This document shows positions 1-64,000 of a DNA stretch of 64,000 nt, one piece after another. Within the stretch, counting starts at the first letter, position 1, and each line of letters starts with the position of its first letter. A program made the position numbers and the translations under genes. The notes below the pieces were generated by a model that searched no databases, had not been told where the DNA came from, and saw nothing but the letters and a program-made list of their open reading frames with translations. The stretch spans positions 250,501-314,500 of the forward strand of contig NW_027461521.1 in NCBI RefSeq assembly GCF_024713945.1, written 5' to 3'. This DNA comes from Dermatophagoides farinae (lineage: Eukaryota; Arthropoda; Arachnida; Sarcoptiformes; Pyroglyphidae).

Positions 1-246
1 CACGGTAGATGCGCCAATTACTTGCCCATGCGCCCTAGTTTGGAATCCAGAAAAAAAATTGAAAAGCACTGCAATGTCAAATATCCTTGCAAGGAATATT
101 CACACGTCAGTTTGTGGAGAAATAGTGTTTCAAAGAAAAATGTCCAAGAGCTTGATCATAAACCACGGAAACAAAAATTCCGCAAGAACATCTTCGACTC
201 TCAAAGTATAAATAACGGACCAATTAATTTATTCGGATTGGTTTAA
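1..246 (+). CDS. 3' end of a truncated gene, Cys/basic-rich C-terminus
   Basis: The reading frame is open from base 1 to a TAA at 244-246, so 81 codons of a longer gene that begins outside the window are visible. The tail is basic (many Lys, Arg and Asn) and has three cysteines in its first half, including an HCNVKYPCKEY stretch that could be part of a Cys-rich domain. A Met codon at position 28 could start a short ORF, but the frame continues upstream of it, so a truncated CDS is more likely. No family is recognised. Because upstream context is missing, it is also possible that this is only the last exon of a spliced gene. Confidence 0.45.
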   Translation, partial: HGRCANYLPMRPSLESRKKIEKHCNVKYPCKEYSHVSLWRNSVSKKNVQELDHKPRKQKFRKNIFDSQSINNGPINLFGLV

Positions 247-559
247 TTGAAATCGATTGTGAAAAGTGCATCGTTCAGCTCGTTTCTAAAGAATATAAAT
301 TCAAAGAATCCTAGTTTAAAACCACATGCTTTTTAGTCATACTTACTTCAACTTAAAAAAATGACCGAACGAGTTTCAATCTTGTAAAAATTTTTCTCTA
401 ATGGTTAAAGAAGAATCTTCATTATTTGTAATGTATGGTACAGTGAATTGATTTTTTTTTTTATAACGTACGTTACAATGTTGTGATTTGTTATTATGCA
501 ATGATAATGCATTATATTTTTAATCAATTATTATTACTTTGCAGTAACTTATAATAAGT
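247..559. other. Intergenic stretch, no gene seen
   Basis: AT-rich sequence with poly-T and poly-A runs between the convergent ends of the left-edge gene and the small minus-strand gene. No ORF or spliceable exon pair was found on either strand. Confidence 0.5.
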
Positions 560-939
560 TTATAAACGAGTATTTGTTATTAAGTTATTTAATACGGAAA
601 TGTTGTTGTAAACTTTGTCTTCTAGATTTTCCAATTTAGCTTGAAGTCGTTTCGCCATTTTAATTTTTTTTAGATCTGCCGACGAATTTTCATTTACTAT
701 ATAGTCCACAATGTTTATTTTTTGGCTAACTGAACCTGTATAAAAATTTTGTGAGTCCAGTGGACTTAATATATTTTCACTAAACTGATCTAGCATTCCT
801 GAACGTACCTTGGTAACAATTTTACGTTTTTTAAGATCGTACCATAAGCATCGCTTACTACATTTGATTCTCCCATGATGAATTTAACAAAACACGTTGA
901 ACAACTTAATATAAAGAAGATCTTACGTGTAACGATCAT
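560..939 (-). CDS. Small two-exon protein, possible N-terminal signal sequence
   Basis: The model has exon 1 at 939-843 and exon 2 at 798-560, joined across a 44-nt intron (799-842, donor GTACGA, acceptor TTCAG). The join keeps the frame and gives 111 aa. The N-terminus after the ATG at 939 is hydrophobic (IFFILSCSTCFVKFIM), like a signal peptide or anchor. The C-terminal 45 residues are charged and helical, probably a short coiled coil. The ATG at 876 in the same frame is an alternative start that would remove the hydrophobic part. Another splice choice (donor GTAAGC at 858, acceptor AAG at 809) also keeps the frame but uses an acceptor unlike the other introns here. No family is recognised. 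Confidence 0.4.
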
Positions 940-1972
940 TAACAATCTAAAATGGCGAAGAATATCGCTCAAAAAAACAGTTTTAGTCAAATAATATTTG
1001 TAAGCAGAATTCCTAATAGATCTTTAATCTTTGTTCCATAGACAAAAATAACGACTAGCAGGCATTAAAACTCAAAAATTAACTTTTACGTTTATTTACA
1101 ATTTTTTATAATGGTATAAGCACATTGATTATGTATAAAAAATTTAGAATAAATGCACAATACAGAACTTTGTCTACAACTCAAATTGAGTTTTTTTCTA
1201 CATTTAAATTTAGATCGATTTAAAGGCAATTATTTCACACGCTAGCAAAAATAGTTTTTAGTTACGGATATATGTTTTTTCAATACTTACAATAAATTTT
1301 TTTACTTATGATAAATTTATTAGCTAGTTTAAAGCGTTTTACAATTTCATATGAACCATAATAACAGAAAAATCTAGAATAACTCTATTTATCAATCTAG
1401 TACTTGTTTAAAAAAAAGTTTTAATCTCTTATAATCTCAGAGTTGATCTTTTGATTACAAAGTGTTCGAAATGTTGCTAAATAACGAAACCAATAATAAT
1501 TTATTCGTTACTGTGTAAAATTGTTTCTAAAATATGAAATATAGATTTTTTGGTGGATAGGTGTCAACACACTCCGCTCTTTTCTGATTTTCAATCACTC
1601 AGCCTAAATGCTTAATAAGGAACGTACTACGTCAGCCAGGTTTTAACCAAATATACAGCTTTATTTCACTCATAATTTAGTATATTCGAACATGGTTACC
1701 TGTTCTATGTGGCTGGAACCAAATTGAAAAATTATATCTTATTGACCTCTCAGAAAACTAGCTTCAAACTGTGAATGCATTCAAACGCTGATAATATAGG
1801 AATATTTAATAAAACAATTTGAGTGTTTATGGAACCTAACGATAATTACAAAGAATACAGTATCTATTTATGAGGTTTAGGAGCCTTGAGTTCCAAAGCA
1901 TCGAAAAAATATATATCACAAGTCGGGTGCATTAAAATTAACTCGTTATAATTATGATCAAAATTGTTTCTA
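940..1972. other. 1-kb gap without a supported gene
   Basis: This is one of the largest gene-free stretches in the window. It is AT-rich with many stop codons in all frames. A 15-codon ORF starting at 1471 could run into a 30-nt GT-AG segment but stops five codons later, so I do not call it. It probably holds the promoters of the 750-aa gene to the right and of the small gene to the left. Confidence 0.4.
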
Positions 1973-4225
1973 ATGAAAGGTTTATCCAGGAAATTAGATT
2001 CAAACGCAGTTTTCACAGAGAACGGCAACGACTATGTAGACAGTCTCGAGAAAAGTGACCGAACAGTCACATTTCTAGACAATTCAGAAAAATTTTTAGT
2101 TTTAAACAAACAAAGAAACTCAGGTGAATGGGATTTCAGCAACGTAGCAATAAATAATGATCCATTTGAAACTACTCGCATTGGATTGGAGAACAAAGGT
2201 TTTTACGGGTGGTGGAAAACTCATACTCCGTCTCCGTGTCCAAACACAATTATATACGATAAGTCCAAGCCAGTTGTGACGTTGTGCTCCTATTGTGTGT
2301 CAATTATAAACGGAATCTCTCCCACAACAGAGATCTCGTGCACTTGCCACAAGTATGAATCAAACAAGGTTGCAAACAATTCTTACAACAAAATATTACT
2401 CAACGTAAAAAAACAGGCTTCTGCCAATTGTGAGTGCAACGCAGCGTTTTGTAAATTCAAAGATGGAGAAGGAAATTACATCTGCTACTCGTTCAGCGAT
2501 TTACAAAAACCTTTATCTTTAGCAATGAGCTTGTTTCAACTAGCTGCCACGGGAAATGTGGAACAGCTGGCTAAGACAAGTGACATTAAACAAATTATAT
2601 CAAGATCAAAGTTAGCTTGGTACATTTTCGATTTCAAACCGGACAATACCAATTATAGAAACACGTTTTGTAAAGAAAACTCAATATTCGACAAACTGAT
2701 ATTTAACCCACTTTACATGGAAAATGATTTGAACAAGAACCAAGTCAGTACACGCGATCTATACCAAAATTACTCTAAGAAAGAAAAAATTCAGCATAGC
2801 TATATAAAAGACCCGAATACTCCTGCAAATCCATACGATTTACTAGACAAATCGATACATGGCTTATGCCAATTAACAGGGAATTTAGGAAAAAAACTGA
2901 TGTCTTCTTATAATGATAATAACAACGCAAATTCGTTTCAAACTAGTCTGACAGAAAAAAAACCTCCGGGTCAAACTTTTCATCAAGAACGGGCGCTGAA
3001 AAATATTCAAGCCAAACAAACAGACTTGTTTCAAAAGTCTGGATTGTTTTGGAATTTTTTTGACTTATTCAGCAGCACTGATTCCAGCAAACATAACGTT
3101 ACTGAAACAAAAACTAGTGTGACGAGTAACTTGCTAAATACAGTAAGCTCTTTGTACCAGATTTGCAGCCGCATTGTTAGTTTTTTTTCAGATAACCACA
3201 ATAACATTTGGGTGCCTAAAGATATTAAAATGACCAGCGAATCGGAGAAAACGCTCGGTAAAATAATTAAATGTATAAAGCAAAAAGAAAGTGAAAATCA
3301 AATTAGGAAGTTTAGAATTAGAGACCCGTACAAATTAACTTTTTCTGAGTTTGCAGAAATTGTGTGTCCCTTTATGAGTGAACAAATATTAGGCAAAGAA
3401 CTTAAAGAGTCGATGTTGAACAGCTTGATTGAAGCACGTGCTTATCTTAACAACGCAACGAATCCAGAAACACTTCAAGAATTCAAAAAAGTATCAGAAA
3501 CTAGTAAAGAAAATGTAATAACTGAAAACCTAACGCTAAACAACTTGGTTGGATACAACATTGGCAAATATATGGGATCAACAGCCCAGCAAGCTGAACT
3601 AAGTAAAGTAGTCTACTTGCCTAATGTGCTTGAACCTCCAAACACAAGTGTTATGGAGTTAATAGATCCGTTTGCTTCACAAGCTAGGAATCGAATCAAA
3701 CAGCTCAGACAAGCGGTGGAGTCTACTCCGTATCAAACTATCACTACTACTTACCAAGAAATGTCCGACGATGAAAATGACGACCTAGGTTGGTGGACTG
3801 CATCACCGGATAAGCAGGAAACTATTAGAAATGCATGTGCTATGGTCAGTCGAGAGTATCAGCAGCTCCTGAAAAAACAGAAAGAAATCTTACCAGGCTT
3901 CAAGCCAAGAGATTTAACACCACTAAAAGTTAACGTTCACACGAAAGAAAACGAATTGTATCGCCGAAGCAATGTCGCCACTACTGAATTCCAAAAGAAC
4001 TACGTTCCACGAAGGTTTTCAGCGGAATTGTACGGCGCAAAAGCTATGGACAATACTTTATTTGAACCAAGTACGATTCGTAAAATGCAATTACTAAAAG
4101 AAATAGACGGTCAAATCACAAACAAACCGAAGTACACGTCAGACAGGCTAGATGAGCCTCCACTGGAATTGGACGATATCAAAGATCTTTTCGCCGCTGA
4201 TGACGCAAACAACGCTAATAATTAA
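1973..4225 (+). CDS. Unrecognised 750-aa protein with a Cys-rich N-terminal region
   Basis: The first in-frame ATG is at 1973, with an in-frame TGA 16 bases upstream. The protein is hydrophilic without membrane segments. Residues about 89-171 carry nine cysteines in CxxC, CxC and CxCxxxxC arrangements, which could bind zinc, although no named finger is recognised. A serine/asparagine-rich, probably disordered centre follows (about 270-400), then a charged helical part and an acidic C-terminus. The two halves each contain a Gly-Trp-Trp motif (GWWKTHTP near 79 and GWWTASPD near 600). No homologous family comes to mind. It could be lineage-specific or a fast-evolving member of a known family. 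Confidence 0.75.
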   Translation: MKGLSRKLDSNAVFTENGNDYVDSLEKSDRTVTFLDNSEKFLVLNKQRNSGEWDFSNVAINNDPFETTRIGLENKGFYGWWKTHTPSPCPNTIIYDKSKPVVTLCSYCVSIINGISPTTEISCTCHKYESNKVANNSYNKILLNVKKQASANCECNAAFCKFKDGEGNYICYSFSDLQKPLSLAMSLFQLAATGNVEQLAKTSDIKQIISRSKLAWYIFDFKPDNTNYRNTFCKENSIFDKLIFNPLYMENDLNKNQVSTRDLYQNYSKKEKIQHSYIKDPNTPANPYDLLDKSIHGLCQLTGNLGKKLMSSYNDNNNANSFQTSLTEKKPPGQTFHQERALKNIQAKQTDLFQKSGLFWNFFDLFSSTDSSKHNVTETKTSVTSNLLNTVSSLYQICSRIVSFFSDNHNNIWVPKDIKMTSESEKTLGKIIKCIKQKESENQIRKFRIRDPYKLTFSEFAEIVCPFMSEQILGKELKESMLNSLIEARAYLNNATNPETLQEFKKVSETSKENVITENLTLNNLVGYNIGKYMGSTAQQAELSKVVYLPNVLEPPNTSVMELIDPFASQARNRIKQLRQAVESTPYQTITTTYQEMSDDENDDLGWWTASPDKQETIRNACAMVSREYQQLLKKQKEILPGFKPRDLTPLKVNVHTKENELYRRSNVATTEFQKNYVPRRFSAELYGAKAMDNTLFEPSTIRKMQLLKEIDGQITNKPKYTSDRLDEPPLELDDIKDLFAADDANNANN

Positions 4226-4246
4226 AATTCGAAATTCGAAGGCGTG

Positions 4247-5387
4247 TCAGATTTTCAAACCGTCTGTTCCAAGTGTGATTAATTCAATTCGGTTAATTTG
4301 TCTGTGAGGTGGCGTATTGTTAATCATGGAATTGACAAAACTCTGTTCTAAATATTCCAAATTTTTCTCAAAATTCAAATTTGCGTTTGGGTTTGCACAG
4401 TATTCGTCTATTTGCTTAACAAATTCGACTAACTGGTCGGAAGAAACGAATTTTGTGATCGTCATGCAGCCAGAACCCAAAATATAAGTTGACTTGGGGG
4501 TCCACCGATAAACCGCGAACAGCGCTTCGAACAGACAAATGTGCGAGTACAAATGTCTTTCCCAGCCGCAACCGTCGATCAAAAGCGTATCGAACGGGCC
4601 AAAAGCATCAATTATATCAATTGTGCTTTGTACAAATTGAGAAACATCTGTAATAATTACTACACGGCGCTTTCCGTCAAAAATACTATATCCTATGCAG
4701 ACAAAATTCGCGCCGTGCCAGACCGGAAGTGTTTGTATTTCTAAATTTGTTTCAGGCAAAATAAACTTGCACGATTCAACGTCTAAACTGTTGAAATAGA
4801 CATTTTCTAACGGATTAGTTAAGCTTAGCACGTCGCCATTAATAAATAAATTGAAATCACAAAGTGATATTTTTTTAACGGAAAATGTGCTCCCACTAGC
4901 ATTTATAATATAATCGTAATGTTTTTTGATCATTCCATAAGTTTCACCGTTGCAAAAAATTCGAGGCCGGTAATCGGGAAAGTAACTTTTTATAATTTGG
5001 TCTGGCTTTGATTTGGCTTTAAAATATTGTATATCGCGAATGTCATCCAGTCCCCCAATGGCATCCATATGGCTGTGTGTCAGAAGAATGTTTTTAACCT
5101 GTTTGATATTTAGTTTTCTAGCTAATTTCAGCATTGTATTTCTAAATGTTTTCCCCACATCAATTATGGAGTCTATTGTGTTCTCGCCATCGATGAAACG
5201 AATCAACAAACATATATTGAGCTTTTCAGTTTTCGTATCATCCAATGCGTCGAAGCAAATGCTATTCTAATTTATAAATATTAAACTAAACTAACCATTT
5301 TTTTTTGAAATTCAGAATGTGACTTAAGTTTGGAATGCCCATCGAAGGGCCAGACCCGAGTATGTAAACTTCAAAACTGGTTTTCAT
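4247..5387 (-). CDS. Metallo-beta-lactamase-fold hydrolase (PhnP-like), two exons
   Basis: Exon 1 is 5387-5296 and exon 2 is 5261-4247, separated by a 34-nt intron (5262-5295, GTTAGT...ATAG). The spliced protein has 368 aa. Exon 1 supplies the first strand of the fold with an LGSGPSMGIP motif, the position of LGTGTSxGVP in the family. Exon 2 continues with IDVGKTFR and the metal-binding THSHMDAIGGLDDIRD (His93, His95, Asp97). Later WHG, ITDVS and GSG segments match the remaining metal-ligand region, although the last one lacks the usual His. The GLDD variant of the motif is typical of PhnP-like and yeast C777.06c-type hydrolases rather than tRNase Z or glyoxalase II. The substrate cannot be told. 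The downstream neighbour on the plus strand converges 21 bases away. Confidence 0.8.
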
Positions 5388-5405
5388 TTAATTAGTTGAA
5401 CATCC

Positions 5406-5439
5406 TTTTACCATTAAAATTTCAACCTTAATGGTAAAA
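5406..5439. repeat. Perfect 12-bp inverted repeat (hairpin)
   Basis: TTTTACCATTAA at 5406-5417 is matched exactly by its complement at 5428-5439, with a 10-base loop. It lies just upstream of the start of the MBL-fold gene and about 100 bases past the end of the Myb-like gene, both on the minus strand. It could act in the 5' leader of the first or in 3'-end formation of the second. Confidence 0.6.
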
Positions 5440-5533
5440 TATACATTTTAATAAATAAAAGATTAATATTTCAGGGAAATTAATTTGCCACAACTCAAAA
5501 ATTAGTCTTATAATAACAAAATTTTCTTATGTG

Positions 5534-6799
5534 TTAATTCCACTGCAATCTACGCACGAATCTTTCTCTTATTTGGCCTTCGGTTTTGTTCTCTAGTATT
5601 TTGGTGTTAGAAATCTTCAGCCAATTCGAAGATCCAAAATACATTATTAAAAAAGCTAATTTTAAGTCAAAAACAATAGGCCAGCTCCCTTTATTTTTTC
5701 TGTTCCGCTTAACAGAAGCCAATATTTTTTTTATTTGCTGACTGATTGCATAGTACGAACGGTTTGGCAACAGTGCCTGTAATTTTAAAATAAAGTCATT
5801 TTCGACTTCATACCTCAAGATTTCGTTTTTTCTAATCACTGTGTCTAATTTTGCGCCGGTTTGAATCAATCTATCAAGTATTATTTGATTTTCCGCTTCG
5901 GAAAAATCTGACAAGTCAAGAGATTGAAAAAACAGATATTTCTCGTAACATTTATAAGGAAGAACGTCAAGTTTTTTTGCTAGCAGTTTCCAATTGTTAT
6001 TCACACTGTTTAAGTAGTGAAAAAATTCATTTTTTGCCAATTTTATCTCGTTGAACGCGTTTGGGTGGTAGTTATTGAGCCAGTGAATTTGAAAGTTTCT
6101 GGAGTGCTCGCTTGAATCGATTGAGCTAGCCAGCTCAGACCAAAAATTTTTCCAAAAACGGTTTGGGAACCTGTAATTACTTAGCTCCTTGTTAACTAAA
6201 CTTAACAAAAGTTTAAGGTTTTCGTTTGAATAGTTCTCTGTTATGATTTGTTTTAACAACTCTTTGTTAGTGGTAAAATCTGAATTAGACAAAGAGCTTC
6301 GTTCGCCAAGAACAGTTGTCATTGAACTGTCCTGCAGCAAGATTAAATAGTAGTGCTCACAAAGCTGGAAAAAAAACTTGTTCTTAATTTGCTCAGACAT
6401 GGATTTCGTAAAAAGCGGTTTAATTTTGTTAGTAGTTCGAAGAATGCGAATTTCTGGAGTAGCTTTGTTAACAATATGACTCTTTATTTTTTTGTTTATT
6501 TCATCTTTAATAGTTTTAAGTTCGCTGCATTCTGACTTTTTTTCGTTTATCTGTGACCAAACAACACAGTTGATTAAGTTGTTTGACAGTTCGTGCAACG
6601 CCAGCCGACAATCTTTTTGAATACGCAGTAACGAAGTTTGAAATCGATAAATTTCAACCAATTTCTCAACCAAAATTAGTTCTTTGTTGGAGTATCTAAC
6701 TAGTTTCCGTGGAAAAATACCCCGTTTAATTCGGTTATAAAACTCATATATGTAGTTCAAAGAAAAAGTAATGTGCGAAAAAACAGCATAACTCGGCAT
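5534..6799 (-). CDS. Myb/SANT-domain protein
   Basis: The first ATG in the frame is at 6799, giving 421 aa. Most of the protein is helical and charged. The C-terminal 60 residues look like a Myb/SANT repeat: a Trp (GSWPIVFDLK), an acidic/hydrophobic helix, then YFGSSNWLKIS and a final recognition-like helix in NKTEGQIRERFVRRLQW. A preceding segment (RSYYAISQQIKKIL) may be a degenerate repeat. The NKTxxQIRERFxRRLxW ending resembles the Myb repeats of SNAPC4-type snRNA activators and other DNA-binding Myb proteins, but one clear repeat is not enough to name the subunit. It is likely nuclear. Confidence 0.65.
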   Translation of the reverse strand: MPSYAVFSHITFSLNYIYEFYNRIKRGIFPRKLVRYSNKELILVEKLVEIYRFQTSLLRIQKDCRLALHELSNNLINCVVWSQINEKKSECSELKTIKDEINKKIKSHIVNKATPEIRILRTTNKIKPLFTKSMSEQIKNKFFFQLCEHYYLILLQDSSMTTVLGERSSLSNSDFTTNKELLKQIITENYSNENLKLLLSLVNKELSNYRFPNRFWKNFWSELASSIDSSEHSRNFQIHWLNNYHPNAFNEIKLAKNEFFHYLNSVNNNWKLLAKKLDVLPYKCYEKYLFFQSLDLSDFSEAENQIILDRLIQTGAKLDTVIRKNEILRYEVENDFILKLQALLPNRSYYAISQQIKKILASVKRNRKNKGSWPIVFDLKLAFLIMYFGSSNWLKISNTKILENKTEGQIRERFVRRLQWN

Positions 6800-6904
6800 T
6801 CGCTTCAAGACAAATAAAAACCAGACAGATGTTCTATCCTTTTTAACAAGGATAAAAAAATAAACTTTTCTTTTTTTAAATATTATTTGACAGTTAAATC
6901 GTAT

Positions 6905-7315
6905 ATGAACTCCAGTCTAGCTGCAACTAGTCAAATAATCACTTCAACGGCGGCAAACGTCATACCTGTTTTTTCATACGAGGAACAAGCAAACAAGCAC
7001 GCTATTATTAAAGTAACCAGTAATTCAACTTCAAGAGAAACTACTGCGTTCGAACTTTACCCATCTGAATGCAGCAAAACTCTGTATTGCGTCGTTACCC
7101 AAGCTAACAGCTCATACGAAGCTACTGAGCTTTTTGCTAAAATTTGTTGTAAGTTCCACGACAAACTCTAATCCATAGGTGCCCTGATAAAAGTTCCAGC
7201 AACTTTGTATTGTGACCTTAACCTTAATTTTTTTTCAACATCAGAAATTAAAAAAATTATTGATTCGTTTCACAAACAACTTAAGCAGGTTATTGAATCC
7301 TTTGAACCAGCTTAA
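6905..7315 (+). CDS. Small spliced protein of unknown function
   Basis: Exon 1 is 6905-7148 and exon 2 is 7179-7315, separated by a 30-nt intron (GTAAGT donor, CTCTAAT branch-like site, CATAG acceptor). Splicing in phase 1 restores a Cys codon and gives 126 aa. Without splicing, the frame stops nine codons beyond the donor. The protein mixes an alpha/beta-looking core (FELYP, TLYCVV, ALIKVP) with a C-terminal helix, and has no signal peptide or membrane segment. No family is recognised. The first in-frame ATG was taken as start. Confidence 0.6.
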
Positions 7316-7422
7316 AATTGCCGTTTTTCTTCGCTACATTTTTGTTGTTGCCATTCTTATTTGTATATTCTTATTAAAAAATAAATTACCTATTGAAAAT
7401 ATGTTTATCGATAAATTCTGTT

Positions 7423-8454
7423 ATGAACCTTGATGACGTAGTAGAAACTGACTCTTTAAAATATACGAAATTGCATAATGCTTTATTAGGACAGGGTTCT
7501 TACGGTAAAGTTTACCAGGCTGTAGGGCCTGATAATAACCACAATTATGCAATAAAAGAATTTTACCCCATGCTTTCATCAACTCAATCTCAACAAAACA
7601 ACGAAAAAACCCAAAAAAATCAGTTTTCCAACATATTTTGGATGTATGGATTGCCCCGATCTCTTTACCAAGAACTTTTGGTGGTAAAAGAGTTTAACCA
7701 CCCCAGTTTGATGCCGATTTTCGATATTTTTGTGGAAAACAACGTTGTCAACATCGTTATGCCTTTGATAAAATGCGACTTGCGAGCTCTGTTCAAAACT
7801 AATATGTTGTTGGATGAGTCTCAGGTTAAACGAATTTTTTTAGACATACTTGAAGGACTAGACCACCTTCACAGTAATTGGATTTTACACAGAGATTTGA
7901 CCCCGAGTAACATTTTTATAAACGACCAGGGTCGAGCTGTATTGGCCGACTTCGGTTTAGCTTCTATTTATGCTTCTCAACACCGTTTTAATCCCAAAGA
8001 AGAAGTGGTGTCTTTATGGTATAGAGCGCCTGAACTTTTGTTTCACACAGATTTTTACCAAAACAAAATTGATATCTGGTCTGCTGGTTGCATTCTGGCA
8101 GAAATACTTTCAAAGGGTAATGCCTTATTTAAAGGAGATAATAGAGAGGATCAACTCGCAAAAATATTTTCCATTTTAGGAACCCCAAGTGTGTCTGATG
8201 GTTCTGAAAGCGACTGGCCTTATGTGACTTCCTTGCCAGATTTTATTTTTTTTGAATATCGAAAAAAGATCCCACTAAACACCTTTATTCAAAATGTCAA
8301 CCCACTTGCAATTGATCTCCTCGAAGGTCTTCTAAAAACTAACCCACTAAAACGACCTTCAGCTAAAGAAGCTATGCAACACCCCTGGTTTACTCAACAA
8401 CCATTGCCATCAGAACACAGTCCTATCATTTATAAATCAGTTTCGGAAAAATAA
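7423..8454 (+). CDS. CDK-like (CMGC) serine/threonine kinase
   Basis: The first ATG is at 7423, giving 343 aa, a single kinase domain. The Gly-rich loop GQGSYGKVY (about 23-31), the catalytic Lys in YAIKEF (45), a PSTAIRE-position helix with Glu (PRSLYQELLVVK), the catalytic loop HRDLTPSNIF (156-165), DFGLA (176-180), WYRAPELL and the DIWSAGCILAE motif are all present. This makes it an active CDK family member. The DFGLA context and the spacing to WYRAPE are closest to CDK7-type kinases. The activation-loop threonine that a CDK-activating kinase would phosphorylate is not there; the sequence reads RFNPKEEVVSLWYR. The PSTAIRE region is preceded by a Gln/Asn-rich insert (about 53-70). The 3' end converges on the ATR-like gene 15 bases away. 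Confidence 0.8.
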   Translation: MNLDDVVETDSLKYTKLHNALLGQGSYGKVYQAVGPDNNHNYAIKEFYPMLSSTQSQQNNEKTQKNQFSNIFWMYGLPRSLYQELLVVKEFNHPSLMPIFDIFVENNVVNIVMPLIKCDLRALFKTNMLLDESQVKRIFLDILEGLDHLHSNWILHRDLTPSNIFINDQGRAVLADFGLASIYASQHRFNPKEEVVSLWYRAPELLFHTDFYQNKIDIWSAGCILAEILSKGNALFKGDNREDQLAKIFSILGTPSVSDGSESDWPYVTSLPDFIFFEYRKKIPLNTFIQNVNPLAIDLLEGLLKTNPLKRPSAKEAMQHPWFTQQPLPSEHSPIIYKSVSEK

Positions 8455-8469
8455 TTAGTATTTCACATT

Positions 8470-11400
8470 TTACACGTAGCTGGTCCATCCAGCATACATC
8501 AATGCTAAATTCAAATCATCAGACGCAGCCTTCAAGAGCAATTCGACCTGCGCTTTAGGACTCAAATCTTGATAATTCCAAGGTACATTTTTATAAACAA
8601 TGTTGATGCTATTTGCTAACTTATAAGGATTCATTTTATCAGACAGATCCGTAAAGACTGCCGAATAGTTCACTCTGCCAGAAAACTTTTTCTTAATAGA
8701 ATTAATAACGGTTGTATAAACAGTTTCGCTTTTCCAATAAATTAAAGGATTGTTAATAAATGAAAAACATAACGTAATAAATTCACTAGTATTATCTCTA
8801 AAGACGTACTTGCAAAGTTTTATCATCTTATTAAATAGTATAGGCGTATGGTAAGAAACCATTGCCTGTATGTTTTGTGTGTAACGAAACGGAACTAACT
8901 CCGGAATGACCAAACTGAAACCTTTATCTAAAATGCAATCAAAGTCAACGTGAATTATAGCCCCGTCCCGTAAATCTACCAAAATATTATCGAGGTGACG
9001 GTCTCCCAGTCCAATCATAAAACCAAAAATATTCCAATGAGCAGTTGAAGAAATAAAGTTATTTTTAGCCTGAATCCAAGTCGAACTACTTAAACCAAAC
9101 AATTGATAATATTTACTATGCAATGTTGGTTTAGTAGCATTTTTAGCAATGTAATATTCTTTCAGGTATAATTCTTGTTGCCCACGTTGAATAGGTTTTC
9201 TCGGTAATTTAGTGTCATTTTGAGCTAAATCCGCTGAAATTATTTTTCTCAAAGTCAAAGTCATTGGGATCCACTCTATCAATCCGCAAACTTCCTGTAG
9301 TGCTATGACAGCGTAAGGCTTGATTGTCGATTCACCTGTGTCCAGCAATTTTTGGTTTCTCAAAGCCAAATTACTCAAGTTGTTTTTGAACTCAAAATCT
9401 ATGTACTGCTGCAGTTTATCCTTGTTTGTATTTTTCTTCGAATATTTAACCAAAGTCGAGTCAATAACTGAAACTGTATCACTGTTTATTCCGCTAGTTC
9501 TAGACGCTTCTGAGAAAGAAAAAGATAATTCATAATATTTATTGGACAAATTTCCAAACTCCATTGCGAAAACATCTTTCCGAATATCACCTTTGTTCTC
9601 GCATTTTAACAAAAAATTTCTAGCGTAACCGTCCGAGCATAAGAAACTAATCACTTTTGGTTTTTGTTTGGAAGTGTAAATTGTCATTTCATCTTGTAGC
9701 CGCGTTATATATATCAATTGTTCGGAGCTTTGTTTGTACAATTCTGGTTTTCGATATAATTTCACAGCAGGAACGAATCCTGGATTGTAACGCGCCCAGA
9801 GTCTTAAAATCGACAAATACTTCATATTTCGTTTGAGCCCGACAGAGATAAAATCAATCATGGGTTCATCAAGGTCTAATTTCAAGTTAGTTGTATCGGG
9901 GACTATCAACGATGATTTTTTATAGTCAAAATAATATAGATTAGAACATTCTTTTACTGCTGTATACTGTTTTTTAATTTGAATATTTGTATTGTTGGCT
10001 GTTTCAATCAAAATTTTAAACAGATCAGAGCTTTTTTTTATAGCGAGAAGAACTTCGGATAATTTTTGATTCAATAACTTTGTCGAATCTTCTTGGAAAT
10101 AATGGTTATAGAGCTCTGTTAAAGTAGACTTAAAAAAACGATATGCGAAATCATTAATGTCGTTTCGTAGGGAAGCTAAACAAATGTTCAGCTTTTTGGT
10201 GAACGGTGTTAAAGAAGAAAAGCTCAAGAAAGTAGTTATTATATTGATTACGAGTTTGATAATACAATTGTAAGTGTCAACGTACATAGAATTTTTCATG
10301 AATTTTAAAGATGTCAAACGCCAAACAATATACTTTGGGTACGTAATTAATATATTACCCATAAGGGGGCCGTATAAAATTATCGAAGGATTCGAGTTAT
10401 TGCAGTGTGACATGAGTAGATATACGATTTTATACCATTTATAGATTGGCACACTAATAATCAGCGAGCTATAAGTAGCTAATATATTTTCAACAAAAGC
10501 TTTTGTGTCAATATGTTTCTGCATAACGTTGTAGATAGTGTTGTTAAAATTACTAGTGTCAGAACTCTGGGTTTTTCGTGTATTGGAATCAGAAGTAATT
10601 GGAGTTTCAAGCAGGGTTAGCAAAGACACTACTTTAAGGATGCAATCCTCGTCGTAATAATTACACCCTAGCAAGATGCTAAAACCTGTTGTTAAAAAAT
10701 GATGCAATAAATTGTTGAAAGAAATGCCTGTAGTAGGAATTTGGTGATCGAAAATTGAATTTACGACTTTTGAAATTGACTGCGTCTTGATATAATGCTT
10801 TAGATTGTTTATTAAATTGGTTTCTGACGAATACAAATAATTGAGTAATGTATCGTAAGTGTAACACAGAAAATCATGTTGAATAGAATAATTGTTGGGC
10901 GTGTTTAGAATAATTCGTCGATAGCTAAAATAAGTACTGTTGAGGTGATTGTCTAACAGAATAGGCCGCGCGTCCAAATATTTTATACTAGAAAGAAGTT
11001 CTGAATAAATATTGTAGTCGGTACACTTAGTTTCGAGCGCTTCCAGACTGTCGTAACGACTAAGTACAGGTTCAACAGTCTCGTCCACGTGACTGAAATC
11101 AATAAAACCGTAATTAAATGTTTTATCTACGTCATTTACAAACTTTTCAAACTCATTTTTTGAAGCGACAATGTATAAAAGGTTTTCAAAACGCTCTTTT
11201 TTCAAGTAGATATCAACCCACGCATCAATGATTTTATGCTTCCCTTTGTATGATTCTAGAATATGGCTCTTAATATACGGAAGATTGCTAATTTTTTCGA
11301 TATAATCGTATGCGTTGCAAGTAGTTATGTTGTTGAATTTATTGTTAATATTTAAGATCAAGTAGTTTTCAATTTTTTTCTGCTTTATTTCGTCATCCTC

Positions 11401-14400
11401 CTGCAGAAAACTTAGAATTTCTTTTTCGACGAGCACATCAAATTCTTTAGTATCTATGATGTCTAAATCACTATTTATTTTTTCGTTTTTGATAAAATAC
11501 GCATGGAAGTCAAACCCAAATGTAATGAGAAAATCAATAAACAACGTATATTGATTTTTTGAAAAATACTTGAGTATTGAAAACAAGTCCAACTCGTCAA
11601 AAAAAACTCTGCACTTATCGTTATTTTTCGTTGAATGATAGTAAGCAAAAGACAAAATTCCTTCAACTATTATATTAACGAGCATTTCATATTCGGAGCA
11701 GTCTAATGAAGAACTCGAGTCAATATGCTGGCCTACGTCTTTTATAATATTTGTAAAGAGTTGCGCAACTTTTTGTAGTAAAACTTCGTGCTCAGAGATA
11801 GAAATTAACAAAGAGGCTAAAACAAGCAGCAAAATTACTGGGTACAAAAGCATACTACTGATAATGAGTTCATCAAACTCAGCAAAAATATTTATATTGT
11901 CACGATATTCTAAGTATAGCTTGATCAGCTCTTTGTAATAATTACTTATTCTGTTATCTGGCAATAAACAGCCTTTAAATGAAATATAATTTTTAAACTC
12001 CACGTCGCTTTCCAGGCACGATGATAACAAGGACAAAAATTCAGATTTTTTATCGAAATGAGAACTTATCAAGTTCTTCGCAATACTATAGACCACAGCC
12101 CCTGAAACCGAGTCATTTCTCCTCAGAATAGAGCCAATAATATGAAACAACCTATCTGTTAATTGGCTTTTAATGTGGCAATAACAGTCCAGTCTTATGT
12201 TTTGATACAAATTACTAAGTAAATTAGGCACTTTTGAATCCGGTTTTGACAAAATAGAATTTTTGACATAGTATTTTAACTCCAAGGGCAAACATTCTTT
12301 TGGCATTTTTCCAAGCTTAGACAAGCATTCGGCAGCACAAATTGTACTGAGGATCGAATAGTGATTTTTATTTTCTATTCTTCGAGATCCAAACGAAGAT
12401 TCGATTCTTAATGTTTGTAAAGTATTGTGAAAAAGAAATTTAAAGTCAAAATAGTTATCTTTGATATTTTTAATCTCAAAATATTTGAGCAACACGAACA
12501 AACCGCGATATCCTTCAATGTCCAAGCCAAAATAGTGCAGAATGGCGAAGTAGGATTTCGGATTGACATCCAATACGTTTACTTGGTAGTCTTCAAACGA
12601 AGAAATCAAAATCAACAACTCGGAAATGTAAGGTTTTAAGACGAACTGATCGTTTGTTATTACTTTATCATAAAACTGAGCGATGTGGTTATATTTGTTT
12701 TGTGCCCACTCTAGATAGTTCAGTTTGTCTTCTTCGCCTAAGTAGTTTGTACTGTAAATGAAAAAGAAGTTGCAGTCATATTTTGGTTTTAATATGTTTT
12801 CCAACAATTCTTCAAAAGCTTGTTTATTTTTACCTTGATATTTCAGCTTTTTTCTATGCAGGTCAAGATTGTACAAGGTTAATCGAGCATTTTCTTTGTT
12901 GAACAAACCGTCCAAATTGTAAAATAAATTGTATTTATACCATACAGAAATACTCAAAAAACTTTTAATGACGTATTCGTCATTTATTTCGTAACGAAAG
13001 AAAACCTTTATTACGCATTCAAAGATCGAAAGAGAAAAACGTTCAAATAAAATATTGATAACACACCTTAGCAAAAAACAATATCTCGAGTTTGAAGCAC
13101 ACTGCAGCTTACTTGGTACATTATTGTAAGTTAACCTAGCCCAATTCAATAGCGTGTAATTATCATTTAAAAAAAGTAAGTTGATAAAAATTGGAGTGAA
13201 ATGACGGTTTCCCATGATTTCAATAATATCATCATCCTTGTAGTTTAACTTAACGAATTTTGATATGTAGTCCACCGAACTTAAAAACTCCAACATTGTA
13301 ATACTAACGAAAAGTTTGTTCTGTTTGGAAAATAACAACAAGACTAAATAAAAGCTAAACACAAAATAATGTACTTCATCTTCAGAAATAAACGAGTTGT
13401 ATCGGCCCATGATGTCACAGGAAGCTAAAAAATTGAGTTTTTCCGGAATTTGATTTTCAGGTATTTTGACGTTAGCCTCACAGATGTTATCGCGACCGTG
13501 GTTGTAAATTTGCGAAAAAGGCATAGTCTCAGTAAACAAAGAATTATCTGTGAATTTAAAATTAGCATTAATCATGGTAGCTTCGCGTTTGCAAATATCA
13601 CTAATGCACATTTCAACCAATTGATGTAGTGATAACAAATGTATAGATTCCAAATTTACATTGTTTAGAATAGTGACCAACAACTCATTAAAATCAAGTT
13701 TTGGAAAATTGACAAATTCTACGTAATCTCTAATTCTTTCGAGAGAGCCGATATTCATAAAAGACGAACAAAAAATAAGCAGTTGAAAAACGATGTTGTT
13801 CAAGCTGGCATTTGTCAACTGAATCGAGTCGGTTTTTAGTTGATCCATTGACGAAAAGATCCTCGCCTGACTTGATTCGTCAAACCAATTAAATTCAACG
13901 CATTTATATCCAACAAATAAAATCCAAAATAACACATGGTACTGAAATATGTTATAGTGAGGAATCATGTTTAATGTTAAAGTATGAAGAGGTGGCATTG
14001 GAGTTTTAACAAACGTAGATTTCAACTTTTTGCAAAAGGTACTAACATATATTTTCAAAGTAGTCACGAAGTGAGATAGAACTGCACAGCTTTCAATGTC
14101 TTCGTAACATATGTCTAGAAGGGTTTGAAAAATATTCAGTAGATATAAATGATAGTTAGCTTCCATAATCTGGCAAACGTCAACTACTATCGAGCCAAAA
14201 CAAGTGGTGTTACCTGAATATGTCGAACAAGAAGAAAAAAGTTTACAAAGAGAAATCTTTCTACAGTCGAGGCCAAGCGACTTTTTTTTTTTCGTCGTTT
14301 TAGAACAAGTAAATTCAATTGAACAACAACAGACTTGGTTTTTACTAAATAATATTACAGGAAGATAGCTTAATAAGATATTTTTAAATTTGGTTTCGTC

Positions 14401-15324
14401 AGTTTCAGGCGTCAATCGTTTGAGTTTTGAAGTACCCTCTTGGAAAGCTAGATATTCGGCTTCCTGAGAACATAAAGTAGAATGAGCACAATTGATGTTT
14501 CGAAGTTTTGATGGATTACAACAATTAAGTATATTAGAAATGCTCAAGTTCACAAGATTAAGAAAACAATTTTTGGCATCGAAACTAGTCGTATTACATT
14601 TTTTGATCACGTTGCTAACTACTGCAAGACAAAAGTTCACACATCGGGTTTCCAAAAACACATGCTCAAGAGCCGTTAAATTTGAGCTGCTTTTAACAGT
14701 TAAAAGATAATTTTGTAATAGACTAAGTAAAGATTTCCAAAAAGAGTTTGCATAAAATTCTATAAACGGGTTCGTCACCAAATAGCTAGAAAGAAGACAC
14801 ATGGCATAAAGCGAGCAAAACGGTATAACGGCAATTCTAGCAATTGAAACATATTGTTTATCATCTAAATATTTAAAATCCATTGCAAAATATTTGATTA
14901 CACTATTTAGCGCTTCAGCCACGTCCGCACTATCAGCTAAAATTGTTTTTATAGCAAAATATATGTAATTTAAACAAAGTTCCAAACTGGTCAAACAGAC
15001 GGTAGAAAATTTAGTTGTCGTATCTTGAAACTCACCACAATGATTTGCTAAGTTAAGCTGCGATGTAGATAGAGCTTCTGAATCGTATTGAGACTTCCTA
15101 GTTTTGGGATATAAACTAAAACTTGAATTTTCTTCATTTACATTAACATTGATGGCAGTTGCCATGGAGACCTGCAAGCAGTATAAAGATAACGGCCCTT
15201 CACAGTTTAATTCACTGTTGTCTAAATAAATTACCGAGGAAAACGACCTTAGACACGTAAGAAATGAATTGATAATTGGAACTATTTCATAGCATTCGTC
15301 TTGCAGACTGAATATGCTCGACAT
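8470..15324 (-). CDS. ATR/Mec1-like PI3K-related checkpoint kinase
   Basis: This is a single 2284-codon exon from an ATG. The first ~1800 residues are a helical-repeat solenoid with no strong motifs. The kinase region is at the C-terminus: FLLKCENKGDIRKD (ATP-binding Lys and following loop), the PIKK catalytic loop GLGDRHLDNILVD (about 2105-2117), and VDFDC in the DFG position (about 2125). PELVPFRYTQNI and a FATC end (about 2252-2284) finishing in YAGWTSYV complete it. The HVDFxCxxxKG wording after the catalytic loop is like ATR/Mec1 rather than ATM or TOR. The kinase would act in DNA damage and replication checkpoint signalling in the nucleus. It is somewhat shorter than human ATR. Family membership is certain; the ATR assignment is probable. 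Confidence 0.88.
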   Translation of the reverse strand: MSSIFSLQDECYEIVPIINSFLTCLRSFSSVIYLDNSELNCEGPLSLYCLQVSMATAINVNVNEENSSFSLYPKTRKSQYDSEALSTSQLNLANHCGEFQDTTTKFSTVCLTSLELCLNYIYFAIKTILADSADVAEALNSVIKYFAMDFKYLDDKQYVSIARIAVIPFCSLYAMCLLSSYLVTNPFIEFYANSFWKSLLSLLQNYLLTVKSSSNLTALEHVFLETRCVNFCLAVVSNVIKKCNTTSFDAKNCFLNLVNLSISNILNCCNPSKLRNINCAHSTLCSQEAEYLAFQEGTSKLKRLTPETDETKFKNILLSYLPVILFSKNQVCCCSIEFTCSKTTKKKKSLGLDCRKISLCKLFSSCSTYSGNTTCFGSIVVDVCQIMEANYHLYLLNIFQTLLDICYEDIESCAVLSHFVTTLKIYVSTFCKKLKSTFVKTPMPPLHTLTLNMIPHYNIFQYHVLFWILFVGYKCVEFNWFDESSQARIFSSMDQLKTDSIQLTNASLNNIVFQLLIFCSSFMNIGSLERIRDYVEFVNFPKLDFNELLVTILNNVNLESIHLLSLHQLVEMCISDICKREATMINANFKFTDNSLFTETMPFSQIYNHGRDNICEANVKIPENQIPEKLNFLASCDIMGRYNSFISEDEVHYFVFSFYLVLLLFSKQNKLFVSITMLEFLSSVDYISKFVKLNYKDDDIIEIMGNRHFTPIFINLLFLNDNYTLLNWARLTYNNVPSKLQCASNSRYCFLLRCVINILFERFSLSIFECVIKVFFRYEINDEYVIKSFLSISVWYKYNLFYNLDGLFNKENARLTLYNLDLHRKKLKYQGKNKQAFEELLENILKPKYDCNFFFIYSTNYLGEEDKLNYLEWAQNKYNHIAQFYDKVITNDQFVLKPYISELLILISSFEDYQVNVLDVNPKSYFAILHYFGLDIEGYRGLFVLLKYFEIKNIKDNYFDFKFLFHNTLQTLRIESSFGSRRIENKNHYSILSTICAAECLSKLGKMPKECLPLELKYYVKNSILSKPDSKVPNLLSNLYQNIRLDCYCHIKSQLTDRLFHIIGSILRRNDSVSGAVVYSIAKNLISSHFDKKSEFLSLLSSCLESDVEFKNYISFKGCLLPDNRISNYYKELIKLYLEYRDNINIFAEFDELIISSMLLYPVILLLVLASLLISISEHEVLLQKVAQLFTNIIKDVGQHIDSSSSLDCSEYEMLVNIIVEGILSFAYYHSTKNNDKCRVFFDELDLFSILKYFSKNQYTLFIDFLITFGFDFHAYFIKNEKINSDLDIIDTKEFDVLVEKEILSFLQEDDEIKQKKIENYLILNINNKFNNITTCNAYDYIEKISNLPYIKSHILESYKGKHKIIDAWVDIYLKKERFENLLYIVASKNEFEKFVNDVDKTFNYGFIDFSHVDETVEPVLSRYDSLEALETKCTDYNIYSELLSSIKYLDARPILLDNHLNSTYFSYRRIILNTPNNYSIQHDFLCYTYDTLLNYLYSSETNLINNLKHYIKTQSISKVVNSIFDHQIPTTGISFNNLLHHFLTTGFSILLGCNYYDEDCILKVVSLLTLLETPITSDSNTRKTQSSDTSNFNNTIYNVMQKHIDTKAFVENILATYSSLIISVPIYKWYKIVYLLMSHCNNSNPSIILYGPLMGNILITYPKYIVWRLTSLKFMKNSMYVDTYNCIIKLVINIITTFLSFSSLTPFTKKLNICLASLRNDINDFAYRFFKSTLTELYNHYFQEDSTKLLNQKLSEVLLAIKKSSDLFKILIETANNTNIQIKKQYTAVKECSNLYYFDYKKSSLIVPDTTNLKLDLDEPMIDFISVGLKRNMKYLSILRLWARYNPGFVPAVKLYRKPELYKQSSEQLIYITRLQDEMTIYTSKQKPKVISFLCSDGYARNFLLKCENKGDIRKDVFAMEFGNLSNKYYELSFSFSEASRTSGINSDTVSVIDSTLVKYSKKNTNKDKLQQYIDFEFKNNLSNLALRNQKLLDTGESTIKPYAVIALQEVCGLIEWIPMTLTLRKIISADLAQNDTKLPRKPIQRGQQELYLKEYYIAKNATKPTLHSKYYQLFGLSSSTWIQAKNNFISSTAHWNIFGFMIGLGDRHLDNILVDLRDGAIIHVDFDCILDKGFSLVIPELVPFRYTQNIQAMVSYHTPILFNKMIKLCKYVFRDNTSEFITLCFSFINNPLIYWKSETVYTTVINSIKKKFSGRVNYSAVFTDLSDKMNPYKLANSINIVYKNVPWNYQDLSPKAQVELLLKAASDDLNLALMYAGWTSYV

Positions 15325-15570
15325 AGTCGTATTACTATCACATTTTTTTTCAAAGAAAGAAAATTTTGCTCCTTAAAAATGTAATTTACATTCCAGTTCA
15401 GCAAAACTAGAAAATCAATTTTTTTGTTTTTCAATAAAATAGTTAAAAGCAAAAAAAATACTACAAATTAAACTATAATTCTGCTGAGCAAAACCAGATT
15501 TCACTACTAGCAGATTTTTATATAGGTTTCTTAATATAAACACGTTTTACGATAAAAAGTCAGATTTGTT
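15325..15570. other. AT-rich intergenic spacer
   Basis: Between the ATR-like start and the next minus-strand gene there are only A/T runs and no ORF. It probably contains the ATR promoter and the 3' end signals of the upstream gene. Confidence 0.4.
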
Positions 15571-16028
15571 TTATACCTCCCATTCGTCTTCCCAGTCACT
15601 CTCTTCGTTAATATAGTTTTTGTGTTTTATCTCTACTCTAGTGGGTTTTTCAGCCTCTGAAAATTTTAACAGAATGTTTTTCATCATAGTTTCGTCGATC
15701 AGTTGACCAGTACTTATTATCTGAGAGTTACTTAAAATAAACGCTTCGATTTTTTCGTAGAAACTGGGCTTAGTCAATTTAATTAAGGAAACTAAAATAA
15801 TTAAAAAACTTAAAACTTACTTCGTTCCACTGCTTTATGGTCAAGCATTGAACATAACACTTCAAATCGTTTGTTTTTCTCCTCACTACAGCAGAGTTTC
15901 ACTTGCAGCTTTTTTCATCACAAGTACCGGATGAATAACGCTAATTCAAGGACTTACGCAATCTTTTTTTGTGCTTCTAAATTCTTTTCGCACACATTTT
16001 CTTGTTTACTAATTCTGTCTTGCATCAT
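15571..16028 (-). CDS. Small three-exon protein with acidic tail, function unknown
   Basis: Exons are 16028-15958, 15885-15821 and 15791-15571. The introns are 72 nt (15886-15957) and 29 nt (15792-15820), both with GTAAGT donors and TAG acceptors. The joined frame is open for 118 aa. The protein starts with a charged helix, has a mixed central part and ends in an acidic, Trp-containing tail (EESDWEDEWEV). The 29-nt intron is well supported because the exon 3 frame has no ATG. The first intron is longer and less certain. No family is recognised; the DWEDEWEV tail is like tails that dock onto other proteins, which is only an inference. Confidence 0.55.
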
Positions 16029-16089
16029 AGTATCTATGAAATAATTATTAATGGCGCAAGGAAATTAGAAATTATAATAATAATCGCCG

Positions 16090-16844
16090 ATGAAAAGCAA
16101 TTATCTGCGAGAAAAAATATGGGAAAATATGATAACTTCAGTTAATGACATTATTGAACGATACGAACAGAATAAGCAAATTTCTTACTATTTTTTAACT
16201 AAACTAGGTAGTACTCAAGACGAGTTTGGCAGAAATAATTCGTTGCTTGTTACACGTGGGTTGAAAAGAAAATTAATTCAATCTTTGTCGACTTTCTCAC
16301 AAATAATTATTGTCATTGGCTCTGAAGACATGAATTCGATTTTAGGAGTTGGCAGTGTCGACGATGATCTTTTGCAAAAATCTAGCAGTAAACACGAAGA
16401 GACTGATGGCAATTTGATCGCGGTTTTTTTTAAATGGATTTTATACAAAACCACAAATATGAACGATTTCCCCAAGACATGTCGAGACTCTTTAAAACAC
16501 GCTAACGAAAGCAGCCATATTATTTACCACTCTGTAGCAATAACAATATTGACGAAACTCGCATTTCACAACTCAAAAAAAGCCAAACTAAACTGGGTAG
16601 ATGACATTTACGTCGTTAATCCGGCGTTGGCTTTGTTTCCCATCGATTTGACAAAATTAGTAAGTTTTTTCAACGCGCAACTTTTTTATAGACGTACCAG
16701 GGATATTGTCAGTTGTATTCAAAAAGTCTTCTTTCAATAGATAACGCACCCAAATACATTGAAAACCAGCCAGATTGGTCTTTTCAGATCCCAAATTTGT
16801 CTGAATTTATAAACTTTCTCAAAAACAGCGTATCGAAAGATTAA
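16090..16844 (+). CDS. Unrecognised two-exon protein, 240 aa
   Basis: Exon 1 is 16090-16659 and exon 2 is 16692-16844. They are separated by a 32-nt phase 0 intron (GTAAGT...TATAG). Reading through the intron ends in a stop near 16740, whereas splicing continues into YQGYCQLYSKSLLSIDNAP and a further 30 residues before TAA. The protein looks alpha/beta: a helical N-terminus, a hydrophobic strand (QIIIVIGSED), a helical middle and a strand-rich WVDDIYVVNPALALFPIDL segment. I do not recognise the family. It is divergent from the neighbouring three-exon gene and they share the roughly 60-bp promoter between them. Confidence 0.6.
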
Positions 16845-16988
16845 AAGACGGAGCATTCTAATCTATAAAATATCGTAAAATAAAATAATTAAAGAACATA
16901 AAATTTTAAAACGTCTCAGTTCGAGTCCGCAAGCAGGCCAATGCTTATTCTCATATTTGTTAGCTAAAACTTAGCTTTTTATAATTTA
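16845..16988. other. Short promoter region before TDP2-like gene
   Basis: AT-rich except for a GC-richer patch around 16910-16945 containing TTCGAGTCC. I checked this as a tRNA T-arm but it does not pair. Confidence 0.35.
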
Positions 16989-17852
16989 ATGAAGTTTGAC
17001 TTCAAAGATGAAAATTTGGTGATGTCTGTTCTTTCATGGAACATCCAAGGTTTGAACGAAACAAATTTTCAATCTCGTATTGAGGGTATTTACTACGAAA
17101 TTTGCCAAAAAAAGCCCGATGTTTTGTTGCTACAAGAAGTTGTTTCTAAGTCCTATATGTTTTTGAAAAAAAAGCTTGGTAAAGCTTACTCTTTTTTCTT
17201 ACATGCCAATTCAGAGTCACTAAACGCGAAACAACTTGATTCTTACAGAAATAAAAGCTATTACAACGTTATTGGAGTCAGTACGTACGCTTTTACGAAC
17301 GTTAAAAGCATGCACTACTCTTTCCCTAACAGTAGTATGGGCAGACATTTTATTTGTTGTTACTTAGAATTAATTGATCAGAAAAATATGCCGCTTTTAG
17401 TATGTAGCACGCATTTAGAGAGTTTAAATCAAAATTCTCAAAAACGTATTGATCAGTTTGTAGAACTGTACAACTTTATGATTGAATTGGCGAAAAAACA
17501 TAAAGTTGACACTGCATATTTTGGAGGAGACACAAATCTTCGAGAAACTGAAGTAAACCACATAAAAAAAAACTATAATATAGAAACAAAAGATATTTAT
17601 CTTCTTCCTAATTCTAAGATAGATTGTTCCTATCAAACCTGGTTTAACGGCAACCAATCCCGGACCAAACAAAATAAAAAAAAGAAATTCAGATTTGACA
17701 GAATTTTCTTTTGGCAAAGCAAATTTTTACAAAATTCACAACAGTTTTCAGTTTCACATCATTTGGAAATGGTAGGCACGCAAAAAATACCAAATAACAA
17801 CGTTTTTCTCAGTGATCATGTCGGCTTATTAATAAAAACTTACAAAATTTAA
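16989..17852 (+). CDS. TDP2: Tyrosyl-DNA phosphodiesterase 2 (TDP2)-like
   Basis: This 287-aa protein is a complete endonuclease/exonuclease/phosphatase domain. It contains the TDP2 signature in order: SWNIQGLN (Asn18), LLLQEVV (Glu50), STHLESL, GGDTNLRETEV, FRFDRIFFW and LSDHVGLL near the end. These are the Mg-binding and catalytic residues of the family, and the GDTNLR and FDRIFF wording separates TDP2 from AP endonucleases and CCR4. The enzyme removes 5'-phosphotyrosyl adducts left by trapped topoisomerase 2. The N-terminal UBA region of animal TDP2 is missing, as in other minimal forms. An ATR-like kinase lies about 1.7 kb upstream, but there is no sign of co-regulation. Confidence 0.85.
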   Translation: MKFDFKDENLVMSVLSWNIQGLNETNFQSRIEGIYYEICQKKPDVLLLQEVVSKSYMFLKKKLGKAYSFFLHANSESLNAKQLDSYRNKSYYNVIGVSTYAFTNVKSMHYSFPNSSMGRHFICCYLELIDQKNMPLLVCSTHLESLNQNSQKRIDQFVELYNFMIELAKKHKVDTAYFGGDTNLRETEVNHIKKNYNIETKDIYLLPNSKIDCSYQTWFNGNQSRTKQNKKKKFRFDRIFFWQSKFLQNSQQFSVSHHLEMVGTQKIPNNNVFLSDHVGLLIKTYKI

Positions 17853-17966
17853 TTTTTAGTATATTTTCGTCTTTCAAAATAAAACAGCCATATTTTTATC
17901 CGAAAACTAATTATTACTCTTACTGTGTGGATAAAAATAGTTGACTTCGATGTACAAAAACTTTAA

Positions 17967-20510
17967 ATGTTTTTATTAAAACAAAATTGCCTTGCTAAAG
18001 GTTTAAAGGACAGAACTATGGAACATGAAAAGTTTTCGAACAAAGTTTTCGTTTCACAAGTGAATGCTTTAATTGCAACGTCATCGAACTTGAATTTGAT
18101 CTTTTTAAAATCATTAGATGTTCTAATAGTCGAACAGTTTATAAACTTTGGCGATCATGACGAGGCTTTGCTTACTTATTTAATAGCAGATTGTGTTCGC
18201 ACAAACAGAGACTTTCATTCTAATGTAAAAGATATTGACTCTATAGACACAATTCAAGCTTTAACTAGCTCTCACATTATATTTTCTGCTTTGCTTTTAC
18301 TACATTTGTTATATCATGGTTTAACAACGGATTTTTTAAGTTTAAATATACATCTTTTTAACAATGTTCAGGTGATTCAACTAGCCAGCCGGGTGTTGCA
18401 GATCTATTTTTTTTCTGAAAACCTTGTACCTACTTATACTAAACTAGTCAACCTTATGAGATTTTCGACACATTTACACACTAATGAAGTACTTTTAGCT
18501 GTGTTAAAGGTAATTATTTTTAAATCGCTAAATACAAGAATTATATTATATTGTAGTCACGACAAACAAGGAACAGATAATGAAACAGAAATTGATTGTG
18601 TCAACACGGTCTCAGTTACAGAATATTATTTGGAAAATGTAGTGCAGCATATTTCAAATGTTTTCGGTTCTTTTTTATTTGATAACAGGTCATTTCTATT
18701 AGATTTGATAAATTATCATGATTATTACACAGTGGATGAGATTTTTGTTTTCTTCATCATTTATCTTCTTTACAAGAATTATGAAAGCAGCTTCAACGAA
18801 AACTTCGATGAAAATTTTCTAAACAACACAGTCAAATCGCTTCTTAAACTAGACAAATTAAAAAAGCTTACATATACATCAATAACGAAAAAACTAATTG
18901 TAGCAACAATACTAATATTAACGGTTAACAAAATTGAGCTACAGTCAAGTATAGAATTACTTCCAACAGCGTTCTGCAATTGTAATAACGAGGTACTACA
19001 ATTTTGCGTTTCTCTTTGTTTTTCTGCCTACTCGTTAAAACTAGCTAATTTGTTTAAAGAAAATGACAAACTAAGCAGGAATCTGTTCACTTCAGTTTTA
19101 AACAGTTTATTTAGCTTACAAAACGCAAGTCAAACTTACACAAAGTTTGACTTATATCCCTTTATGTTTTTTTCGTCTATTTTATACACAAGAACATATT
19201 ATTCGAACTATATTTCTATGAATAAACATTCTCAAGATACTTCAAGTACAACAGATTCGTTAATACATAATAAAAGCGACAACTATATAGTTGCTAAACT
19301 TCAAGACACTGTAAGCATTATCGTGCACATAAATTGCTCAGAAGTTGCGACGAAGATATTGGAAGATCAAACGCAAATACTTACTGTAAGCCATAGCATA
19401 TTTGACATAATAAGAAAACTAGATGGGACATTAATTCCAGGGGATGTATCGATAAATGCGCATTTAGCTCTTGAACGGTCGGCCAGCGAGCCAGGAGCTA
19501 TTTTGGAACTTTCAAACGAAGAAAAAAAATATGTAAGCTTTAACAATTTGTTCCGTTATTTTCCTAAAAGAGTGGAATTTATTATGAATGAGTTTCTGAG
19601 TATTGTAGAACAAACCAGGCAGTCAGGTATGAAGCAAAAATCGAAAAACATATTTTTGTTCGAGCAAAAGCAACGATTTCTTGGTCTGATAAATGAACTA
19701 ATGAGTAACCAATCTTCGATTTACAAGTACATGTTGCTTGAGTTTCAAAACACTCCAGCTCTGACGGTTCAAACAACAGCAACTTCTATGTCCACTTCAC
19801 TATTAGGTTTTGCTCTTCTAGAATTTTTCAAAGATACGAAGCACGTTCTCAATTCTTGTGAAGCTAATTTATTGCAGAATATTGATCAAGAATATGATTC
19901 TAAAATAAATGAACACAAAATACTTTTTTCAAATTTAGTTCTGATAGAAACGTTTAAACTTGTTATCAAACTGTTCGAAAAAGATGCTTTTCTGAAAACT
20001 TTAATTGGAAACTCCCGCACCTACGGTAAATTTATGTTAATATGCAAGACCAATGTAGTAGCTACTTGTTGTGTACTTAGTAATTCTAATGAAATGAATT
20101 TTGATAACAACAATTGTACATTGATGAAAGATTTAACTTCAGCCGCGAAAATCGTTTCTTCCTGCAGTTTAATCAATATAATTGGAATACAAGTCAATTT
20201 TTTGCATCATTTATGCATTAACTCTTTGACCAACAAACATATTACTTATCAAGAATTTTTACTTTTGTTTGACAAGGTACTTATATATTTAGAAGGCTCA
20301 GAGGTTACTTATGATCAGTTAAACCAATACGAACATTGGAAACTATTTTTCGATAATATTTCTAATTACAAAAAACAATACGAGCTTATACAACCATTAG
20401 ACACTAACGAGTTGGCAGTTGCGTGCTTATCACATTCGAAGGACTTTATACAAAAGTTAGATAGGCGCATTCAACAGCTGCAAAATACTGATTTTTCACT
20501 TATTAGTTAA
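17967..20510 (+). CDS. Large helical protein, 847 aa, unknown function
   Basis: A single ORF from ATG to TAA. The protein is Leu/Ile/Asn-rich with repeated amphipathic helices over most of its length, consistent with an alpha-solenoid. No zinc site, catalytic motif or signal peptide is visible. The best-conserved-looking part is about 520-600 (RYFPKRVEFIMNEFLSIVEQ followed by a charged helix). I considered the UFD2 core and nucleoporin-like solenoids, but cannot support any of them. The start is the first ATG; a second Met at residue 18 could also serve. Confidence 0.7.
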   Translation: MFLLKQNCLAKGLKDRTMEHEKFSNKVFVSQVNALIATSSNLNLIFLKSLDVLIVEQFINFGDHDEALLTYLIADCVRTNRDFHSNVKDIDSIDTIQALTSSHIIFSALLLLHLLYHGLTTDFLSLNIHLFNNVQVIQLASRVLQIYFFSENLVPTYTKLVNLMRFSTHLHTNEVLLAVLKVIIFKSLNTRIILYCSHDKQGTDNETEIDCVNTVSVTEYYLENVVQHISNVFGSFLFDNRSFLLDLINYHDYYTVDEIFVFFIIYLLYKNYESSFNENFDENFLNNTVKSLLKLDKLKKLTYTSITKKLIVATILILTVNKIELQSSIELLPTAFCNCNNEVLQFCVSLCFSAYSLKLANLFKENDKLSRNLFTSVLNSLFSLQNASQTYTKFDLYPFMFFSSILYTRTYYSNYISMNKHSQDTSSTTDSLIHNKSDNYIVAKLQDTVSIIVHINCSEVATKILEDQTQILTVSHSIFDIIRKLDGTLIPGDVSINAHLALERSASEPGAILELSNEEKKYVSFNNLFRYFPKRVEFIMNEFLSIVEQTRQSGMKQKSKNIFLFEQKQRFLGLINELMSNQSSIYKYMLLEFQNTPALTVQTTATSMSTSLLGFALLEFFKDTKHVLNSCEANLLQNIDQEYDSKINEHKILFSNLVLIETFKLVIKLFEKDAFLKTLIGNSRTYGKFMLICKTNVVATCCVLSNSNEMNFDNNNCTLMKDLTSAAKIVSSCSLINIIGIQVNFLHHLCINSLTNKHITYQEFLLLFDKVLIYLEGSEVTYDQLNQYEHWKLFFDNISNYKKQYELIQPLDTNELAVACLSHSKDFIQKLDRRIQQLQNTDFSLIS

Positions 20511-20566
20511 TAATAAATATTTTATTAAATTATTGCGTTAAAGCTAAATAAGAGAATGCGGCATTC

Positions 20567-22234
20567 ATGCAGTCAGTCGTGAACTTTATTTCAAATATTA
20601 AACCTAGAAGTCATCTCGAAGTCGATGAACTGGTTGAACAGGAATTAAACGGAGAAAGCCCACTTGATCAAAAGTTCAATATTTTATCTCAGTTAGCCAC
20701 AACTGACGACTTGCGCGTAAAAGCTTACGCTTATCGAACTTTGTGCAACGTCAGCTTTCGTTCAGAATTTAATGATAAAACTGAAGAATTAACCATTCTA
20801 TCGCAAAACACAATTGATAAGGAATTATCTTCTACACATCACCCGAGTAAATATCTAGCATTGCTTAATTCTAATTTAGTTTTGTCAAACTTTTATTGTG
20901 GTAACGTCATAATGTTTCGTTATTTATTAGCTTTAATGGATATCGAAACTCATAAACTGATGGATGATAATAATTATATTGTTAGTTCCACTGCAGTGCT
21001 TTCTTATATTTTGTCTAAATCTTACTATGATGAAGATAAATTTTCGCAAAAAGCCGTTTATTATTTATCAAATTTCGAAGTGGTGAAAAAACTGCCGCAG
21101 ATCACCCAATTGTTTCTGATAAGCGCGTTACAAAAGCTGAATTCTAGTTGTTTGACTGATTTGTTTAAAGATCAATTGATGGCACTAGTCATTCAAAGCA
21201 ATAATCAAATCGCATTAAATTCGATTCAATTGCTGCTTAATTTTTTTTTGCGAAATCACCAAAATAAAACAGCGAGCATTCAAATTCTTTTAAAGCGTCT
21301 ATTTCACTTACGGCAGTTTGATTATTGTTATACCATTTCTATTTTTACTCACGTTTTGGAGAACTGCCGACTTTTTGATCTTCCGATGTTTTTAGAATGT
21401 TACAAGCTAGCTATTGACGACAATTATGAATTAACATTACTAGCGTTGAATTACCTGATCAAATCTTTTTACATTACACAGAATAACGAACTAATCGTCT
21501 TGCTCGTTTCAGCACTTGAAGATTTTGTACACATTTCAAAGCATGAAGAACTCAAGAAAGTCGCATTTCTAGTTTTACTTGATATTGTAGAGCCCAGTAA
21601 AGTTAAAAACATAATTCACAGTTTTTTTGTTTGCAGAAAAGAATGGGATAAAACATTCATAACAAAATTTTTACAATTAACCACAGTTAAGCTGAGCAAT
21701 GAAGATATTCATTCCTTGCTCGTTGATTTAGCTAACGAAGAACCGGACTCAGAAAAATTTCAATGTTTAGTGTTAGCAACAGCTTTGCTCGTTAAAAATC
21801 AAAATAGCTCAATGGTCAAGAGATACATTGAAAATAAAATGAGCTGTGAAGAATTATTTGAACAAACGGTTTTGTTCAACTTACTGCATGACCGGCATAA
21901 AGAAGAGGATTTTTTAGACTTTATTAACAAATTAGAACAGGTGGACGCTTGTTCTAATTTTATACATTACTTTAAATACGAATACACAAATTTGGTTAAG
22001 TCAGACAAAAATTTCAACGCTGATTTAGATGCGCTTTTGTTGCTAAATCATGAAATAAATAAAACCAATATGTTATTTAGAATAGATCATACAGACAATC
22101 TAGTAGTAAATAAATATATAGAAGAAATATTAACTGAAAATGACAACGCCGTCGATAATAAAAATAAATGTAGCACCGTAACACACAATCACATCGATTT
22201 AGAACAAGAGTTTAAAAATTTTCTAGATTTTTAA
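20567..22234 (+). CDS. Helical-repeat (HEAT/ARM-like) protein, 555 aa
   Basis: The protein is nearly all helix, with repeated 35-40 residue units (for example LLALMDIETHKLMDD, IQLLLNFFLRN, LALNYLIKSFYI) like HEAT or ARM solenoids. It resembles trafficking adaptors or other scaffold solenoids, but no ear, hinge or clathrin motif is seen. The C-terminus is acidic and Asn-rich. It sits 56 bases after the end of the 847-aa helical gene on the same strand. The two do not look like one split gene, because each has its own ATG and stop and no in-frame splice joins them. Function unknown. Confidence 0.65.
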   Translation: MQSVVNFISNIKPRSHLEVDELVEQELNGESPLDQKFNILSQLATTDDLRVKAYAYRTLCNVSFRSEFNDKTEELTILSQNTIDKELSSTHHPSKYLALLNSNLVLSNFYCGNVIMFRYLLALMDIETHKLMDDNNYIVSSTAVLSYILSKSYYDEDKFSQKAVYYLSNFEVVKKLPQITQLFLISALQKLNSSCLTDLFKDQLMALVIQSNNQIALNSIQLLLNFFLRNHQNKTASIQILLKRLFHLRQFDYCYTISIFTHVLENCRLFDLPMFLECYKLAIDDNYELTLLALNYLIKSFYITQNNELIVLLVSALEDFVHISKHEELKKVAFLVLLDIVEPSKVKNIIHSFFVCRKEWDKTFITKFLQLTTVKLSNEDIHSLLVDLANEEPDSEKFQCLVLATALLVKNQNSSMVKRYIENKMSCEELFEQTVLFNLLHDRHKEEDFLDFINKLEQVDACSNFIHYFKYEYTNLVKSDKNFNADLDALLLLNHEINKTNMLFRIDHTDNLVVNKYIEEILTENDNAVDNKNKCSTVTHNHIDLEQEFKNFLDF

Positions 22235-22314
22235 AATTTTTAATTTCCTCTTGGCTTATTAACTTTTATAGCGAGAAATTAGTATTATAATAATGAGAAA
22301 TTTCTTTCAGCACA

Positions 22315-23322
22315 ATGACAGAAATTTGGACTGAGCGATAGTAAGTTAGTTACCGTTACAGTTGTAATAGTAGACCTTCGAGTATCGAGAATTTACGAGG
22401 TCAAAAAAATGCAAAAAGGATACTAATGTCAACGCTTGCAAACAATAGTTGTGTGAATTTTTTATTTTTCGGTCCCCCAGGGTCTGGAAAAACTTCAGCC
22501 GCCTTAGCTCTAGCAAAATCCATGTTTGGAAATGATTGGAAAAAAAACACTTTAGAGTTGAATGCGTCAGATGATCGTGGAATTTCTACTGTACGTACAA
22601 GAATAAAGCCTTGGAGCCAGTACGTCTCCAAACAAGATGAGAATTCTGACGAAACTCAGCGAATGTCTAAACTGATCATACTAGATGAAGCGGATATGAT
22701 GACATTCGACGCTCAAGCTGCGTTGCGCAGAGTGATTGAAGATTACAATGGCAAAAGCAGTTTCATAATAATTTGTAACTACTTAAATAAAATAATCGAA
22801 CCTATTATTTCGAGATGTGTTGTATGTAAGTTTAACCCAATATCGCTAACTGATCATATTTCGCACTTAAACAGCATTTGCGCTGCTGAAGGCGTAAATG
22901 TTGACTCAGATAAATTAAAATTAATTGTTACCTTAACTAATGGAGACATAAGAGCTTCGATGAATTTGTTACAGTGCGCACATGCAATTTATGGAAACAG
23001 TTTAACGACAGACGAAATTTACTCGCTCTCAAGCTTTCCAAATCCGGGCCTAGTTACGACACTATACAAAAAAATAACTAGTGGAGATCACAGTCACAAC
23101 GAGCTGTTTTCGGAAATTGTTAAAACTGGATGTAACTTAGTATATTTGATTGAAAATCTGACTGAAGAAATAATTAAAGACGATTCTTTCACGGATTCAG
23201 TTAAATCAAACCTGGTTCTGAAAGGTTTCGACGCAATTAGCGCAATATGTAGGTCTTTAGAGTCTAATTTTCAATTTTATAATTTTCTATTAGACGTTAG
23301 TAATGTATGTTCAAAACGATAA
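22315..23322 (+). CDS. RFC4: Replication factor C small subunit (human RFC4 / yeast Rfc2-like)
   Basis: Exon 1 is only 26 nt (22315-22340) and encodes MTEIWTER plus two bases of a Tyr codon. A 30-nt intron (22341-22370, GTAAGT...AATAG) follows, and exon 2 runs 22371-23322. The splice rebuilds the family's WTExYRP start, followed by the LRGQ box and Walker A GPPGSGKT. Also present are ELNASDDRG, Walker B ILDEADMM, the sensor region ICNYLNKIIEPI and the SRC arginine-finger motif. The spliced protein has 325 aa, normal for the family. The NASDDRG and NYLxxIIEP wording is closest to RFC4/Rfc2. It belongs to the pentameric clamp loader that places PCNA. An ORF-only call would start 37 codons too late at 22426. 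Confidence 0.9.
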
Positions 23323-23387
23323 AAATATAAATATAACTATATATCAAAATATAAAAGCTAACGCACGAAGTAAAAATTGAGAATTGA

Positions 23388-24196
23388 CTAAATCATTCGT
23401 TGAACCAATTCGTTGATGTATTCTTCACGGTTACCCCAGTCACCACTACGGAATTCAGAAAATCCGTGTCTTTTACAGACGAAACCGCCTTTTGGGCATC
23501 GCAACTTGAAAGTCCACAAGAAGTTGTTGACTTCCTTGAAAGCTTTACCGCTAGTGTAGATTTGGTAAACCATGTCTTCGACACAGGTTACACCTAAGTG
23601 GCCAAGTTTTTTGGTGATGATTTCATTGTTAGAAATTCTAATTCTGGACTGTTTTCCTGCCATACCATCACGAACGTAACCTCGCTTGTATATTAACTTT
23701 CTAATGGTTTCGACGGAAGGGTATCCACATGCGACGAAAGGTTCGATGTGCTTCAACATTTGAAGAGTGGCTTTGTTAATTCTAACAAAAGCGGCGTTGT
23801 GAATTTGGAAAAGTCTGAAGAGCTGGAAGATTTTTCTGACACGTGGGCAAAGCTTGTTAACACCCTTGATTCTAACGACTAACATAACTTTAGGTTCAGC
23901 GGGTTTGTAGAAGGATTGTGAAGCATAAGCGCTTTGTTTTTTTGCTTCGATTTCGGCAGCTTCTTTAGAATAGAGATCCTCGTAGTGGACAAGTTTCTCA
24001 GCAGCTTCCTTCATCAGCAAAGCTTGTTTTTCGGCTTGGGCCTTCTTTGCTTCGCATTTTTCATGGTATAACTCAGTATTTCTCTTTAATTTTTTTTCTT
24101 GCTCTGCCGACTTAGGTTGGAATGCAAGAGATGCTTCGTTTACTAAATACAAATCCTAAAAAGAATATAAATGTTATAAAGAGTACTTACCGCCAT
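23388..24196 (-). CDS. RPL7: Ribosomal protein uL30 (RPL7)
   Basis: Exon 1 holds just ATG GCG (24196-24191). A 35-nt intron (24156-24190, GTAAGT...TTTAG) follows, and exon 2 runs 24155-23388. The 257-aa product has the eukaryotic L7 basic helical N-terminus (about 20-80), then VVRIKGVNKLCPRVRKIFQL, the KRGYVRDG region, and KLGHLGVTCVEDMVYQIYT. Length and motif order match cytosolic uL30, a 60S protein. The intron directly after the second codon is a location often seen in ribosomal protein genes of compact genomes. The gene is divergent from RPSA with about 100 bases between them. Confidence 0.95.
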
Positions 24197-24302
24197 TTTA
24201 AAAACTTAAACAAGCTATCTTTTAAAAGATAATTCAAATAAAAAACGTAACAAATGGAATAATAATTTCTTTAATTTCTTGCTAATTTCAAAAAATCTCT
24301 AG

Positions 24303-25099
24303 ATGAGTTATATCACTAAAGCAGAGAGTGACGACTTTATTCGTCGTGCAATAATATGCAAGGTATGTTTTTAGACGGCAGTGATTTTTAGGCCCACATC
24401 GGTAACACAGTTACCCACAACAAAATGAAGCCATACATTGCTTCGTCTCTTAAGCATGGACAAACTTTATTGAACCTCAGAAAAACATTTGAAAACGTAA
24501 TGTTTGCTGCTAGAATTATCAACGGTGCCAGCGACCCTAAATCGGTCTGCGTTGTTGGAAGCCAGCAATACGCTAAGAGACCAATTCTTAAGTACTGTCA
24601 GTACACCGACGCCACTCCCGCACCACACCGATGGATTCCTGGTACCCTCACTAATCAAAATACTTTACGTTTCATGGAACCTAGAATCCTCATAGTTTGC
24701 GATGCATCTGCCGACAGACAAGCAATCATTGAAGCTTACTACTCAAATATTGTCGTCATTGCTTTGTGTAATTCTAACGACGACTTGAGTTGCATTCACT
24801 TAGCAATTCCTGTCAACACTAAGAGTCCAGAAACCATCGGACTTATTTTGTGGGCACTCGCGCAAGAAGTTCTTAAGATCAGAAGCACTCTTCCTAGAGG
24901 TAAACAATGGGATGTCATTCCAGACAGCTTCTTCCACAGAGAAGTTGAAGAAGTCAGACTTTCCGATGATGGCGTAATTGCATCAGAAATCGAAGACGAA
25001 GGTGAAGAAGAAATGAACGCCGCTGCTGAATCAAACAACTGGAACCGTGTCAATGATTGGAACATGTACAACAATATGATTCCCAGTCACATAGCCTAA
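24303..25099 (+). CDS. RPSA: Ribosomal protein uS2 (RPSA / p40)
   Basis: Exon 1 (24303-24362) encodes the first 20 residues. A 29-nt phase 0 intron (24363-24391, GTATGT...TTTAG) separates it from exon 2 (24392-25099). The join creates CKAHIGNTVTHNKMKPYI, where the family has the AHxG segment. LNLRKTFENVMFAAR, WIPGTLTNQ, EPRILIVCDASADRQ, IALCNSNDDL and the IPVNTKSPETIGLILW stretch follow as in eukaryotic uS2. The C-terminus is acidic with a short Asn/Trp tail, shorter than metazoan laminin-receptor extensions. The product (255 aa) is a 40S component. Without exon 1 the ORF would seem to start at 24425. Confidence 0.95.
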
Positions 25100-25249
25100 A
25101 TAGTTTATAAATAACTAACTTTTTAGCGTTAAATTTTCTTTTTTAAGTTAGATCAAATTAATTGTATTATACCAAGAGATTCTATATTTTTTATATAATA
25201 TACAATTATGCAATATATTAGTTATTCACTTGCTTGATAAGTAAACTAA

Positions 25250-26521
25250 TTATATCTTTGCTTTGTGTACTTCATTTCTTGAAGTTGCAATATAAAGGTA
25301 TTCGTCTACTTTCATCAAGTCGGTAGCAGTGAAATAGTAATGTTCAAAACCGTGTTTCGGCATTATTGTATTGACATCAATTGTGGCAATTTTTTCATTA
25401 ATTTCAGAGTTAAAAATGTAAAGAAGTCCACTGTTTGAACTTACAGCAAGTTTTTTAGCTGAATCCAGCGAGCCAGAAAAACTAATTATTGAAGTAATCG
25501 CGGCGCTATGGCAAGAATACACATTCAGTAGAGAGAATCCATTGTTAGAAACCTCATATCGACGAATAGATCCGGACATAGAACCAATGATGAGTTTTTT
25601 TGAATCCATACATGCACTGGAGATTGGACTGCCGTTTGCGCCTGTATGAGTAATTTCTCCTACGATGTAGTCAAACAACACTAAAGCGCCGTTTGACAAA
25701 CAGATGACAATATAGTAAAGGCGATCTATTTTGCATTCTAAAAAACTCAAAAACCTGATTGGAACGTCCGCAACGTGAATTGTCTGGAAATTGTCTTCAG
25801 TAATACCTTCCACATCTGTAAATAAAGATGTTTTTCCTAGTAGATCGATAACTAAAAAAATATCACCAGATTGAGTTCCAATTGCAAGTCGAGTATTTTC
25901 ATTGTTAAAAGTGAACGCATTCGCTTTACTAGGAAGTTCTAAAGAAGCAATTATGGTGGCCTTTTGAGCACGTAACGGATTATCAACTGCATAACCTACA
26001 TCATATTTTATAATGACACCTGATTCCGTCACTCCTACGAAAATGCCATTTTTAACTTCCTTTAAATTCAGAACACCAAATTCGTTTCCGTAAATTGTTA
26101 CAAACGGTTTAAATGACAGATTTTCCGTTTGGTTGTATATAAATAAATTTCCATGATAACTAAGAATTAGTATTTTATTTTGATAAGAGTATAATCTAAA
26201 AGGAATTTCGGGTGTGTCAAAAGCGAAATCAAGCAACGATTCACTTTGGGGTAAATAGTAGCATATTTCTAATACATTTTCACTTGACAAGGCAGAAGTA
26301 GTTAAAAAGTCTTTTAAATTTGTTGAAAAAATTTTTGAATTAATGACTAGCAGCCACTGGTGCTGAGAATTTTTGTTTAAAGCCAAGTTAAGTAAATCTA
26401 CAAGTTCGTCTCTAGTTGTTGTCGCAGGCATTACCATAGACACATCTAACTCGTTTGGCAATGGAATTGACGGGACACAAGAGACAAACTTAATTAACAC
26501 TTCAGAGAAACTTTCAGCCAT
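25250..26521 (-). CDS. WD40 ribosome-biogenesis protein (Ytm1/WDR12-like)
   Basis: 423 aa. Residues about 7-85 look like an NLE domain (VLIKFVSCVPSIPLP, then LVDLLNLAL, INSKIFSTNLKDFL and VLEICYYL). This is followed by WD repeats to the end (for example FRLYSYQNKILILSYHGNLFIY and TRLAIGTQSGDIFLV). NLE plus beta-propeller occurs in Ytm1/WDR12 and Nle1/Rsa4, both ligands or substrates of the Rea1/Midasin remover on pre-60S particles. Length and the SLxxFL...EIxY wording fit Ytm1/WDR12 better. The repeats are divergent and mostly lack the terminal WD dipeptide. It would act in the nucleolus with Erb1 and Nop7. Confidence 0.65.
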   Translation of the reverse strand: MAESFSEVLIKFVSCVPSIPLPNELDVSMVMPATTTRDELVDLLNLALNKNSQHQWLLVINSKIFSTNLKDFLTTSALSSENVLEICYYLPQSESLLDFAFDTPEIPFRLYSYQNKILILSYHGNLFIYNQTENLSFKPFVTIYGNEFGVLNLKEVKNGIFVGVTESGVIIKYDVGYAVDNPLRAQKATIIASLELPSKANAFTFNNENTRLAIGTQSGDIFLVIDLLGKTSLFTDVEGITEDNFQTIHVADVPIRFLSFLECKIDRLYYIVICLSNGALVLFDYIVGEITHTGANGSPISSACMDSKKLIIGSMSGSIRRYEVSNNGFSLLNVYSCHSAAITSIISFSGSLDSAKKLAVSSNSGLLYIFNSEINEKIATIDVNTIMPKHGFEHYYFTATDLMKVDEYLYIATSRNEVHKAKI

Positions 26522-26639
26522 TTTAAGTAAATATAATAAATTATTGAAATAACGCAGAAACTTGGCTTATATCGTGCAATCAACGAGATAAATAATAACT
26601 CCGGGTTTCAAAAATAAAAAAATAATAAATCACAAAATT

Positions 26640-27050
26640 TTAGTTGCTTTTGTTCTCTAGATAGATTTTTTTGAGAGATGGATATCTGTCCATTTCATCG
26701 TGAAAGTCAGAGTTTTTTTCAATTACATTAACGATTTTAAGAAGTAAATACCGTTTAAACTCGTCCAAAACAGGTTTTAAGTCGTTGTTTGTCACTTGTT
26801 TAGTCAACTTTCCATCAACAAGCAACACAGTTTTGTTGTACAATAAACGAAGCAAATTCAAAGCATTGGGAACACTAACTGAAGGGCTGATTTGACTTAC
26901 GATTACGGCTTTTGGTGATATGGTCAACGATTGGTATGCGTTTGACAAGCCTACTTTTCTACGAGCAATTTTTAAAACTTCTGAACTAAAAACTACATTA
27001 TCACTAGTCCATGCATCATAATATTCTTTGTATTTGTTTAACGCTTCCAT
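26640..27050 (-). CDS. Unrecognised small protein, 136 aa
   Basis: ATG at 27050, stop at 26640. The protein is soluble and alpha/beta: a helical N-terminus, a hydrophobic strand (KAVIVSQI), a helix with LLRLLYNKTVLLVDGK, and a Lys-rich C-terminal helix ending in KKIYLENKSN. No cysteines, signal peptide or membrane segments are present. The family is not recognised. The gene is divergent from IscU, sharing a 115-bp AT-rich promoter region. Confidence 0.6.
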   Translation of the reverse strand: MEALNKYKEYYDAWTSDNVVFSSEVLKIARRKVGLSNAYQSLTISPKAVIVSQISPSVSVPNALNLLRLLYNKTVLLVDGKLTKQVTNNDLKPVLDEFKRYLLLKIVNVIEKNSDFHDEMDRYPSLKKIYLENKSN

Positions 27051-27165
27051 GATTTGTTTTGAATAAATTTATACGTATTATTTAAGATTGATATTTTAAC
27101 TTATAATATTTTTTTCTTTTTTTTCTGCAAAATGAAATAAGCGCCAAAAGTAAAATTATTTTATT

Positions 27166-27621
27166 ATGCTTAATACATCAAATATTAAGTCGAATTCGTC
27201 ACAAAACTTTTCCAAAGAAAAAGAGCATATTTCAGATATTGTAAAAGACCATTTTAACAATCCGAGAAACATAGGCTCTTTAAATCCAAATGATGATTCT
27301 GTAGGCACCGCCACTGTTGGTAAAGCTGCGTGTGGAGATGTCATAAAGCTGTTTATCAAAGTTGATGATGGTATAATTAAAGATGTCAAATTTAAAGCTT
27401 TTGGCTGTGGAAGTGCTATAGCCTCTTCCTCTTACGCCACTGAACTCATCAAAGGAAAAACAATAAATGACGCTTTAAAACTGAAAAATAAAGATATCAG
27501 CGACAAGCTGGCTTTAGAACCGATTAAGATTCATTGTAGTCTGCTAGCTGAAGACGCAATAAAAATAGCAATCAGAAATTACTTATCAAAAGCAAACAAC
27601 AAGAAAATGATAAAAGAATAG
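27166..27621 (+). CDS. ISCU: Iron-sulfur cluster scaffold IscU/Isu
   Basis: 151 aa with the full IscU domain: DHFNNPRNIGSL, GKAACGDVIKL (first Cys and Asp), KFKAFGCGSAIASSSYATE (second Cys), GKTINDAL and IKIHCSLLAEDAIKIAI (His and third Cys). All three cluster cysteines, the Asp and the His are present, so it should be functional. The Hsp70-recognition LPPVK motif reads LEPIK, an unusual change. Only about 30 residues precede the domain. They are Ser/Asn/Lys-rich rather than a classical amphipathic Arg-rich presequence, so import into a mitochondrion or mitosome would rely on a short or internal signal. Confidence 0.95.
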   Translation: MLNTSNIKSNSSQNFSKEKEHISDIVKDHFNNPRNIGSLNPNDDSVGTATVGKAACGDVIKLFIKVDDGIIKDVKFKAFGCGSAIASSSYATELIKGKTINDALKLKNKDISDKLALEPIKIHCSLLAEDAIKIAIRNYLSKANNKKMIKE

Positions 27622-27651
27622 TTTGCAAAACATATTCTAACAAAAATTAAA

Positions 27652-27801
27652 ATGAAAACGATTATTTTATTAAGCTTTTTGATTTCTATATTTAGAGCGT
27701 CAAACTATGCTAAGCTTAGTTCAGCAGCGTTTTATTATCTACTTCAGTAAATGTATGTAAATTTTAAAATGTATAGAGAAATTGCCACCGTTATTTTTTA
27801 A
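27652..27801 (+). CDS. Candidate 39-aa secreted peptide with a 30-nt intron
   Basis: Exon 1 (27652-27746) starts with ATG and encodes a typical signal-peptide profile: MKT, a hydrophobic core IILLSFLISIF, then RASNYA. A 30-nt segment with GTAAAT donor and TATAG acceptor (27747-27776) has the size of the other introns. Removing it extends the frame by eight codons to TAA at 27799-27801. Unspliced, the ORF stops at once (TAA at 27748-27750). Its size and A/T-rich surroundings leave room for chance. No family is recognised. It lies 30 bases after IscU on the same strand. Confidence 0.35.
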
Positions 27802-27864
27802 TAAGGCATTCTTTTTCAAAAATAGCAGATAATATATCTACTTTCTTGTATTATAAAGAAAAAT

Positions 27865-28782
27865 TTAATAATTATCTTCATCAACGTAGTCGTCACACTC
27901 AAAGTGTTGAGACCAATCGAATTGGAAATCAAAACTATAATTTTCATTGAAAAATAAAATCTTAAATAGTCTTCGTAGATATGCATAGTCAGGTCTGTCT
28001 TCGAACCTCAAAGACCTACAGTAATTCAAGTAGGTTATGAATTCATGTGGAAAACCTCGGCAAAGCATTTCTGTTGTCGTAGCAATTTTTTTATCTAAGA
28101 TCTTATCATATTTATCCTTCTTATTTCCTCCACGCATGCCTTGCCAAGGCAAAAAACCGCGGTTAAAATACATCAACACATATCCCAAAGCTTCCATATC
28201 GTCTCTTCTGCTTTGTTCAATGCCTAAATGAGTAGATATACTCGCATACCGAGCTGTGCCAATTAATGTCTTGCCTTCTTTGTAGGGGATATGTAAGTAA
28301 CTTCGAAAGTCACGGTATTTTTTTGCCAATCCAAAGTCTATGATATAAACAATATCTACCCTTCGGCCCCGTCCCATTACGAAATTGTCTGGCTTGATGT
28401 CTCTATGTACAAAATGCTTTGAGTGCACATACTCAATGCGATTCAACATTTGGTCCGCCAGCATCAAAATTGTTTTTAAAGAAAACTGCTTGCCCATCAT
28501 TAAAAATAAGTCTTCTAAACTAGGACCTAAAAGTTCCATCACCATAACATTATAGTCACCTTCCACGCCGTAATAAAATACCACGGGAATACCTACACCA
28601 CCGTTAAGCACTTTATAAAGCTTCGATTCATATAACAATTGTTGATGCTTAGAGCGCAGCGGTTCCAATTTTATCGCAACATCTTCTTGAGTCAGTAAAT
28701 TTCGACCCATGTAAATTTCTCCGAAAGAACCACTCCCTAACTTTCTGCCTAATAAAAAACGTCCCGCTACATGAATTTCCAT
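27865..28782 (-). CDS. CSNK1: Casein kinase 1 (CK1)
   Basis: The first ATG (28782) gives 305 aa, a minimal CK1 domain. Motifs in order are [15 protein letters not shown] (P-loop), VAIKLEP (catalytic Lys), [36 protein letters not shown] (catalytic loop), [10 protein letters not shown], and [21 protein letters not shown]. The last is the CK1-specific replacement of the APE motif and substrate pocket. The length, the [13 protein letters not shown] start and the DYAYLRRLF end resemble the delta/epsilon/Hrr25 group. The C-terminal tail is short and acidic. It would be a cytosolic or nuclear kinase in trafficking, DNA damage and ribosome maturation. Confidence 0.93.
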
Positions 28783-29264
28783 ATTAAAAACCAATCTGAA
28801 ACTCTAATTCGACAATAACTAATCAATTATTCAACATAAAGTTGCTTTCGCAATCGCACTATCTAACCTTTTTTTTTAGATTTGATTGTATTCAATCGCG
28901 TACATGATAAAAGTGATCACCCAAAAATGGTACACCACTAATTTATTAAAAAGTAAACAATTGATTTTAGACGTTTGTACAAGTAAAAAAGTACTAAAAG
29001 AAATTATTTTTTAAGCTTGGGATATTGAAATTATATTTTTTTATCAATTTAATTTCGAACAAGGGTGAAAATATAATTACTAGACTCGCACCAAATCCCT
29101 AAGTAATTTCCATTGCGCACAAAACAAAAAGAAATTCTTATTTTTTTTTTTAATTATAGTTTATTGTGTCTAAGATATTTATAATTAATAATATTTAGAC
29201 TTCGCTTCATAATATTATTATTTTGTTTTCATTCATTACATAAAATTAATAATCATCAATAAAA
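28783..29264. other. 480-bp divergent promoter region
   Basis: This lies between the CK1 start (minus) and the WD40 gene start (plus). It holds poly-T tracts and one 36-codon plus-strand ORF (28904-29014, ending KEIIF). I do not call this ORF because no exon partner or family is seen. A frame after an AG at 28879 also stays open for about 20 codons, so a small spliced gene here is possible but unsupported. Confidence 0.35.
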
Positions 29265-30345
29265 ATGGACCCTATTAGAAAAATAGAAGTAAAATCAACG
29301 AGTCCTGTATTTTGTGCCGATTTTTCTGACGATCCTAAATTACTATATATAGGTAATGCAGAAGGTAAACTTTACACGTAAGTATTAAACATTAGCTATA
29401 AACTGTTGGCTCCACATAGATTATTTTATAATGTAACAGTAGGAAATATTGAAAACCTTGTTGATTATACATCTCTTTAGTTATTTGATTGATGAACTAT
29501 CGCTTAGAGCTACGAAAATTAATGAACTCGATTGGAAAACCGCAATTTATTCAGTTGCAGCCAGAGGTGACTACATCGCTACTGGTGACAGTCAAGGCGA
29601 CATAGCTGTTATATGTGCAACCACTGGTCAAAAAATTTCTAAAACTAACGCGACCATTGCTAGGGTATTTACTGTTCAATGGGTCCAAAACAATGTTTTA
29701 TTGTATGGATGTGATAATGGGGTTATAAACTTTTTTGACATACGACTATGCAAAAATTTACCTCCTTTAATCGCGTTGAATGACGACATCGTCAACTTTG
29801 TGCTGTTGGATCAGAGCAAAATGTATGTGGCAGCTGGAAATCAGGTTTACAAGTACCAACTTGTATATCCAAACCAAAAGCTTTTATATGAAAGCGAAGA
29901 ATACGATTTTGAAATTTATTCTATGTGTCTTATAAACCAAGGAAAAAATTTAGTTTACGCGACGTCTAAAGGTTTGTATTTTTCTGGCACAAAAGAAAAT
30001 TCATTGGAATTAAGAGGTTTATATCCTTTAGAAAACGGAGCGTCGGTTATTTGTGGCTACGACGATCGATTTTTTTTTTATAGTGATTGTAGCGAAAAAA
30101 TTCAGGTTGGAATTTTCGAAGACAATAAAATATCGCATTATGATACTTTCACTTCTATTCCATCTTGTGAGGAAACAAACATCGATTGTTTGAAATTAAA
30201 CAGAACAAAGAACTGGCTTCTTGCTTTTGACCAAGCCTCTTGCAAAGCGTATCTTTGCGACTTATCGTTGCTTTACAAATTTTTTCAGCCTGAACTCAAA
30301 GATTCATTAACAGTTAAAGACGACTTTCTCGATGAAATGGTTTAA
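29265..30345 (+). CDS. WD40-repeat protein (WDR55/Jip5-like?)
   Basis: Exon 1 is 29265-29377 and exon 2 is 29481-30345. They are joined over a 103-nt intron with GTAAGT donor and CTTTAG acceptor, the longest intron resolved here. The product has 325 aa. It begins PVFCADFSDDPKLLYIGNAEGKLYT, the start of a WD40 propeller, and continues with SVAARGDYIATGDSQGDIAVI, WVQNNVLLYGCDNGVINFFDIR and later weaker blades. The ATGDSQGxI wording and total length fit WDR55/Jip5, a ribosome-biogenesis propeller, but WD40 proteins are hard to separate by eye. The end lies 5 bases from the converging APC10 gene. Confidence 0.7.
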
Positions 30346-30350
30346 ATTAC

Positions 30351-30972
30351 TTATTTTTTCGCAAAGATTTTGATACCGCGAACATGACTGTCTTGGCCGT
30401 TCTGCTCGTTTGCAAGTATAATAATTTGTAGACAGCTACCTTTTATTTTTGACTCAGCATCGCAGTAGTTGTAAAGTTCTTTTTTTTCAATTTTACTATC
30501 AATAAAAACTCCTTCTAAACTACGGTACAAATACGGTTTGGCTGTGGTTGTATTCATTTCTTCTAAATTTTTTGCGTAGTTTATCGCTGTTTTGACAAAT
30601 TCAAATGAGCTAATCTTCAATTCCATCCAGCCTTCCGGACATTCCAAATTGTATTTACCGACACTCTATAATTAAATCGCCTCAATAACTTACAGTCATA
30701 AAATAACGGTTTTCGCCAATCCTGACCAAAATTTTTGTTGGTGTATAAGTAGCATCCATTTTTAACGATAAATTTAGCTCAACCTTCGTAAATTCCATTC
30801 TTTCGGTGAAAGTAGCCGTAATTACGTGCGGACTCCACGAAAACGTCTGCCAAAAAGTGCTAAAATTGTCGTCAATTAAATTTTTGGCAGATGTGTCAAT
30901 TTTAACTGAAGAAACATCTATTAACGCTTTATGCGTTATATCTATCTGATCTAAGCATTCATTTTTAATCAT
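30351..30972 (-). CDS. APC10: Anaphase-promoting complex subunit 10 (Doc1)
   Basis: Exon 1 is 30972-30694 and exon 2 is 30665-30351. A 28-nt phase 0 intron (30666-30693, GTAAGT...TATAG) separates them. The 197-aa product is a single DOC domain. Exon 1 has VSSVKIDTSAKNLIDDN, FWQTFSWSPHVITATF, MDATYTPTKILVRIG and YFMT; exon 2 has CPEGWMELKI and ILANEQNGQDSHVRGIKIF. NxQNGxDxHxRxIKI is the hallmark of APC10. The subunit helps bring substrates with D-boxes to the APC/C in mitosis. Two ORFs of under 100 codons in different frames are one gene. Confidence 0.93.
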
Positions 30973-31119
30973 GAAACATTCCTAAATTTTAATTATTATT
31001 TAACATATTGGACTTAATATGAAACTACGAGTTTAATAATCAATTTAATATAAATTATATGGTTAAGTTTAGACAAATAATTAAAAAAATTAATTTATTA
31101 ATCGAACAATATTTTAATA

Positions 31120-32160
31120 TTAGTAATTTATTTTTTCGAAAAAGGAGAGAACTTCATTTTTATTTGCTAAAAAAAATGACGAATCTAGACTAGTTTTAAC
31201 GTCTACACCTTCTATTTTTACTTGATTTATAATTTTACTGAAAGTAGTATTTTTTAAATTATTTAATAAAATATTATTATTAAAAAAAGATGTTAATCTT
31301 TTAGTATCGGGTTTAATTTTCTGCAATGAACTTAAGTACGATAGTTCATTTTTGTAATCATAACAATTTATATTTGTTTTTATTTTTGCATCTTCAGTTT
31401 TTGATAGTTCAAAAATTATTTTCTCAATTTCTTTTTGTTTTGATTCATTAGTGAAATCACTGTAAATTTCACTAAATAAATCTAAGTTCTCGTCTATTAT
31501 TATGTAAGGAGAAATTTCATTGCATTGATTGTAAATTAATTTACTTGTTTGATATTCTAGCTCATTGTATTTGTCTTGTTTTGGAAAATCAGTTGAAAGC
31601 GATTTTCCACAACATAAACAGTTGATAGACAATTCTTTTTTGCAATGTATATAACCACAAAAAATGCAGTTAGTATGATATAAATGTTGGCGAGCGTCAC
31701 AACCGCATAAATTTATTTTGCCCTTAAAGTTTGATTTATTTTTAATTTTACTATAACAAGTAAATGGTTCTTCACAGTCATTATACTTTGTGAATTCTTC
31801 CCTCGTTAATTCTTCATTTGATAAGAAAGATTTTATTGGCTCCACTTCTGAGGACTTATTTAAACAATCTATGGTATCATTAGAAATTGAGATAGTATTG
31901 CCAGCCTGTTGAATAGAAGTATTTTCATAGTCTTCATCATAGTCTCTAAAATTGTTAGCTAATATTTCTTTTGCTGATGAAATGAAGTCATCAAATTCTT
32001 TGTTTGATAGAAGTTCCAAAGACAATATATTTAAAAAGTTTCTGATTTCGTCAAGATGTTCAAAATTTGTTAAAATTTTAAATTCTTCTTTGGTAATACT
32101 AGTTAAATCGTAGCATAGATACTGACTTAAAAGTCTAAGAAACTCAGGAGGCACATTCAT
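31120..32160 (-). CDS. ASC-1/TRIP4 (Rqt4-like) C2HC5 zinc-finger protein
   Basis: 346 aa. Residues 152-184 form a compact zinc cluster, LCGCDARQHLYHTNCIFCGY followed by HC and a CLCCG motif. In spacing and wording it is close to the C2HC5 finger of activating signal cointegrator 1 (TRIP4; yeast Rqt4), whose NCxxCGxxxC pattern is recognised. The N-terminus is helical and acidic. The C-terminus is Asn/Lys-rich and has no ASCH domain, as in the shorter fungal forms. In yeast and animals this protein belongs to the RQT/ASCC complex that splits collided ribosomes after ubiquitination by Hel2/ZNF598. A Hel2-like gene is also in this window. Confidence 0.75.
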   Translation of the reverse strand: MNVPPEFLRLLSQYLCYDLTSITKEEFKILTNFEHLDEIRNFLNILSLELLSNKEFDDFISSAKEILANNFRDYDEDYENTSIQQAGNTISISNDTIDCLNKSSEVEPIKSFLSNEELTREEFTKYNDCEEPFTCYSKIKNKSNFKGKINLCGCDARQHLYHTNCIFCGYIHCKKELSINCLCCGKSLSTDFPKQDKYNELEYQTSKLIYNQCNEISPYIIIDENLDLFSEIYSDFTNESKQKEIEKIIFELSKTEDAKIKTNINCYDYKNELSYLSSLQKIKPDTKRLTSFFNNNILLNNLKNTTFSKIINQVKIEGVDVKTSLDSSFFLANKNEVLSFFEKINY

Positions 32161-32248
32161 ATACAGATAGTAAACGTTAACAAAAAATTTCTTTTCACTT
32201 ATTTAATGCTACCTCATGACAAATTATAATAAAAAGATTATTATAAAT

Positions 32249-34589
32249 TTATTTCGGGTCATTTTTCTCTAACAGTAGAGAACAAATATTGCTGAAGTAA
32301 ATGTAGGCCGGCAAAAAGTCATTGAAAGTTTGAGGTTTCAAAACTGCGTGAATTTTCAAACATATACTGACGAATGATTTAACTCGTTTTATAATTTGTA
32401 TCGGATTACAAAACAACTTGTGTTTCAACAAAAAGTCGAAGCAATTGTTTTTTTGTAAGTCACATAAAAATAGGGAACGGATAAACATCCCTACTTCAGT
32501 AGTATATTCTTCTTGACCGAAAAGATCGTAACTTATAGATTTAACTTCTTTGATATTAATTTTCTTTTCGCTGTTTATAGGCACGTTGAAATTTGGACGG
32601 TTATTAAATAACCATTTATTTTCATCACTAATATCTGGATTATTCTTTTTTAGATTTTCCAGTTCTTGTTTGATTTCATTAGTTTTTTCATCAGTGTTGA
32701 AAAGGGTATCATAAATACAGCAATTTAATAATTCGTTTTGGAAATCAGCTATGTAATTAACGAGCGATATAAAAGCTAATAAATCAGGATTGGGAAAAGC
32801 AGTAACAAGATCTTTTCTTATATCGTCACTCAGTAACGGAACCAAACAAGCAAGACGGGATATTAGTTTAATGTAATTTTCTAATCTATTAATAACAATT
32901 TCAGGAACCGAAGAAGATTTAGTTATATAATTGTAATTTGAAACCAGCATGTCTGTTTCTTTTTGTGTTAATTGAGAAATACTGTTGGATAGACTGACAA
33001 GACAAACTTCTAATTTGTTGCCATGAATGAGATCGCTTTTTAACAAGGTAACGTATATTAAGATCGGTTTAATGAATTCGGATTGAATGATCTCGTTGTT
33101 CAAACAAGGGAACAATGGAGAAGGGTTTCCGTTTTGTTCTATGAAGCCTAAAACGTGTAAATACAAACTAGAAATAGTTATAAAACAAACTCGGAGTGGA
33201 AAAATATCGTCTTTACGTTTTGAGTTTTTCAAAAGCGACAATACTAAAACCTCTGCTGTAGTTGATAAATCTTTTGAATCAAAGGTTGTAGTATAAGGTA
33301 AATATTTATTTTCTTGGTTATTGGTGTGATTTAATGAACAAATTTCGTTTATGTTATTCTTATTCACATTATTGTAAATGGAACATCCGAAAGGATTTCT
33401 AAATACACATCCACTAAATTTATATTCTAAGGTAAAATGGTTTGTTAGTAGCCCAAGTTGCATTAACCGTGCTGGTATTAAAGCTTTGATTACTTCGTAC
33501 CATTCTCTGATGATTATTGGCTTAGATATGTGTTCATTGAGAATATTGGTAGCAAGCGGTTGAAGGCTGTCAGGAGTAATTATCAAATAATATAACGCTT
33601 CGTACAGATTGTTTGGAAGTTGTTTACCTATTGTGTGTGGAAGCACGTTAGGTATGTCTTTTTCCGGCAAATTCGCTATAATTAATTTGGCTGAGTCGTC
33701 AAAAAACATCTTAGTTCTTTCAAATTTACTCACCATTTTAACCGTGTTCAAGTAATTTATGTAGCTTGGTTCGTTGATACAATTAATTATTTTATTAAAA
33801 GAAAGTGTGTTTAGCGCTGTAATCGCAGCACTGAATGTATTAGCGGGTCCGAATGCGTCTATTACGGGATGCGTTTGTAAATATTCACCTCCACTTAACA
33901 AAGTAGCTTGTCTTAAATTTAACCGGAGGAGATTTGTGTAGCTTGATACTTTCTCAAATTCTAAAAGATCATAAGTATCGTTAGAAATATTATAATCTAT
34001 AATTATTTCATGATAATCATAGATTAAACATTCTGGGGACGAGTAAATATAAACGTTTTCGTAAAATTGTTTATAATGATGAGCTTGCGAATTGAAATCA
34101 TAAGGACATCCGATAGACAAAATCTGCAATTTTTCAAGTTCCAAAGTGAGTTTTGATTTATATCTTGATGTAGTTTTTTTAAGCAAGTGATTTATCATTG
34201 GTAGCAATTTTTCAGGACTAAACTCGTCACTGGACTGCGAATAATATTTCAACCAAAATTCTTCAACATCTTTCTTAGGAAATTTATCGAAATAAGACTC
34301 GACTCCGGGTTTCAACCCGCTGAACATAAATATAACATGGAAAGAATTATTTTTGGCTACTGAAGTTAATTCTTCTAACAATTTAGGTATTCGAAAATAA
34401 ATAGTACCTGCTAGAACTTCCAGCGGATACTTGATCAATTGAGTCTCTAGCCACCATTGGGCATCAATTAAAATTATTGAATTACTAAGTCAGACTGATT
34501 GTAGTTGAAACATACCTTAATGTCGAAAAATTTGTAGTAGTTGTTAATCGATTATCAACAATGTAGCTAAATAAACCTCGAATGTGCAT
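32249..34589 (-). CDS. Mkt1-like protein with inactive XPG nuclease domain
   Basis: Exon 1 (34589-34516) encodes MHIRGLFSYIVDNRLTTTT and a few more residues. A 31-nt intron (34485-34515, GTATGT...CTTAG) follows, and exon 2 runs 34484-32249. The product has 769 aa. The spliced N-terminus has the MxxRGLxxY start and the IILIDAQWWLE strand of XPG/FEN-type folds, and further on FHVIFMFSGLKPG. The usual catalytic FxFDG reads FMFSG and other acidic residues are not evident, so it is probably not a nuclease. Large size plus this degenerate XPG domain fits Mkt1 (with FAM120-type proteins as a second possibility), a post-transcriptional regulator that works with Pbp1/ataxin-2. An ORF starting at TTG would miss the first domain strand. 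Confidence 0.7.
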
Positions 34590-34791
34590 TTTAAATAACC
34601 GATTGTTTTGTTATAACATACAGATACGTTTATTTAATGATTTTTTTCCTGTTGTAATTACAGAGTTAATTATCAATAGAAAATATTTGTTATTGTACAA
34701 CTAATAAAAAATTTAAATTATACAAAATAGTTTTAATGCTCATTAATAAAGTAGGTAGGAAAATGTACTAATTACACGTAAATAATTTATA

Positions 34792-35316
34792 ATGGCGAGA
34801 AATTCGGAAAGGGCTTTGCTCATACTAAATCGATGGCATACTATGCGTCATGTCATCCAAGGTGGCGAAACCTTACAAATACCCAATGATCCTCGATCAG
34901 TATATAAATTAGATTTAGCTGAGGCTTATAGAAATAAAATTAGTAGAGACTTGATTACGCATTTGATAAAAATTCAAGACACAAGTTTGAGTGAAAAAGA
35001 ACTCGTAAATCTAAATGATTTAATAAACGAAACTGTTTCCATTAAAAATCAGTGGTCCAAACGAATTAAAGAACTAGGAGGTGTTTATGTTAAATATTAT
35101 AACCCCCTTGAAAACGATTTTGTAATTGCTAAAGATGGAACTCACTGGTACGGAGCGAGTAAATTTTTGCCTCGAGTGGAAATCGATGAAAGTCATGAAA
35201 CTAATGAGAGAGAAGAAGTTGATCTAGCTACATTGGCCAAAAACGTCAATGAAGATTATTTTGGAGCAAATGATTTTCTGTATTTTCCAGATTTGTCTAC
35301 TTTACCTAAATCTTAA
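34792..35316 (+). CDS. ISY1: Pre-mRNA splicing factor Isy1
   Basis: 174 aa, starting MARNSERALLILNRW as in Isy1 (MARNxEKAxxxLxR). It continues with AEAYRNKISRDLITHLIKIQ, LSEKELVNLNDLINE, the conserved RIKELGGVYV and YGASKFLP, and ends in an EDYFGANDF stretch. Isy1 is a component of the NineTeen-associated part of the catalytic spliceosome, near the active site, and influences fidelity of 3' splice site use. This is the clearest splicing factor in a window full of 27-35 nt introns. The stop codon overlaps the stop codon of the converging lipase gene. Confidence 0.92.
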   Translation: MARNSERALLILNRWHTMRHVIQGGETLQIPNDPRSVYKLDLAEAYRNKISRDLITHLIKIQDTSLSEKELVNLNDLINETVSIKNQWSKRIKELGGVYVKYYNPLENDFVIAKDGTHWYGASKFLPRVEIDESHETNEREEVDLATLAKNVNEDYFGANDFLYFPDLSTLPKS

Positions 35317-37355
35317 TCAGATTTGAAAGCTTTCTCATAACTTTGAATCAAATGATCAGATAACGCCGTCAATGAAAAACTCGGAACTTGATTATGTTCT
35401 CTGCTTTCGCTTACATCAATATAGATGAAGTTTCCATATTGTTCTTGAATATATTTTGATTCGAATTCACTAAAAAATTTATCATTAATATGTTCTACGG
35501 GCAAAATCTGAATAATTTGTCCTGCAGGAAATAAATCTTGTTCTTGTCCTTTGGAATTAATATTTAGTAACGTATAATAAATATGTTTTGCTTCCTCGTT
35601 AATTTCAATATTAAATGCTTTTTGATCTGAATCAGTAGTTAGCTTAGATAAACTGCCTAATTCTGTTATTTCATTTGACAATAAATCCGATTCATCGATT
35701 TTATCTTTAGGTGTTAAAACTGTTGAATTCTTCGGCATGAATATGTTATTATATAAAATCTTTTGAATTTTTTTATAAATGTAATCAGAGGTCCCCTCTA
35801 TTTCTTCAGAAGCAGTCATCTTTTCATCAGAAGTACCTTCTGTCATTTGAGATATATCTTCTATTTGCTCTGTAATTTTATTTTGAGTTTCATTTAAAAC
35901 TTCGTTTTCCTTGTTGGAAACTTCTTCATTGTTTAGTATGTTATTATTATTGTTTGAATACAAAAAACTCTGCAAACCTGTTATTGTAGAGGATACTATG
36001 TTGGGAAGCTTCAGATTATTGCCTAAAAAACTTATGTTCGATAAAAGTGAAATAACGTGAGCTGAATTAGGGAGAAATATTATATTTGCAAAAGCTGACT
36101 TCTTTATTTGAGTTTCTTGAAAGGTTGTTATTTCCTCATTTTGATTAGTTAAAAATTTTTGCCCATAACTATTTAAATAACTAACGGTAATGTTATTCTC
36201 ATTTTCTTCAGTTTCGCTGTGTACATCGAAATCTTCTGGAATTACTTTTTTTGGAAACTTATCTTCAACGTTTCTCAGTACTTTTGGAAAGTTTTCCTTT
36301 ATCTCTACGTCTTGTAAATTTGACAATCGTTCCAGTAAATATAAAGTACGTAACACCATATTTAAGTTAAGTTTAGGAACGAAATCTTTTCCATAAACAA
36401 ATGAACGTATGAATGAAACCCCAATAGTAGCCGTATTTAAATCGCATATACAAGGTGCTCCGAAAGACCAAGCGTATACATTTTTATATTGACTCCGCAG
36501 ATGAATCGCGAGCATTGCAGCTAAGCCTCCTCCTAAAGAATGTCCTGAAATATGTATAGTTATATGCTTTTGTGAGAATTTATTCATTATATTCTTAATA
36601 GGTTCATCTATTAATTTAGAAATATTTAGCATGCTTTCATACATTCCTTTGTGAAAATAACTGGAACCTACTTTTATTTGAGTACATTTGAAGTTTATCA
36701 TCCAATCTTTTATATTAGTTGAACCTCGAATAATTATTATTATGCGATACAATAACTCATCAAAACCCATTCTAAATAAAGGATACTTTGTGAATTTTCC
36801 TTTCTCAGTAATGATCCACCTTAGATGTGGAAATTTTTTATCTGTTTCTTCGTCGTTAAATAATTGCATATTCAACAAAGAAGTCTTATATGTCATAAAC
36901 CAAGTTGGATATACCATTTTAGCAAAATCCCAAAACTCACAAGCTAGTTTTCTTATGAAAACTAATCGAGGGCGTTCTCTATAATTCAGCGCATTTTTCA
37001 GAGTGAAACTGTTGAGTTGATGCGCATTTATTATATTATAAATTTCTAAACAATACCTACAATACGATTCGTTATTAAGATCTTTAATAGAACTTCTGAG
37101 ATCTTTACACAGCTCGCAATTACAATCAATCACGATTATTGCATGCTGGCAAAATTTATTTTTAAATAGTGAATCGTTTGAATTTGCTAAAATAATATTT
37201 CCTTCGATATTATTGGGATAACTGTGCTCATCTAATTCTTGAACATTAGACCAAATTCGAATAATTCTAATCGCATTTATAATATTGGTTTTGACCACTA
37301 TGGGTACTGTTTTAATAAGAAATTTGGCCAATCGAAAAGCATCCTGATCTAGCAT
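35313..37355 (-). CDS. Class 3 (diacylglycerol-type) lipase
   Basis: 680 aa. The alpha/beta-hydrolase part has an oxyanion-type RGSTNIKDW (about 210-218), the nucleophile elbow ISGHSLGGGLA (Ser273), SFGAPCICD, and Asp324 in YGKDFVPKLN. The candidate His is in DHLIQSY at the very C-terminus (about 668). A long Ser/Glu/Asn-rich, probably disordered insertion (about 375-600) separates Asp and His. The domain resembles sn1-specific diacylglycerol lipases, but no N-terminal four-helix membrane region is seen. The segment of about 66-105 carries cysteines in a CxCxxC/CRYC pattern. An upstream exon is possible: a phase-compatible 22-nt GT-AG segment could add about 15 codons, but its donor is atypical. 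Confidence 0.8.
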   Translation of the reverse strand: MLDQDAFRLAKFLIKTVPIVVKTNIINAIRIIRIWSNVQELDEHSYPNNIEGNIILANSNDSLFKNKFCQHAIIVIDCNCELCKDLRSSIKDLNNESYCRYCLEIYNIINAHQLNSFTLKNALNYRERPRLVFIRKLACEFWDFAKMVYPTWFMTYKTSLLNMQLFNDEETDKKFPHLRWIITEKGKFTKYPLFRMGFDELLYRIIIIIRGSTNIKDWMINFKCTQIKVGSSYFHKGMYESMLNISKLIDEPIKNIMNKFSQKHITIHISGHSLGGGLAAMLAIHLRSQYKNVYAWSFGAPCICDLNTATIGVSFIRSFVYGKDFVPKLNLNMVLRTLYLLERLSNLQDVEIKENFPKVLRNVEDKFPKKVIPEDFDVHSETEENENNITVSYLNSYGQKFLTNQNEEITTFQETQIKKSAFANIIFLPNSAHVISLLSNISFLGNNLKLPNIVSSTITGLQSFLYSNNNNNILNNEEVSNKENEVLNETQNKITEQIEDISQMTEGTSDEKMTASEEIEGTSDYIYKKIQKILYNNIFMPKNSTVLTPKDKIDESDLLSNEITELGSLSKLTTDSDQKAFNIEINEEAKHIYYTLLNINSKGQEQDLFPAGQIIQILPVEHINDKFFSEFESKYIQEQYGNFIYIDVSESREHNQVPSFSLTALSDHLIQSYEKAFKSD

Positions 37356-37610
37356 ACCTATGTTATCTTTGGTAAAAACTTTTTATTGTGCGCACTAGCG
37401 CGTGGTAATAAAAATTCAACATCACGACTGAACGATCTACTTTGTCAATATAAAACTATCTCTACCATGATATAAATATGTACCAAAAAATTTTAAATAA
37501 TTTATCGTAAATTCAATTTCTCTTTCAAATCATCAAATTTCTGTTTTACAAATACAGTTTTGCAGAACTTTAAAATAATTACTATTTCATTTGAAGTTTC
37601 TTTTGGGTAA
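37356..37610. promoter_or_regulatory. Divergent promoter region, lipase / TAF1
   Basis: A 255-bp AT-rich region between divergent genes. It includes a perfect GTGCGCAC palindrome at 37388-37395, 33 bases upstream of the lipase ATG, in an otherwise A/T background. Promoter role is inferred from position. Confidence 0.35.
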
Positions 37611-40600
37611 ATGCAAGATTTTTTCGATGGTTCAGTAAGTTGAAAATAACGAAATGCTTTTAGCTGTATTTTTTTAAGTTACTGGATAAACTTAATGATT
37701 CAAAATCTTTTGCCGCTAAAAATAATGAACAAGCGGATAAATTAACGCAAGGAAGTAAAAAAAGTGATATAGAACTCGTAAATTCTAAAAATATTAACGT
37801 GATTAATTCTATTTATGGTCCAAAAAATACTATTGATGGTGAATCAAAAAAAAAAAAACTTCGTGTTCAGTCGCGAAAAGAAGCAATTCAAATTAAATCA
37901 GATGAGTGGGGAGAAGTTGACAAAAAAACTAATTATAAAAAAAAAAATCAATGTGAATTATCTAGTAAAAAGTTGACCAGCTTAGATTTGATAAATGAAA
38001 ATAACAGTGAAACTTTGTTGGATGGAGAGAAATGTGAAGATGATTATTTATTAAATTTGTTTAATGAAGCGGTTGACTCATACAAAAATAAAATGAATTT
38101 GCAAATAAGTTCAGACGTGACAGATTTTCATTATAATCATTTGTTAGCAAGTCAAAATCACAAGAATTTTTTAGATTCGATTTATAATCCACGTTCAGCT
38201 TGGGTTATTACTAGTTCAAAAAATTTTTTTTCATTATTAGAAAGAAGGGCTGTTCAATCTAATCGTGTTGATAAAACTAACTATTTACAAGAGTTGTTTG
38301 GAAATTCAACCACTACAAATGACAATTATTTAATGTCAATAATTCGAAAAATGATTGGAAATTGTCTGAATTGTGTTATTATGGAACCAACATATCACAC
38401 AAAATTTAAAAATTTAGAATCCATCTCTTTACGAACTCAGAGCGTTATTTACGAATTGTTGCATAATTATTCAATATTTCGAGACGTATGCTTTGCGTAT
38501 GGTAAAAGTGATAAACGGTTTATTGAAAATGAAGCGTCTATTATTGATGCTATGAAAAATTCGTTGGGAAGTAGTCTTGAAGATTTTCCAAAAATCAATT
38601 ATTCGATTTTGTCAGAGTTGCCTTTTTCAATAGCAAACAAAAAAAGGCTTTATTACAAAAATTTTGTTAACAACGAGTTTATGAGAAAAAAAAAGTTTAT
38701 GACAGGTAATGTCGCTTCTTCTTATCTGATTGAAGATTATGATTTATTTTACCGTGACGCTAACAGTACATATCGTCCTCTTAAATCTTTAAATCAAAGC
38801 AATGCTGACCAAGATTTCTCAACTGATTATGAGTCGAATACATCGCGTGCATCAGGCTTTTCCACGCCAGTAGCTTGGAAATTTGTTGGAATTGTTCCAA
38901 CTAATGAAATTGCACATTTAAATAGAATGATGCGAGGAGAGTTTAGAACAGGACTTTATTACGCTTATTTCCACGAAGTTTATCAAATAGATCTTTTTGA
39001 AGAATCCAATTATAATCTCTATAAAAAAAAAATTGAAGAGATATTAGATCATGAAAAAAATGAGGAAAAAACAGATATCATATCCGGGTGCAAGGAAAAC
39101 TATTTGTATGGACAGTGGAATATAGAATTTCCTAGTACAGATTTGATATTTGATTCAGAAAATAAAGTTAAAAAGAAATCAGTGTCAGATTTTACTACGG
39201 TAGATTCGTTAACTTTACGTCATTACTGTGACATTGCTGTCGTAGAACATTCTTATGAAACGCCTGTCGTGTTATTGCCTGGAATGGGTGTGAAATTGCA
39301 ATTATATTATAAAGGAACTCCTCCTTTCTTGCAAAAAAATGAAACTGCATTTGCTCATGTACATAATCCTACTCAGCGCTACGGTAAAACAAATAGTGTT
39401 TTAGAGAATATCTCGTTGGAAGAAAATCATGAAAAATCTAGTTCGATTTTATCCCAAATCGAAGAAGCTGATAAGAAAAAGCCTTTTCCACCTAAAGGTT
39501 ATTATACTAGACCTCACTATAAAAAGAAACCAGCGACAGCCACAACTAATTTTGGAGATTTTATTAATTACAAAAATATCAGGTACAATGAAAATCCTAA
39601 ATTATTTAATTCCACTTACAAACTAGCATCAGATACTGGAGTTTTGATTTATCACTCTTCTCTTGGTAATGCAGTGATTTCAGCTTTTCCTAAAGATAAA
39701 GCTACGCCTTTCTCAACTCCTATCGAATACTTAACTTTACGAAAAAAACTTCTTGATGACCTTACACAAAGAAAGCAAGAAACAAAAAAATACAATTATC
39801 AAAATAAAGAATACGCGGATGGTTTAAATTTATATGATTATAGACTCACTAATTTCTTACTGGTTCGATCCTCTTCTATCTCTTCAAAAAACGTTGAGGT
39901 AAAATGTTCGCTTCGTCCACTATATCTCCCTGAACTTAACTCTTTTTCACCTGTAACTTCAGTTTATTTACTCGGACAGGTTGAGCCAATCATTGAAATT
40001 CCGGGTCCAGAGGGGAAAAAAATTGGGGAATGGAAAAAACAATGGGTAGAATTTTATTCATTAAGGTTATGTCTATTGGGTATCAGAAAGTTTAGTTTAA
40101 ATAAGGCGAAATGTTTTAAATTTTTTTCAAACTGGTTTGAAATGCAAACTATACAAAAAATTCTCGCTCCGTTGATGCAAAATAAAGATAACGATAGTTT
40201 TATCAATAATTACAACCAAAAACCTAAAATCCCTTGTAATGATATTATGATCAAAGTGGCAAGCGAAGAAAGTATATATAAAATCATTAAACCGGAACAA
40301 ATTTGTGCGATTGTATCAGCTCAATATTACTCGCAAAAGCTGTCTAAAATGGGTATAAAATATATCAGGTCATGCGATCGTTTGGCTATATCTAGATTGA
40401 TGCTTCAATCACATGAAACAATTAGTGATGCACATTGGTGTAGAATTTACGCAATGTGGACCGAATACAGAAAAAAACTGGTTTCTTTGAATTTCAAATA
40501 TAATCCATCTAAATATGAATTTCAGCTATTTAGTTTACCATTTCCTTATCGATCACTTGAAGCAGCTTTTAACATTAAAAAGAGTATCATTGCTCGCTTT

Positions 40601-42454
40601 ATTGAAGAACAAGTATTTTTTTCCCCATGGCAAATTTTTAGGAACTATTGTGAAGTGAACTCAAAAAAACATATCCAATTTTTGTCAGGTTCAAGTTTTG
40701 AATATAGTGTAGGTAGAGGTGAATTTTTGTGTTTTTGGAGAGATGATATAACTTCAATTCTTACGCGCGAAAGTGCTTCGATAAATCTAAAAAATAATTT
40801 AAATGACTCTCTTAACGTCTTGGAACTTTGTAATTCTTCAATAAATCCGACGAAGTTACTTTTTATTGAACAGTTCACACGAAACAATGCTGAGAGCACT
40901 CCATCAGATGAAATTCAAGAAGCGATGGCTTATGCAGGTTTTAATTTAAATTTTATAGCGAGACTTTCACGTGCTGAATTGATTTCTATTTATAGTAGAT
41001 TTGCTGCTATATTAGGACCTAGATCGTTGCGTAATGTAGTACCAAATTTGAAAACCGATTCAACAAAGCTTGGAAATAAAAATTTTTTAGATCGTCATGT
41101 AGACTTTTTAAATGATTCAACAGTGCCTATGACAAAGAAAGATCTAGCGTGCATTTTTAATGATTTCAATAATCCGGAATTACAAGATTTAAATTTACTG
41201 GTTAATGATTTAGAAAATGATTGTTTATCAGAAGAAATAAACAGTACTTTTGTATCACCAAATGACGATACTGAAAACTCTAGAGTATCCAGTACCGATT
41301 CTGATATTAAAACTATGAAATTTTCTGATGTGGAAAAAGAAGAAAATACTAAAGGTTTTAGCGCTGATACTTCAGGTAAATCATTATTGAAAGAGATATG
41401 GTCAATAAATAAAATAATGAATCCTGATTATAGAACTGGTAATTGCCCTAGATTCCAAAAAATTGCTTTGGCCGCTTCGCTGGCATTTAATAAAGATATG
41501 AAGGAACAAACAGAAAAGTACGGTTCCGATCTATGCGACAAAAACTTTTTAAATGTAGTTTTTCCTTTTTCATCTGAAAAAAATATAAAATCTGCAATAG
41601 AATGGCTACGCTTAATTGATGACATAGAAGTATTAAAAAAACTTAAGATTGCGGCTTCCCAATGCATTCCAGTTTTAAGATGGGTACGAAAATGCCCCAT
41701 GAAACACGCAAGAAACAAAGTTGTTTACATCATAGGGGCAGAGCTTATCTTAAAGTTTATCAACTGGAGATCGAAACGTATTTACAAAAAATACCGTGTA
41801 AATTCCGAATCTATTTATAAAACATATGACGAGAAAACATTCTTGTTAACTCATAAAGAAAACCTCAAAAACAGTCATCACCATCATAACGATGATAAAG
41901 ATAGCCACCAGCATATTCACACTGATTATAATGCAGATAATTATAACCAAGACAAATATCTTTACTACAACGACGCTGACCAGCCCAATTACACTGATAA
42001 TAATAGATCGAAAAAAGATAATTCTTCTCAAATACACCTTCACAAAAAAATTATGATAAGACATTTACACAATAACTATCGAGGCACAACCGAAGATGCC
42101 ATTCAGTGTTTGAACGATTCACTATACAGTTTCCTGCAACCAGCTCTTAGAATTAAATCGTTTTCGTGGTTTTTGGACCCAGTTAACGAATCTTTGGCTC
42201 CAAAATATTATTCAACCATAAAAAAGCCAATGTGGGTCAAAAAAATCTTAGATAAAGCTGAGGCTCATTTATATAGGTCTTCAAATGAGTTTTTCGAAGA
42301 TGTTGAACTAATTAAGAAAAATTGTTTTAGCTATAATCCAGAAGGGCATTGGTTAAGACCGTTAGCACTTGAGTTAGTTTCTTATGTTCGAAATGAGGCT
42401 GAATATGAATCTAAATGGATTGCAAGACTTGAGAATGACGCCCCAAATGTTTAG
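37611..42454 (+). CDS. TAF1: TFIID subunit TAF1 with C-terminal bromodomain
   Basis: Exon 1 (37611-37634) encodes MQDFFDGS. A 29-nt intron (37635-37663, GTAAGT...TTTAG) follows, and exon 2 runs 37664-42454, giving 1604 aa. The centre matches the TAF1 core (DUF3591): LRHYCDIAVVEHSYETPVVL, then LLPGMGVKLQLYYKG, an AFAHVHNP segment, YLLGQVEPIIEIPGPEGKK and IKPEQICAIVSAQYY. The order and the GQxxPxxExPGP wording are diagnostic. A single bromodomain occupies about the last 100 residues, with KPMWVKK and the acetyl-lysine Asn in NCFSYN. A His/Asp/Asn/Tyr-rich stretch lies just before it. Only one bromodomain is present, as opposed to two in animals. TAF1 is the TFIID scaffold at RNA polymerase II promoters. 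Confidence 0.9.
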
Positions 42455-42471
42455 ATCTAAAAAAACTGGGA

Positions 42472-43827
42472 TTAATGATAATTAGGTCTCCTTTCATGTA
42501 CGTAATACTCACCGTCTTTAGTTTCTTTAAGATAGTCTTCAAGATTTTCTGGAATATTTGCTTCCATGACCAAGGTATCATTTTTACTAATAGTTTCTAG
42601 AATATCATCGTTGTTACTCCAATTATATTGAAGATTTTGACCTGGATTTATCGCTATTGTAAAGTTTGCAAATAAAATTATAGTGGTGCTCTTGTAAGTT
42701 ACTGCGTTAATAAGCTGGTCATTATCCGAACAGTAACTATTCAACAGTATCTCTTCTAAAACCTTTCCAGTAGTATCAATTGTGACTAAGGTTTGATTTC
42801 TGAGCAGCAAAGCAATATAAGAATCGGTTATAATAAACCTTGAATGCCAGATTTTACTGTGCAATGTTGTTTTAGTTCTATTTCCGTTTTTAACGTAAAT
42901 AATAAAATTAGAATTAAGATAAAGTTCTTCATTTGTGTCGATCACAAGATAATCAAGAGACTTAATAGCTCTTTTAAGATTTAAATTAATTTTATAAGCA
43001 ATAGTAAACACGGATTTCAAATCTTTTTCGTAAAAAGTATAACTTGAATCAGCATCTTGACATGTTATAATGCGTTCACTCTCGTCCAACGCGGTTATGA
43101 ATATTCGAAAAATTTCAAGTCCTTTAGGTATGCAATATGTCTTTGCAGCAATTAACGATTCAGCGATCCCTTTACGATAAGACTCACTCAAAAAAAAAAC
43201 TCTCAAGGTACCATCATAGCCTGCTGTGTAAATTAAGTTATCGATCAACGGGTCAAAAGCAGCTGTAGTAATGGTCTGGGTATGCCCATGGATGTTTTTC
43301 AAATTTGTTAAGTACATATCCCCTCTATATGTTTGTCGGTAATTAGTTGAAAGAAATTTATTGTTTAGATCTATTATTTGTAATCTACAACTCTTATTGA
43401 AACAAAGTAAAATATTTCCATTCGTTGAAAAATTATTGGTTCTGTCTTCATCGTCTAAGTCAATTGAGACTGGGTAAGCGTTTTTGTATGACCCAATTAG
43501 TTTGTTCTCTAGTGGATCAACAAGGACATTAAAATGCTCTGTAACGACAGATAAATAATTATTCTGCTTGAATAACATCCAACTATCAAATTTTTGGCCA
43601 ATAGTATCATTCACTTTTTTTTTTAGACATACATTGTTGTAATAATGTTGTTCAATGTCAATTTCGTTTTTTTGCACTTGCTCAAAATTATTGATAAAGA
43701 AAGCTTTTTTAGATGGATTACTACGTGTGTTTTTGGCCCTCTTATATATTTTTTTATTTTTAACTAAATTATCTGACTCGTCTGATGAGGAGTACTGTAG
43801 CAACGACTTGTTTTCCTCATAATTCAT
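42472..43827 (-). CDS. WD40 protein, WDR70-like
   Basis: The first ATG is at 43827 (451 aa). A charged, Lys-rich N-terminus is followed by divergent WD repeats. The stretch ILLCFNKSCRLQIIDLNN, then NIHGHTQTITTAAFDPL, LIYTAGYDGTLRVFFL and IITCQDADSSYTFYEKDL, runs parallel to WDR70 (repeats ILVVSGSSQ..., KGHT...WHP, SNDATVRTW, ACQNGSIQIWDR). The C-terminus ends in acidic and DGEYYVHERRPNYH segments. WDR70 acts in DNA double-strand break resection with the Cul4-Ddb1 ligase. Assignment rests on similarity by eye, and other WD40 proteins cannot be excluded. The gene converges on TAF1 with 17 bases between stops. Confidence 0.6.
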   Translation of the reverse strand: MNYEENKSLLQYSSSDESDNLVKNKKIYKRAKNTRSNPSKKAFFINNFEQVQKNEIDIEQHYYNNVCLKKKVNDTIGQKFDSWMLFKQNNYLSVVTEHFNVLVDPLENKLIGSYKNAYPVSIDLDDEDRTNNFSTNGNILLCFNKSCRLQIIDLNNKFLSTNYRQTYRGDMYLTNLKNIHGHTQTITTAAFDPLIDNLIYTAGYDGTLRVFFLSESYRKGIAESLIAAKTYCIPKGLEIFRIFITALDESERIITCQDADSSYTFYEKDLKSVFTIAYKINLNLKRAIKSLDYLVIDTNEELYLNSNFIIYVKNGNRTKTTLHSKIWHSRFIITDSYIALLLRNQTLVTIDTTGKVLEEILLNSYCSDNDQLINAVTYKSTTIILFANFTIAINPGQNLQYNWSNNDDILETISKNDTLVMEANIPENLEDYLKETKDGEYYVHERRPNYH

Positions 43828-43919
43828 TAATTTTATAATTATCAAATAATATTTAGTTTATAGAACAAGCATATTATATTTTTGATTGCTTAAAGCCATC
43901 TTTCACACTAACCGTAGAA

Positions 43920-44291
43920 ATGGAAGCTAATTATAAAGAATTACAGGATAAATATGTCAATTTAGCAAAAAAAGTTGAAATACTCGAAACGAATCTACGA
44001 AATCAGAAAATACAAATAAATGAAAACAAAGCAGTTCAAGCCGAGACTATGAAATTAAACAATAATCATAGAATTTGGAAAAAAAGCGGAGTTTCGTTGA
44101 TAGTTTGTAGCAAAGAAGAAAGTTTGTTAAATTTGAAGGAGCGAATTGACTTTTTGGAAAATGAATATAATTCAAGTGAAAAAAAAAAAGCAGAAGCGAT
44201 AGAAGAATTGAAAATCGTAACAGTTGAAATTCAAAAAATACACAACTCTTTGCTTCTTAAAGAAAGTGCTAAACAAACAGCTCAAAGTTAA
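43920..44291 (+). CDS. Prefoldin beta-type subunit (subunit 6-like)
   Basis: 123 aa consisting of two coiled-coil arms joined by a short beta hairpin. The N-terminal helix ends in QINENKAVQAETMKLNN, the hairpin is IWKKSGVSLIVCSKEESLLN, and the C-terminal helix starts LKERIDFLENEY. Helix-hairpin-helix with a GVxLI-type hairpin and NENKxV is the plan of beta-prefoldins. Subunit 6 is the best fit because of ENKxVxxE and the ANVxxRIxFL-like start of the second helix. The hexamer passes unfolded actin and tubulin to the CCT chaperonin. Actin is the next gene, 234 bases downstream on the same strand. Confidence 0.75.
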   Translation: MEANYKELQDKYVNLAKKVEILETNLRNQKIQINENKAVQAETMKLNNNHRIWKKSGVSLIVCSKEESLLNLKERIDFLENEYNSSEKKKAEAIEELKIVTVEIQKIHNSLLLKESAKQTAQS

Positions 44292-44525
44292 ATATAACAG
44301 TGAATTTAGTTTTATTTTACAGTGCTTACATAAATTTTTACTTTATTTCTCAGCCCTATAATAAATCAACGCGTCTCCTCTTTGAAATTTTGTGGCGTTA
44401 TATTTATTCTTGTTTAAATTAAATTTTTACTTCTAAGATAGAGAGATTATACACACAGCGTGCGAATGTATTTTTTTTGAAGAATAATTTATAATTTCAA
44501 ATTGATCTTACTGTAATTTGTAAAG

Positions 44526-45653
44526 ATGGAGGATGATATAAATGCTATAGTAATTGATAACGGATCGGGTATGGTTAAAGCCGGTCCAGCAGGTGTGGAT
44601 GCTCCGAGTGTAGTTTTTCCATCAATAGTTGGTCGTCCTAAACACAATGGTATAATGGTAGGATTAGAGAAAAAAGACTGGTATGTCGGAGATGAAGCTC
44701 AATCAAAACGTGGGGTGCTCACGTTAAAGTACGCAATTGCTCATGGTATCATAACTAACTGGGATGATATGGAAAAAATATGGAGTCATACTTTTTACCA
44801 TGAATTGCGCGTTCACCCGGACGAGCATCCTGTTTTATTAACAGAAGCCCCATTGAATCCAAAGGTAAATCGCGAGAAAATGATACAAATGATGTTTGAG
44901 GTGTTTTCAGTACCTCAAACTTTTGTCAGCATTCAAGCCGTTCTTTCTTTATATTCGTCTGGACGAACTACTGGTATTGTGCTTGACAGTGGTGACGGAG
45001 TATCGCATACAGTTCCTATCTACGAAGGTTTCGCTTTGCCACATGCAATCATGCGTATGAATTTAGCAGGAAGAGACTTGACTGAATACTTAGCTCTGTT
45101 GCTCCAGTTACGGGGCTACCCGTTTACAACTTCCGCTGAAAAAGAAATTGTGCGTGATATCAAGGAGAAACACTGTTACGTAGCTTTGAACTACGAAGAA
45201 GAACTTCAGCGAGCGGATAACAACGAAGAGATCGAAGAAGCTTACGAATTGCCAGATGGACAAATAATCACCATTGGTTCTGAAAGGTTCCAAACAGCAG
45301 AAGCGTTGTTCCAACCTGGACTTATTGGACATGAAGTTTACGGTATTCACGACACAACTTTCAACAGTATTATGAACTGTGATGTGGACATCAGAAAAGA
45401 TTTATACAGCAATATTGTTTTGTCTGGAGGAAGTACCTTATACCCCGGTATCAGTGACAGATTGGATAAAGATATATCTAAACTCGCTCCAAGTACCATC
45501 GGAATCAAAGTTGTTGCACCAACGGAACGAAAGTTTTCTGTTTGGATCGGAGGAAGCATTCTTGCATCTCTGTCAACATTCCAAGACATGTGGATCTCAT
45601 ACCATGAATACGCCGAATACGGAAACTCAATTATTCATAAAAAGTGTATGTAA
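44526..45653 (+). CDS. ACT: Actin
   Basis: 375 aa, full length and colinear with canonical actin: [15 protein letters not shown], the DNase loop region [60 protein letters not shown], and [19 protein letters not shown]. The methylated-His position is retained (AIAHGI), and the tail ends HKKCM rather than the usual RKCF. There are many private substitutions, such as KAGPAG for KAGFAG and KDWYVGDE. The fit to nucleotide-binding motifs implies a functional protein. It is divergent enough to be fast-evolving but is clearly actin rather than Arp1-3. Confidence 0.97.
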
Positions 45654-45861
45654 CATATTTTAAAGTTCTTTGTTTTATTTTTCATTTATTCAGTACAGTA
45701 AGTAACAAATGTGAGTATATTATGCGTAAATTTATTGTTTTAATTAATACCAAGAAAAATTGTTATTTATAAGGAATTAGGCTCTCTTTTTACTAACAAA
45801 ATACTTTTTTCTAAATTTTGGCTTTGGTGAAAACGTACGAGCTAGTTCGTATCAATGCTAA

Positions 45862-47697
45862 ATGAAATTTAAATCAGACGTCAAGTCTTCGAGATTACGT
45901 TTTTCTAACTTATTGAAATACGTTGATGAAAAGCAGCTGAAAGGCCACATATTAAAATTTTGTCATAATGCTCAAATAACCGATGTCAGAATCGTTCTCC
46001 ATAATAAAGTGTCTAGACAGTTTGGTTATGTTGGTTTTATTAACGATATTCAAGCCGAGGAGGTGAAAAACAAGTTGGACGGAACTTTTCTGGACAGCAG
46101 AAAGATTAAAGTCGAATACGCTATGCCAAAATCCGACTTGCTTACATCGAATCCTTGGTCTAAATTATCGAAAAAAAAATTAAAAGCCTTGTCGGAAACG
46201 TCTGAAACTAGTCAAACTCAAGAAGAGGCTCATAGAAAAATTGAGCTGATAAAAAAAAACCCTGTATTAGTCATGTTTAACATACCATATGACTCTACTG
46301 AAAATGATATTCGTGAAATTATAGATAAGTATACTTCCGGTTATTCGATCTATTTCATGACAAATAAAGAAGGTAAATTTTCTGGTAATGTTAAACTGAC
46401 CTTTGTAGACTCGTTAGAGGCAGTCAAGCTATATTCAGAGCTCAATGAACGCATTATTGCAGGAAGGCAAATAACATTGGCTCCATTCATCGACAAGTAC
46501 GTAGTTGAAGAAAGTGACGTTGTCTGCGGTCGTGCAAAAAGTCAATTGTTGAAAAAAAAATTAGAAAAAGCCCGCAACGTCAAGTCATACAATTTGCTTT
46601 ACGTTTCGCAATACGCTGCTATGAATCTTGTTTTAAAAGAATTAGATTTATCATACGACTCGTTAGTTGAGAACTCAACAGACTTATCTTCGTTAGTTGC
46701 AAAGTCAGCATTAGCAGAATCGCTGGTATTGCAAAAAGTCAAAGAGTGGCTTGTAAGCCTGAATCTCGACGAGAAAATTTTTGAATTTTCAGGCAACTCG
46801 TTGCTTGGAGCCCAATTAAACTCAAAAGAAGAACGAAGCCAACGAACTTTGTTTATCAAACACCTTGGGCCTTGGGTTGTAAAAGAAGAATTGTACGCGT
46901 TGTTTAAAAAATATGGAAACATTTCCCGGTTTGAAATTGCGCCGACTAGTACAATTGGTTTTGTTTCATATTTTTCTGACGCACACTGCCAGTATGCTTT
47001 TAATGCGCTTTTGCAACACGAATATAAAGGTTACCCTTTGTATTTAGAATATGCTCCGAAAAGTTTGGATTCAATCAAAGGACGAGCTGAACTACCGAAT
47101 GCTGCTAACAACATATTACCAGAAGACGAAAATTTTAAGAAACCAACAAACAACACTTTGTACGTTAGCAACATTAATTTCGAAACACCTGAAAAAAAGC
47201 TTGTTGAATATTTTTCGAAGTTTAACGGATTTAGAAAATTTACGTTATTAAAAAGCCGCAAAAACAGCAAATCAATCGGCCATGGATTTGCCACATTTGC
47301 AACTTGTGAAGATGCACAAGATGCTGTCCGAAACCTGGCTTCTGTAACAATCGATGGACATTTATTAGTTATAGAATATGCAAAGAGACAAATCAACACT
47401 GAAGAGCAGGAAGATGAAGACGTAGAAGGTCTCTCCGAGTTTAAGACCACCAAACTTTTGATAAAGAATTTAGCCTTTGAGACCAACATTAAAGATCTCA
47501 AAGCGCTGTTTGGTTCAATTGGGAAAGTAAAAAATATTAGATTGCCTAAAAAAGCAAACGGAACACCCAGAGGGTTCGCTTTTGTAGAGTTTCATTCACT
47601 GCCAGATTTGAAAAAAGCTGTAAATAAATTGTCTAACGTGCATCTTTTAGGCCGAAGAATGATTTTTCTTCCGTCCAATCATAATGACGAGGAATAA
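45862..47697 (+). CDS. MRD1: Mrd1 (RBM19)-like multi-RRM ribosome biogenesis factor
   Basis: 611 aa with five RRMs at about 9-90, 131-208, 331-405, 432-508 and 530-603. The first contains SRQFGYVGF and is followed by NPWSKLSKKK, the linker wording of Mrd1 (PWSKxSKxK). The third has TLFIKHLGPWVVKEELYALF and PLYLEYAPKSL. The fourth has TLYVSNINFETPEKKL and GHGFATF, and the last has LLIKNLAFETNIKDLKALF and RGFAFVEF. Mrd1 binds U3 snoRNA and 35S pre-rRNA in the 90S pre-ribosome. Yeast Mrd1 has six RRM-like units, so one may be degenerate here. It is likely nucleolar. Confidence 0.88.
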   Translation: MKFKSDVKSSRLRFSNLLKYVDEKQLKGHILKFCHNAQITDVRIVLHNKVSRQFGYVGFINDIQAEEVKNKLDGTFLDSRKIKVEYAMPKSDLLTSNPWSKLSKKKLKALSETSETSQTQEEAHRKIELIKKNPVLVMFNIPYDSTENDIREIIDKYTSGYSIYFMTNKEGKFSGNVKLTFVDSLEAVKLYSELNERIIAGRQITLAPFIDKYVVEESDVVCGRAKSQLLKKKLEKARNVKSYNLLYVSQYAAMNLVLKELDLSYDSLVENSTDLSSLVAKSALAESLVLQKVKEWLVSLNLDEKIFEFSGNSLLGAQLNSKEERSQRTLFIKHLGPWVVKEELYALFKKYGNISRFEIAPTSTIGFVSYFSDAHCQYAFNALLQHEYKGYPLYLEYAPKSLDSIKGRAELPNAANNILPEDENFKKPTNNTLYVSNINFETPEKKLVEYFSKFNGFRKFTLLKSRKNSKSIGHGFATFATCEDAQDAVRNLASVTIDGHLLVIEYAKRQINTEEQEDEDVEGLSEFKTTKLLIKNLAFETNIKDLKALFGSIGKVKNIRLPKKANGTPRGFAFVEFHSLPDLKKAVNKLSNVHLLGRRMIFLPSNHNDEE

Positions 47698-47936
47698 TTT
47701 TTTTTACTTGATGAACTAGCTTTAAGAAAAAAATAAATAAATTTCACAACTATATCTGTAATATCAAAAATTTATAAAATTTACAAAACTTGATAAACAA
47801 GAAGACTTAGAGTTGTATTTACCATATTTGTTCAAAGAAGAAAAGAAATAATTTTCGCTAACAAGTCGGAACTTTTTTGTGAATTAGACAAAACAAACAA
47901 TAAGAATATTATAGTCTTATTTCCTTAGCATTCACA

Positions 47937-48503
47937 ATGAAAGAGGTTTTGTGCGAGGAAAGCATTCCCATACCTTCCGGGGTTACTATTAAAATTAACA
48001 GTCGTATAATAACTGTGACAGGACCTCATGGAACTATTGTCAAAGACTTCAGACATTTACCTATTGAAATTGTTGTTGAAGATGAGAAGTTAACTGCGAG
48101 AATGTGGCTTTGTACCAACAAGCGTAAGGCTTGCTTGAGAACTCTTTGTTCCAGAATCTCCAACATGTTCAAAGGTGTTCTAAACAAGTTCCAATACAAA
48201 ATGCGATTGGTATATTCCCACTTTCCAATTAACATTAACATTATAGAAAACGGAACTGTTGTCGAGATTCGCCACTTTTTAGGAGAAGGCCGTACTCGTG
48301 TTGTAAAACTTAGCGATGGCGTTATCTGCGAAAAATCATCAACTGTTAAAGATGAACTCATTTTGATAGGAATTGACATTGAAAAAGTCTCTCGTTCATG
48401 TGCTCTTTTGCGCCAAAACGCTCTCGTTAGAAACAAGGATATTCGTCAATTTTTGGATGGTATTTATGTTTCAGAGAAAGGGCTTGTTTCTGCAGCAAAT
48501 TAA
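47937..48503 (+). CDS. RPL9: Ribosomal protein uL6 (RPL9)
   Basis: 188 aa, intronless. It contains VTIKINSRIITVTGPHGTI, KACLRTLCSRISNMFKGV, YKMRLVYSHFPININI, VEIRHFLGEGRTRVV and IDIEKVSRSCALL. All of these are in the order of eukaryotic uL6, and the length is normal. It is a 60S protein near the sarcin-ricin loop. A 240-bp AT-rich leader with no ORF precedes it. Confidence 0.95.
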   Translation: MKEVLCEESIPIPSGVTIKINSRIITVTGPHGTIVKDFRHLPIEIVVEDEKLTARMWLCTNKRKACLRTLCSRISNMFKGVLNKFQYKMRLVYSHFPININIIENGTVVEIRHFLGEGRTRVVKLSDGVICEKSSTVKDELILIGIDIEKVSRSCALLRQNALVRNKDIRQFLDGIYVSEKGLVSAAN

Positions 48504-48623
48504 TTACATTATTGGTTGTTTTATCCAATTTCTTAAACTCTTTATTACATAGAACTACCTCTTCTTGTCAATAATTTTTTATTTCTTTTCAATCGACAAA
48601 AGCCAATAAATTATATTTCACAT

Positions 48624-49664
48624 CTACATGTTTTTTATTTTCGTTTGAAAACAAGCTTCTTGCTGTTCATCTTCTATACTTGGCTTTAATTTATTTTTTT
48701 GTAAGATGTTCGATACAGAAACATTTCTAAGTTTGTTCAGCGTATCATTATGATTCTTGGCTTTCAGCGTACGCAATATTTTAGACGCGCAACGCGATTG
48801 ATACATGATTACAAGTAAAATTAACAGGAAAAGCGATCGGTTAGATGACGGTGTCACGCCCCACAAAAGCTCTATGCAGAAAGAGGCTACAGTTACCAAA
48901 AACATCAAGATGAATGCAACCAATACCAGAAGGCGTCCGTTAAACACTTTTCGTCGAGAGCTACGGAGTTGAATTGCAATTAAAATCTCGAAGAATAAAT
49001 ATAAACATAGGCTGAACGCGAACGCTATTGTAATTCCTTTTATAATTTCAATTCCGGAAGAAGGGAAGATCTGTAAGCATGATATGTTTTTTTTAATGCT
49101 GAGTTGACTTTCCATCAAAGTACGATAAAAGGTATTCGGCTTTTCCAGTACTTGTTGACAAACATTAGTGAAATTCCAGTTGAACCAAAGTTTAAAAGAT
49201 TCAAAAGTCTCATCCAAATTTATTTCGGCTGGCAGATCGACGTGATAGCAGCTCCAGCCTGTTTCACAGTGAAAATGTAATTTATTAAACGCGAACTTGT
49301 TGTTAATTTGTAAGAGTTTGTTTGAGATCAAAATTACTTCCCAAATAATCAGAAAGAATGAAAGCAAAGAACAGCGGAAAGTCCATAAATAACACGTCAG
49401 CAATCTTATGTCTTGTTTTTTTATTTTTTGCATAAATATAGGAGTGTCAAAACTCATAAATTTATTGCCTTCAAATTTGAGTGATGGAAAAAGAAACACC
49501 AAAATTGTAGGTACAGAACGTATTATAAGTTCGCAAATTAACAATAAGAGAATAAAAATTATTGAACGCGCAAGGATCATCGATTTCCAAAATTTGTAAT
49601 CAACGACATCAGAATCTTGATTCAGCAAATTGGGTCCTAGTATGTTATTCAACAGATTCAACAT
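48624..49664 (-). CDS. Unknown multi-pass membrane protein, 346 aa
   Basis: Six or so hydrophobic segments are visible: near 32-60 (IIFILLLLICELIIRSVPTI), 95-113 (LLSFFLIIWEVILIS), 218-240 (IAFAFSLCLYLFFEILIAI), 252-272 (LVLVAFILMFLVTVASF) and 280-295 (FLLILLVIMY), with a possible short one around 85. A non-membrane loop (about 120-200) with several Cys and Trp may face outward. The C-terminus is charged and cytosolic-looking. No transporter signature, channel motif or acyltransferase motif was found. The family is not recognised. Confidence 0.65.
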   Translation of the reverse strand: MLNLLNNILGPNLLNQDSDVVDYKFWKSMILARSIIFILLLLICELIIRSVPTILVFLFPSLKFEGNKFMSFDTPIFMQKIKKQDIRLLTCYLWTFRCSLLSFFLIIWEVILISNKLLQINNKFAFNKLHFHCETGWSCYHVDLPAEINLDETFESFKLWFNWNFTNVCQQVLEKPNTFYRTLMESQLSIKKNISCLQIFPSSGIEIIKGITIAFAFSLCLYLFFEILIAIQLRSSRRKVFNGRLLVLVAFILMFLVTVASFCIELLWGVTPSSNRSLFLLILLVIMYQSRCASKILRTLKAKNHNDTLNKLRNVSVSNILQKNKLKPSIEDEQQEACFQTKIKNM

Positions 49665-49734
49665 TTATCTCTTTAATTTAAAAATTAAATAATCTATACC
49701 TTAGTATTTTAACGAGGTTAAAGTTGAAATCTTT

Positions 49735-49872
49735 ATGGTAAAAACTTCATTTGAATTTTACTTGATATGGTGCCAAAGCTCCTATCCAGAAATAATGATG
49801 CAATTATTTTTTCGATTTAAGTATATTATTATCAAGCAATTTCTATTTCATAATAAAATGATCCAATTGTAA
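49735..49872 (+). CDS. Small ORF, 45 codons, uncertain
   Basis: ATG to TAA without interruption. The product is aromatic and Ile/Phe-rich (MVKTSFEFYLIWCQSSYPE start, KYIIIKQFLF segment) and could be a small membrane or organelle protein. In such AT-rich DNA a 45-codon ORF is moderately unlikely but possible by chance. It lies in the divergent gap between two membrane-protein genes. Confidence 0.2.
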   Translation: MVKTSFEFYLIWCQSSYPEIMMQLFFRFKYIIIKQFLFHNKMIQL

Positions 49873-49953
49873 ACTTAGATGATATAGATTCTATAATTTT
49901 TTTTTCATTTTTTTAATCGGAATTGTTAAAGCTTAATTACAAATTTCCATACA

Positions 49954-50388
49954 ATGTCTGGCTGGTGGATCGGAGCATGTACCATATTTCCTTTTTCTTT
50001 GCTGCTATGGTTAATGGTGTTGTCGGGAGTTAAACTATTACAAAAAATTTCTTATAACATTTGTTATACAAAACTCACCATAGCATCCGTTTCGCTTCGC
50101 ATTTACCACATTTTTCTAATCTTTTTCTTTATAATGTTTGGATGTGAGTCTTACAAATTAACTACATCAAGTCAACGTAAATATTTGACAATACAAGAAT
50201 ATAGAATATCGATTTTGCGAAAACAGCGGAACTGGTGGATATCTTGTTTTCTTCTCGTTCTCTGGCTTTCCTTGTTCAGAATAAACAGCTTACTAAAATA
50301 CGAATTCAAACAAGTAACACGCCTTAAACAAAGTGTTGCAGAATCTAAAAATAACGACGTAAAAGAGATCAACAAGAGTTCTAATTAA
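49954..50388 (+). CDS. BAP31/Yet-like ER membrane protein
   Basis: 144 aa with three membrane segments (about 9-28, 44-66, 95-112) and a lysine/asparagine C-terminus. The arrangement and the RKQRNWWISCFLLVLWLSLF segment before the third helix match BAP29/BAP31 (FRAQRNLYISGFxLxLxLxLxR). This is followed by LLKYEFKQVTRLKQS, the start of the cytosolic helix. The long coiled coil and dilysine tail of animal BAP31 are cut short here. The family helps export or quality-control membrane proteins in the ER. Short length and weak overall similarity keep confidence moderate. Confidence 0.6.
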   Translation: MSGWWIGACTIFPFSLLLWLMVLSGVKLLQKISYNICYTKLTIASVSLRIYHIFLIFFFIMFGCESYKLTTSSQRKYLTIQEYRISILRKQRNWWISCFLLVLWLSLFRINSLLKYEFKQVTRLKQSVAESKNNDVKEINKSSN

Positions 50389-50444
50389 TTTTTTCTATTA
50401 AAAAAGTTTACATACACAACGATCATAAATATTTTTTTGAGATA

Positions 50445-51482
50445 ATGAAATATAATGATTGGAAACTGATCAACGACTATGAAGCAGCCCGAAATTATTT
50501 TTGTGAACCTTGGAAAAAAGTAGCGGGAAAAGAAGTTAATGAGTTTGTCTTGAATTCCTTTGGAATAAAATTAGAAGATTTATTTTTACCAATACGATCT
50601 AGTAATTATATACTACAAGACATCCTTATTGCGCAACACACTGGCGAAGTAAAAAATTTAGTTTCTCATTTCAGCTGTTCCTTATGTAATGGGCTTTTAA
50701 AAAATACTATAATGGTTAAATGGTGTTTACACCGTTATTGCGATCACTGTATTAACCGCTGGCTTCGACTCGGAAATAAATCGTGTCCGAAATGTGGAGT
50801 CAAGATTCAACACCGAAGACAGTTGCGCAAGGAACGTATCATTTCCGGCTTAATGCAAATCATTTATGGAAAATTCTACGCTGATCCAAAAGAAAACAAA
50901 GTTCCTAATTCGCTTGATGAAAATATCATTAATGACAACGAGTCTGATCGAAACGTTGACAGCAAAATGATGGAGTTTCTCAATATTTCAGATGTTGAAT
51001 ATGAACTGGATTACGATAAGCCGAAGCAACAGAAAACCAGGATGAGGCAAAAAAAAACACCATATAACTCATCTATTGGATCTTTACTTGTGGGCAACAA
51101 TGAAGATAAATTAAAAGACGGATACTATGAAGCGTTTCTTGTTTGTATTAATCAAAACCTCTCACCTGCTGTGTGTTCAATGGCTAGAGAGCTTTCTAAA
51201 CGACCTCTGAAATTATCCCTTAACATGACTTCATACGAAGCTGGAATTGTTTTAGCCAAGAAACTGATTCGAGACGTTTTAGGAACTGGTAACATACAAT
51301 TTATAATTCAGAATTTAAGCTTTGTTCGCGACGGGGAATTTTATCCCGCATTATCTACCACTCCATTAACAGAAGTTAGTAGAAATGTAACAGAAGGAAA
51401 AGGACCCAATGTTATTAGATATTTATTAAGTAACACTTTATTTTCCATGTGTGAAAGGGCGGAGGGTGGATATTCAATGTAA
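50445..51482 (+). CDS. RING1/RNF2-like RING E3 ligase
   Basis: 345 aa. A C3HC4 RING is at about 75-125: FSCSLCNGLLKNTIMVKWCL, then HRYCDHCINRWLRLGNKSCP, followed by KCG and RRQLRKERIISGLMQIIYG. The CLHRYCxxCIxxxLRxGNKxCPxC and xxRRxLR segments are the wording of RING1/RNF2 (PRC1) rather than ordinary RINGs. The C-terminal 110 residues form a separate globular domain in the place of RAWUL, but similarity to it is not obvious. If RING1-like, the enzyme would ubiquitinate histone H2A. A middle linker is acidic and Asn/Lys-rich. Confidence 0.65.
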   Translation: MKYNDWKLINDYEAARNYFCEPWKKVAGKEVNEFVLNSFGIKLEDLFLPIRSSNYILQDILIAQHTGEVKNLVSHFSCSLCNGLLKNTIMVKWCLHRYCDHCINRWLRLGNKSCPKCGVKIQHRRQLRKERIISGLMQIIYGKFYADPKENKVPNSLDENIINDNESDRNVDSKMMEFLNISDVEYELDYDKPKQQKTRMRQKKTPYNSSIGSLLVGNNEDKLKDGYYEAFLVCINQNLSPAVCSMARELSKRPLKLSLNMTSYEAGIVLAKKLIRDVLGTGNIQFIIQNLSFVRDGEFYPALSTTPLTEVSRNVTEGKGPNVIRYLLSNTLFSMCERAEGGYSM

Positions 51483-51503
51483 ATTAAACGTTACCGACTG
51501 AAG

Positions 51504-53789
51504 TCAATGCCGTCTACGGTAGCACCTATTTTTTTTACTGTAAAGTTCCAAAAACATCTCCAGCCGTTTTTGTTCTTCAGTTTTACGTGGCTGTTGTTCT
51601 TCCGATTTAGTTGATCCACTTGGAATATTTTTTCCTATATTTACCGCATCTGTTAATGTCAGGTCCCTTGTAAGCGGTTGTTCTTTCGCAGCTCTTGAAA
51701 CAGAGTTTCTTTTAAGTTTTGTTGGTTTTATAAAGCTAACGCTGCTGGTACTTTTATTAGAATGAGTAGGTAACGGAACGAACTCATCATTTTTAGTCTT
51801 ATCAAGTTGGTTAAGGATAGAGCTAGAACTGCTTAATTTTGAATACGTACCGAACGATTTCGCAGAAGAGATTGAAATAATGTTTTTATTCGGACCTAAA
51901 GAAGGAAAGCTAATATTTGACCGAGTGTTCAAGTTTGATTTTTCATCAGTCAAATTTTTATGAATTAGGTAAATGTAAACTAGAATAAAGTTCAGATCTT
52001 CATCACAAAGTGATTCATCAAAATTAGCAAGGGCTTCGTCGAGCTGTTCTTGTTTTTTTTTTAATATTTCATCAAGAGTATTGTATGATGAAATAGAATT
52101 CTTGACTGAATCATATAATTCCTTATATAACGTTCGCAGTTTAACAAAACTTTCAAGACAAACGTTTGTTAAATAAGGTTGCATATCCAATTCTAATAGC
52201 GATAAGAAATTCATGTTATTTACATTTTTTCGATTAAGTTTGGTAATGTTCTCAACAGTGGTGTCTTCAAGCTGAAGTTTCGGCAACTTGAATTTCTCTA
52301 TAAGATGAAGTAGGAAAGTGTCCGAAAATACGGAAATCAGCGACACGGGATTATCTTTGTGAGCAAAATTAAAAAGCTTGTAAAGTTTAGTGTTAGCAAG
52401 CCACAAACTATATTTTTTATACGGAACAGAGTATGAATCAAAAAGGTAATCCAAACATTGTTTATAACTCGCGACAAGACTTTCATCAGAAAACAAATAA
52501 GCTAATAATATTTCACAGGGTATTGAAACACGAACCAACTGAAAGTTGTACGCTTTCGTGACCTCGTTTTCCTTACGTAAATATCGCCAGCATTTCTCGC
52601 AGATTTTATGAAGAAATCTGATAGTATAGGCTAAGAACTTTGTCGATGGACCAAAAAAAGTCAAAAATGTTCTTATTTCTTTTTCAATTAAGTCAAGCTC
52701 TTTTGAACGAAAATTCACTTCATCTAAAAAACCCGAAAAACATGGAATGGCAAAGTTTCTTTCCATTAAAAATTGCATAATGTTAGAAATAGACTCCAAT
52801 TGCCCAAACAGTTCAACTGGCCAAAGACCAAGCGCGTCGCAGTTATCGCGCAGTCTAGTTGTTAGCTCTTCGATCTCAAAATTTATAATATCCTTAGAGT
52901 CATCTTTTCCAGCTGTGATCATCAAATCGAAATCAGTCGCTTTGTAGTTTTTATTATGATCTACAGAATTGTGCACAAGCAGCTCTTTTTTGTTTCGATA
53001 TGCATTAGAGCATTGTTCACAATAAGCGTGTTTTTTCTTAAAATGATTTACTAATTTTTTATAGCTTGTAAATAGCGTAGGCTTACTTTGGTCTTGCGTA
53101 CAAAAGGGACAATCAAAATGGTTATCAGATTGTTTCCAATGTAGCACAAAATCTTCGCTTTCATACAAAACTTTTTTGCAGCAGGGACAAACAACATGAG
53201 AAATTTCGTTTTTCATGTCTTCCCCAAATAAATGACGGCGCAAATCCGTTTCAGCATAGACCTTCAAAAACACGTTAAGTTGTTTTCTTTTTGAAGAATT
53301 GATGCAAACCGAACACGGAAAAAGTGAGTGCTCATTATGCATATGTTTTTTCCATTTTATTAAGTCATTGTAAGACGTATGGCAACTCCAGCAATAATAG
53401 TTTATATAGTTTACAACAGCTTTTTCAAGTACACTAGATGCAAAATATGCATTTAATTTATTGTTAAACACCTCTATCTCTTGTCTATTATCTTTCAATC
53501 CGTCGTATGTAAAAATAAATTTGAGATAGCCAAGCTGCTTCATACAAAATTCACACTTAAGAGACTTCTTTTCTTTCAAAGCTTGGATAATCAACGTCAA
53601 ACCGCAAATCCAACATAGTTGATTTGAATCTGGGCAGTCTGTTGTTAAAACGCAATAAGCCAAGTTACAACACAAAGCACATTCTTTTTTATTGGAGTTT
53701 GTATTTTGTAAATTGGAGGGATAAAGTCGTTCCAAAACTAATTTTTCTAATAAGTCGTTAAGAGTTTCAGTATTCACATTTCTACTCAT
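51504..53789 (-). CDS. Hel2/ZNF598-like ribosome-collision E3 ligase
   Basis: First ATG 53789 (761 aa). An N-terminal RING-like cluster (Cys37, Cys40, Cys61, Cys64, Cys79, Cys82) is followed by C2H2-type fingers: CWSCHTSYNDLIKWKKHMHNEH, then FPCSVCINSS, VVCPCCKKVLY, FDCPFCTQD and HAYCEQCSNAYRNKKELLVH. RING plus this HFxKKHxxCEQC run is the plan of Hel2/ZNF598, which ubiquitinates 40S proteins on collided ribosomes. The middle is helical. The C-terminal 150 residues are Ser/Thr/Lys-rich and end RRRH. The RING is unusual (LCCNLAYC... WICGL). A partner of the same pathway, the Rqt4-like gene, is in this window. Confidence 0.75.
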   Translation of the reverse strand: MSRNVNTETLNDLLEKLVLERLYPSNLQNTNSNKKECALCCNLAYCVLTTDCPDSNQLCWICGLTLIIQALKEKKSLKCEFCMKQLGYLKFIFTYDGLKDNRQEIEVFNNKLNAYFASSVLEKAVVNYINYYCWSCHTSYNDLIKWKKHMHNEHSLFPCSVCINSSKRKQLNVFLKVYAETDLRRHLFGEDMKNEISHVVCPCCKKVLYESEDFVLHWKQSDNHFDCPFCTQDQSKPTLFTSYKKLVNHFKKKHAYCEQCSNAYRNKKELLVHNSVDHNKNYKATDFDLMITAGKDDSKDIINFEIEELTTRLRDNCDALGLWPVELFGQLESISNIMQFLMERNFAIPCFSGFLDEVNFRSKELDLIEKEIRTFLTFFGPSTKFLAYTIRFLHKICEKCWRYLRKENEVTKAYNFQLVRVSIPCEILLAYLFSDESLVASYKQCLDYLFDSYSVPYKKYSLWLANTKLYKLFNFAHKDNPVSLISVFSDTFLLHLIEKFKLPKLQLEDTTVENITKLNRKNVNNMNFLSLLELDMQPYLTNVCLESFVKLRTLYKELYDSVKNSISSYNTLDEILKKKQEQLDEALANFDESLCDEDLNFILVYIYLIHKNLTDEKSNLNTRSNISFPSLGPNKNIISISSAKSFGTYSKLSSSSSILNQLDKTKNDEFVPLPTHSNKSTSSVSFIKPTKLKRNSVSRAAKEQPLTRDLTLTDAVNIGKNIPSGSTKSEEQQPRKTEEQKRLEMFLELYSKKNRCYRRRH

Positions 53790-54001
53790 TGAGTACAAAA
53801 TTATGAAAGCTTATATAATCTTTAAACATATATTTATTTTAATATAGGGAAAAGCAGATAAAGAAGGTATTTAAAAAATTTTACCAAATTTATTAAATAG
53901 GAGTAAATCTGGATCAAGTTGGAGCAAAAAAAAGATAGTCCCAAAAATGCAGCATTCACACCTAATTTAAATAGTGAGACATTCTAAGCACCATTAAAAT
54001 A

Positions 54002-54589
54002 ATGAAACTCTCACTAGTACTTTCTTTATCGACTCTGGTTTTTGCTAACTCTCATCACGGTCACTCAAGACGTGCTGTTATTGAACCAATCTCCGTCGTT
54101 CAAAACAGAACCATTATTGAGAAAGTACCAACATACGTCCCAACCCCAGTGCCTACGCAAGTAATTCAGCCCACGCCCTGCAAGGTATGCGTTGAAACAG
54201 ACATTCAAACTCCTCCTGTTTTGTGCAATAAAGGACAGTACACTCACAATGTTTTCCAAACCCCTAACAAAACTTTGTTCCCGTACGCTAATGAAATGAG
54301 AAGTCTACACAGAAGAAGATACAACAATGGTTACGCCTACTACCCCAACTATAATTTTGAATCCAATTACAACTACACTACCCCATACCGAGTAGTGTAC
54401 AGTGAACCCACTAACTTGATCTCTGAAGCTAGATACTATGTACCAACAACACAAGACAATATTGCATACAGCTACCGCCCATATTATTATGGCAACAGCT
54501 CTGCATACTATCCAGCTAACGGTTTCTTACCTTTTTCCAAGAGCTATCAGTATTCCTACCCCGTTCGTGTCATTAGACGAGGTTACTAG
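54002..54589 (+). CDS. Secreted Tyr/Asn/Pro-rich protein
   Basis: 195 aa. The N-terminus MKLSLVLSLSTLVFANSHHG is a clean signal peptide. A Val/Pro/Thr-rich stretch (KVPTYVPTPVPTQVIQPTPC) follows, with three Cys in about 58-80 (PCKVCVE and VLCNKG). The last 100 residues are very rich in Tyr and Asn (YYPNYNFESNYNYTTPY, YSYRPYYYGNSSAYYP). Low-complexity Tyr-rich secreted proteins often build extracellular walls or matrices by Tyr or Cys cross-linking. That would suit a spore or cyst wall, but this is inference. G+C is a little higher than in the neighbours and third positions favour C, which suggests high expression. Confidence 0.75.
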   Translation: MKLSLVLSLSTLVFANSHHGHSRRAVIEPISVVQNRTIIEKVPTYVPTPVPTQVIQPTPCKVCVETDIQTPPVLCNKGQYTHNVFQTPNKTLFPYANEMRSLHRRRYNNGYAYYPNYNFESNYNYTTPYRVVYSEPTNLISEARYYVPTTQDNIAYSYRPYYYGNSSAYYPANGFLPFSKSYQYSYPVRVIRRGY

Positions 54590-54793
54590 ACATTAAATTA
54601 TCTCTAAGATATCATTAGTAGATGTTTTATCTTTTTAACTTTGTAATTATTTTTTTTAATGATTTTATTTTTACATTGAACTTGATTTCTTGAACAACCT
54701 TGAACTAGAATTTATTTCCTGATAATTTTTTTTGCGAACCTTTTTTGAAAAGGCATGATTAAAATAGATTATTAATCTTAACACATCTAAAAT

Positions 54794-56038
54794 ATGCATC
54801 GAACTAATAATTTTGACGATTTTCGACGTTTAAATCCAACCGTATTTAATCAGAATTATTTACCGCCTGATAAGGTCAGCTATGTCGAAGACAATCGCGA
54901 GTTAAAGCCACTTGGGTACATTACGCCGGGGGTGACGCCTCGTCGACAAAATCCTCGAATCACTCAAGAAAATCTTCGATATTCAACTCCTCAAAGATGC
55001 GTCACGCCCAGCAACTATATAGGACCCGAAAATTATCGACAAACTAATCGGCAAAATTTGCCATACGCCGCACCGATCCGATCATATCAGAATTCTATCA
55101 CGCATACGCCTAATCATTTTAATAATATGCCATCAAGAATTATTACTGATCCTCTTAGCACTAGTTCCTTTGTTAACAATTATCCGTCCCATCAAGCGTT
55201 TGCTATACCTCAAAATCTTAATGTTAGCGTGGAAAATATTTGGTCAACGCCTACGGTTTGTATCTACAAAAAAATTAATTCGCACTTTCCAGGTGGTTTG
55301 GCTTGTCTATATTTGTTTTGCGTAGCATACAATATTCAATATAAAATCAGTACAGATTTTAATTCAGCGTTGAGTAAACTTAACAACTTCGAAATGGACG
55401 AATTTGCTTTTCTGTATTATGATAATGATCATATAATTCAAATTAACAACATGTTTTTTACCTCCGTGATTGGAGCAATCGAATACCTAAGCCTCGCTAT
55501 TCGACCCGTATCAAAAGAAGTTAGTCAGATTTATCAGCGAGAAGTAACCAATAGAATGGAAGTTTGGCTATATTTTATTTCCAATTTAGCTGCAAATCCA
55601 GACCAAGTGATGGATGAGTCGATACTTTTAAACGTTTATTTTGGAAAATGTAAAATCGAAATTTATCAAAAATTGAATACGTTGTTGAACCACTATGTGT
55701 TTGCTTGTGGGCGGAAATTGACGTGGCCGGATTTTTTGATTGGCGGCCTAATATACAACGATTTTATTATAGATGCACTTTACATTGATAAATCCTCACA
55801 GGATACTAGTACCAACATACTGCTCAAAAATAATCCAAACATACTGCGCTTTTGGACAAATTTTGTTCGAATATGCAAGCCAGCAGCAAATTGGATGGAA
55901 AAGGTAGACGCAGAGCTATCAAACATGGCATGTTCTTATGAAAACTCAAAACGTACTAACGAACGCAGTACATCAACTTCAAGCAAAGAGAATAAATTTC
56001 TTGATAGTAATTTAGACAGAACTATTAATCAAATCTAG
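54794..56038 (+). CDS. Protein with GST-fold domain and disordered N-terminus
   Basis: 414 aa. Residues 1-150 are Asn/Arg/Pro/Thr-rich and probably disordered, with repeated TPxR and TPSN sites. From about 155 a glutathione-S-transferase fold is suggested. A thioredoxin-like half starts STPTVCIYKK and includes GLACLYLFCVAYNIQYKIS. A GST C-terminal half follows, with NRMEVWLYFISNLA, KLTWPDFLIGGLIY and NPNILRFWTNFVRICKP. The xLTxxDFxxGGxxY and NPNIxRW wording is like EF1Bgamma and aminoacyl-tRNA-synthetase GST domains. It does not preserve a clear glutathione-binding site, so a scaffold role is more likely than an enzyme. The 3' end overlaps the next, converging gene by 14 bases. Confidence 0.55.
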   Translation: MHRTNNFDDFRRLNPTVFNQNYLPPDKVSYVEDNRELKPLGYITPGVTPRRQNPRITQENLRYSTPQRCVTPSNYIGPENYRQTNRQNLPYAAPIRSYQNSITHTPNHFNNMPSRIITDPLSTSSFVNNYPSHQAFAIPQNLNVSVENIWSTPTVCIYKKINSHFPGGLACLYLFCVAYNIQYKISTDFNSALSKLNNFEMDEFAFLYYDNDHIIQINNMFFTSVIGAIEYLSLAIRPVSKEVSQIYQREVTNRMEVWLYFISNLAANPDQVMDESILLNVYFGKCKIEIYQKLNTLLNHYVFACGRKLTWPDFLIGGLIYNDFIIDALYIDKSSQDTSTNILLKNNPNILRFWTNFVRICKPAANWMEKVDAELSNMACSYENSKRTNERSTSTSSKENKFLDSNLDRTINQI

Positions 56039-56345
56039 GTCTTACAGCTGCATAGGGAAAATTTGCCATAATGTTTCGATTAAAGTTATAAATCTTGTCT
56101 GAAACATTCAAAGAATCGTCCCTTAAGCCATATATAATGTCGTTTAGTTGTTCTTTTTCTACTAGATTTATAATTTGTTTTTACTTACTCCAATCATTAG
56201 AGATTTTGTTTGAAACTAGAATATCTGCAAATTAACTAAAGTTTTTAAGCAACGTACCGAGTTTTCCCGTCCTCTTCTTTAGAAAATTGATTGCCGTCGA
56301 TGTTTCATGCAAAAGTAATATGGTAAGTAAACAACAAGATTTCAT
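56025..56345 (-). CDS. Hidden three-exon small secreted protein
   Basis: Exons are 56345-56258, 56224-56189 and 56161-56025. The introns are 33 nt (56225-56257, GTACGT...GCAG) and 27 nt (56162-56188, GTAAGT...CTAG), both phase 1. All joins keep one open frame of 86 codons ending in TAA. The first exon encodes a signal peptide (MKSCCLLTILLLHETSTA). The mature part is about 65 aa, with charged and Asn-rich helices ending AAVRPRFD. No exon exceeds 50 codons, so standard ORF searches miss it. Three consistent joins plus a signal peptide make chance unlikely. No family is recognised. Confidence 0.6.
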
Positions 56346-56438
56346 TTTCTAACACACTTTTTAACTTATAATAACTAAAATCAACAGAAGCGATTGCAGT
56401 ATTATATAAAATCCGATTAATTTATGTGTTGGATATGT

Positions 56439-57287
56439 TTAATACTGATTTTTTTTTAATTTGATACTAAAAGCATGCTGAGGAGAATTGTCTAAAATCG
56501 GACACAAAAATCTGATAGCTTCGTCGTTATAGCATTGATTAAGAGTTTTATTACACGATTTTTTTTCATCACTTTCGCTATATTCTATTTTTTTCACTTT
56601 TGCATTGATTTCATCTAGGTTAAACTTTAGATCAGCTTGCGCTAAAAACGTTTTTCTAAGCTTATTCAAATTTACCGAAAATTGAGGTACCGAATTGTGA
56701 TATATTTGATTAAAAAAAGCGCAAGGTGGTTCAAGAAGCGTGCTCTCTTTAATATACATAGGATTAATGTCTGACCGAGTAGATCTCAAAACACATTGCA
56801 GAAACCCTACAGTTGTATCTTCTTGATCGTAAATAACTGTAGAAATCAAATACTGTAACAGATAATTTTTTTTTAAAGTTTGGAAATCAGTAAAAATCAT
56901 TTTTAAATGTAACGCAACGGCAAAGAAAAGTTGTAATGAAGATATTCTTGTTTTAGTTGTTATTTCAAGTAGCTGATCGATCTGCTGATATACTTTTTCG
57001 TTGAAATTTGTCGAGATGTCAGTGACGCGATCTTGACTTAATAACACCAATTTATGAAGCCATTTCAAACACGAATTAATTTCAAAGCATGTTTCATTTT
57101 CTAACGAAAGCCAAGAATACAAAAGATACACATTTTTTATAATTGTTTCATACCCATTAAAAATGGCAATATCTCTCGTTGATAACGTTTTCAAAACATA
57201 TTTCTCGTCAGAACTTTGTAGTAAGTCTGGATACCGAATTAAAATTTTATCGAATATGTTTTCTTCACATGATAATATAGGGTCCAT
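56439..57287 (-). CDS. Unrecognised helical protein, 282 aa
   Basis: ATG 57287, TAG... stop near 56439. It is predicted to be mostly helical and rich in Leu, Ile, Ser and Cys, with no membrane segment and a Lys-rich tail (IKLKKNQY). The N-terminus MDPILSCEENIFDKILIRYP and the middle (LLQYLISTVIYDQE) give no family match. It shares a 144-bp gap with the divergent next gene. Confidence 0.6.
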   Translation of the reverse strand: MDPILSCEENIFDKILIRYPDLLQSSDEKYVLKTLSTRDIAIFNGYETIIKNVYLLYSWLSLENETCFEINSCLKWLHKLVLLSQDRVTDISTNFNEKVYQQIDQLLEITTKTRISSLQLFFAVALHLKMIFTDFQTLKKNYLLQYLISTVIYDQEDTTVGFLQCVLRSTRSDINPMYIKESTLLEPPCAFFNQIYHNSVPQFSVNLNKLRKTFLAQADLKFNLDEINAKVKKIEYSESDEKKSCNKTLNQCYNDEAIRFLCPILDNSPQHAFSIKLKKNQY

Positions 57288-57431
57288 ACATTATTTTTTG
57301 GTGCATGATTAGAATAGCCTAAATTTTAATATGCATCAAAAAAAATCTCGTATTGCATGTATTTTTGACCAATGATTTCATCATGACACATTTGCACGAC
57401 GAGCGTGCGAACTATATTTATTATTAGTGAA

Positions 57432-58031
57432 ATGCTAGGAATAAAAAAAAACAAGTTTTTTTCAAATACTTCGGCCAAAAACGCTTATTTAACCGGAGCT
57501 GAACGAGATTATCTCGTTTCCAAAAGTTTAATGGCTCATGTAGTCGATAGAAGTGCAATAAAGGAAGCTGTAAAAAAATATAAAACACAAGTACTGGAAC
57601 AAGCCAATCAAAAGTGCATTGAACTAGCAAAGACTCATCGAACTAATATCGAATCAGAGCCAATCGCAGGTTCTATTAAAGGAGAAACATGGAACAAATA
57701 TCTAGAACATGTATTAACAAATAAACAAAATTTAGTGTTTCATACGATTATTTTTCCGAATGATCAAACCGCAGCTACTTTCGACATGTCGAAAGCAAAA
57801 ATAATAAGCACTAAACAATACACTCTACCAGCTGGTGAAATTCCTGAAACAATTTCATTTCCAAGTTCAGTATTTGAAGCTATGATAGAACCAACGTGCA
57901 TGACAAAAGAAACAGGACTCCCAAGTCATATAATTGTTCGCGACGCCACGATAACACCAAAATGTACGGATGAAATAATTAAAAAAAAGTTCGAAAATGA
58001 AAAAAAACAAATGCTTAAAATCAACCGATAA
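57432..58031 (+). CDS. Unrecognised 199-aa protein
   Basis: The first ATG is at 57432, and an earlier GTG in the frame is not a likely start. The N-terminal third is helical and basic (MLGIKKNKFFSNTSAKNAYL, KEAVKKYKTQVLEQ). The middle and end look beta-rich (LVFHTIIFPNDQTAATFDMS, HIIVRDATITP), and a charged helix closes the protein. No signal peptide is seen. No family is recognised. An octamer GCGTGCGA at 57403-57410 lies just upstream (see findings). Confidence 0.6.
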   Translation: MLGIKKNKFFSNTSAKNAYLTGAERDYLVSKSLMAHVVDRSAIKEAVKKYKTQVLEQANQKCIELAKTHRTNIESEPIAGSIKGETWNKYLEHVLTNKQNLVFHTIIFPNDQTAATFDMSKAKIISTKQYTLPAGEIPETISFPSSVFEAMIEPTCMTKETGLPSHIIVRDATITPKCTDEIIKKKFENEKKQMLKINR

Positions 58032-58199
58032 AAATATGTCGACCAATAGTTAAATAAATTTTATGCTTGAACTGCAGCTTCAAAGCATAAATAGTAAAAT
58101 AAATAATTAGAACAGCTTTTCGCTTGAAAAACCTATAAATCCCAGTATAATACAGTTTTTATGTTTCTTAGAAAATCTATTTACAATTTGGTAATAATT

Positions 58200-58214
58200 T
58201 GCGCACCGTGCGCA
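58200..58214. promoter_or_regulatory. 15-bp GC-rich palindrome upstream of CCCH gene
   Basis: TGCGCAC and GTGCGCA flank one central base at 58200-58214, 51 bases before the ATG at 58265, in an otherwise A/T-rich gap. It is a candidate transcription-factor site because of position and symmetry. Confidence 0.35.
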
Positions 58215-58264
58215 TTCTATTGCCAACACGCGCTATATGCGTTAGTAGTGTAAGATATTGTAGC

Positions 58265-59456
58265 ATGGCATCTAAATCAAATAAAACATCAATAAACATA
58301 GTTTTAACCACTGAAGAGCTTTACAAATTCCGCTCAATGCTATGTTTGAAACAAGCTGAAGGTCAATGTTATCAACCTGATTGGTGTGCTCATTCACATT
58401 GTTTAACCTGGCAAAGACGGAACCCAATGAAACATGTATATCTGTAAGTATAAAGTTTATTATCATATTACGCAGTTCATCACTGTGGATAAATGATCAA
58501 ACAACAAATATCTTATTAGGCCCGTGCTCTGCCCAGATATTGAATTTCATCGTAAACACAATCGTATGCACTTAATTAGAAAGTGCGATAAAGGACGTAA
58601 CTGTTATTATGCACATTCAAAAGAGGAACAATTATATCATCCAATGGTGTATAAAGCTCGCATGTGTAAATCTCACGAATCTTGTTATAGACGATTTTGT
58701 CCTTTTGCACATAACTTAGATGAAGTAAGAAATGCGTTATCGCTTGATTCATATTTGAAATTGGTTCAGGATTATTGGAAAAATAAACAATTAAACTCTA
58801 ATCAAGAAGAAAAAAGCATTTCAGGTAATACCCAGTTAACAGCTGCTTTAGAAGCTGTACATAAACAAAATCAACAAATACAGCAAATACTGAACAAACG
58901 CAACAATAAATCATATTTCTTCTCTCATAAAGCGAATCAAGGATCTGAAGCAGTTTTCAAAACTCCACAGTCAACACGATCTGTAAAAACAAATCACAAT
59001 GATAACGAAACACCATATACTGATAAAACATATTCTACTGAAGAATCAGCTTTGGTCGAACAAAAAGACAAACCGACAAACGATACATTCGAAAAAAACA
59101 ACGATAGCTATAATCTACTTTGCAGCAATTTGTTGAACAATGTGTCTATTAAAAATGAAGTACCTCACAACAAGTATTATCTAGATACGTCTTATTTTTC
59201 AGAGACTCAATCAAAAAATACACCATACAACAAATCGTTTTCTAAAAATGATTTCAGCAACTATAAAAGCGAAGGTGTTGAATTAATAAATAATAATTCA
59301 GACTATCTTTTAAACAAAAAATTTGTTTATAATATGAAGCATGACGGACACGATTTCAAAGATTTTTGGGTAGATATAGACAAACTGATATCGGGTGAAG
59401 ATGACTTAACTATTGAACTAACTAGAGCGAAAACAATTTTGTTAAATCTACAATAG
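58265..59456 (+). CDS. CCCH zinc-finger protein, two exons
   Basis: Exon 1 is 58265-58443 and exon 2 is 58520-59456, joined over a 76-nt intron (GTAAGT...ATTAG, phase 2). The product has 371 aa. Three CCCH-type fingers are seen: C27-x7-C35-x5-C41-x3-H45 (GQCYQPDWCAHSH) in exon 1, a second in exon 2 with CDKGRNCYYAH, and a third, CKSHESCYRRFCPFAH. The fingers are close together, as in RNA-binding tandem CCCH proteins of plants and protists. The remaining 230 residues are Asn/Lys/Gln-rich and likely disordered. It probably binds mRNA. An ATG-less first ORF and a GTG-started second ORF are explained by the intron. Confidence 0.85.
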
Positions 59457-59614
59457 AAATTACTGAATTAAAAACTTTAATGACGCGTTCATTAGTTGAA
59501 AAGGGACAAATTTAAGAGAATGTGTCTAGTGATTTTTTTGGTGTCAAATTAGCTGGTGCATTGTCTAATTAGTTTAAATAGAAAAACGCCGAAAGCTTCT
59601 ACCTGAATAGTGAT

Positions 59615-60247
59615 ATGTCAAAATATTACGAAAAAGAAGTCCCAGCAGAAATTAAAACCATCTCCCAGGTTGTATCAAAAAATACTAATGATTATGATAA
59701 TAAAAACTTTAAATCAGTAAACGATTCTAATACACGGAGCTATGAATTTTCCACTTTTACAATAGAACCCCTTATAATTAAAATTACATTTGAACCATCA
59801 GAAAATCAAAATCAGACACTCACATTACAGATTCTTTGTGAAACTGATTTGTTTCTGAACTGTAAATTTATTATAGATGCCGTTCAATATGCAAATTTTG
59901 CAATAGAAGAAAATTTATCGTGCAATTTTGTTGAATTTTTTGATGTTCTAAAACAGAATATTGAGAAAACAGTGAATAGTGAATATATACTTTCACTTGA
60001 ACGTAGTGATTCAGCTATATCATTGAAATTTAAAAAAAACCTAGACTATAAAATTATAACTATTTTAAGGTTGGAGCTTGTGGATTCAAGCTTTTCTGAA
60101 ATAAAAAATTCGATAATAAATCGATATAATCGTCTAAAGTTAGAACTGATAAAGTCTCAACAGAATTCTGGAAATGCGATTTATCTCAACCAGGAACAGT
60201 TTACAAAAACTATGAGTAATAATGTAAAAATTCTACATAATCATTAG
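59615..60247 (+). CDS. Unrecognised 210-aa protein
   Basis: ATG to TAG, no introns seen. The protein is polar with alternating strands and helices (FTIEPLIIKITFEPS, LTLQILCETDLFLNCKF, NRYNRLKLELIKSQQ). It has three Cys and no signal peptide or membrane segment. Beta-sheet-rich N-terminal and helical C-terminal halves could form a small alpha/beta domain, but no family is recognised. Confidence 0.55.
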   Translation: MSKYYEKEVPAEIKTISQVVSKNTNDYDNKNFKSVNDSNTRSYEFSTFTIEPLIIKITFEPSENQNQTLTLQILCETDLFLNCKFIIDAVQYANFAIEENLSCNFVEFFDVLKQNIEKTVNSEYILSLERSDSAISLKFKKNLDYKIITILRLELVDSSFSEIKNSIINRYNRLKLELIKSQQNSGNAIYLNQEQFTKTMSNNVKILHNH

Positions 60248-60487
60248 TTTAGTAGGTCATTCACAAAACTATAGTTATTTAAATACATAAAAACATTAAA
60301 AAGTTGTACCTTTTCTAAATTTATATTAACTAAAAAGGGAAAAACTTTGCTTTTGACTAATTTATATAATTATAAATAAAATCTAAATTGTATTTCTCTA
60401 AATTTATTGGCAGAAGATCTTTTAAGATAAAAAGTTTATCAAGATCTAAAGCAAGAAATTTGAGTTGCAGTAATTTTTGAAACATTA

Positions 60488-62494
60488 ATGAACTACAAAA
60501 ATTTAAGTAAATTATTCTCATCTTTTAATTTGGAAAATCAGATATTACCATGTGGTTACAACATTATAAATTCAACGAGCTCACACAGCGAGAATCGTCC
60601 GAAAAGAAAAATATCTGCTTTACCAATCAATAGTTTCACGTGGTTCTACGCTTTGAAAAAACCAAAAGAACACGTCAACGCATCTCTGACTCAAGGATAC
60701 GCTGAGCTTAGCTTGATCTGCATGGGAGGTTTAACCAAAATATATTTAAACAAATGTAATTCAACGTCAACGAAAGAAGCTATGTGCAAAAATGACATAC
60801 TCAACGATGATGCGCGGTACAACGGAACTCCTCCTATATTTCCTATGATTCGTGCATACATTAATGACAAACCTGTATGGCAAACACGCGTTACATGTTT
60901 AGATCAACGTATCGACCCCGCTGTTGACGAAAGTGAAGACAACGAAAACGCAAATAACGAGAACTTGATTGAAACAAACATGAGCTCCCAATGTTTTTAC
61001 CAATTAGATTCAGCATATACTTTTTCGTTCAATGACGAAGCTAAAATAAACATATACTCCCCAGCAAGCAACATAACGCTTCATGTAATCGAAAAAGACT
61101 TGTCAGCTTCATCTAATTTTAACGAATCAATTTTGGCTAGCGTTACCGTCCCAATTTATTCATTAGAACCTGGTGTAGCAACAGACTTAGAAATTTGTTT
61201 TGAGTACGGCATGCCTGAAACTTATAATGTTGAAACACTTATAAACAAGTCAGTAGATAAAAAAATTCAAAGTCCGATAAAAGTAGCAATGAAATTATAT
61301 ATATCCTTGTTGCTTTCTGTAAATAATCCGATCGTACTATCTGAGATAGTGGCACTTTCGCTTCCCAGAAGCCTTTGGACACCAAAACGTTTATTGTCTA
61401 GCAATTTTCATGATTCAGACTTAGTTTCAATTATTTCCCTCGAAATACTTGATTTCAGTTTTGACGACAACAAAATAACATTATCAAAATTAATTGAATC
61501 TATGTTCATCTTTATTAACTGTTTATCACAACCAAAACACGATTCTAATATTGAAGATTCCATTCAAAAACTAAATGTCTATATAGAATACTCGTTTATC
61601 AAAAAAAGTATTATGCATAATGCAATAGACTTAATTTTTTATTTACTAATTTCGCCTTACAGCAGATTCAATAAAATTTTACGTAGTTTTTTTCCCTGTT
61701 ATGCTAAAACGGAAATATTTATCGAAGATCGAATTAACAAAGAAGTTGTAGATCAAAAAACAGCCACGTCAGACTCAATAGACGATCCACCAAATGCTTG
61801 TCAAGGAGAAACAAAAAAAAATATTTTACTGCGATTTGCTTATTTGCTTAATACGATATTTGACAAGTCCTTTTTAATAATATTATCCCTCTTGCCAATT
61901 ATTTTTGAAAGCAATAAAATTTATAATACATTTGTTCAGCTTCTGATAGTTTATATATTTTATTATTTGTTTTTTCAAATGTCATTGATAGCCCCTCTGG
62001 ATGCAGAACTAGAACAAAAACGTGAAAGATTGTTAGCTTTTTTGAAAAACTCAGAGTCAGCATTTAATTTACTCGAACCTATTTACAATAACATGCCTTT
62101 GAACTTGAAAATTAAAATAAAAATGATAGACGTTTTTATGCACTCCTTGAACAAACAATGTAGAAAAGCTAACGGCAATTCAGAGGAGGAGTTAGTCTCA
62201 GCAGATCAGAATACACCTAACAGACTCCAAGTGTGTGATAAAAAAACTGGAAAAATGCTAAATAAAACTAGCAATGAATTTAAAGTACTAAATGTTTTTG
62301 CAATCTGTAAATTATTTTCAATTTTGATTCTCGTTAGTACAATCAAATACTCTAAATACATAATACCACTCAGTGTAACCTTGCTTACGCTTTTATTTGC
62401 CTTCAGAGAATACACACTAACTTCCATGATTATTCATTTTTGTATCGGCTTAAGGAAATATAGAAAAATGATCAAACTGCGTAAGAAGAAATGA
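60488..62494 (+). CDS. C2-like membrane protein (MCTP-like), 668 aa
   Basis: Three regions are seen. The N-terminal 100 residues start polar. At about 100-260 there is a beta-rich segment with MIRAYINDKPVWQTRV and ITLHVIEKDLSASSNFNESI followed by LASVTVPIYSLEPG, like a C2 domain. Two pairs of hydrophobic segments near the C-terminus (about 457-500 and 600-650) are followed by a very basic tail (LRKYRKMIKLRKKK). C2 domain plus paired C-terminal membrane helices with a helical linker is the plan of MCTP proteins, which tether ER to other membranes. Acidic calcium ligands are not obvious. Family assignment is tentative. Confidence 0.5.
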   Translation: MNYKNLSKLFSSFNLENQILPCGYNIINSTSSHSENRPKRKISALPINSFTWFYALKKPKEHVNASLTQGYAELSLICMGGLTKIYLNKCNSTSTKEAMCKNDILNDDARYNGTPPIFPMIRAYINDKPVWQTRVTCLDQRIDPAVDESEDNENANNENLIETNMSSQCFYQLDSAYTFSFNDEAKINIYSPASNITLHVIEKDLSASSNFNESILASVTVPIYSLEPGVATDLEICFEYGMPETYNVETLINKSVDKKIQSPIKVAMKLYISLLLSVNNPIVLSEIVALSLPRSLWTPKRLLSSNFHDSDLVSIISLEILDFSFDDNKITLSKLIESMFIFINCLSQPKHDSNIEDSIQKLNVYIEYSFIKKSIMHNAIDLIFYLLISPYSRFNKILRSFFPCYAKTEIFIEDRINKEVVDQKTATSDSIDDPPNACQGETKKNILLRFAYLLNTIFDKSFLIILSLLPIIFESNKIYNTFVQLLIVYIFYYLFFQMSLIAPLDAELEQKRERLLAFLKNSESAFNLLEPIYNNMPLNLKIKIKMIDVFMHSLNKQCRKANGNSEEELVSADQNTPNRLQVCDKKTGKMLNKTSNEFKVLNVFAICKLFSILILVSTIKYSKYIIPLSVTLLTLLFAFREYTLTSMIIHFCIGLRKYRKMIKLRKKK

Positions 62495-62516
62495 TTTAGC
62501 ACGCTCAGAATTTTGC

Positions 62517-63372
62517 TTATAAACAAATTGTTTTTAACTTCGAAATGACGTCAACACTAATAAGAAGTTTAGTTTCAATACTTTCCAACAAGCGCATGAA
62601 GTTCTTTTTGTGCATTTCGTAATTTTTTTCATTTTTTTTCGAATTTATGTTGGAAGCAACAACAAACAAAGCTTCTCTCAATGCCTTTAAAAATTTTTTT
62701 CGAGTTTTCTCACACTCATTTAAACATAACTGAATCAAGACAGAAGAGTAATAGTTATTATTAGTTTTCAACCACAAAATTGACAGTATTAGAACAGAAA
62801 TAACGCTATAGATAGCTGCTTTGTTGGTCGAAAAAGTTAATAGATGATTCACAGCAGCGTCAACTGACGCACTAGTAACTAAATATTTGAAAATTTTCAA
62901 ATCCATTTCGTACACTAGTCCAATTTTTTTTCCAATTAATTCGATTTTGTTAGTGGTTTCTGATTTTTCTGGATCAACCTCTTCTTTTTTGAAACCCATC
63001 AGCAAACGCGCTGAAAGTGCTGTTTTCTCGTATTTATTAATATCGGGTACTAAATTATTACTGTGAATTAGTGGTTGACCATTTTTGCTAGATTTAATAA
63101 ATTTGGCAAGACAAGAATCCAAACTTGAAAGCGACAAAAAAATAGGAGAATCTTTAACAGTATTATACAAAGAGAAGGTAATTTCAAAATATTCTATTTT
63201 TTCGGGGCTAATTTGCTCTGAATAGCGTAGTATCAGCAAACTTCAAAAGTTCTTTACGGCAAACGTCTAGCTCTGTAAAATTAGATCCTTTAAAATTCCC
63301 TTTACAATACTTATACAAACGGTTCCATGGCAGGACCAAAGCTATAAATCCGCTTGTTTCCTTAAGACAGTT
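62517..63372 (-). CDS. Protein with one membrane segment; 5' end unresolved, spliced
   Basis: The main exon (63217-62517) has no ATG near its 5' end and an in-frame TGA just before its first codons. Upstream, another frame (63372-63258) reads SGFIALVLPWNRLYKYCKGN and on to ELDVC, which looks like coding sequence. A 40-nt GT-AG segment (63218-63257, donor GTAAAG, acceptor TTCAG) joins them in frame. The gene's start probably lies in a further exon to the right, possibly ending at an AG near 63361. A hydrophobic segment (AIYSVISVLILSILWL) is followed by a charged C-terminal half. No family is recognised. It converges on the C2-like gene with a 22-bp gap. Confidence 0.45.
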
Positions 63373-64000
63373 TTAAATAAAATTTAAACAAATGAAGTCG
63401 TAGATAGGAAACGCAATTAGTAATATTGAAATAATTTAGCAAACCAACAAAAATACAAAATATCACTAATCGTTTCGACGTAGATAAAAACTGGGTCAGT
63501 TACATACAGGGTCAAGTTTTCTTTTTAGATCTGATAAAGAAAAAAATCCCATACAAAAGGTTTACATGAAAGAAGTTTCAATAATATAGCTAAAACAAAA
63601 GTTTAGATTGCTGAAAATTTCTTGCAAACTTTTGTTACAATTTAGTTTCTCAATGAAGCAAGAAATCATTAATCATACATTATTACATATGCGTGATAGA
63701 TAAAGAATAAATAATTTCTTTGTGTATATTAGCATCATGTTTTGACGAAGTTGATGTTAAAGTCTTTAATGAAAACGCTCTCTTTCAATAATTGTTTACT
63801 AAAGTCAATACACTGAGAAAGGGTTGGCTCGGTTACTTCAAACGGATACATCAGTAACTTTTTATTTGAATCTCGTTAAACTAATCTAAAAAAACTTTTT
63901 TTATCTTTCTTTGAATCTAGGAAAGTAATAATATGAGAAAAAATGTTCAGGGCCCAAAGAATTAGAAATTGAGTAGTGAAAATTACTGTATTGCTCTCAT
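63373..64000. other. Right edge, no gene confirmed
   Basis: AT-rich sequence with stops in all frames and a few short ORFs under 40 codons. It may contain the first exon(s) of the minus-strand gene ending at 62517. A minus-strand GT-AG pairing could not be fixed by eye. Confidence 0.35.

Follow-up and report, generated by a model that had tools for sequence, protein, structure and literature searches.

A class of 27–35 nt GT-AG introns, the removal of which restores conserved proteins, occurs in the window, i.e., the stretch of 64,000 nt analysed here. The window lies on one (C18) of 11 small contigs (C11–C21, 3.59 Mb) found beside ten chromosomes (C1–C10) in the Dermatophagoides farinae assembly GCA_024713945.1. 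A U1 snRNA gene on C18 has a 5′ end that pairs with the donor of these introns out to position +7. Very probably, they are genuine spliceosomal introns of the major (U2) type, belonging to an uncharacterised apicomplexan that lived in or on the sequenced mites and whose contigs were left in the assembly. Tiny introns are already known in Apicomplexa; what is new is the organism, the U1 match and possibly a very small genome.

Very short introns in the window

A preliminary description of the window had claimed at least 11 independent introns of 27–35 nt, each restoring an open frame or motif, and a few others of 72–103 nt. All 12 short intervals proposed begin with GT and end with AG on the strand of their gene, with the coordinates and lengths listed below. 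Upon splicing, 12 out of 12 junctions are open in at least one phase, while the unspliced reading meets a stop or a frame shift. The longer introns return from a gene finder at 72, 76 and 103 nt. This finder was run with donor weights, using either a flat length prior (introns of 12–300 nt) or a stiffer intron penalty. The features are as follows.

5262..5295, minus strand: 34-nt intron GTTAGT..TAG in a metallo-beta-lactamase (MBL)-fold gene, exons 5387-5296 and 5261-4247
7149..7178, plus strand: 30-nt intron GTAAGT..TAG, open frame, exact in both weighted finder runs
15792..15820, minus strand: 29-nt intron GTAAGT..TAG, exact with the flat prior, missed with the stiffer penalty
15886..15957, minus strand: 72-nt intron GTAAGT..TAG from the gene finder, sharing its gene model with 15792-15820
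16660..16691, plus strand: 32-nt intron GTAAGT..TAG, exact with the flat prior; acceptor 9 nt downstream with the stiffer penalty
22341..22370, plus strand: intron of 30 nt in the gene for a small subunit of replication factor C (RFC; exons 22315-22340 and 22371-23322)
24156..24190, minus strand: intron of 35 nt that follows codon 2 in the gene for ribosomal protein uL30 (exons 24196-24191 and 24155-23388), exact in both weighted runs
24363..24391, plus strand: intron of 29 nt, GTATGT..TAG, in the gene for ribosomal protein uS2 (exons 24303-24362 and 24392-25099)
29378..29480, plus strand: 103-nt intron GTAAGT..TAG upstream of a WD40-type frame (Pfam matches at 29443-30342), both weighted runs
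30666..30693, minus strand: 28-nt intron GTAAGT..TAG, spliced frame open over the 80 codons examined on each side, exact in both weighted runs
34485..34515, minus strand: intron of 31 nt, GTATGT..TAG, between exons 34589-34516 and 34484-32249 of an MKT1-like gene, joined frame, exact in both weighted runs
37635..37663, plus strand: intron of 29 nt, GTAAGT..TAG, that follows codon 8 in a TAF1-like gene (MQDFFDGS^LYFFKLL), exact in both weighted runs
44517..45653, plus strand: actin gene in a single open frame, no intron needed (PF00022, E 8.3e-133, residues 6-378/378; PDB actins)
56162..56188, minus strand: 27-nt putative intron GTAAGT..TAG in the same short gene as 56225, open frame only, phase agreeing with 56225
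56225..56257, minus strand: 33-nt putative intron GTACGT..CAG in a short gene, open frame only
58444..58519, plus strand: 76-nt intron GTAAGT..TAG from the gene finder

With the flat prior, the finder recovers seven of the 12 short introns exactly (7149, 15792, 16660, 24156, 30666, 34485 and 37635) and misses five (5262, 22341, 24363, 56162 and 56225), while the stiffer penalty leaves five exact. For three of the five missed introns, homology to solved proteins spans the junction. The joined RFC frame, MTEIWTER^YRPSSIENLRGQ, aligns to PDB RFC sequences from residue 4 (E 1.9e-56), and that of uS2, DFIRRAIICK^AHIGNT, to PDB uS2 sequences from residue 9 (E 4.6e-55). For the MBL gene (MKTSF..ILGSGPSMGIP..KKK^CICFDA), a weak alignment to three PDB sequences runs across the junction from residue 8 (E 1.3e-4 to 2.6e-4). 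The joined uL30 frame reads MA^DLYL, and its downstream exon matches uL30 from residue 19 onward, so the homology stops short of this junction. The MKT1-like gene carries the MKT1_C Pfam domain downstream of its intron; searches with its N-terminal junction gave no match in Pfam and no meaningful match in the PDB. Pfam domains of the TAF1-like gene are DUF3591 and a bromodomain. As the two intervals at 56162 and 56225 have only their mutually consistent open frame, they are plausible as introns rather than shown. By eye, the start of their short gene is signal-peptide-like. Elsewhere, the PSMA6 gene on C21 has three tiny introns (C21:20111-20139, 20253-20283 and 20522-20548) with PDB homology spanning the junctions. 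By eye, homology likewise continues across tiny introns in two more genes, one of the CCT family (C20) and one SmE-like (C16).

The donor sets this class apart from chance. In 198.5 kb of sequence, 31 introns of 27–35 nt are found with the real donor, compared to a mean of 2.6 and a maximum of 13 for permuted-donor decoys (n = 60). Counting introns of 20–40 nt with at most one donor mismatch on the same 198.5 kb, the figures are 29 for the real donor and a mean of 1.9 (maximum 5) for the decoys. The two highest decoys (12 and 13 introns) have an initial GT in common with the real donor; possibly, they pick up these introns as well. Without donor weights, GT-AG ends give 24 introns, 11 of them of 20–40 nt, versus totals of 14–22 with 2–5 of 20–40 nt for six other end pairs; since these totals differ little, intron number says little when unweighted, and the evidence lies in length and donor. 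Taken at the level of sequence, the existence of the 27–35 nt class in the window is confirmed. Reading frames, the homology of RFC, uS2 and PSMA6 and the gene finder also agree with the earlier warning that annotation from open reading frames alone is unreliable here.

Three of the 31 finder introns were excluded for their unlike donors (GTTTGT, GTTACT and GTCAGC), and the remaining 28 were joined with the five unrecovered ones described above into a set of 33, or 35 with two more from C16 and C20. Lengths modulo 3 are spread as 12/11/10 (n = 33), which shows that these are not in-frame insertions. Two weighted-finder introns are doubtful, namely 63216-63507 (292 nt) and 5267-5557 (291 nt), the latter replacing 5262-5295.

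Donor, branch zone and U1 snRNA

The introns measure 27–35 nt with a mode of 29, and 29 out of 35 fall within 27–31 nt. Their donor consensus is GTAAGTT and the acceptor is TAG after a T-rich stretch, which bears out the earlier reading of very short GT-AG introns with mostly GTAAGT donors and TAG acceptors. All 33 introns run from GT to AG, as they were selected to do, and GTAAGT is present in 24 (positions +3 to +6 partly by selection). With G at exon position -1 in 23%, the U1-matching G is not followed.

For the branch site, the preliminary description had seen no fixed motif, only a loose yNAAY. Of ten patterns counted in the 33 introns, none is clearly more frequent than in the same introns with reversed interior (e.g., YTRAY 12 versus 16, TTAA 9 versus 17, CTGA 3 versus 1). 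The loose yNAAY amounts to background, as it occurs in 18 of 33 introns and in 19 of 33 with reversed interior. An A-rich zone is present at -10 to -13, with A in 19/35 at both -11 and -12; closer to the acceptor, A is found in 15/35 at -8, 10/35 at -7 and 4/35 at -6. AAACAT or ATACAT lies close to the end of four longer introns, too few for a test.

The U1 snRNA gene lies on C18 outside the window and scores 72.8 bits (cut-off 69.5). Its 5′ start is AAACUUACCUG versus AUACUUACCUG in four mite copies, and its 5′ end is AAACTTACCTG versus ATACTTACCTG in four out of four mite U1 copies found. Via a substitution at nucleotide 2, the C18 sequence is complementary to the donor through +7. Correspondingly, T occurs at intron +7 in 26 of 35 tiny introns compared to 49 of 133 other GTA[AT]GT sites in the C18 sequence examined (Fisher p 1e-4), a position that the gene finder did not score. 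A literature search with the string AAACUUACC gave two papers, both with unrelated titles. U6 and U2 snRNAs were found only on C1–C10 (U2 only on C6) among the 48/7910 and 46/3769 candidates scored.

Together, these features suggest how such introns may be processed. U1 would recognise the extended donor, U2 would select an A from the A-rich zone some 10–13 nt ahead of the 3′ end, and TAG after the T-rich stretch would serve as the acceptor, such that the whole intron may fit between the footprints of the two snRNPs. In this case, the narrow range of sizes would mark a lower bound imposed by the geometry of the spliceosome, which a compact genome would have reached via deletion pressure.

Origin of the contigs and rival explanations

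The preliminary description spoke of “this genome”, but the record covers more than one: the window lies on a passenger contig within a dust-mite assembly. Besides the genes on C1–C10, C11–C21 contain a second gene set with 11 loci for the proteasome, 8 for the CCT family and 11 of 28 LSm-domain matches; the last are, like the U1 gene on C18, parts of a spliceosome. All four AP2 matches (three above cut-off) and the single alveolin (IMCp) match are on C11–C21, with none on C1–C10. Gene models cover 84% of 171.5 kb and the GC content is about 32%. The best PDB matches of uL30, uS2 and PSMA6 are entries that we take to be apicomplexan; that of RFC is not apicomplexan but presumably from yeast, and actin is uninformative for placement because many PDB actins score alike. 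The stretch thus appears to derive from an uncharacterised apicomplexan and not from D. farinae. The words “apicomplexa”, “protozoa” and “intron” have zero occurrences in the main text of the D. farinae assembly paper, and a literature search on Dermatophagoides, gregarines and Apicomplexa shows no apicomplexan in this assembly among the matches listed (titles and abstract starts).

It is very improbable that the short introns belong to the dust mite, even if the record is filed with the mite assembly and GTAAGT..TAG stretches of like size also occur on C1 (as a raw pattern only), given the second proteasome/CCT/LSm set, the AP2 and alveolin genes, the different U1 and the three best matches (two ribosomal proteins and one proteasome protein) to presumed apicomplexan entries. 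In the whole assembly, GTAAGT-N(10-30)-TAG is found 1437 times forward and 1628 times in reverse, and the backward-read pattern 35189 and 27358 times; this raw count mixes host and passenger and has no weight for or against. It is also highly unlikely that the assembly introduced frame errors into intact genes and that GT..AG pairs happen to bridge them. Permuted-donor decoys meet the same errors yet give a mean of 2.6 introns of 27–35 nt against 31, the excised pieces are of that length and not of 1 nt, and homology picks up at the junction in RFC, uS2 and PSMA6. Nonetheless, assembly indels do exist, as is seen from non-intron frame breaks in a PSMA gene on C13 and a CCT gene on C20.

The segments could also be internal eliminated sequences (IESs) of a ciliate-like relative, cut from DNA and not from RNA. 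Short IESs of Paramecium are similar in size to the 27–35 nt segments, but IESs are bounded by TA, while 33 out of 33 curated segments are GT..AG (by selection) with an extended U1-matching donor, and the nearest proteins are, as we assume from the entry names, apicomplexan and not ciliate; this origin is exceedingly improbable. Less improbable, though still unlikely, is an alveolate that shares this intron biology but falls outside Apicomplexa. The affinity comes from three proteins only (uL30, uS2 and PSMA6), and AP2 and alveolins also occur in alveolates other than Apicomplexa; on the other hand, both are present here, and for uL30 and uS2, the ciliate entry ranks below those that we take to be from Plasmodium and Toxoplasma.

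Within the favoured reading, i.e., spliceosomal introns of an apicomplexan passenger, we see an about even chance that C11–C21 are most of the nuclear genome (~3.6–4.5 Mb, roughly 2,350–2,900 genes) of an undescribed dust-mite apicomplexan in which U1 nucleotide 2 (U->A) and donor +7 (to T) covary genome-wide in the 27–35 nt introns. By comparison, the genome of Babesia microti measures 6.5 Mb, far above this estimate.

Comparison with known tiny introns and implications

The introns had been placed near the lower size limit for spliceosomal introns. They are indeed short, but not at the limit, judging from excerpts of the respective papers, which give 18–21 nt for Babesia microti (PMC5082761), 15–16 nt for Stentor coeruleus (PMC9505925) and 16–17 nt for mikrocytids (PMC10245619). 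B. microti is comparable as an apicomplexan with a compact genome and a narrow, very short class. Stentor shares AT-rich tiny introns without a strong branch consensus and its own snRNAs, its U1 being said to keep ACUUACCU in the same excerpt; its intron length and branch-A position are, in contrast, nearly fixed. Mikrocytids are likewise reduced parasites with a narrow size band, yet they are rhizarian, and their introns are shorter and sequence-conserved.

The marine gregarine Porospora cf. gigantea has, in the excerpted text (PMC9250747), a 25–30 bp class with a mode of 28, 84% coding sequence, a GC content of 54% and, 6 bp ahead of the acceptor, an A that is strongly conserved. The passenger resembles it in its probable apicomplexan affinity and in gene density (84% coding there, 84% covered by gene models here); its intron class is likewise narrow and close in length, but with a longer tail. 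It differs in its lower GC content and in lacking the conserved A, with 4/35 at -6. The word snRNA is absent from the main text of PMC9250747.

The passenger probably adds a further apicomplexan with a narrow class of tiny introns, although it lacks the fixed A that the excerpt on the gregarine reports close to the acceptor. Should its genome be nearly complete, it would fall below the size of the one that PMC5082761, in the excerpt, described in 2016 as the smallest among Apicomplexa. D. farinae is a major allergen source, and its chromosome-level reference is indicated to carry about 3.6 Mb of apicomplexan DNA; genes predicted there may therefore be filed as mite genes. Finally, the putative covariation of U1 and donor is testable, with an internal control provided by the assembly itself: it contains the U1 genes of both host and passenger, which do not have the same base facing +7.

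Predicted splicing of the short introns

Judged from sequence, the introns of 27–35 nt listed in the preliminary description are, as a predicted class, real. All 12 intervals begin with GT and end with AG on the gene strand and have the lengths claimed for them. When 240 nt on each side was translated in three phases, at least one phase was open across the splice in every case (12/12), while the unspliced reading runs into a stop or loses the frame. The introns of genes discussed by name are the following (^, splice junction).

22341–22370, plus strand: RFC subunit gene; joined frame MTEIWTER^YRPSSIENLRGQ
24363–24391, plus strand: uS2 gene; joined frame DFIRRAIICK^AHIGNT
24156–24190, minus strand: uL30 gene; joined frame MA^DLYL
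5262–5295, minus strand: MBL-fold protein gene; joined frame ILGSGPSMGIP..KKK^CICFDA
34485–34515, minus strand: MKT1-like gene

The alignment of the spliced RFC protein to solved RFC subunits starts at residue 4 and spans the junction (E 1.9e-56), and that of spliced uS2 starts at residue 9 (E 4.6e-55). For the MBL-fold protein the alignment is weak and begins at residue 8 (E 1.3e-4 to 2.6e-4), and the N-terminus of the MKT1-like protein gave no useful match. Two members of the class are weak, as the support for the putative introns starting at 56162 and 56225 comprises open frames only.

The chance expectation was obtained with a purpose-built small gene finder, which uses codon scores from long ORFs and a flat intron length of 12–300 nt. 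It was run on 198.5 kb, made up of the window, a further 107.5 kb of its contig, C18, and 27 kb from sister contigs. There were 47 predicted introns, of which 31 are 27–35 nt long; 60 permuted-donor decoys yield a mean of 28.7 introns, with a mean of 2.6 (maximum 13) in that class. Restricted to at most one donor mismatch and 20–40 nt, 29 introns stand against a decoy mean of 1.9 (maximum 5). In a previous run over 171.5 kb with 25 decoys, 18 of 28 introns were 20–40 nt long, compared to 0–6. Without donor weights the numerical excess is small (24 introns versus 14–22 for six other end pairs) and appears in length instead (11 versus 2–5 introns of 20–40 nt). Seven of the 12 introns of the preliminary description are returned exactly, and the remaining 24 predictions of 27–35 nt all fall beyond the window. 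The finder also recovers the longer introns (72, 76 and 103 nt).

Intron anatomy and the U1 snRNA

The 33 curated tiny introns measure 27–35 nt with a mode of 29, their lengths modulo 3 splitting 12/11/10. Twenty-four have a GTAAGT donor and five a GTATGT donor, and 32 of the 33 end in a TAG acceptor; the finder scored donor positions +3 to +6 and acceptor position -3, so that conservation there partly reflects how the introns were selected. At unscored positions, T occurs at +7 in 26 of 35 tiny introns, positions -4 to -6 are T-rich (24, 24 and 26 of 35) and positions -10 to -13 are A-rich (A in 17, 19, 19 and 16 of 35). No branch motif was clearly above the reversed control in the tiny introns, and this includes the loose yNAAY proposed earlier. 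The PSMA6 gene on C21 carries three tiny introns (29, 31 and 27 nt); once spliced, it matches one distinct PDB sequence under E 1e-50, a proteasome alpha chain (1.5e-52) that we take to be from Plasmodium. By eye, a 27-nt intron was found in an SmE-like gene (C16) and a 31-nt intron in a CCT gene (C20).

A U1 snRNA gene is located at C18:201944–202099 on the minus strand (Rfam, 72.8 bits; cut-off 69.5). A search of the whole assembly, with 41 of 578 candidates scored, gave five U1 genes: the C18 gene and four on the mite contig C7. The 5' start reads ATACTTACCTG in the C7 copies and AAACTTACCTG in the C18 copy, which, unlike the former, has an A at nucleotide 2. Given the pairing of ACUUAC with GUAAGU, nucleotide 2 lies opposite intron position +7, so an A there pairs with T. 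T at +7 occurs in 26 of 35 tiny introns versus 49 of 133 other GTA[AT]GT sites in the C18 sequence examined (Fisher p 1e-4); some of the 133 may themselves be introns outside the curated set. On the exon side there is no such agreement with U1, position -1 being G in 23%. This apparent match between U1 and donor +7 is the strongest new mechanistic point.

Four longer introns contain AAACAT or ATACAT, ending 8–16 nt before the intron end, which is perhaps a branch-region motif.

C18:10206–10429: longer intron
C18:34663–34717: longer intron
C18:119536–119584: longer intron
Window 29378–29480: longer intron

Frame breaks other than introns occur in a proteasome alpha gene (C13:40601–42400) and a CCT gene (C20:129201–131300) and are probably assembly indels.

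Origin of the small contigs

The assembly comprises ten contigs of 3.3–9.2 Mb (C1–C10), eleven of 90–645 kb (C11–C21, together 3,593,788 bp) and one of 14,266 bp. The window occupies positions 250501–314500 of C18. In the passages concerned, the assembly paper gives the D. farinae mitochondrion as 14,266 bp in an earlier record and 14,320 bp in its own, and microbial DNA is said to be removed (PMC11074847). About 3.59 Mb of apicomplexan-like contigs (C11–C21) is still present in the assembly.

The owner of the tiny introns would most likely be an apicomplexan passenger of the mite assembly. Fourteen proteasome loci lie on the large contigs and another 11 on the small ones, which also carry eight CCT-family loci (one split in two pieces), 11 of 28 LSm matches, all four AP2 matches (three above the cut-off) and the single alveolin match (C14). 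For uL30 and uS2, PDB entries presumably from Toxoplasma and Plasmodium lead, and one entry, presumably from a ciliate, ranks lower; RFC and actin gave no such apicomplexan-first ranking. Among the few candidates scored, U2 and U6 were found on C1–C10 only.

Porospora cf. gigantea is described with a median intron of 28 [27–30] bp; 71–72% of its introns fall in a 25–30 bp class, and an A located 6 bp upstream of the acceptor is strongly conserved (PMC9250747). The lengths are alike, but the tiny introns here show no such conserved A. Babesia microti introns are given as 18–21 nt (PMC5082761), and those of Stentor and mikrocytids are also reported as shorter than 27–35 nt. Since a gregarine 18S sequence is reported from another mite sample, Caparinia (PMC6321676, in part), a gregarine would be a natural candidate for the passenger.

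Contig ends and genome size

CCCTAAA telomere-like repeats open C14 and C16; at the start of C11, within its first 250 bases, CCTAA and CCCTAAA units are intermixed and degraded. Clear repeats are present at two of the 20 contig ends examined (220 of 250 bases per end), so most of the small contigs seem not to be complete chromosomes. C18 holds 112 gene models over 143.8 of 171.5 kb, 27 of them with an intron; scaled to 3.59 Mb, this density gives about 2,350 genes. Full sets comprise 14 proteasome, eight CCT and about 14 Sm/LSm members. The small contigs have 11, 8 and 11, or 30 of 36, a count based on three families in which some LSm or CCT-family matches may be other members; it suggests a total passenger genome of 3.6–4.5 Mb. 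Babesia microti was described in 2016 as having the smallest genome among apicomplexans (~6.5 Mb, 3,567 genes; PMC5082761, in part). The window also contains an IscU/NifU-like scaffold gene (27154–27621, plus strand; PF01592, E 2e-44), which suggests that an iron-sulphur pathway may be retained.
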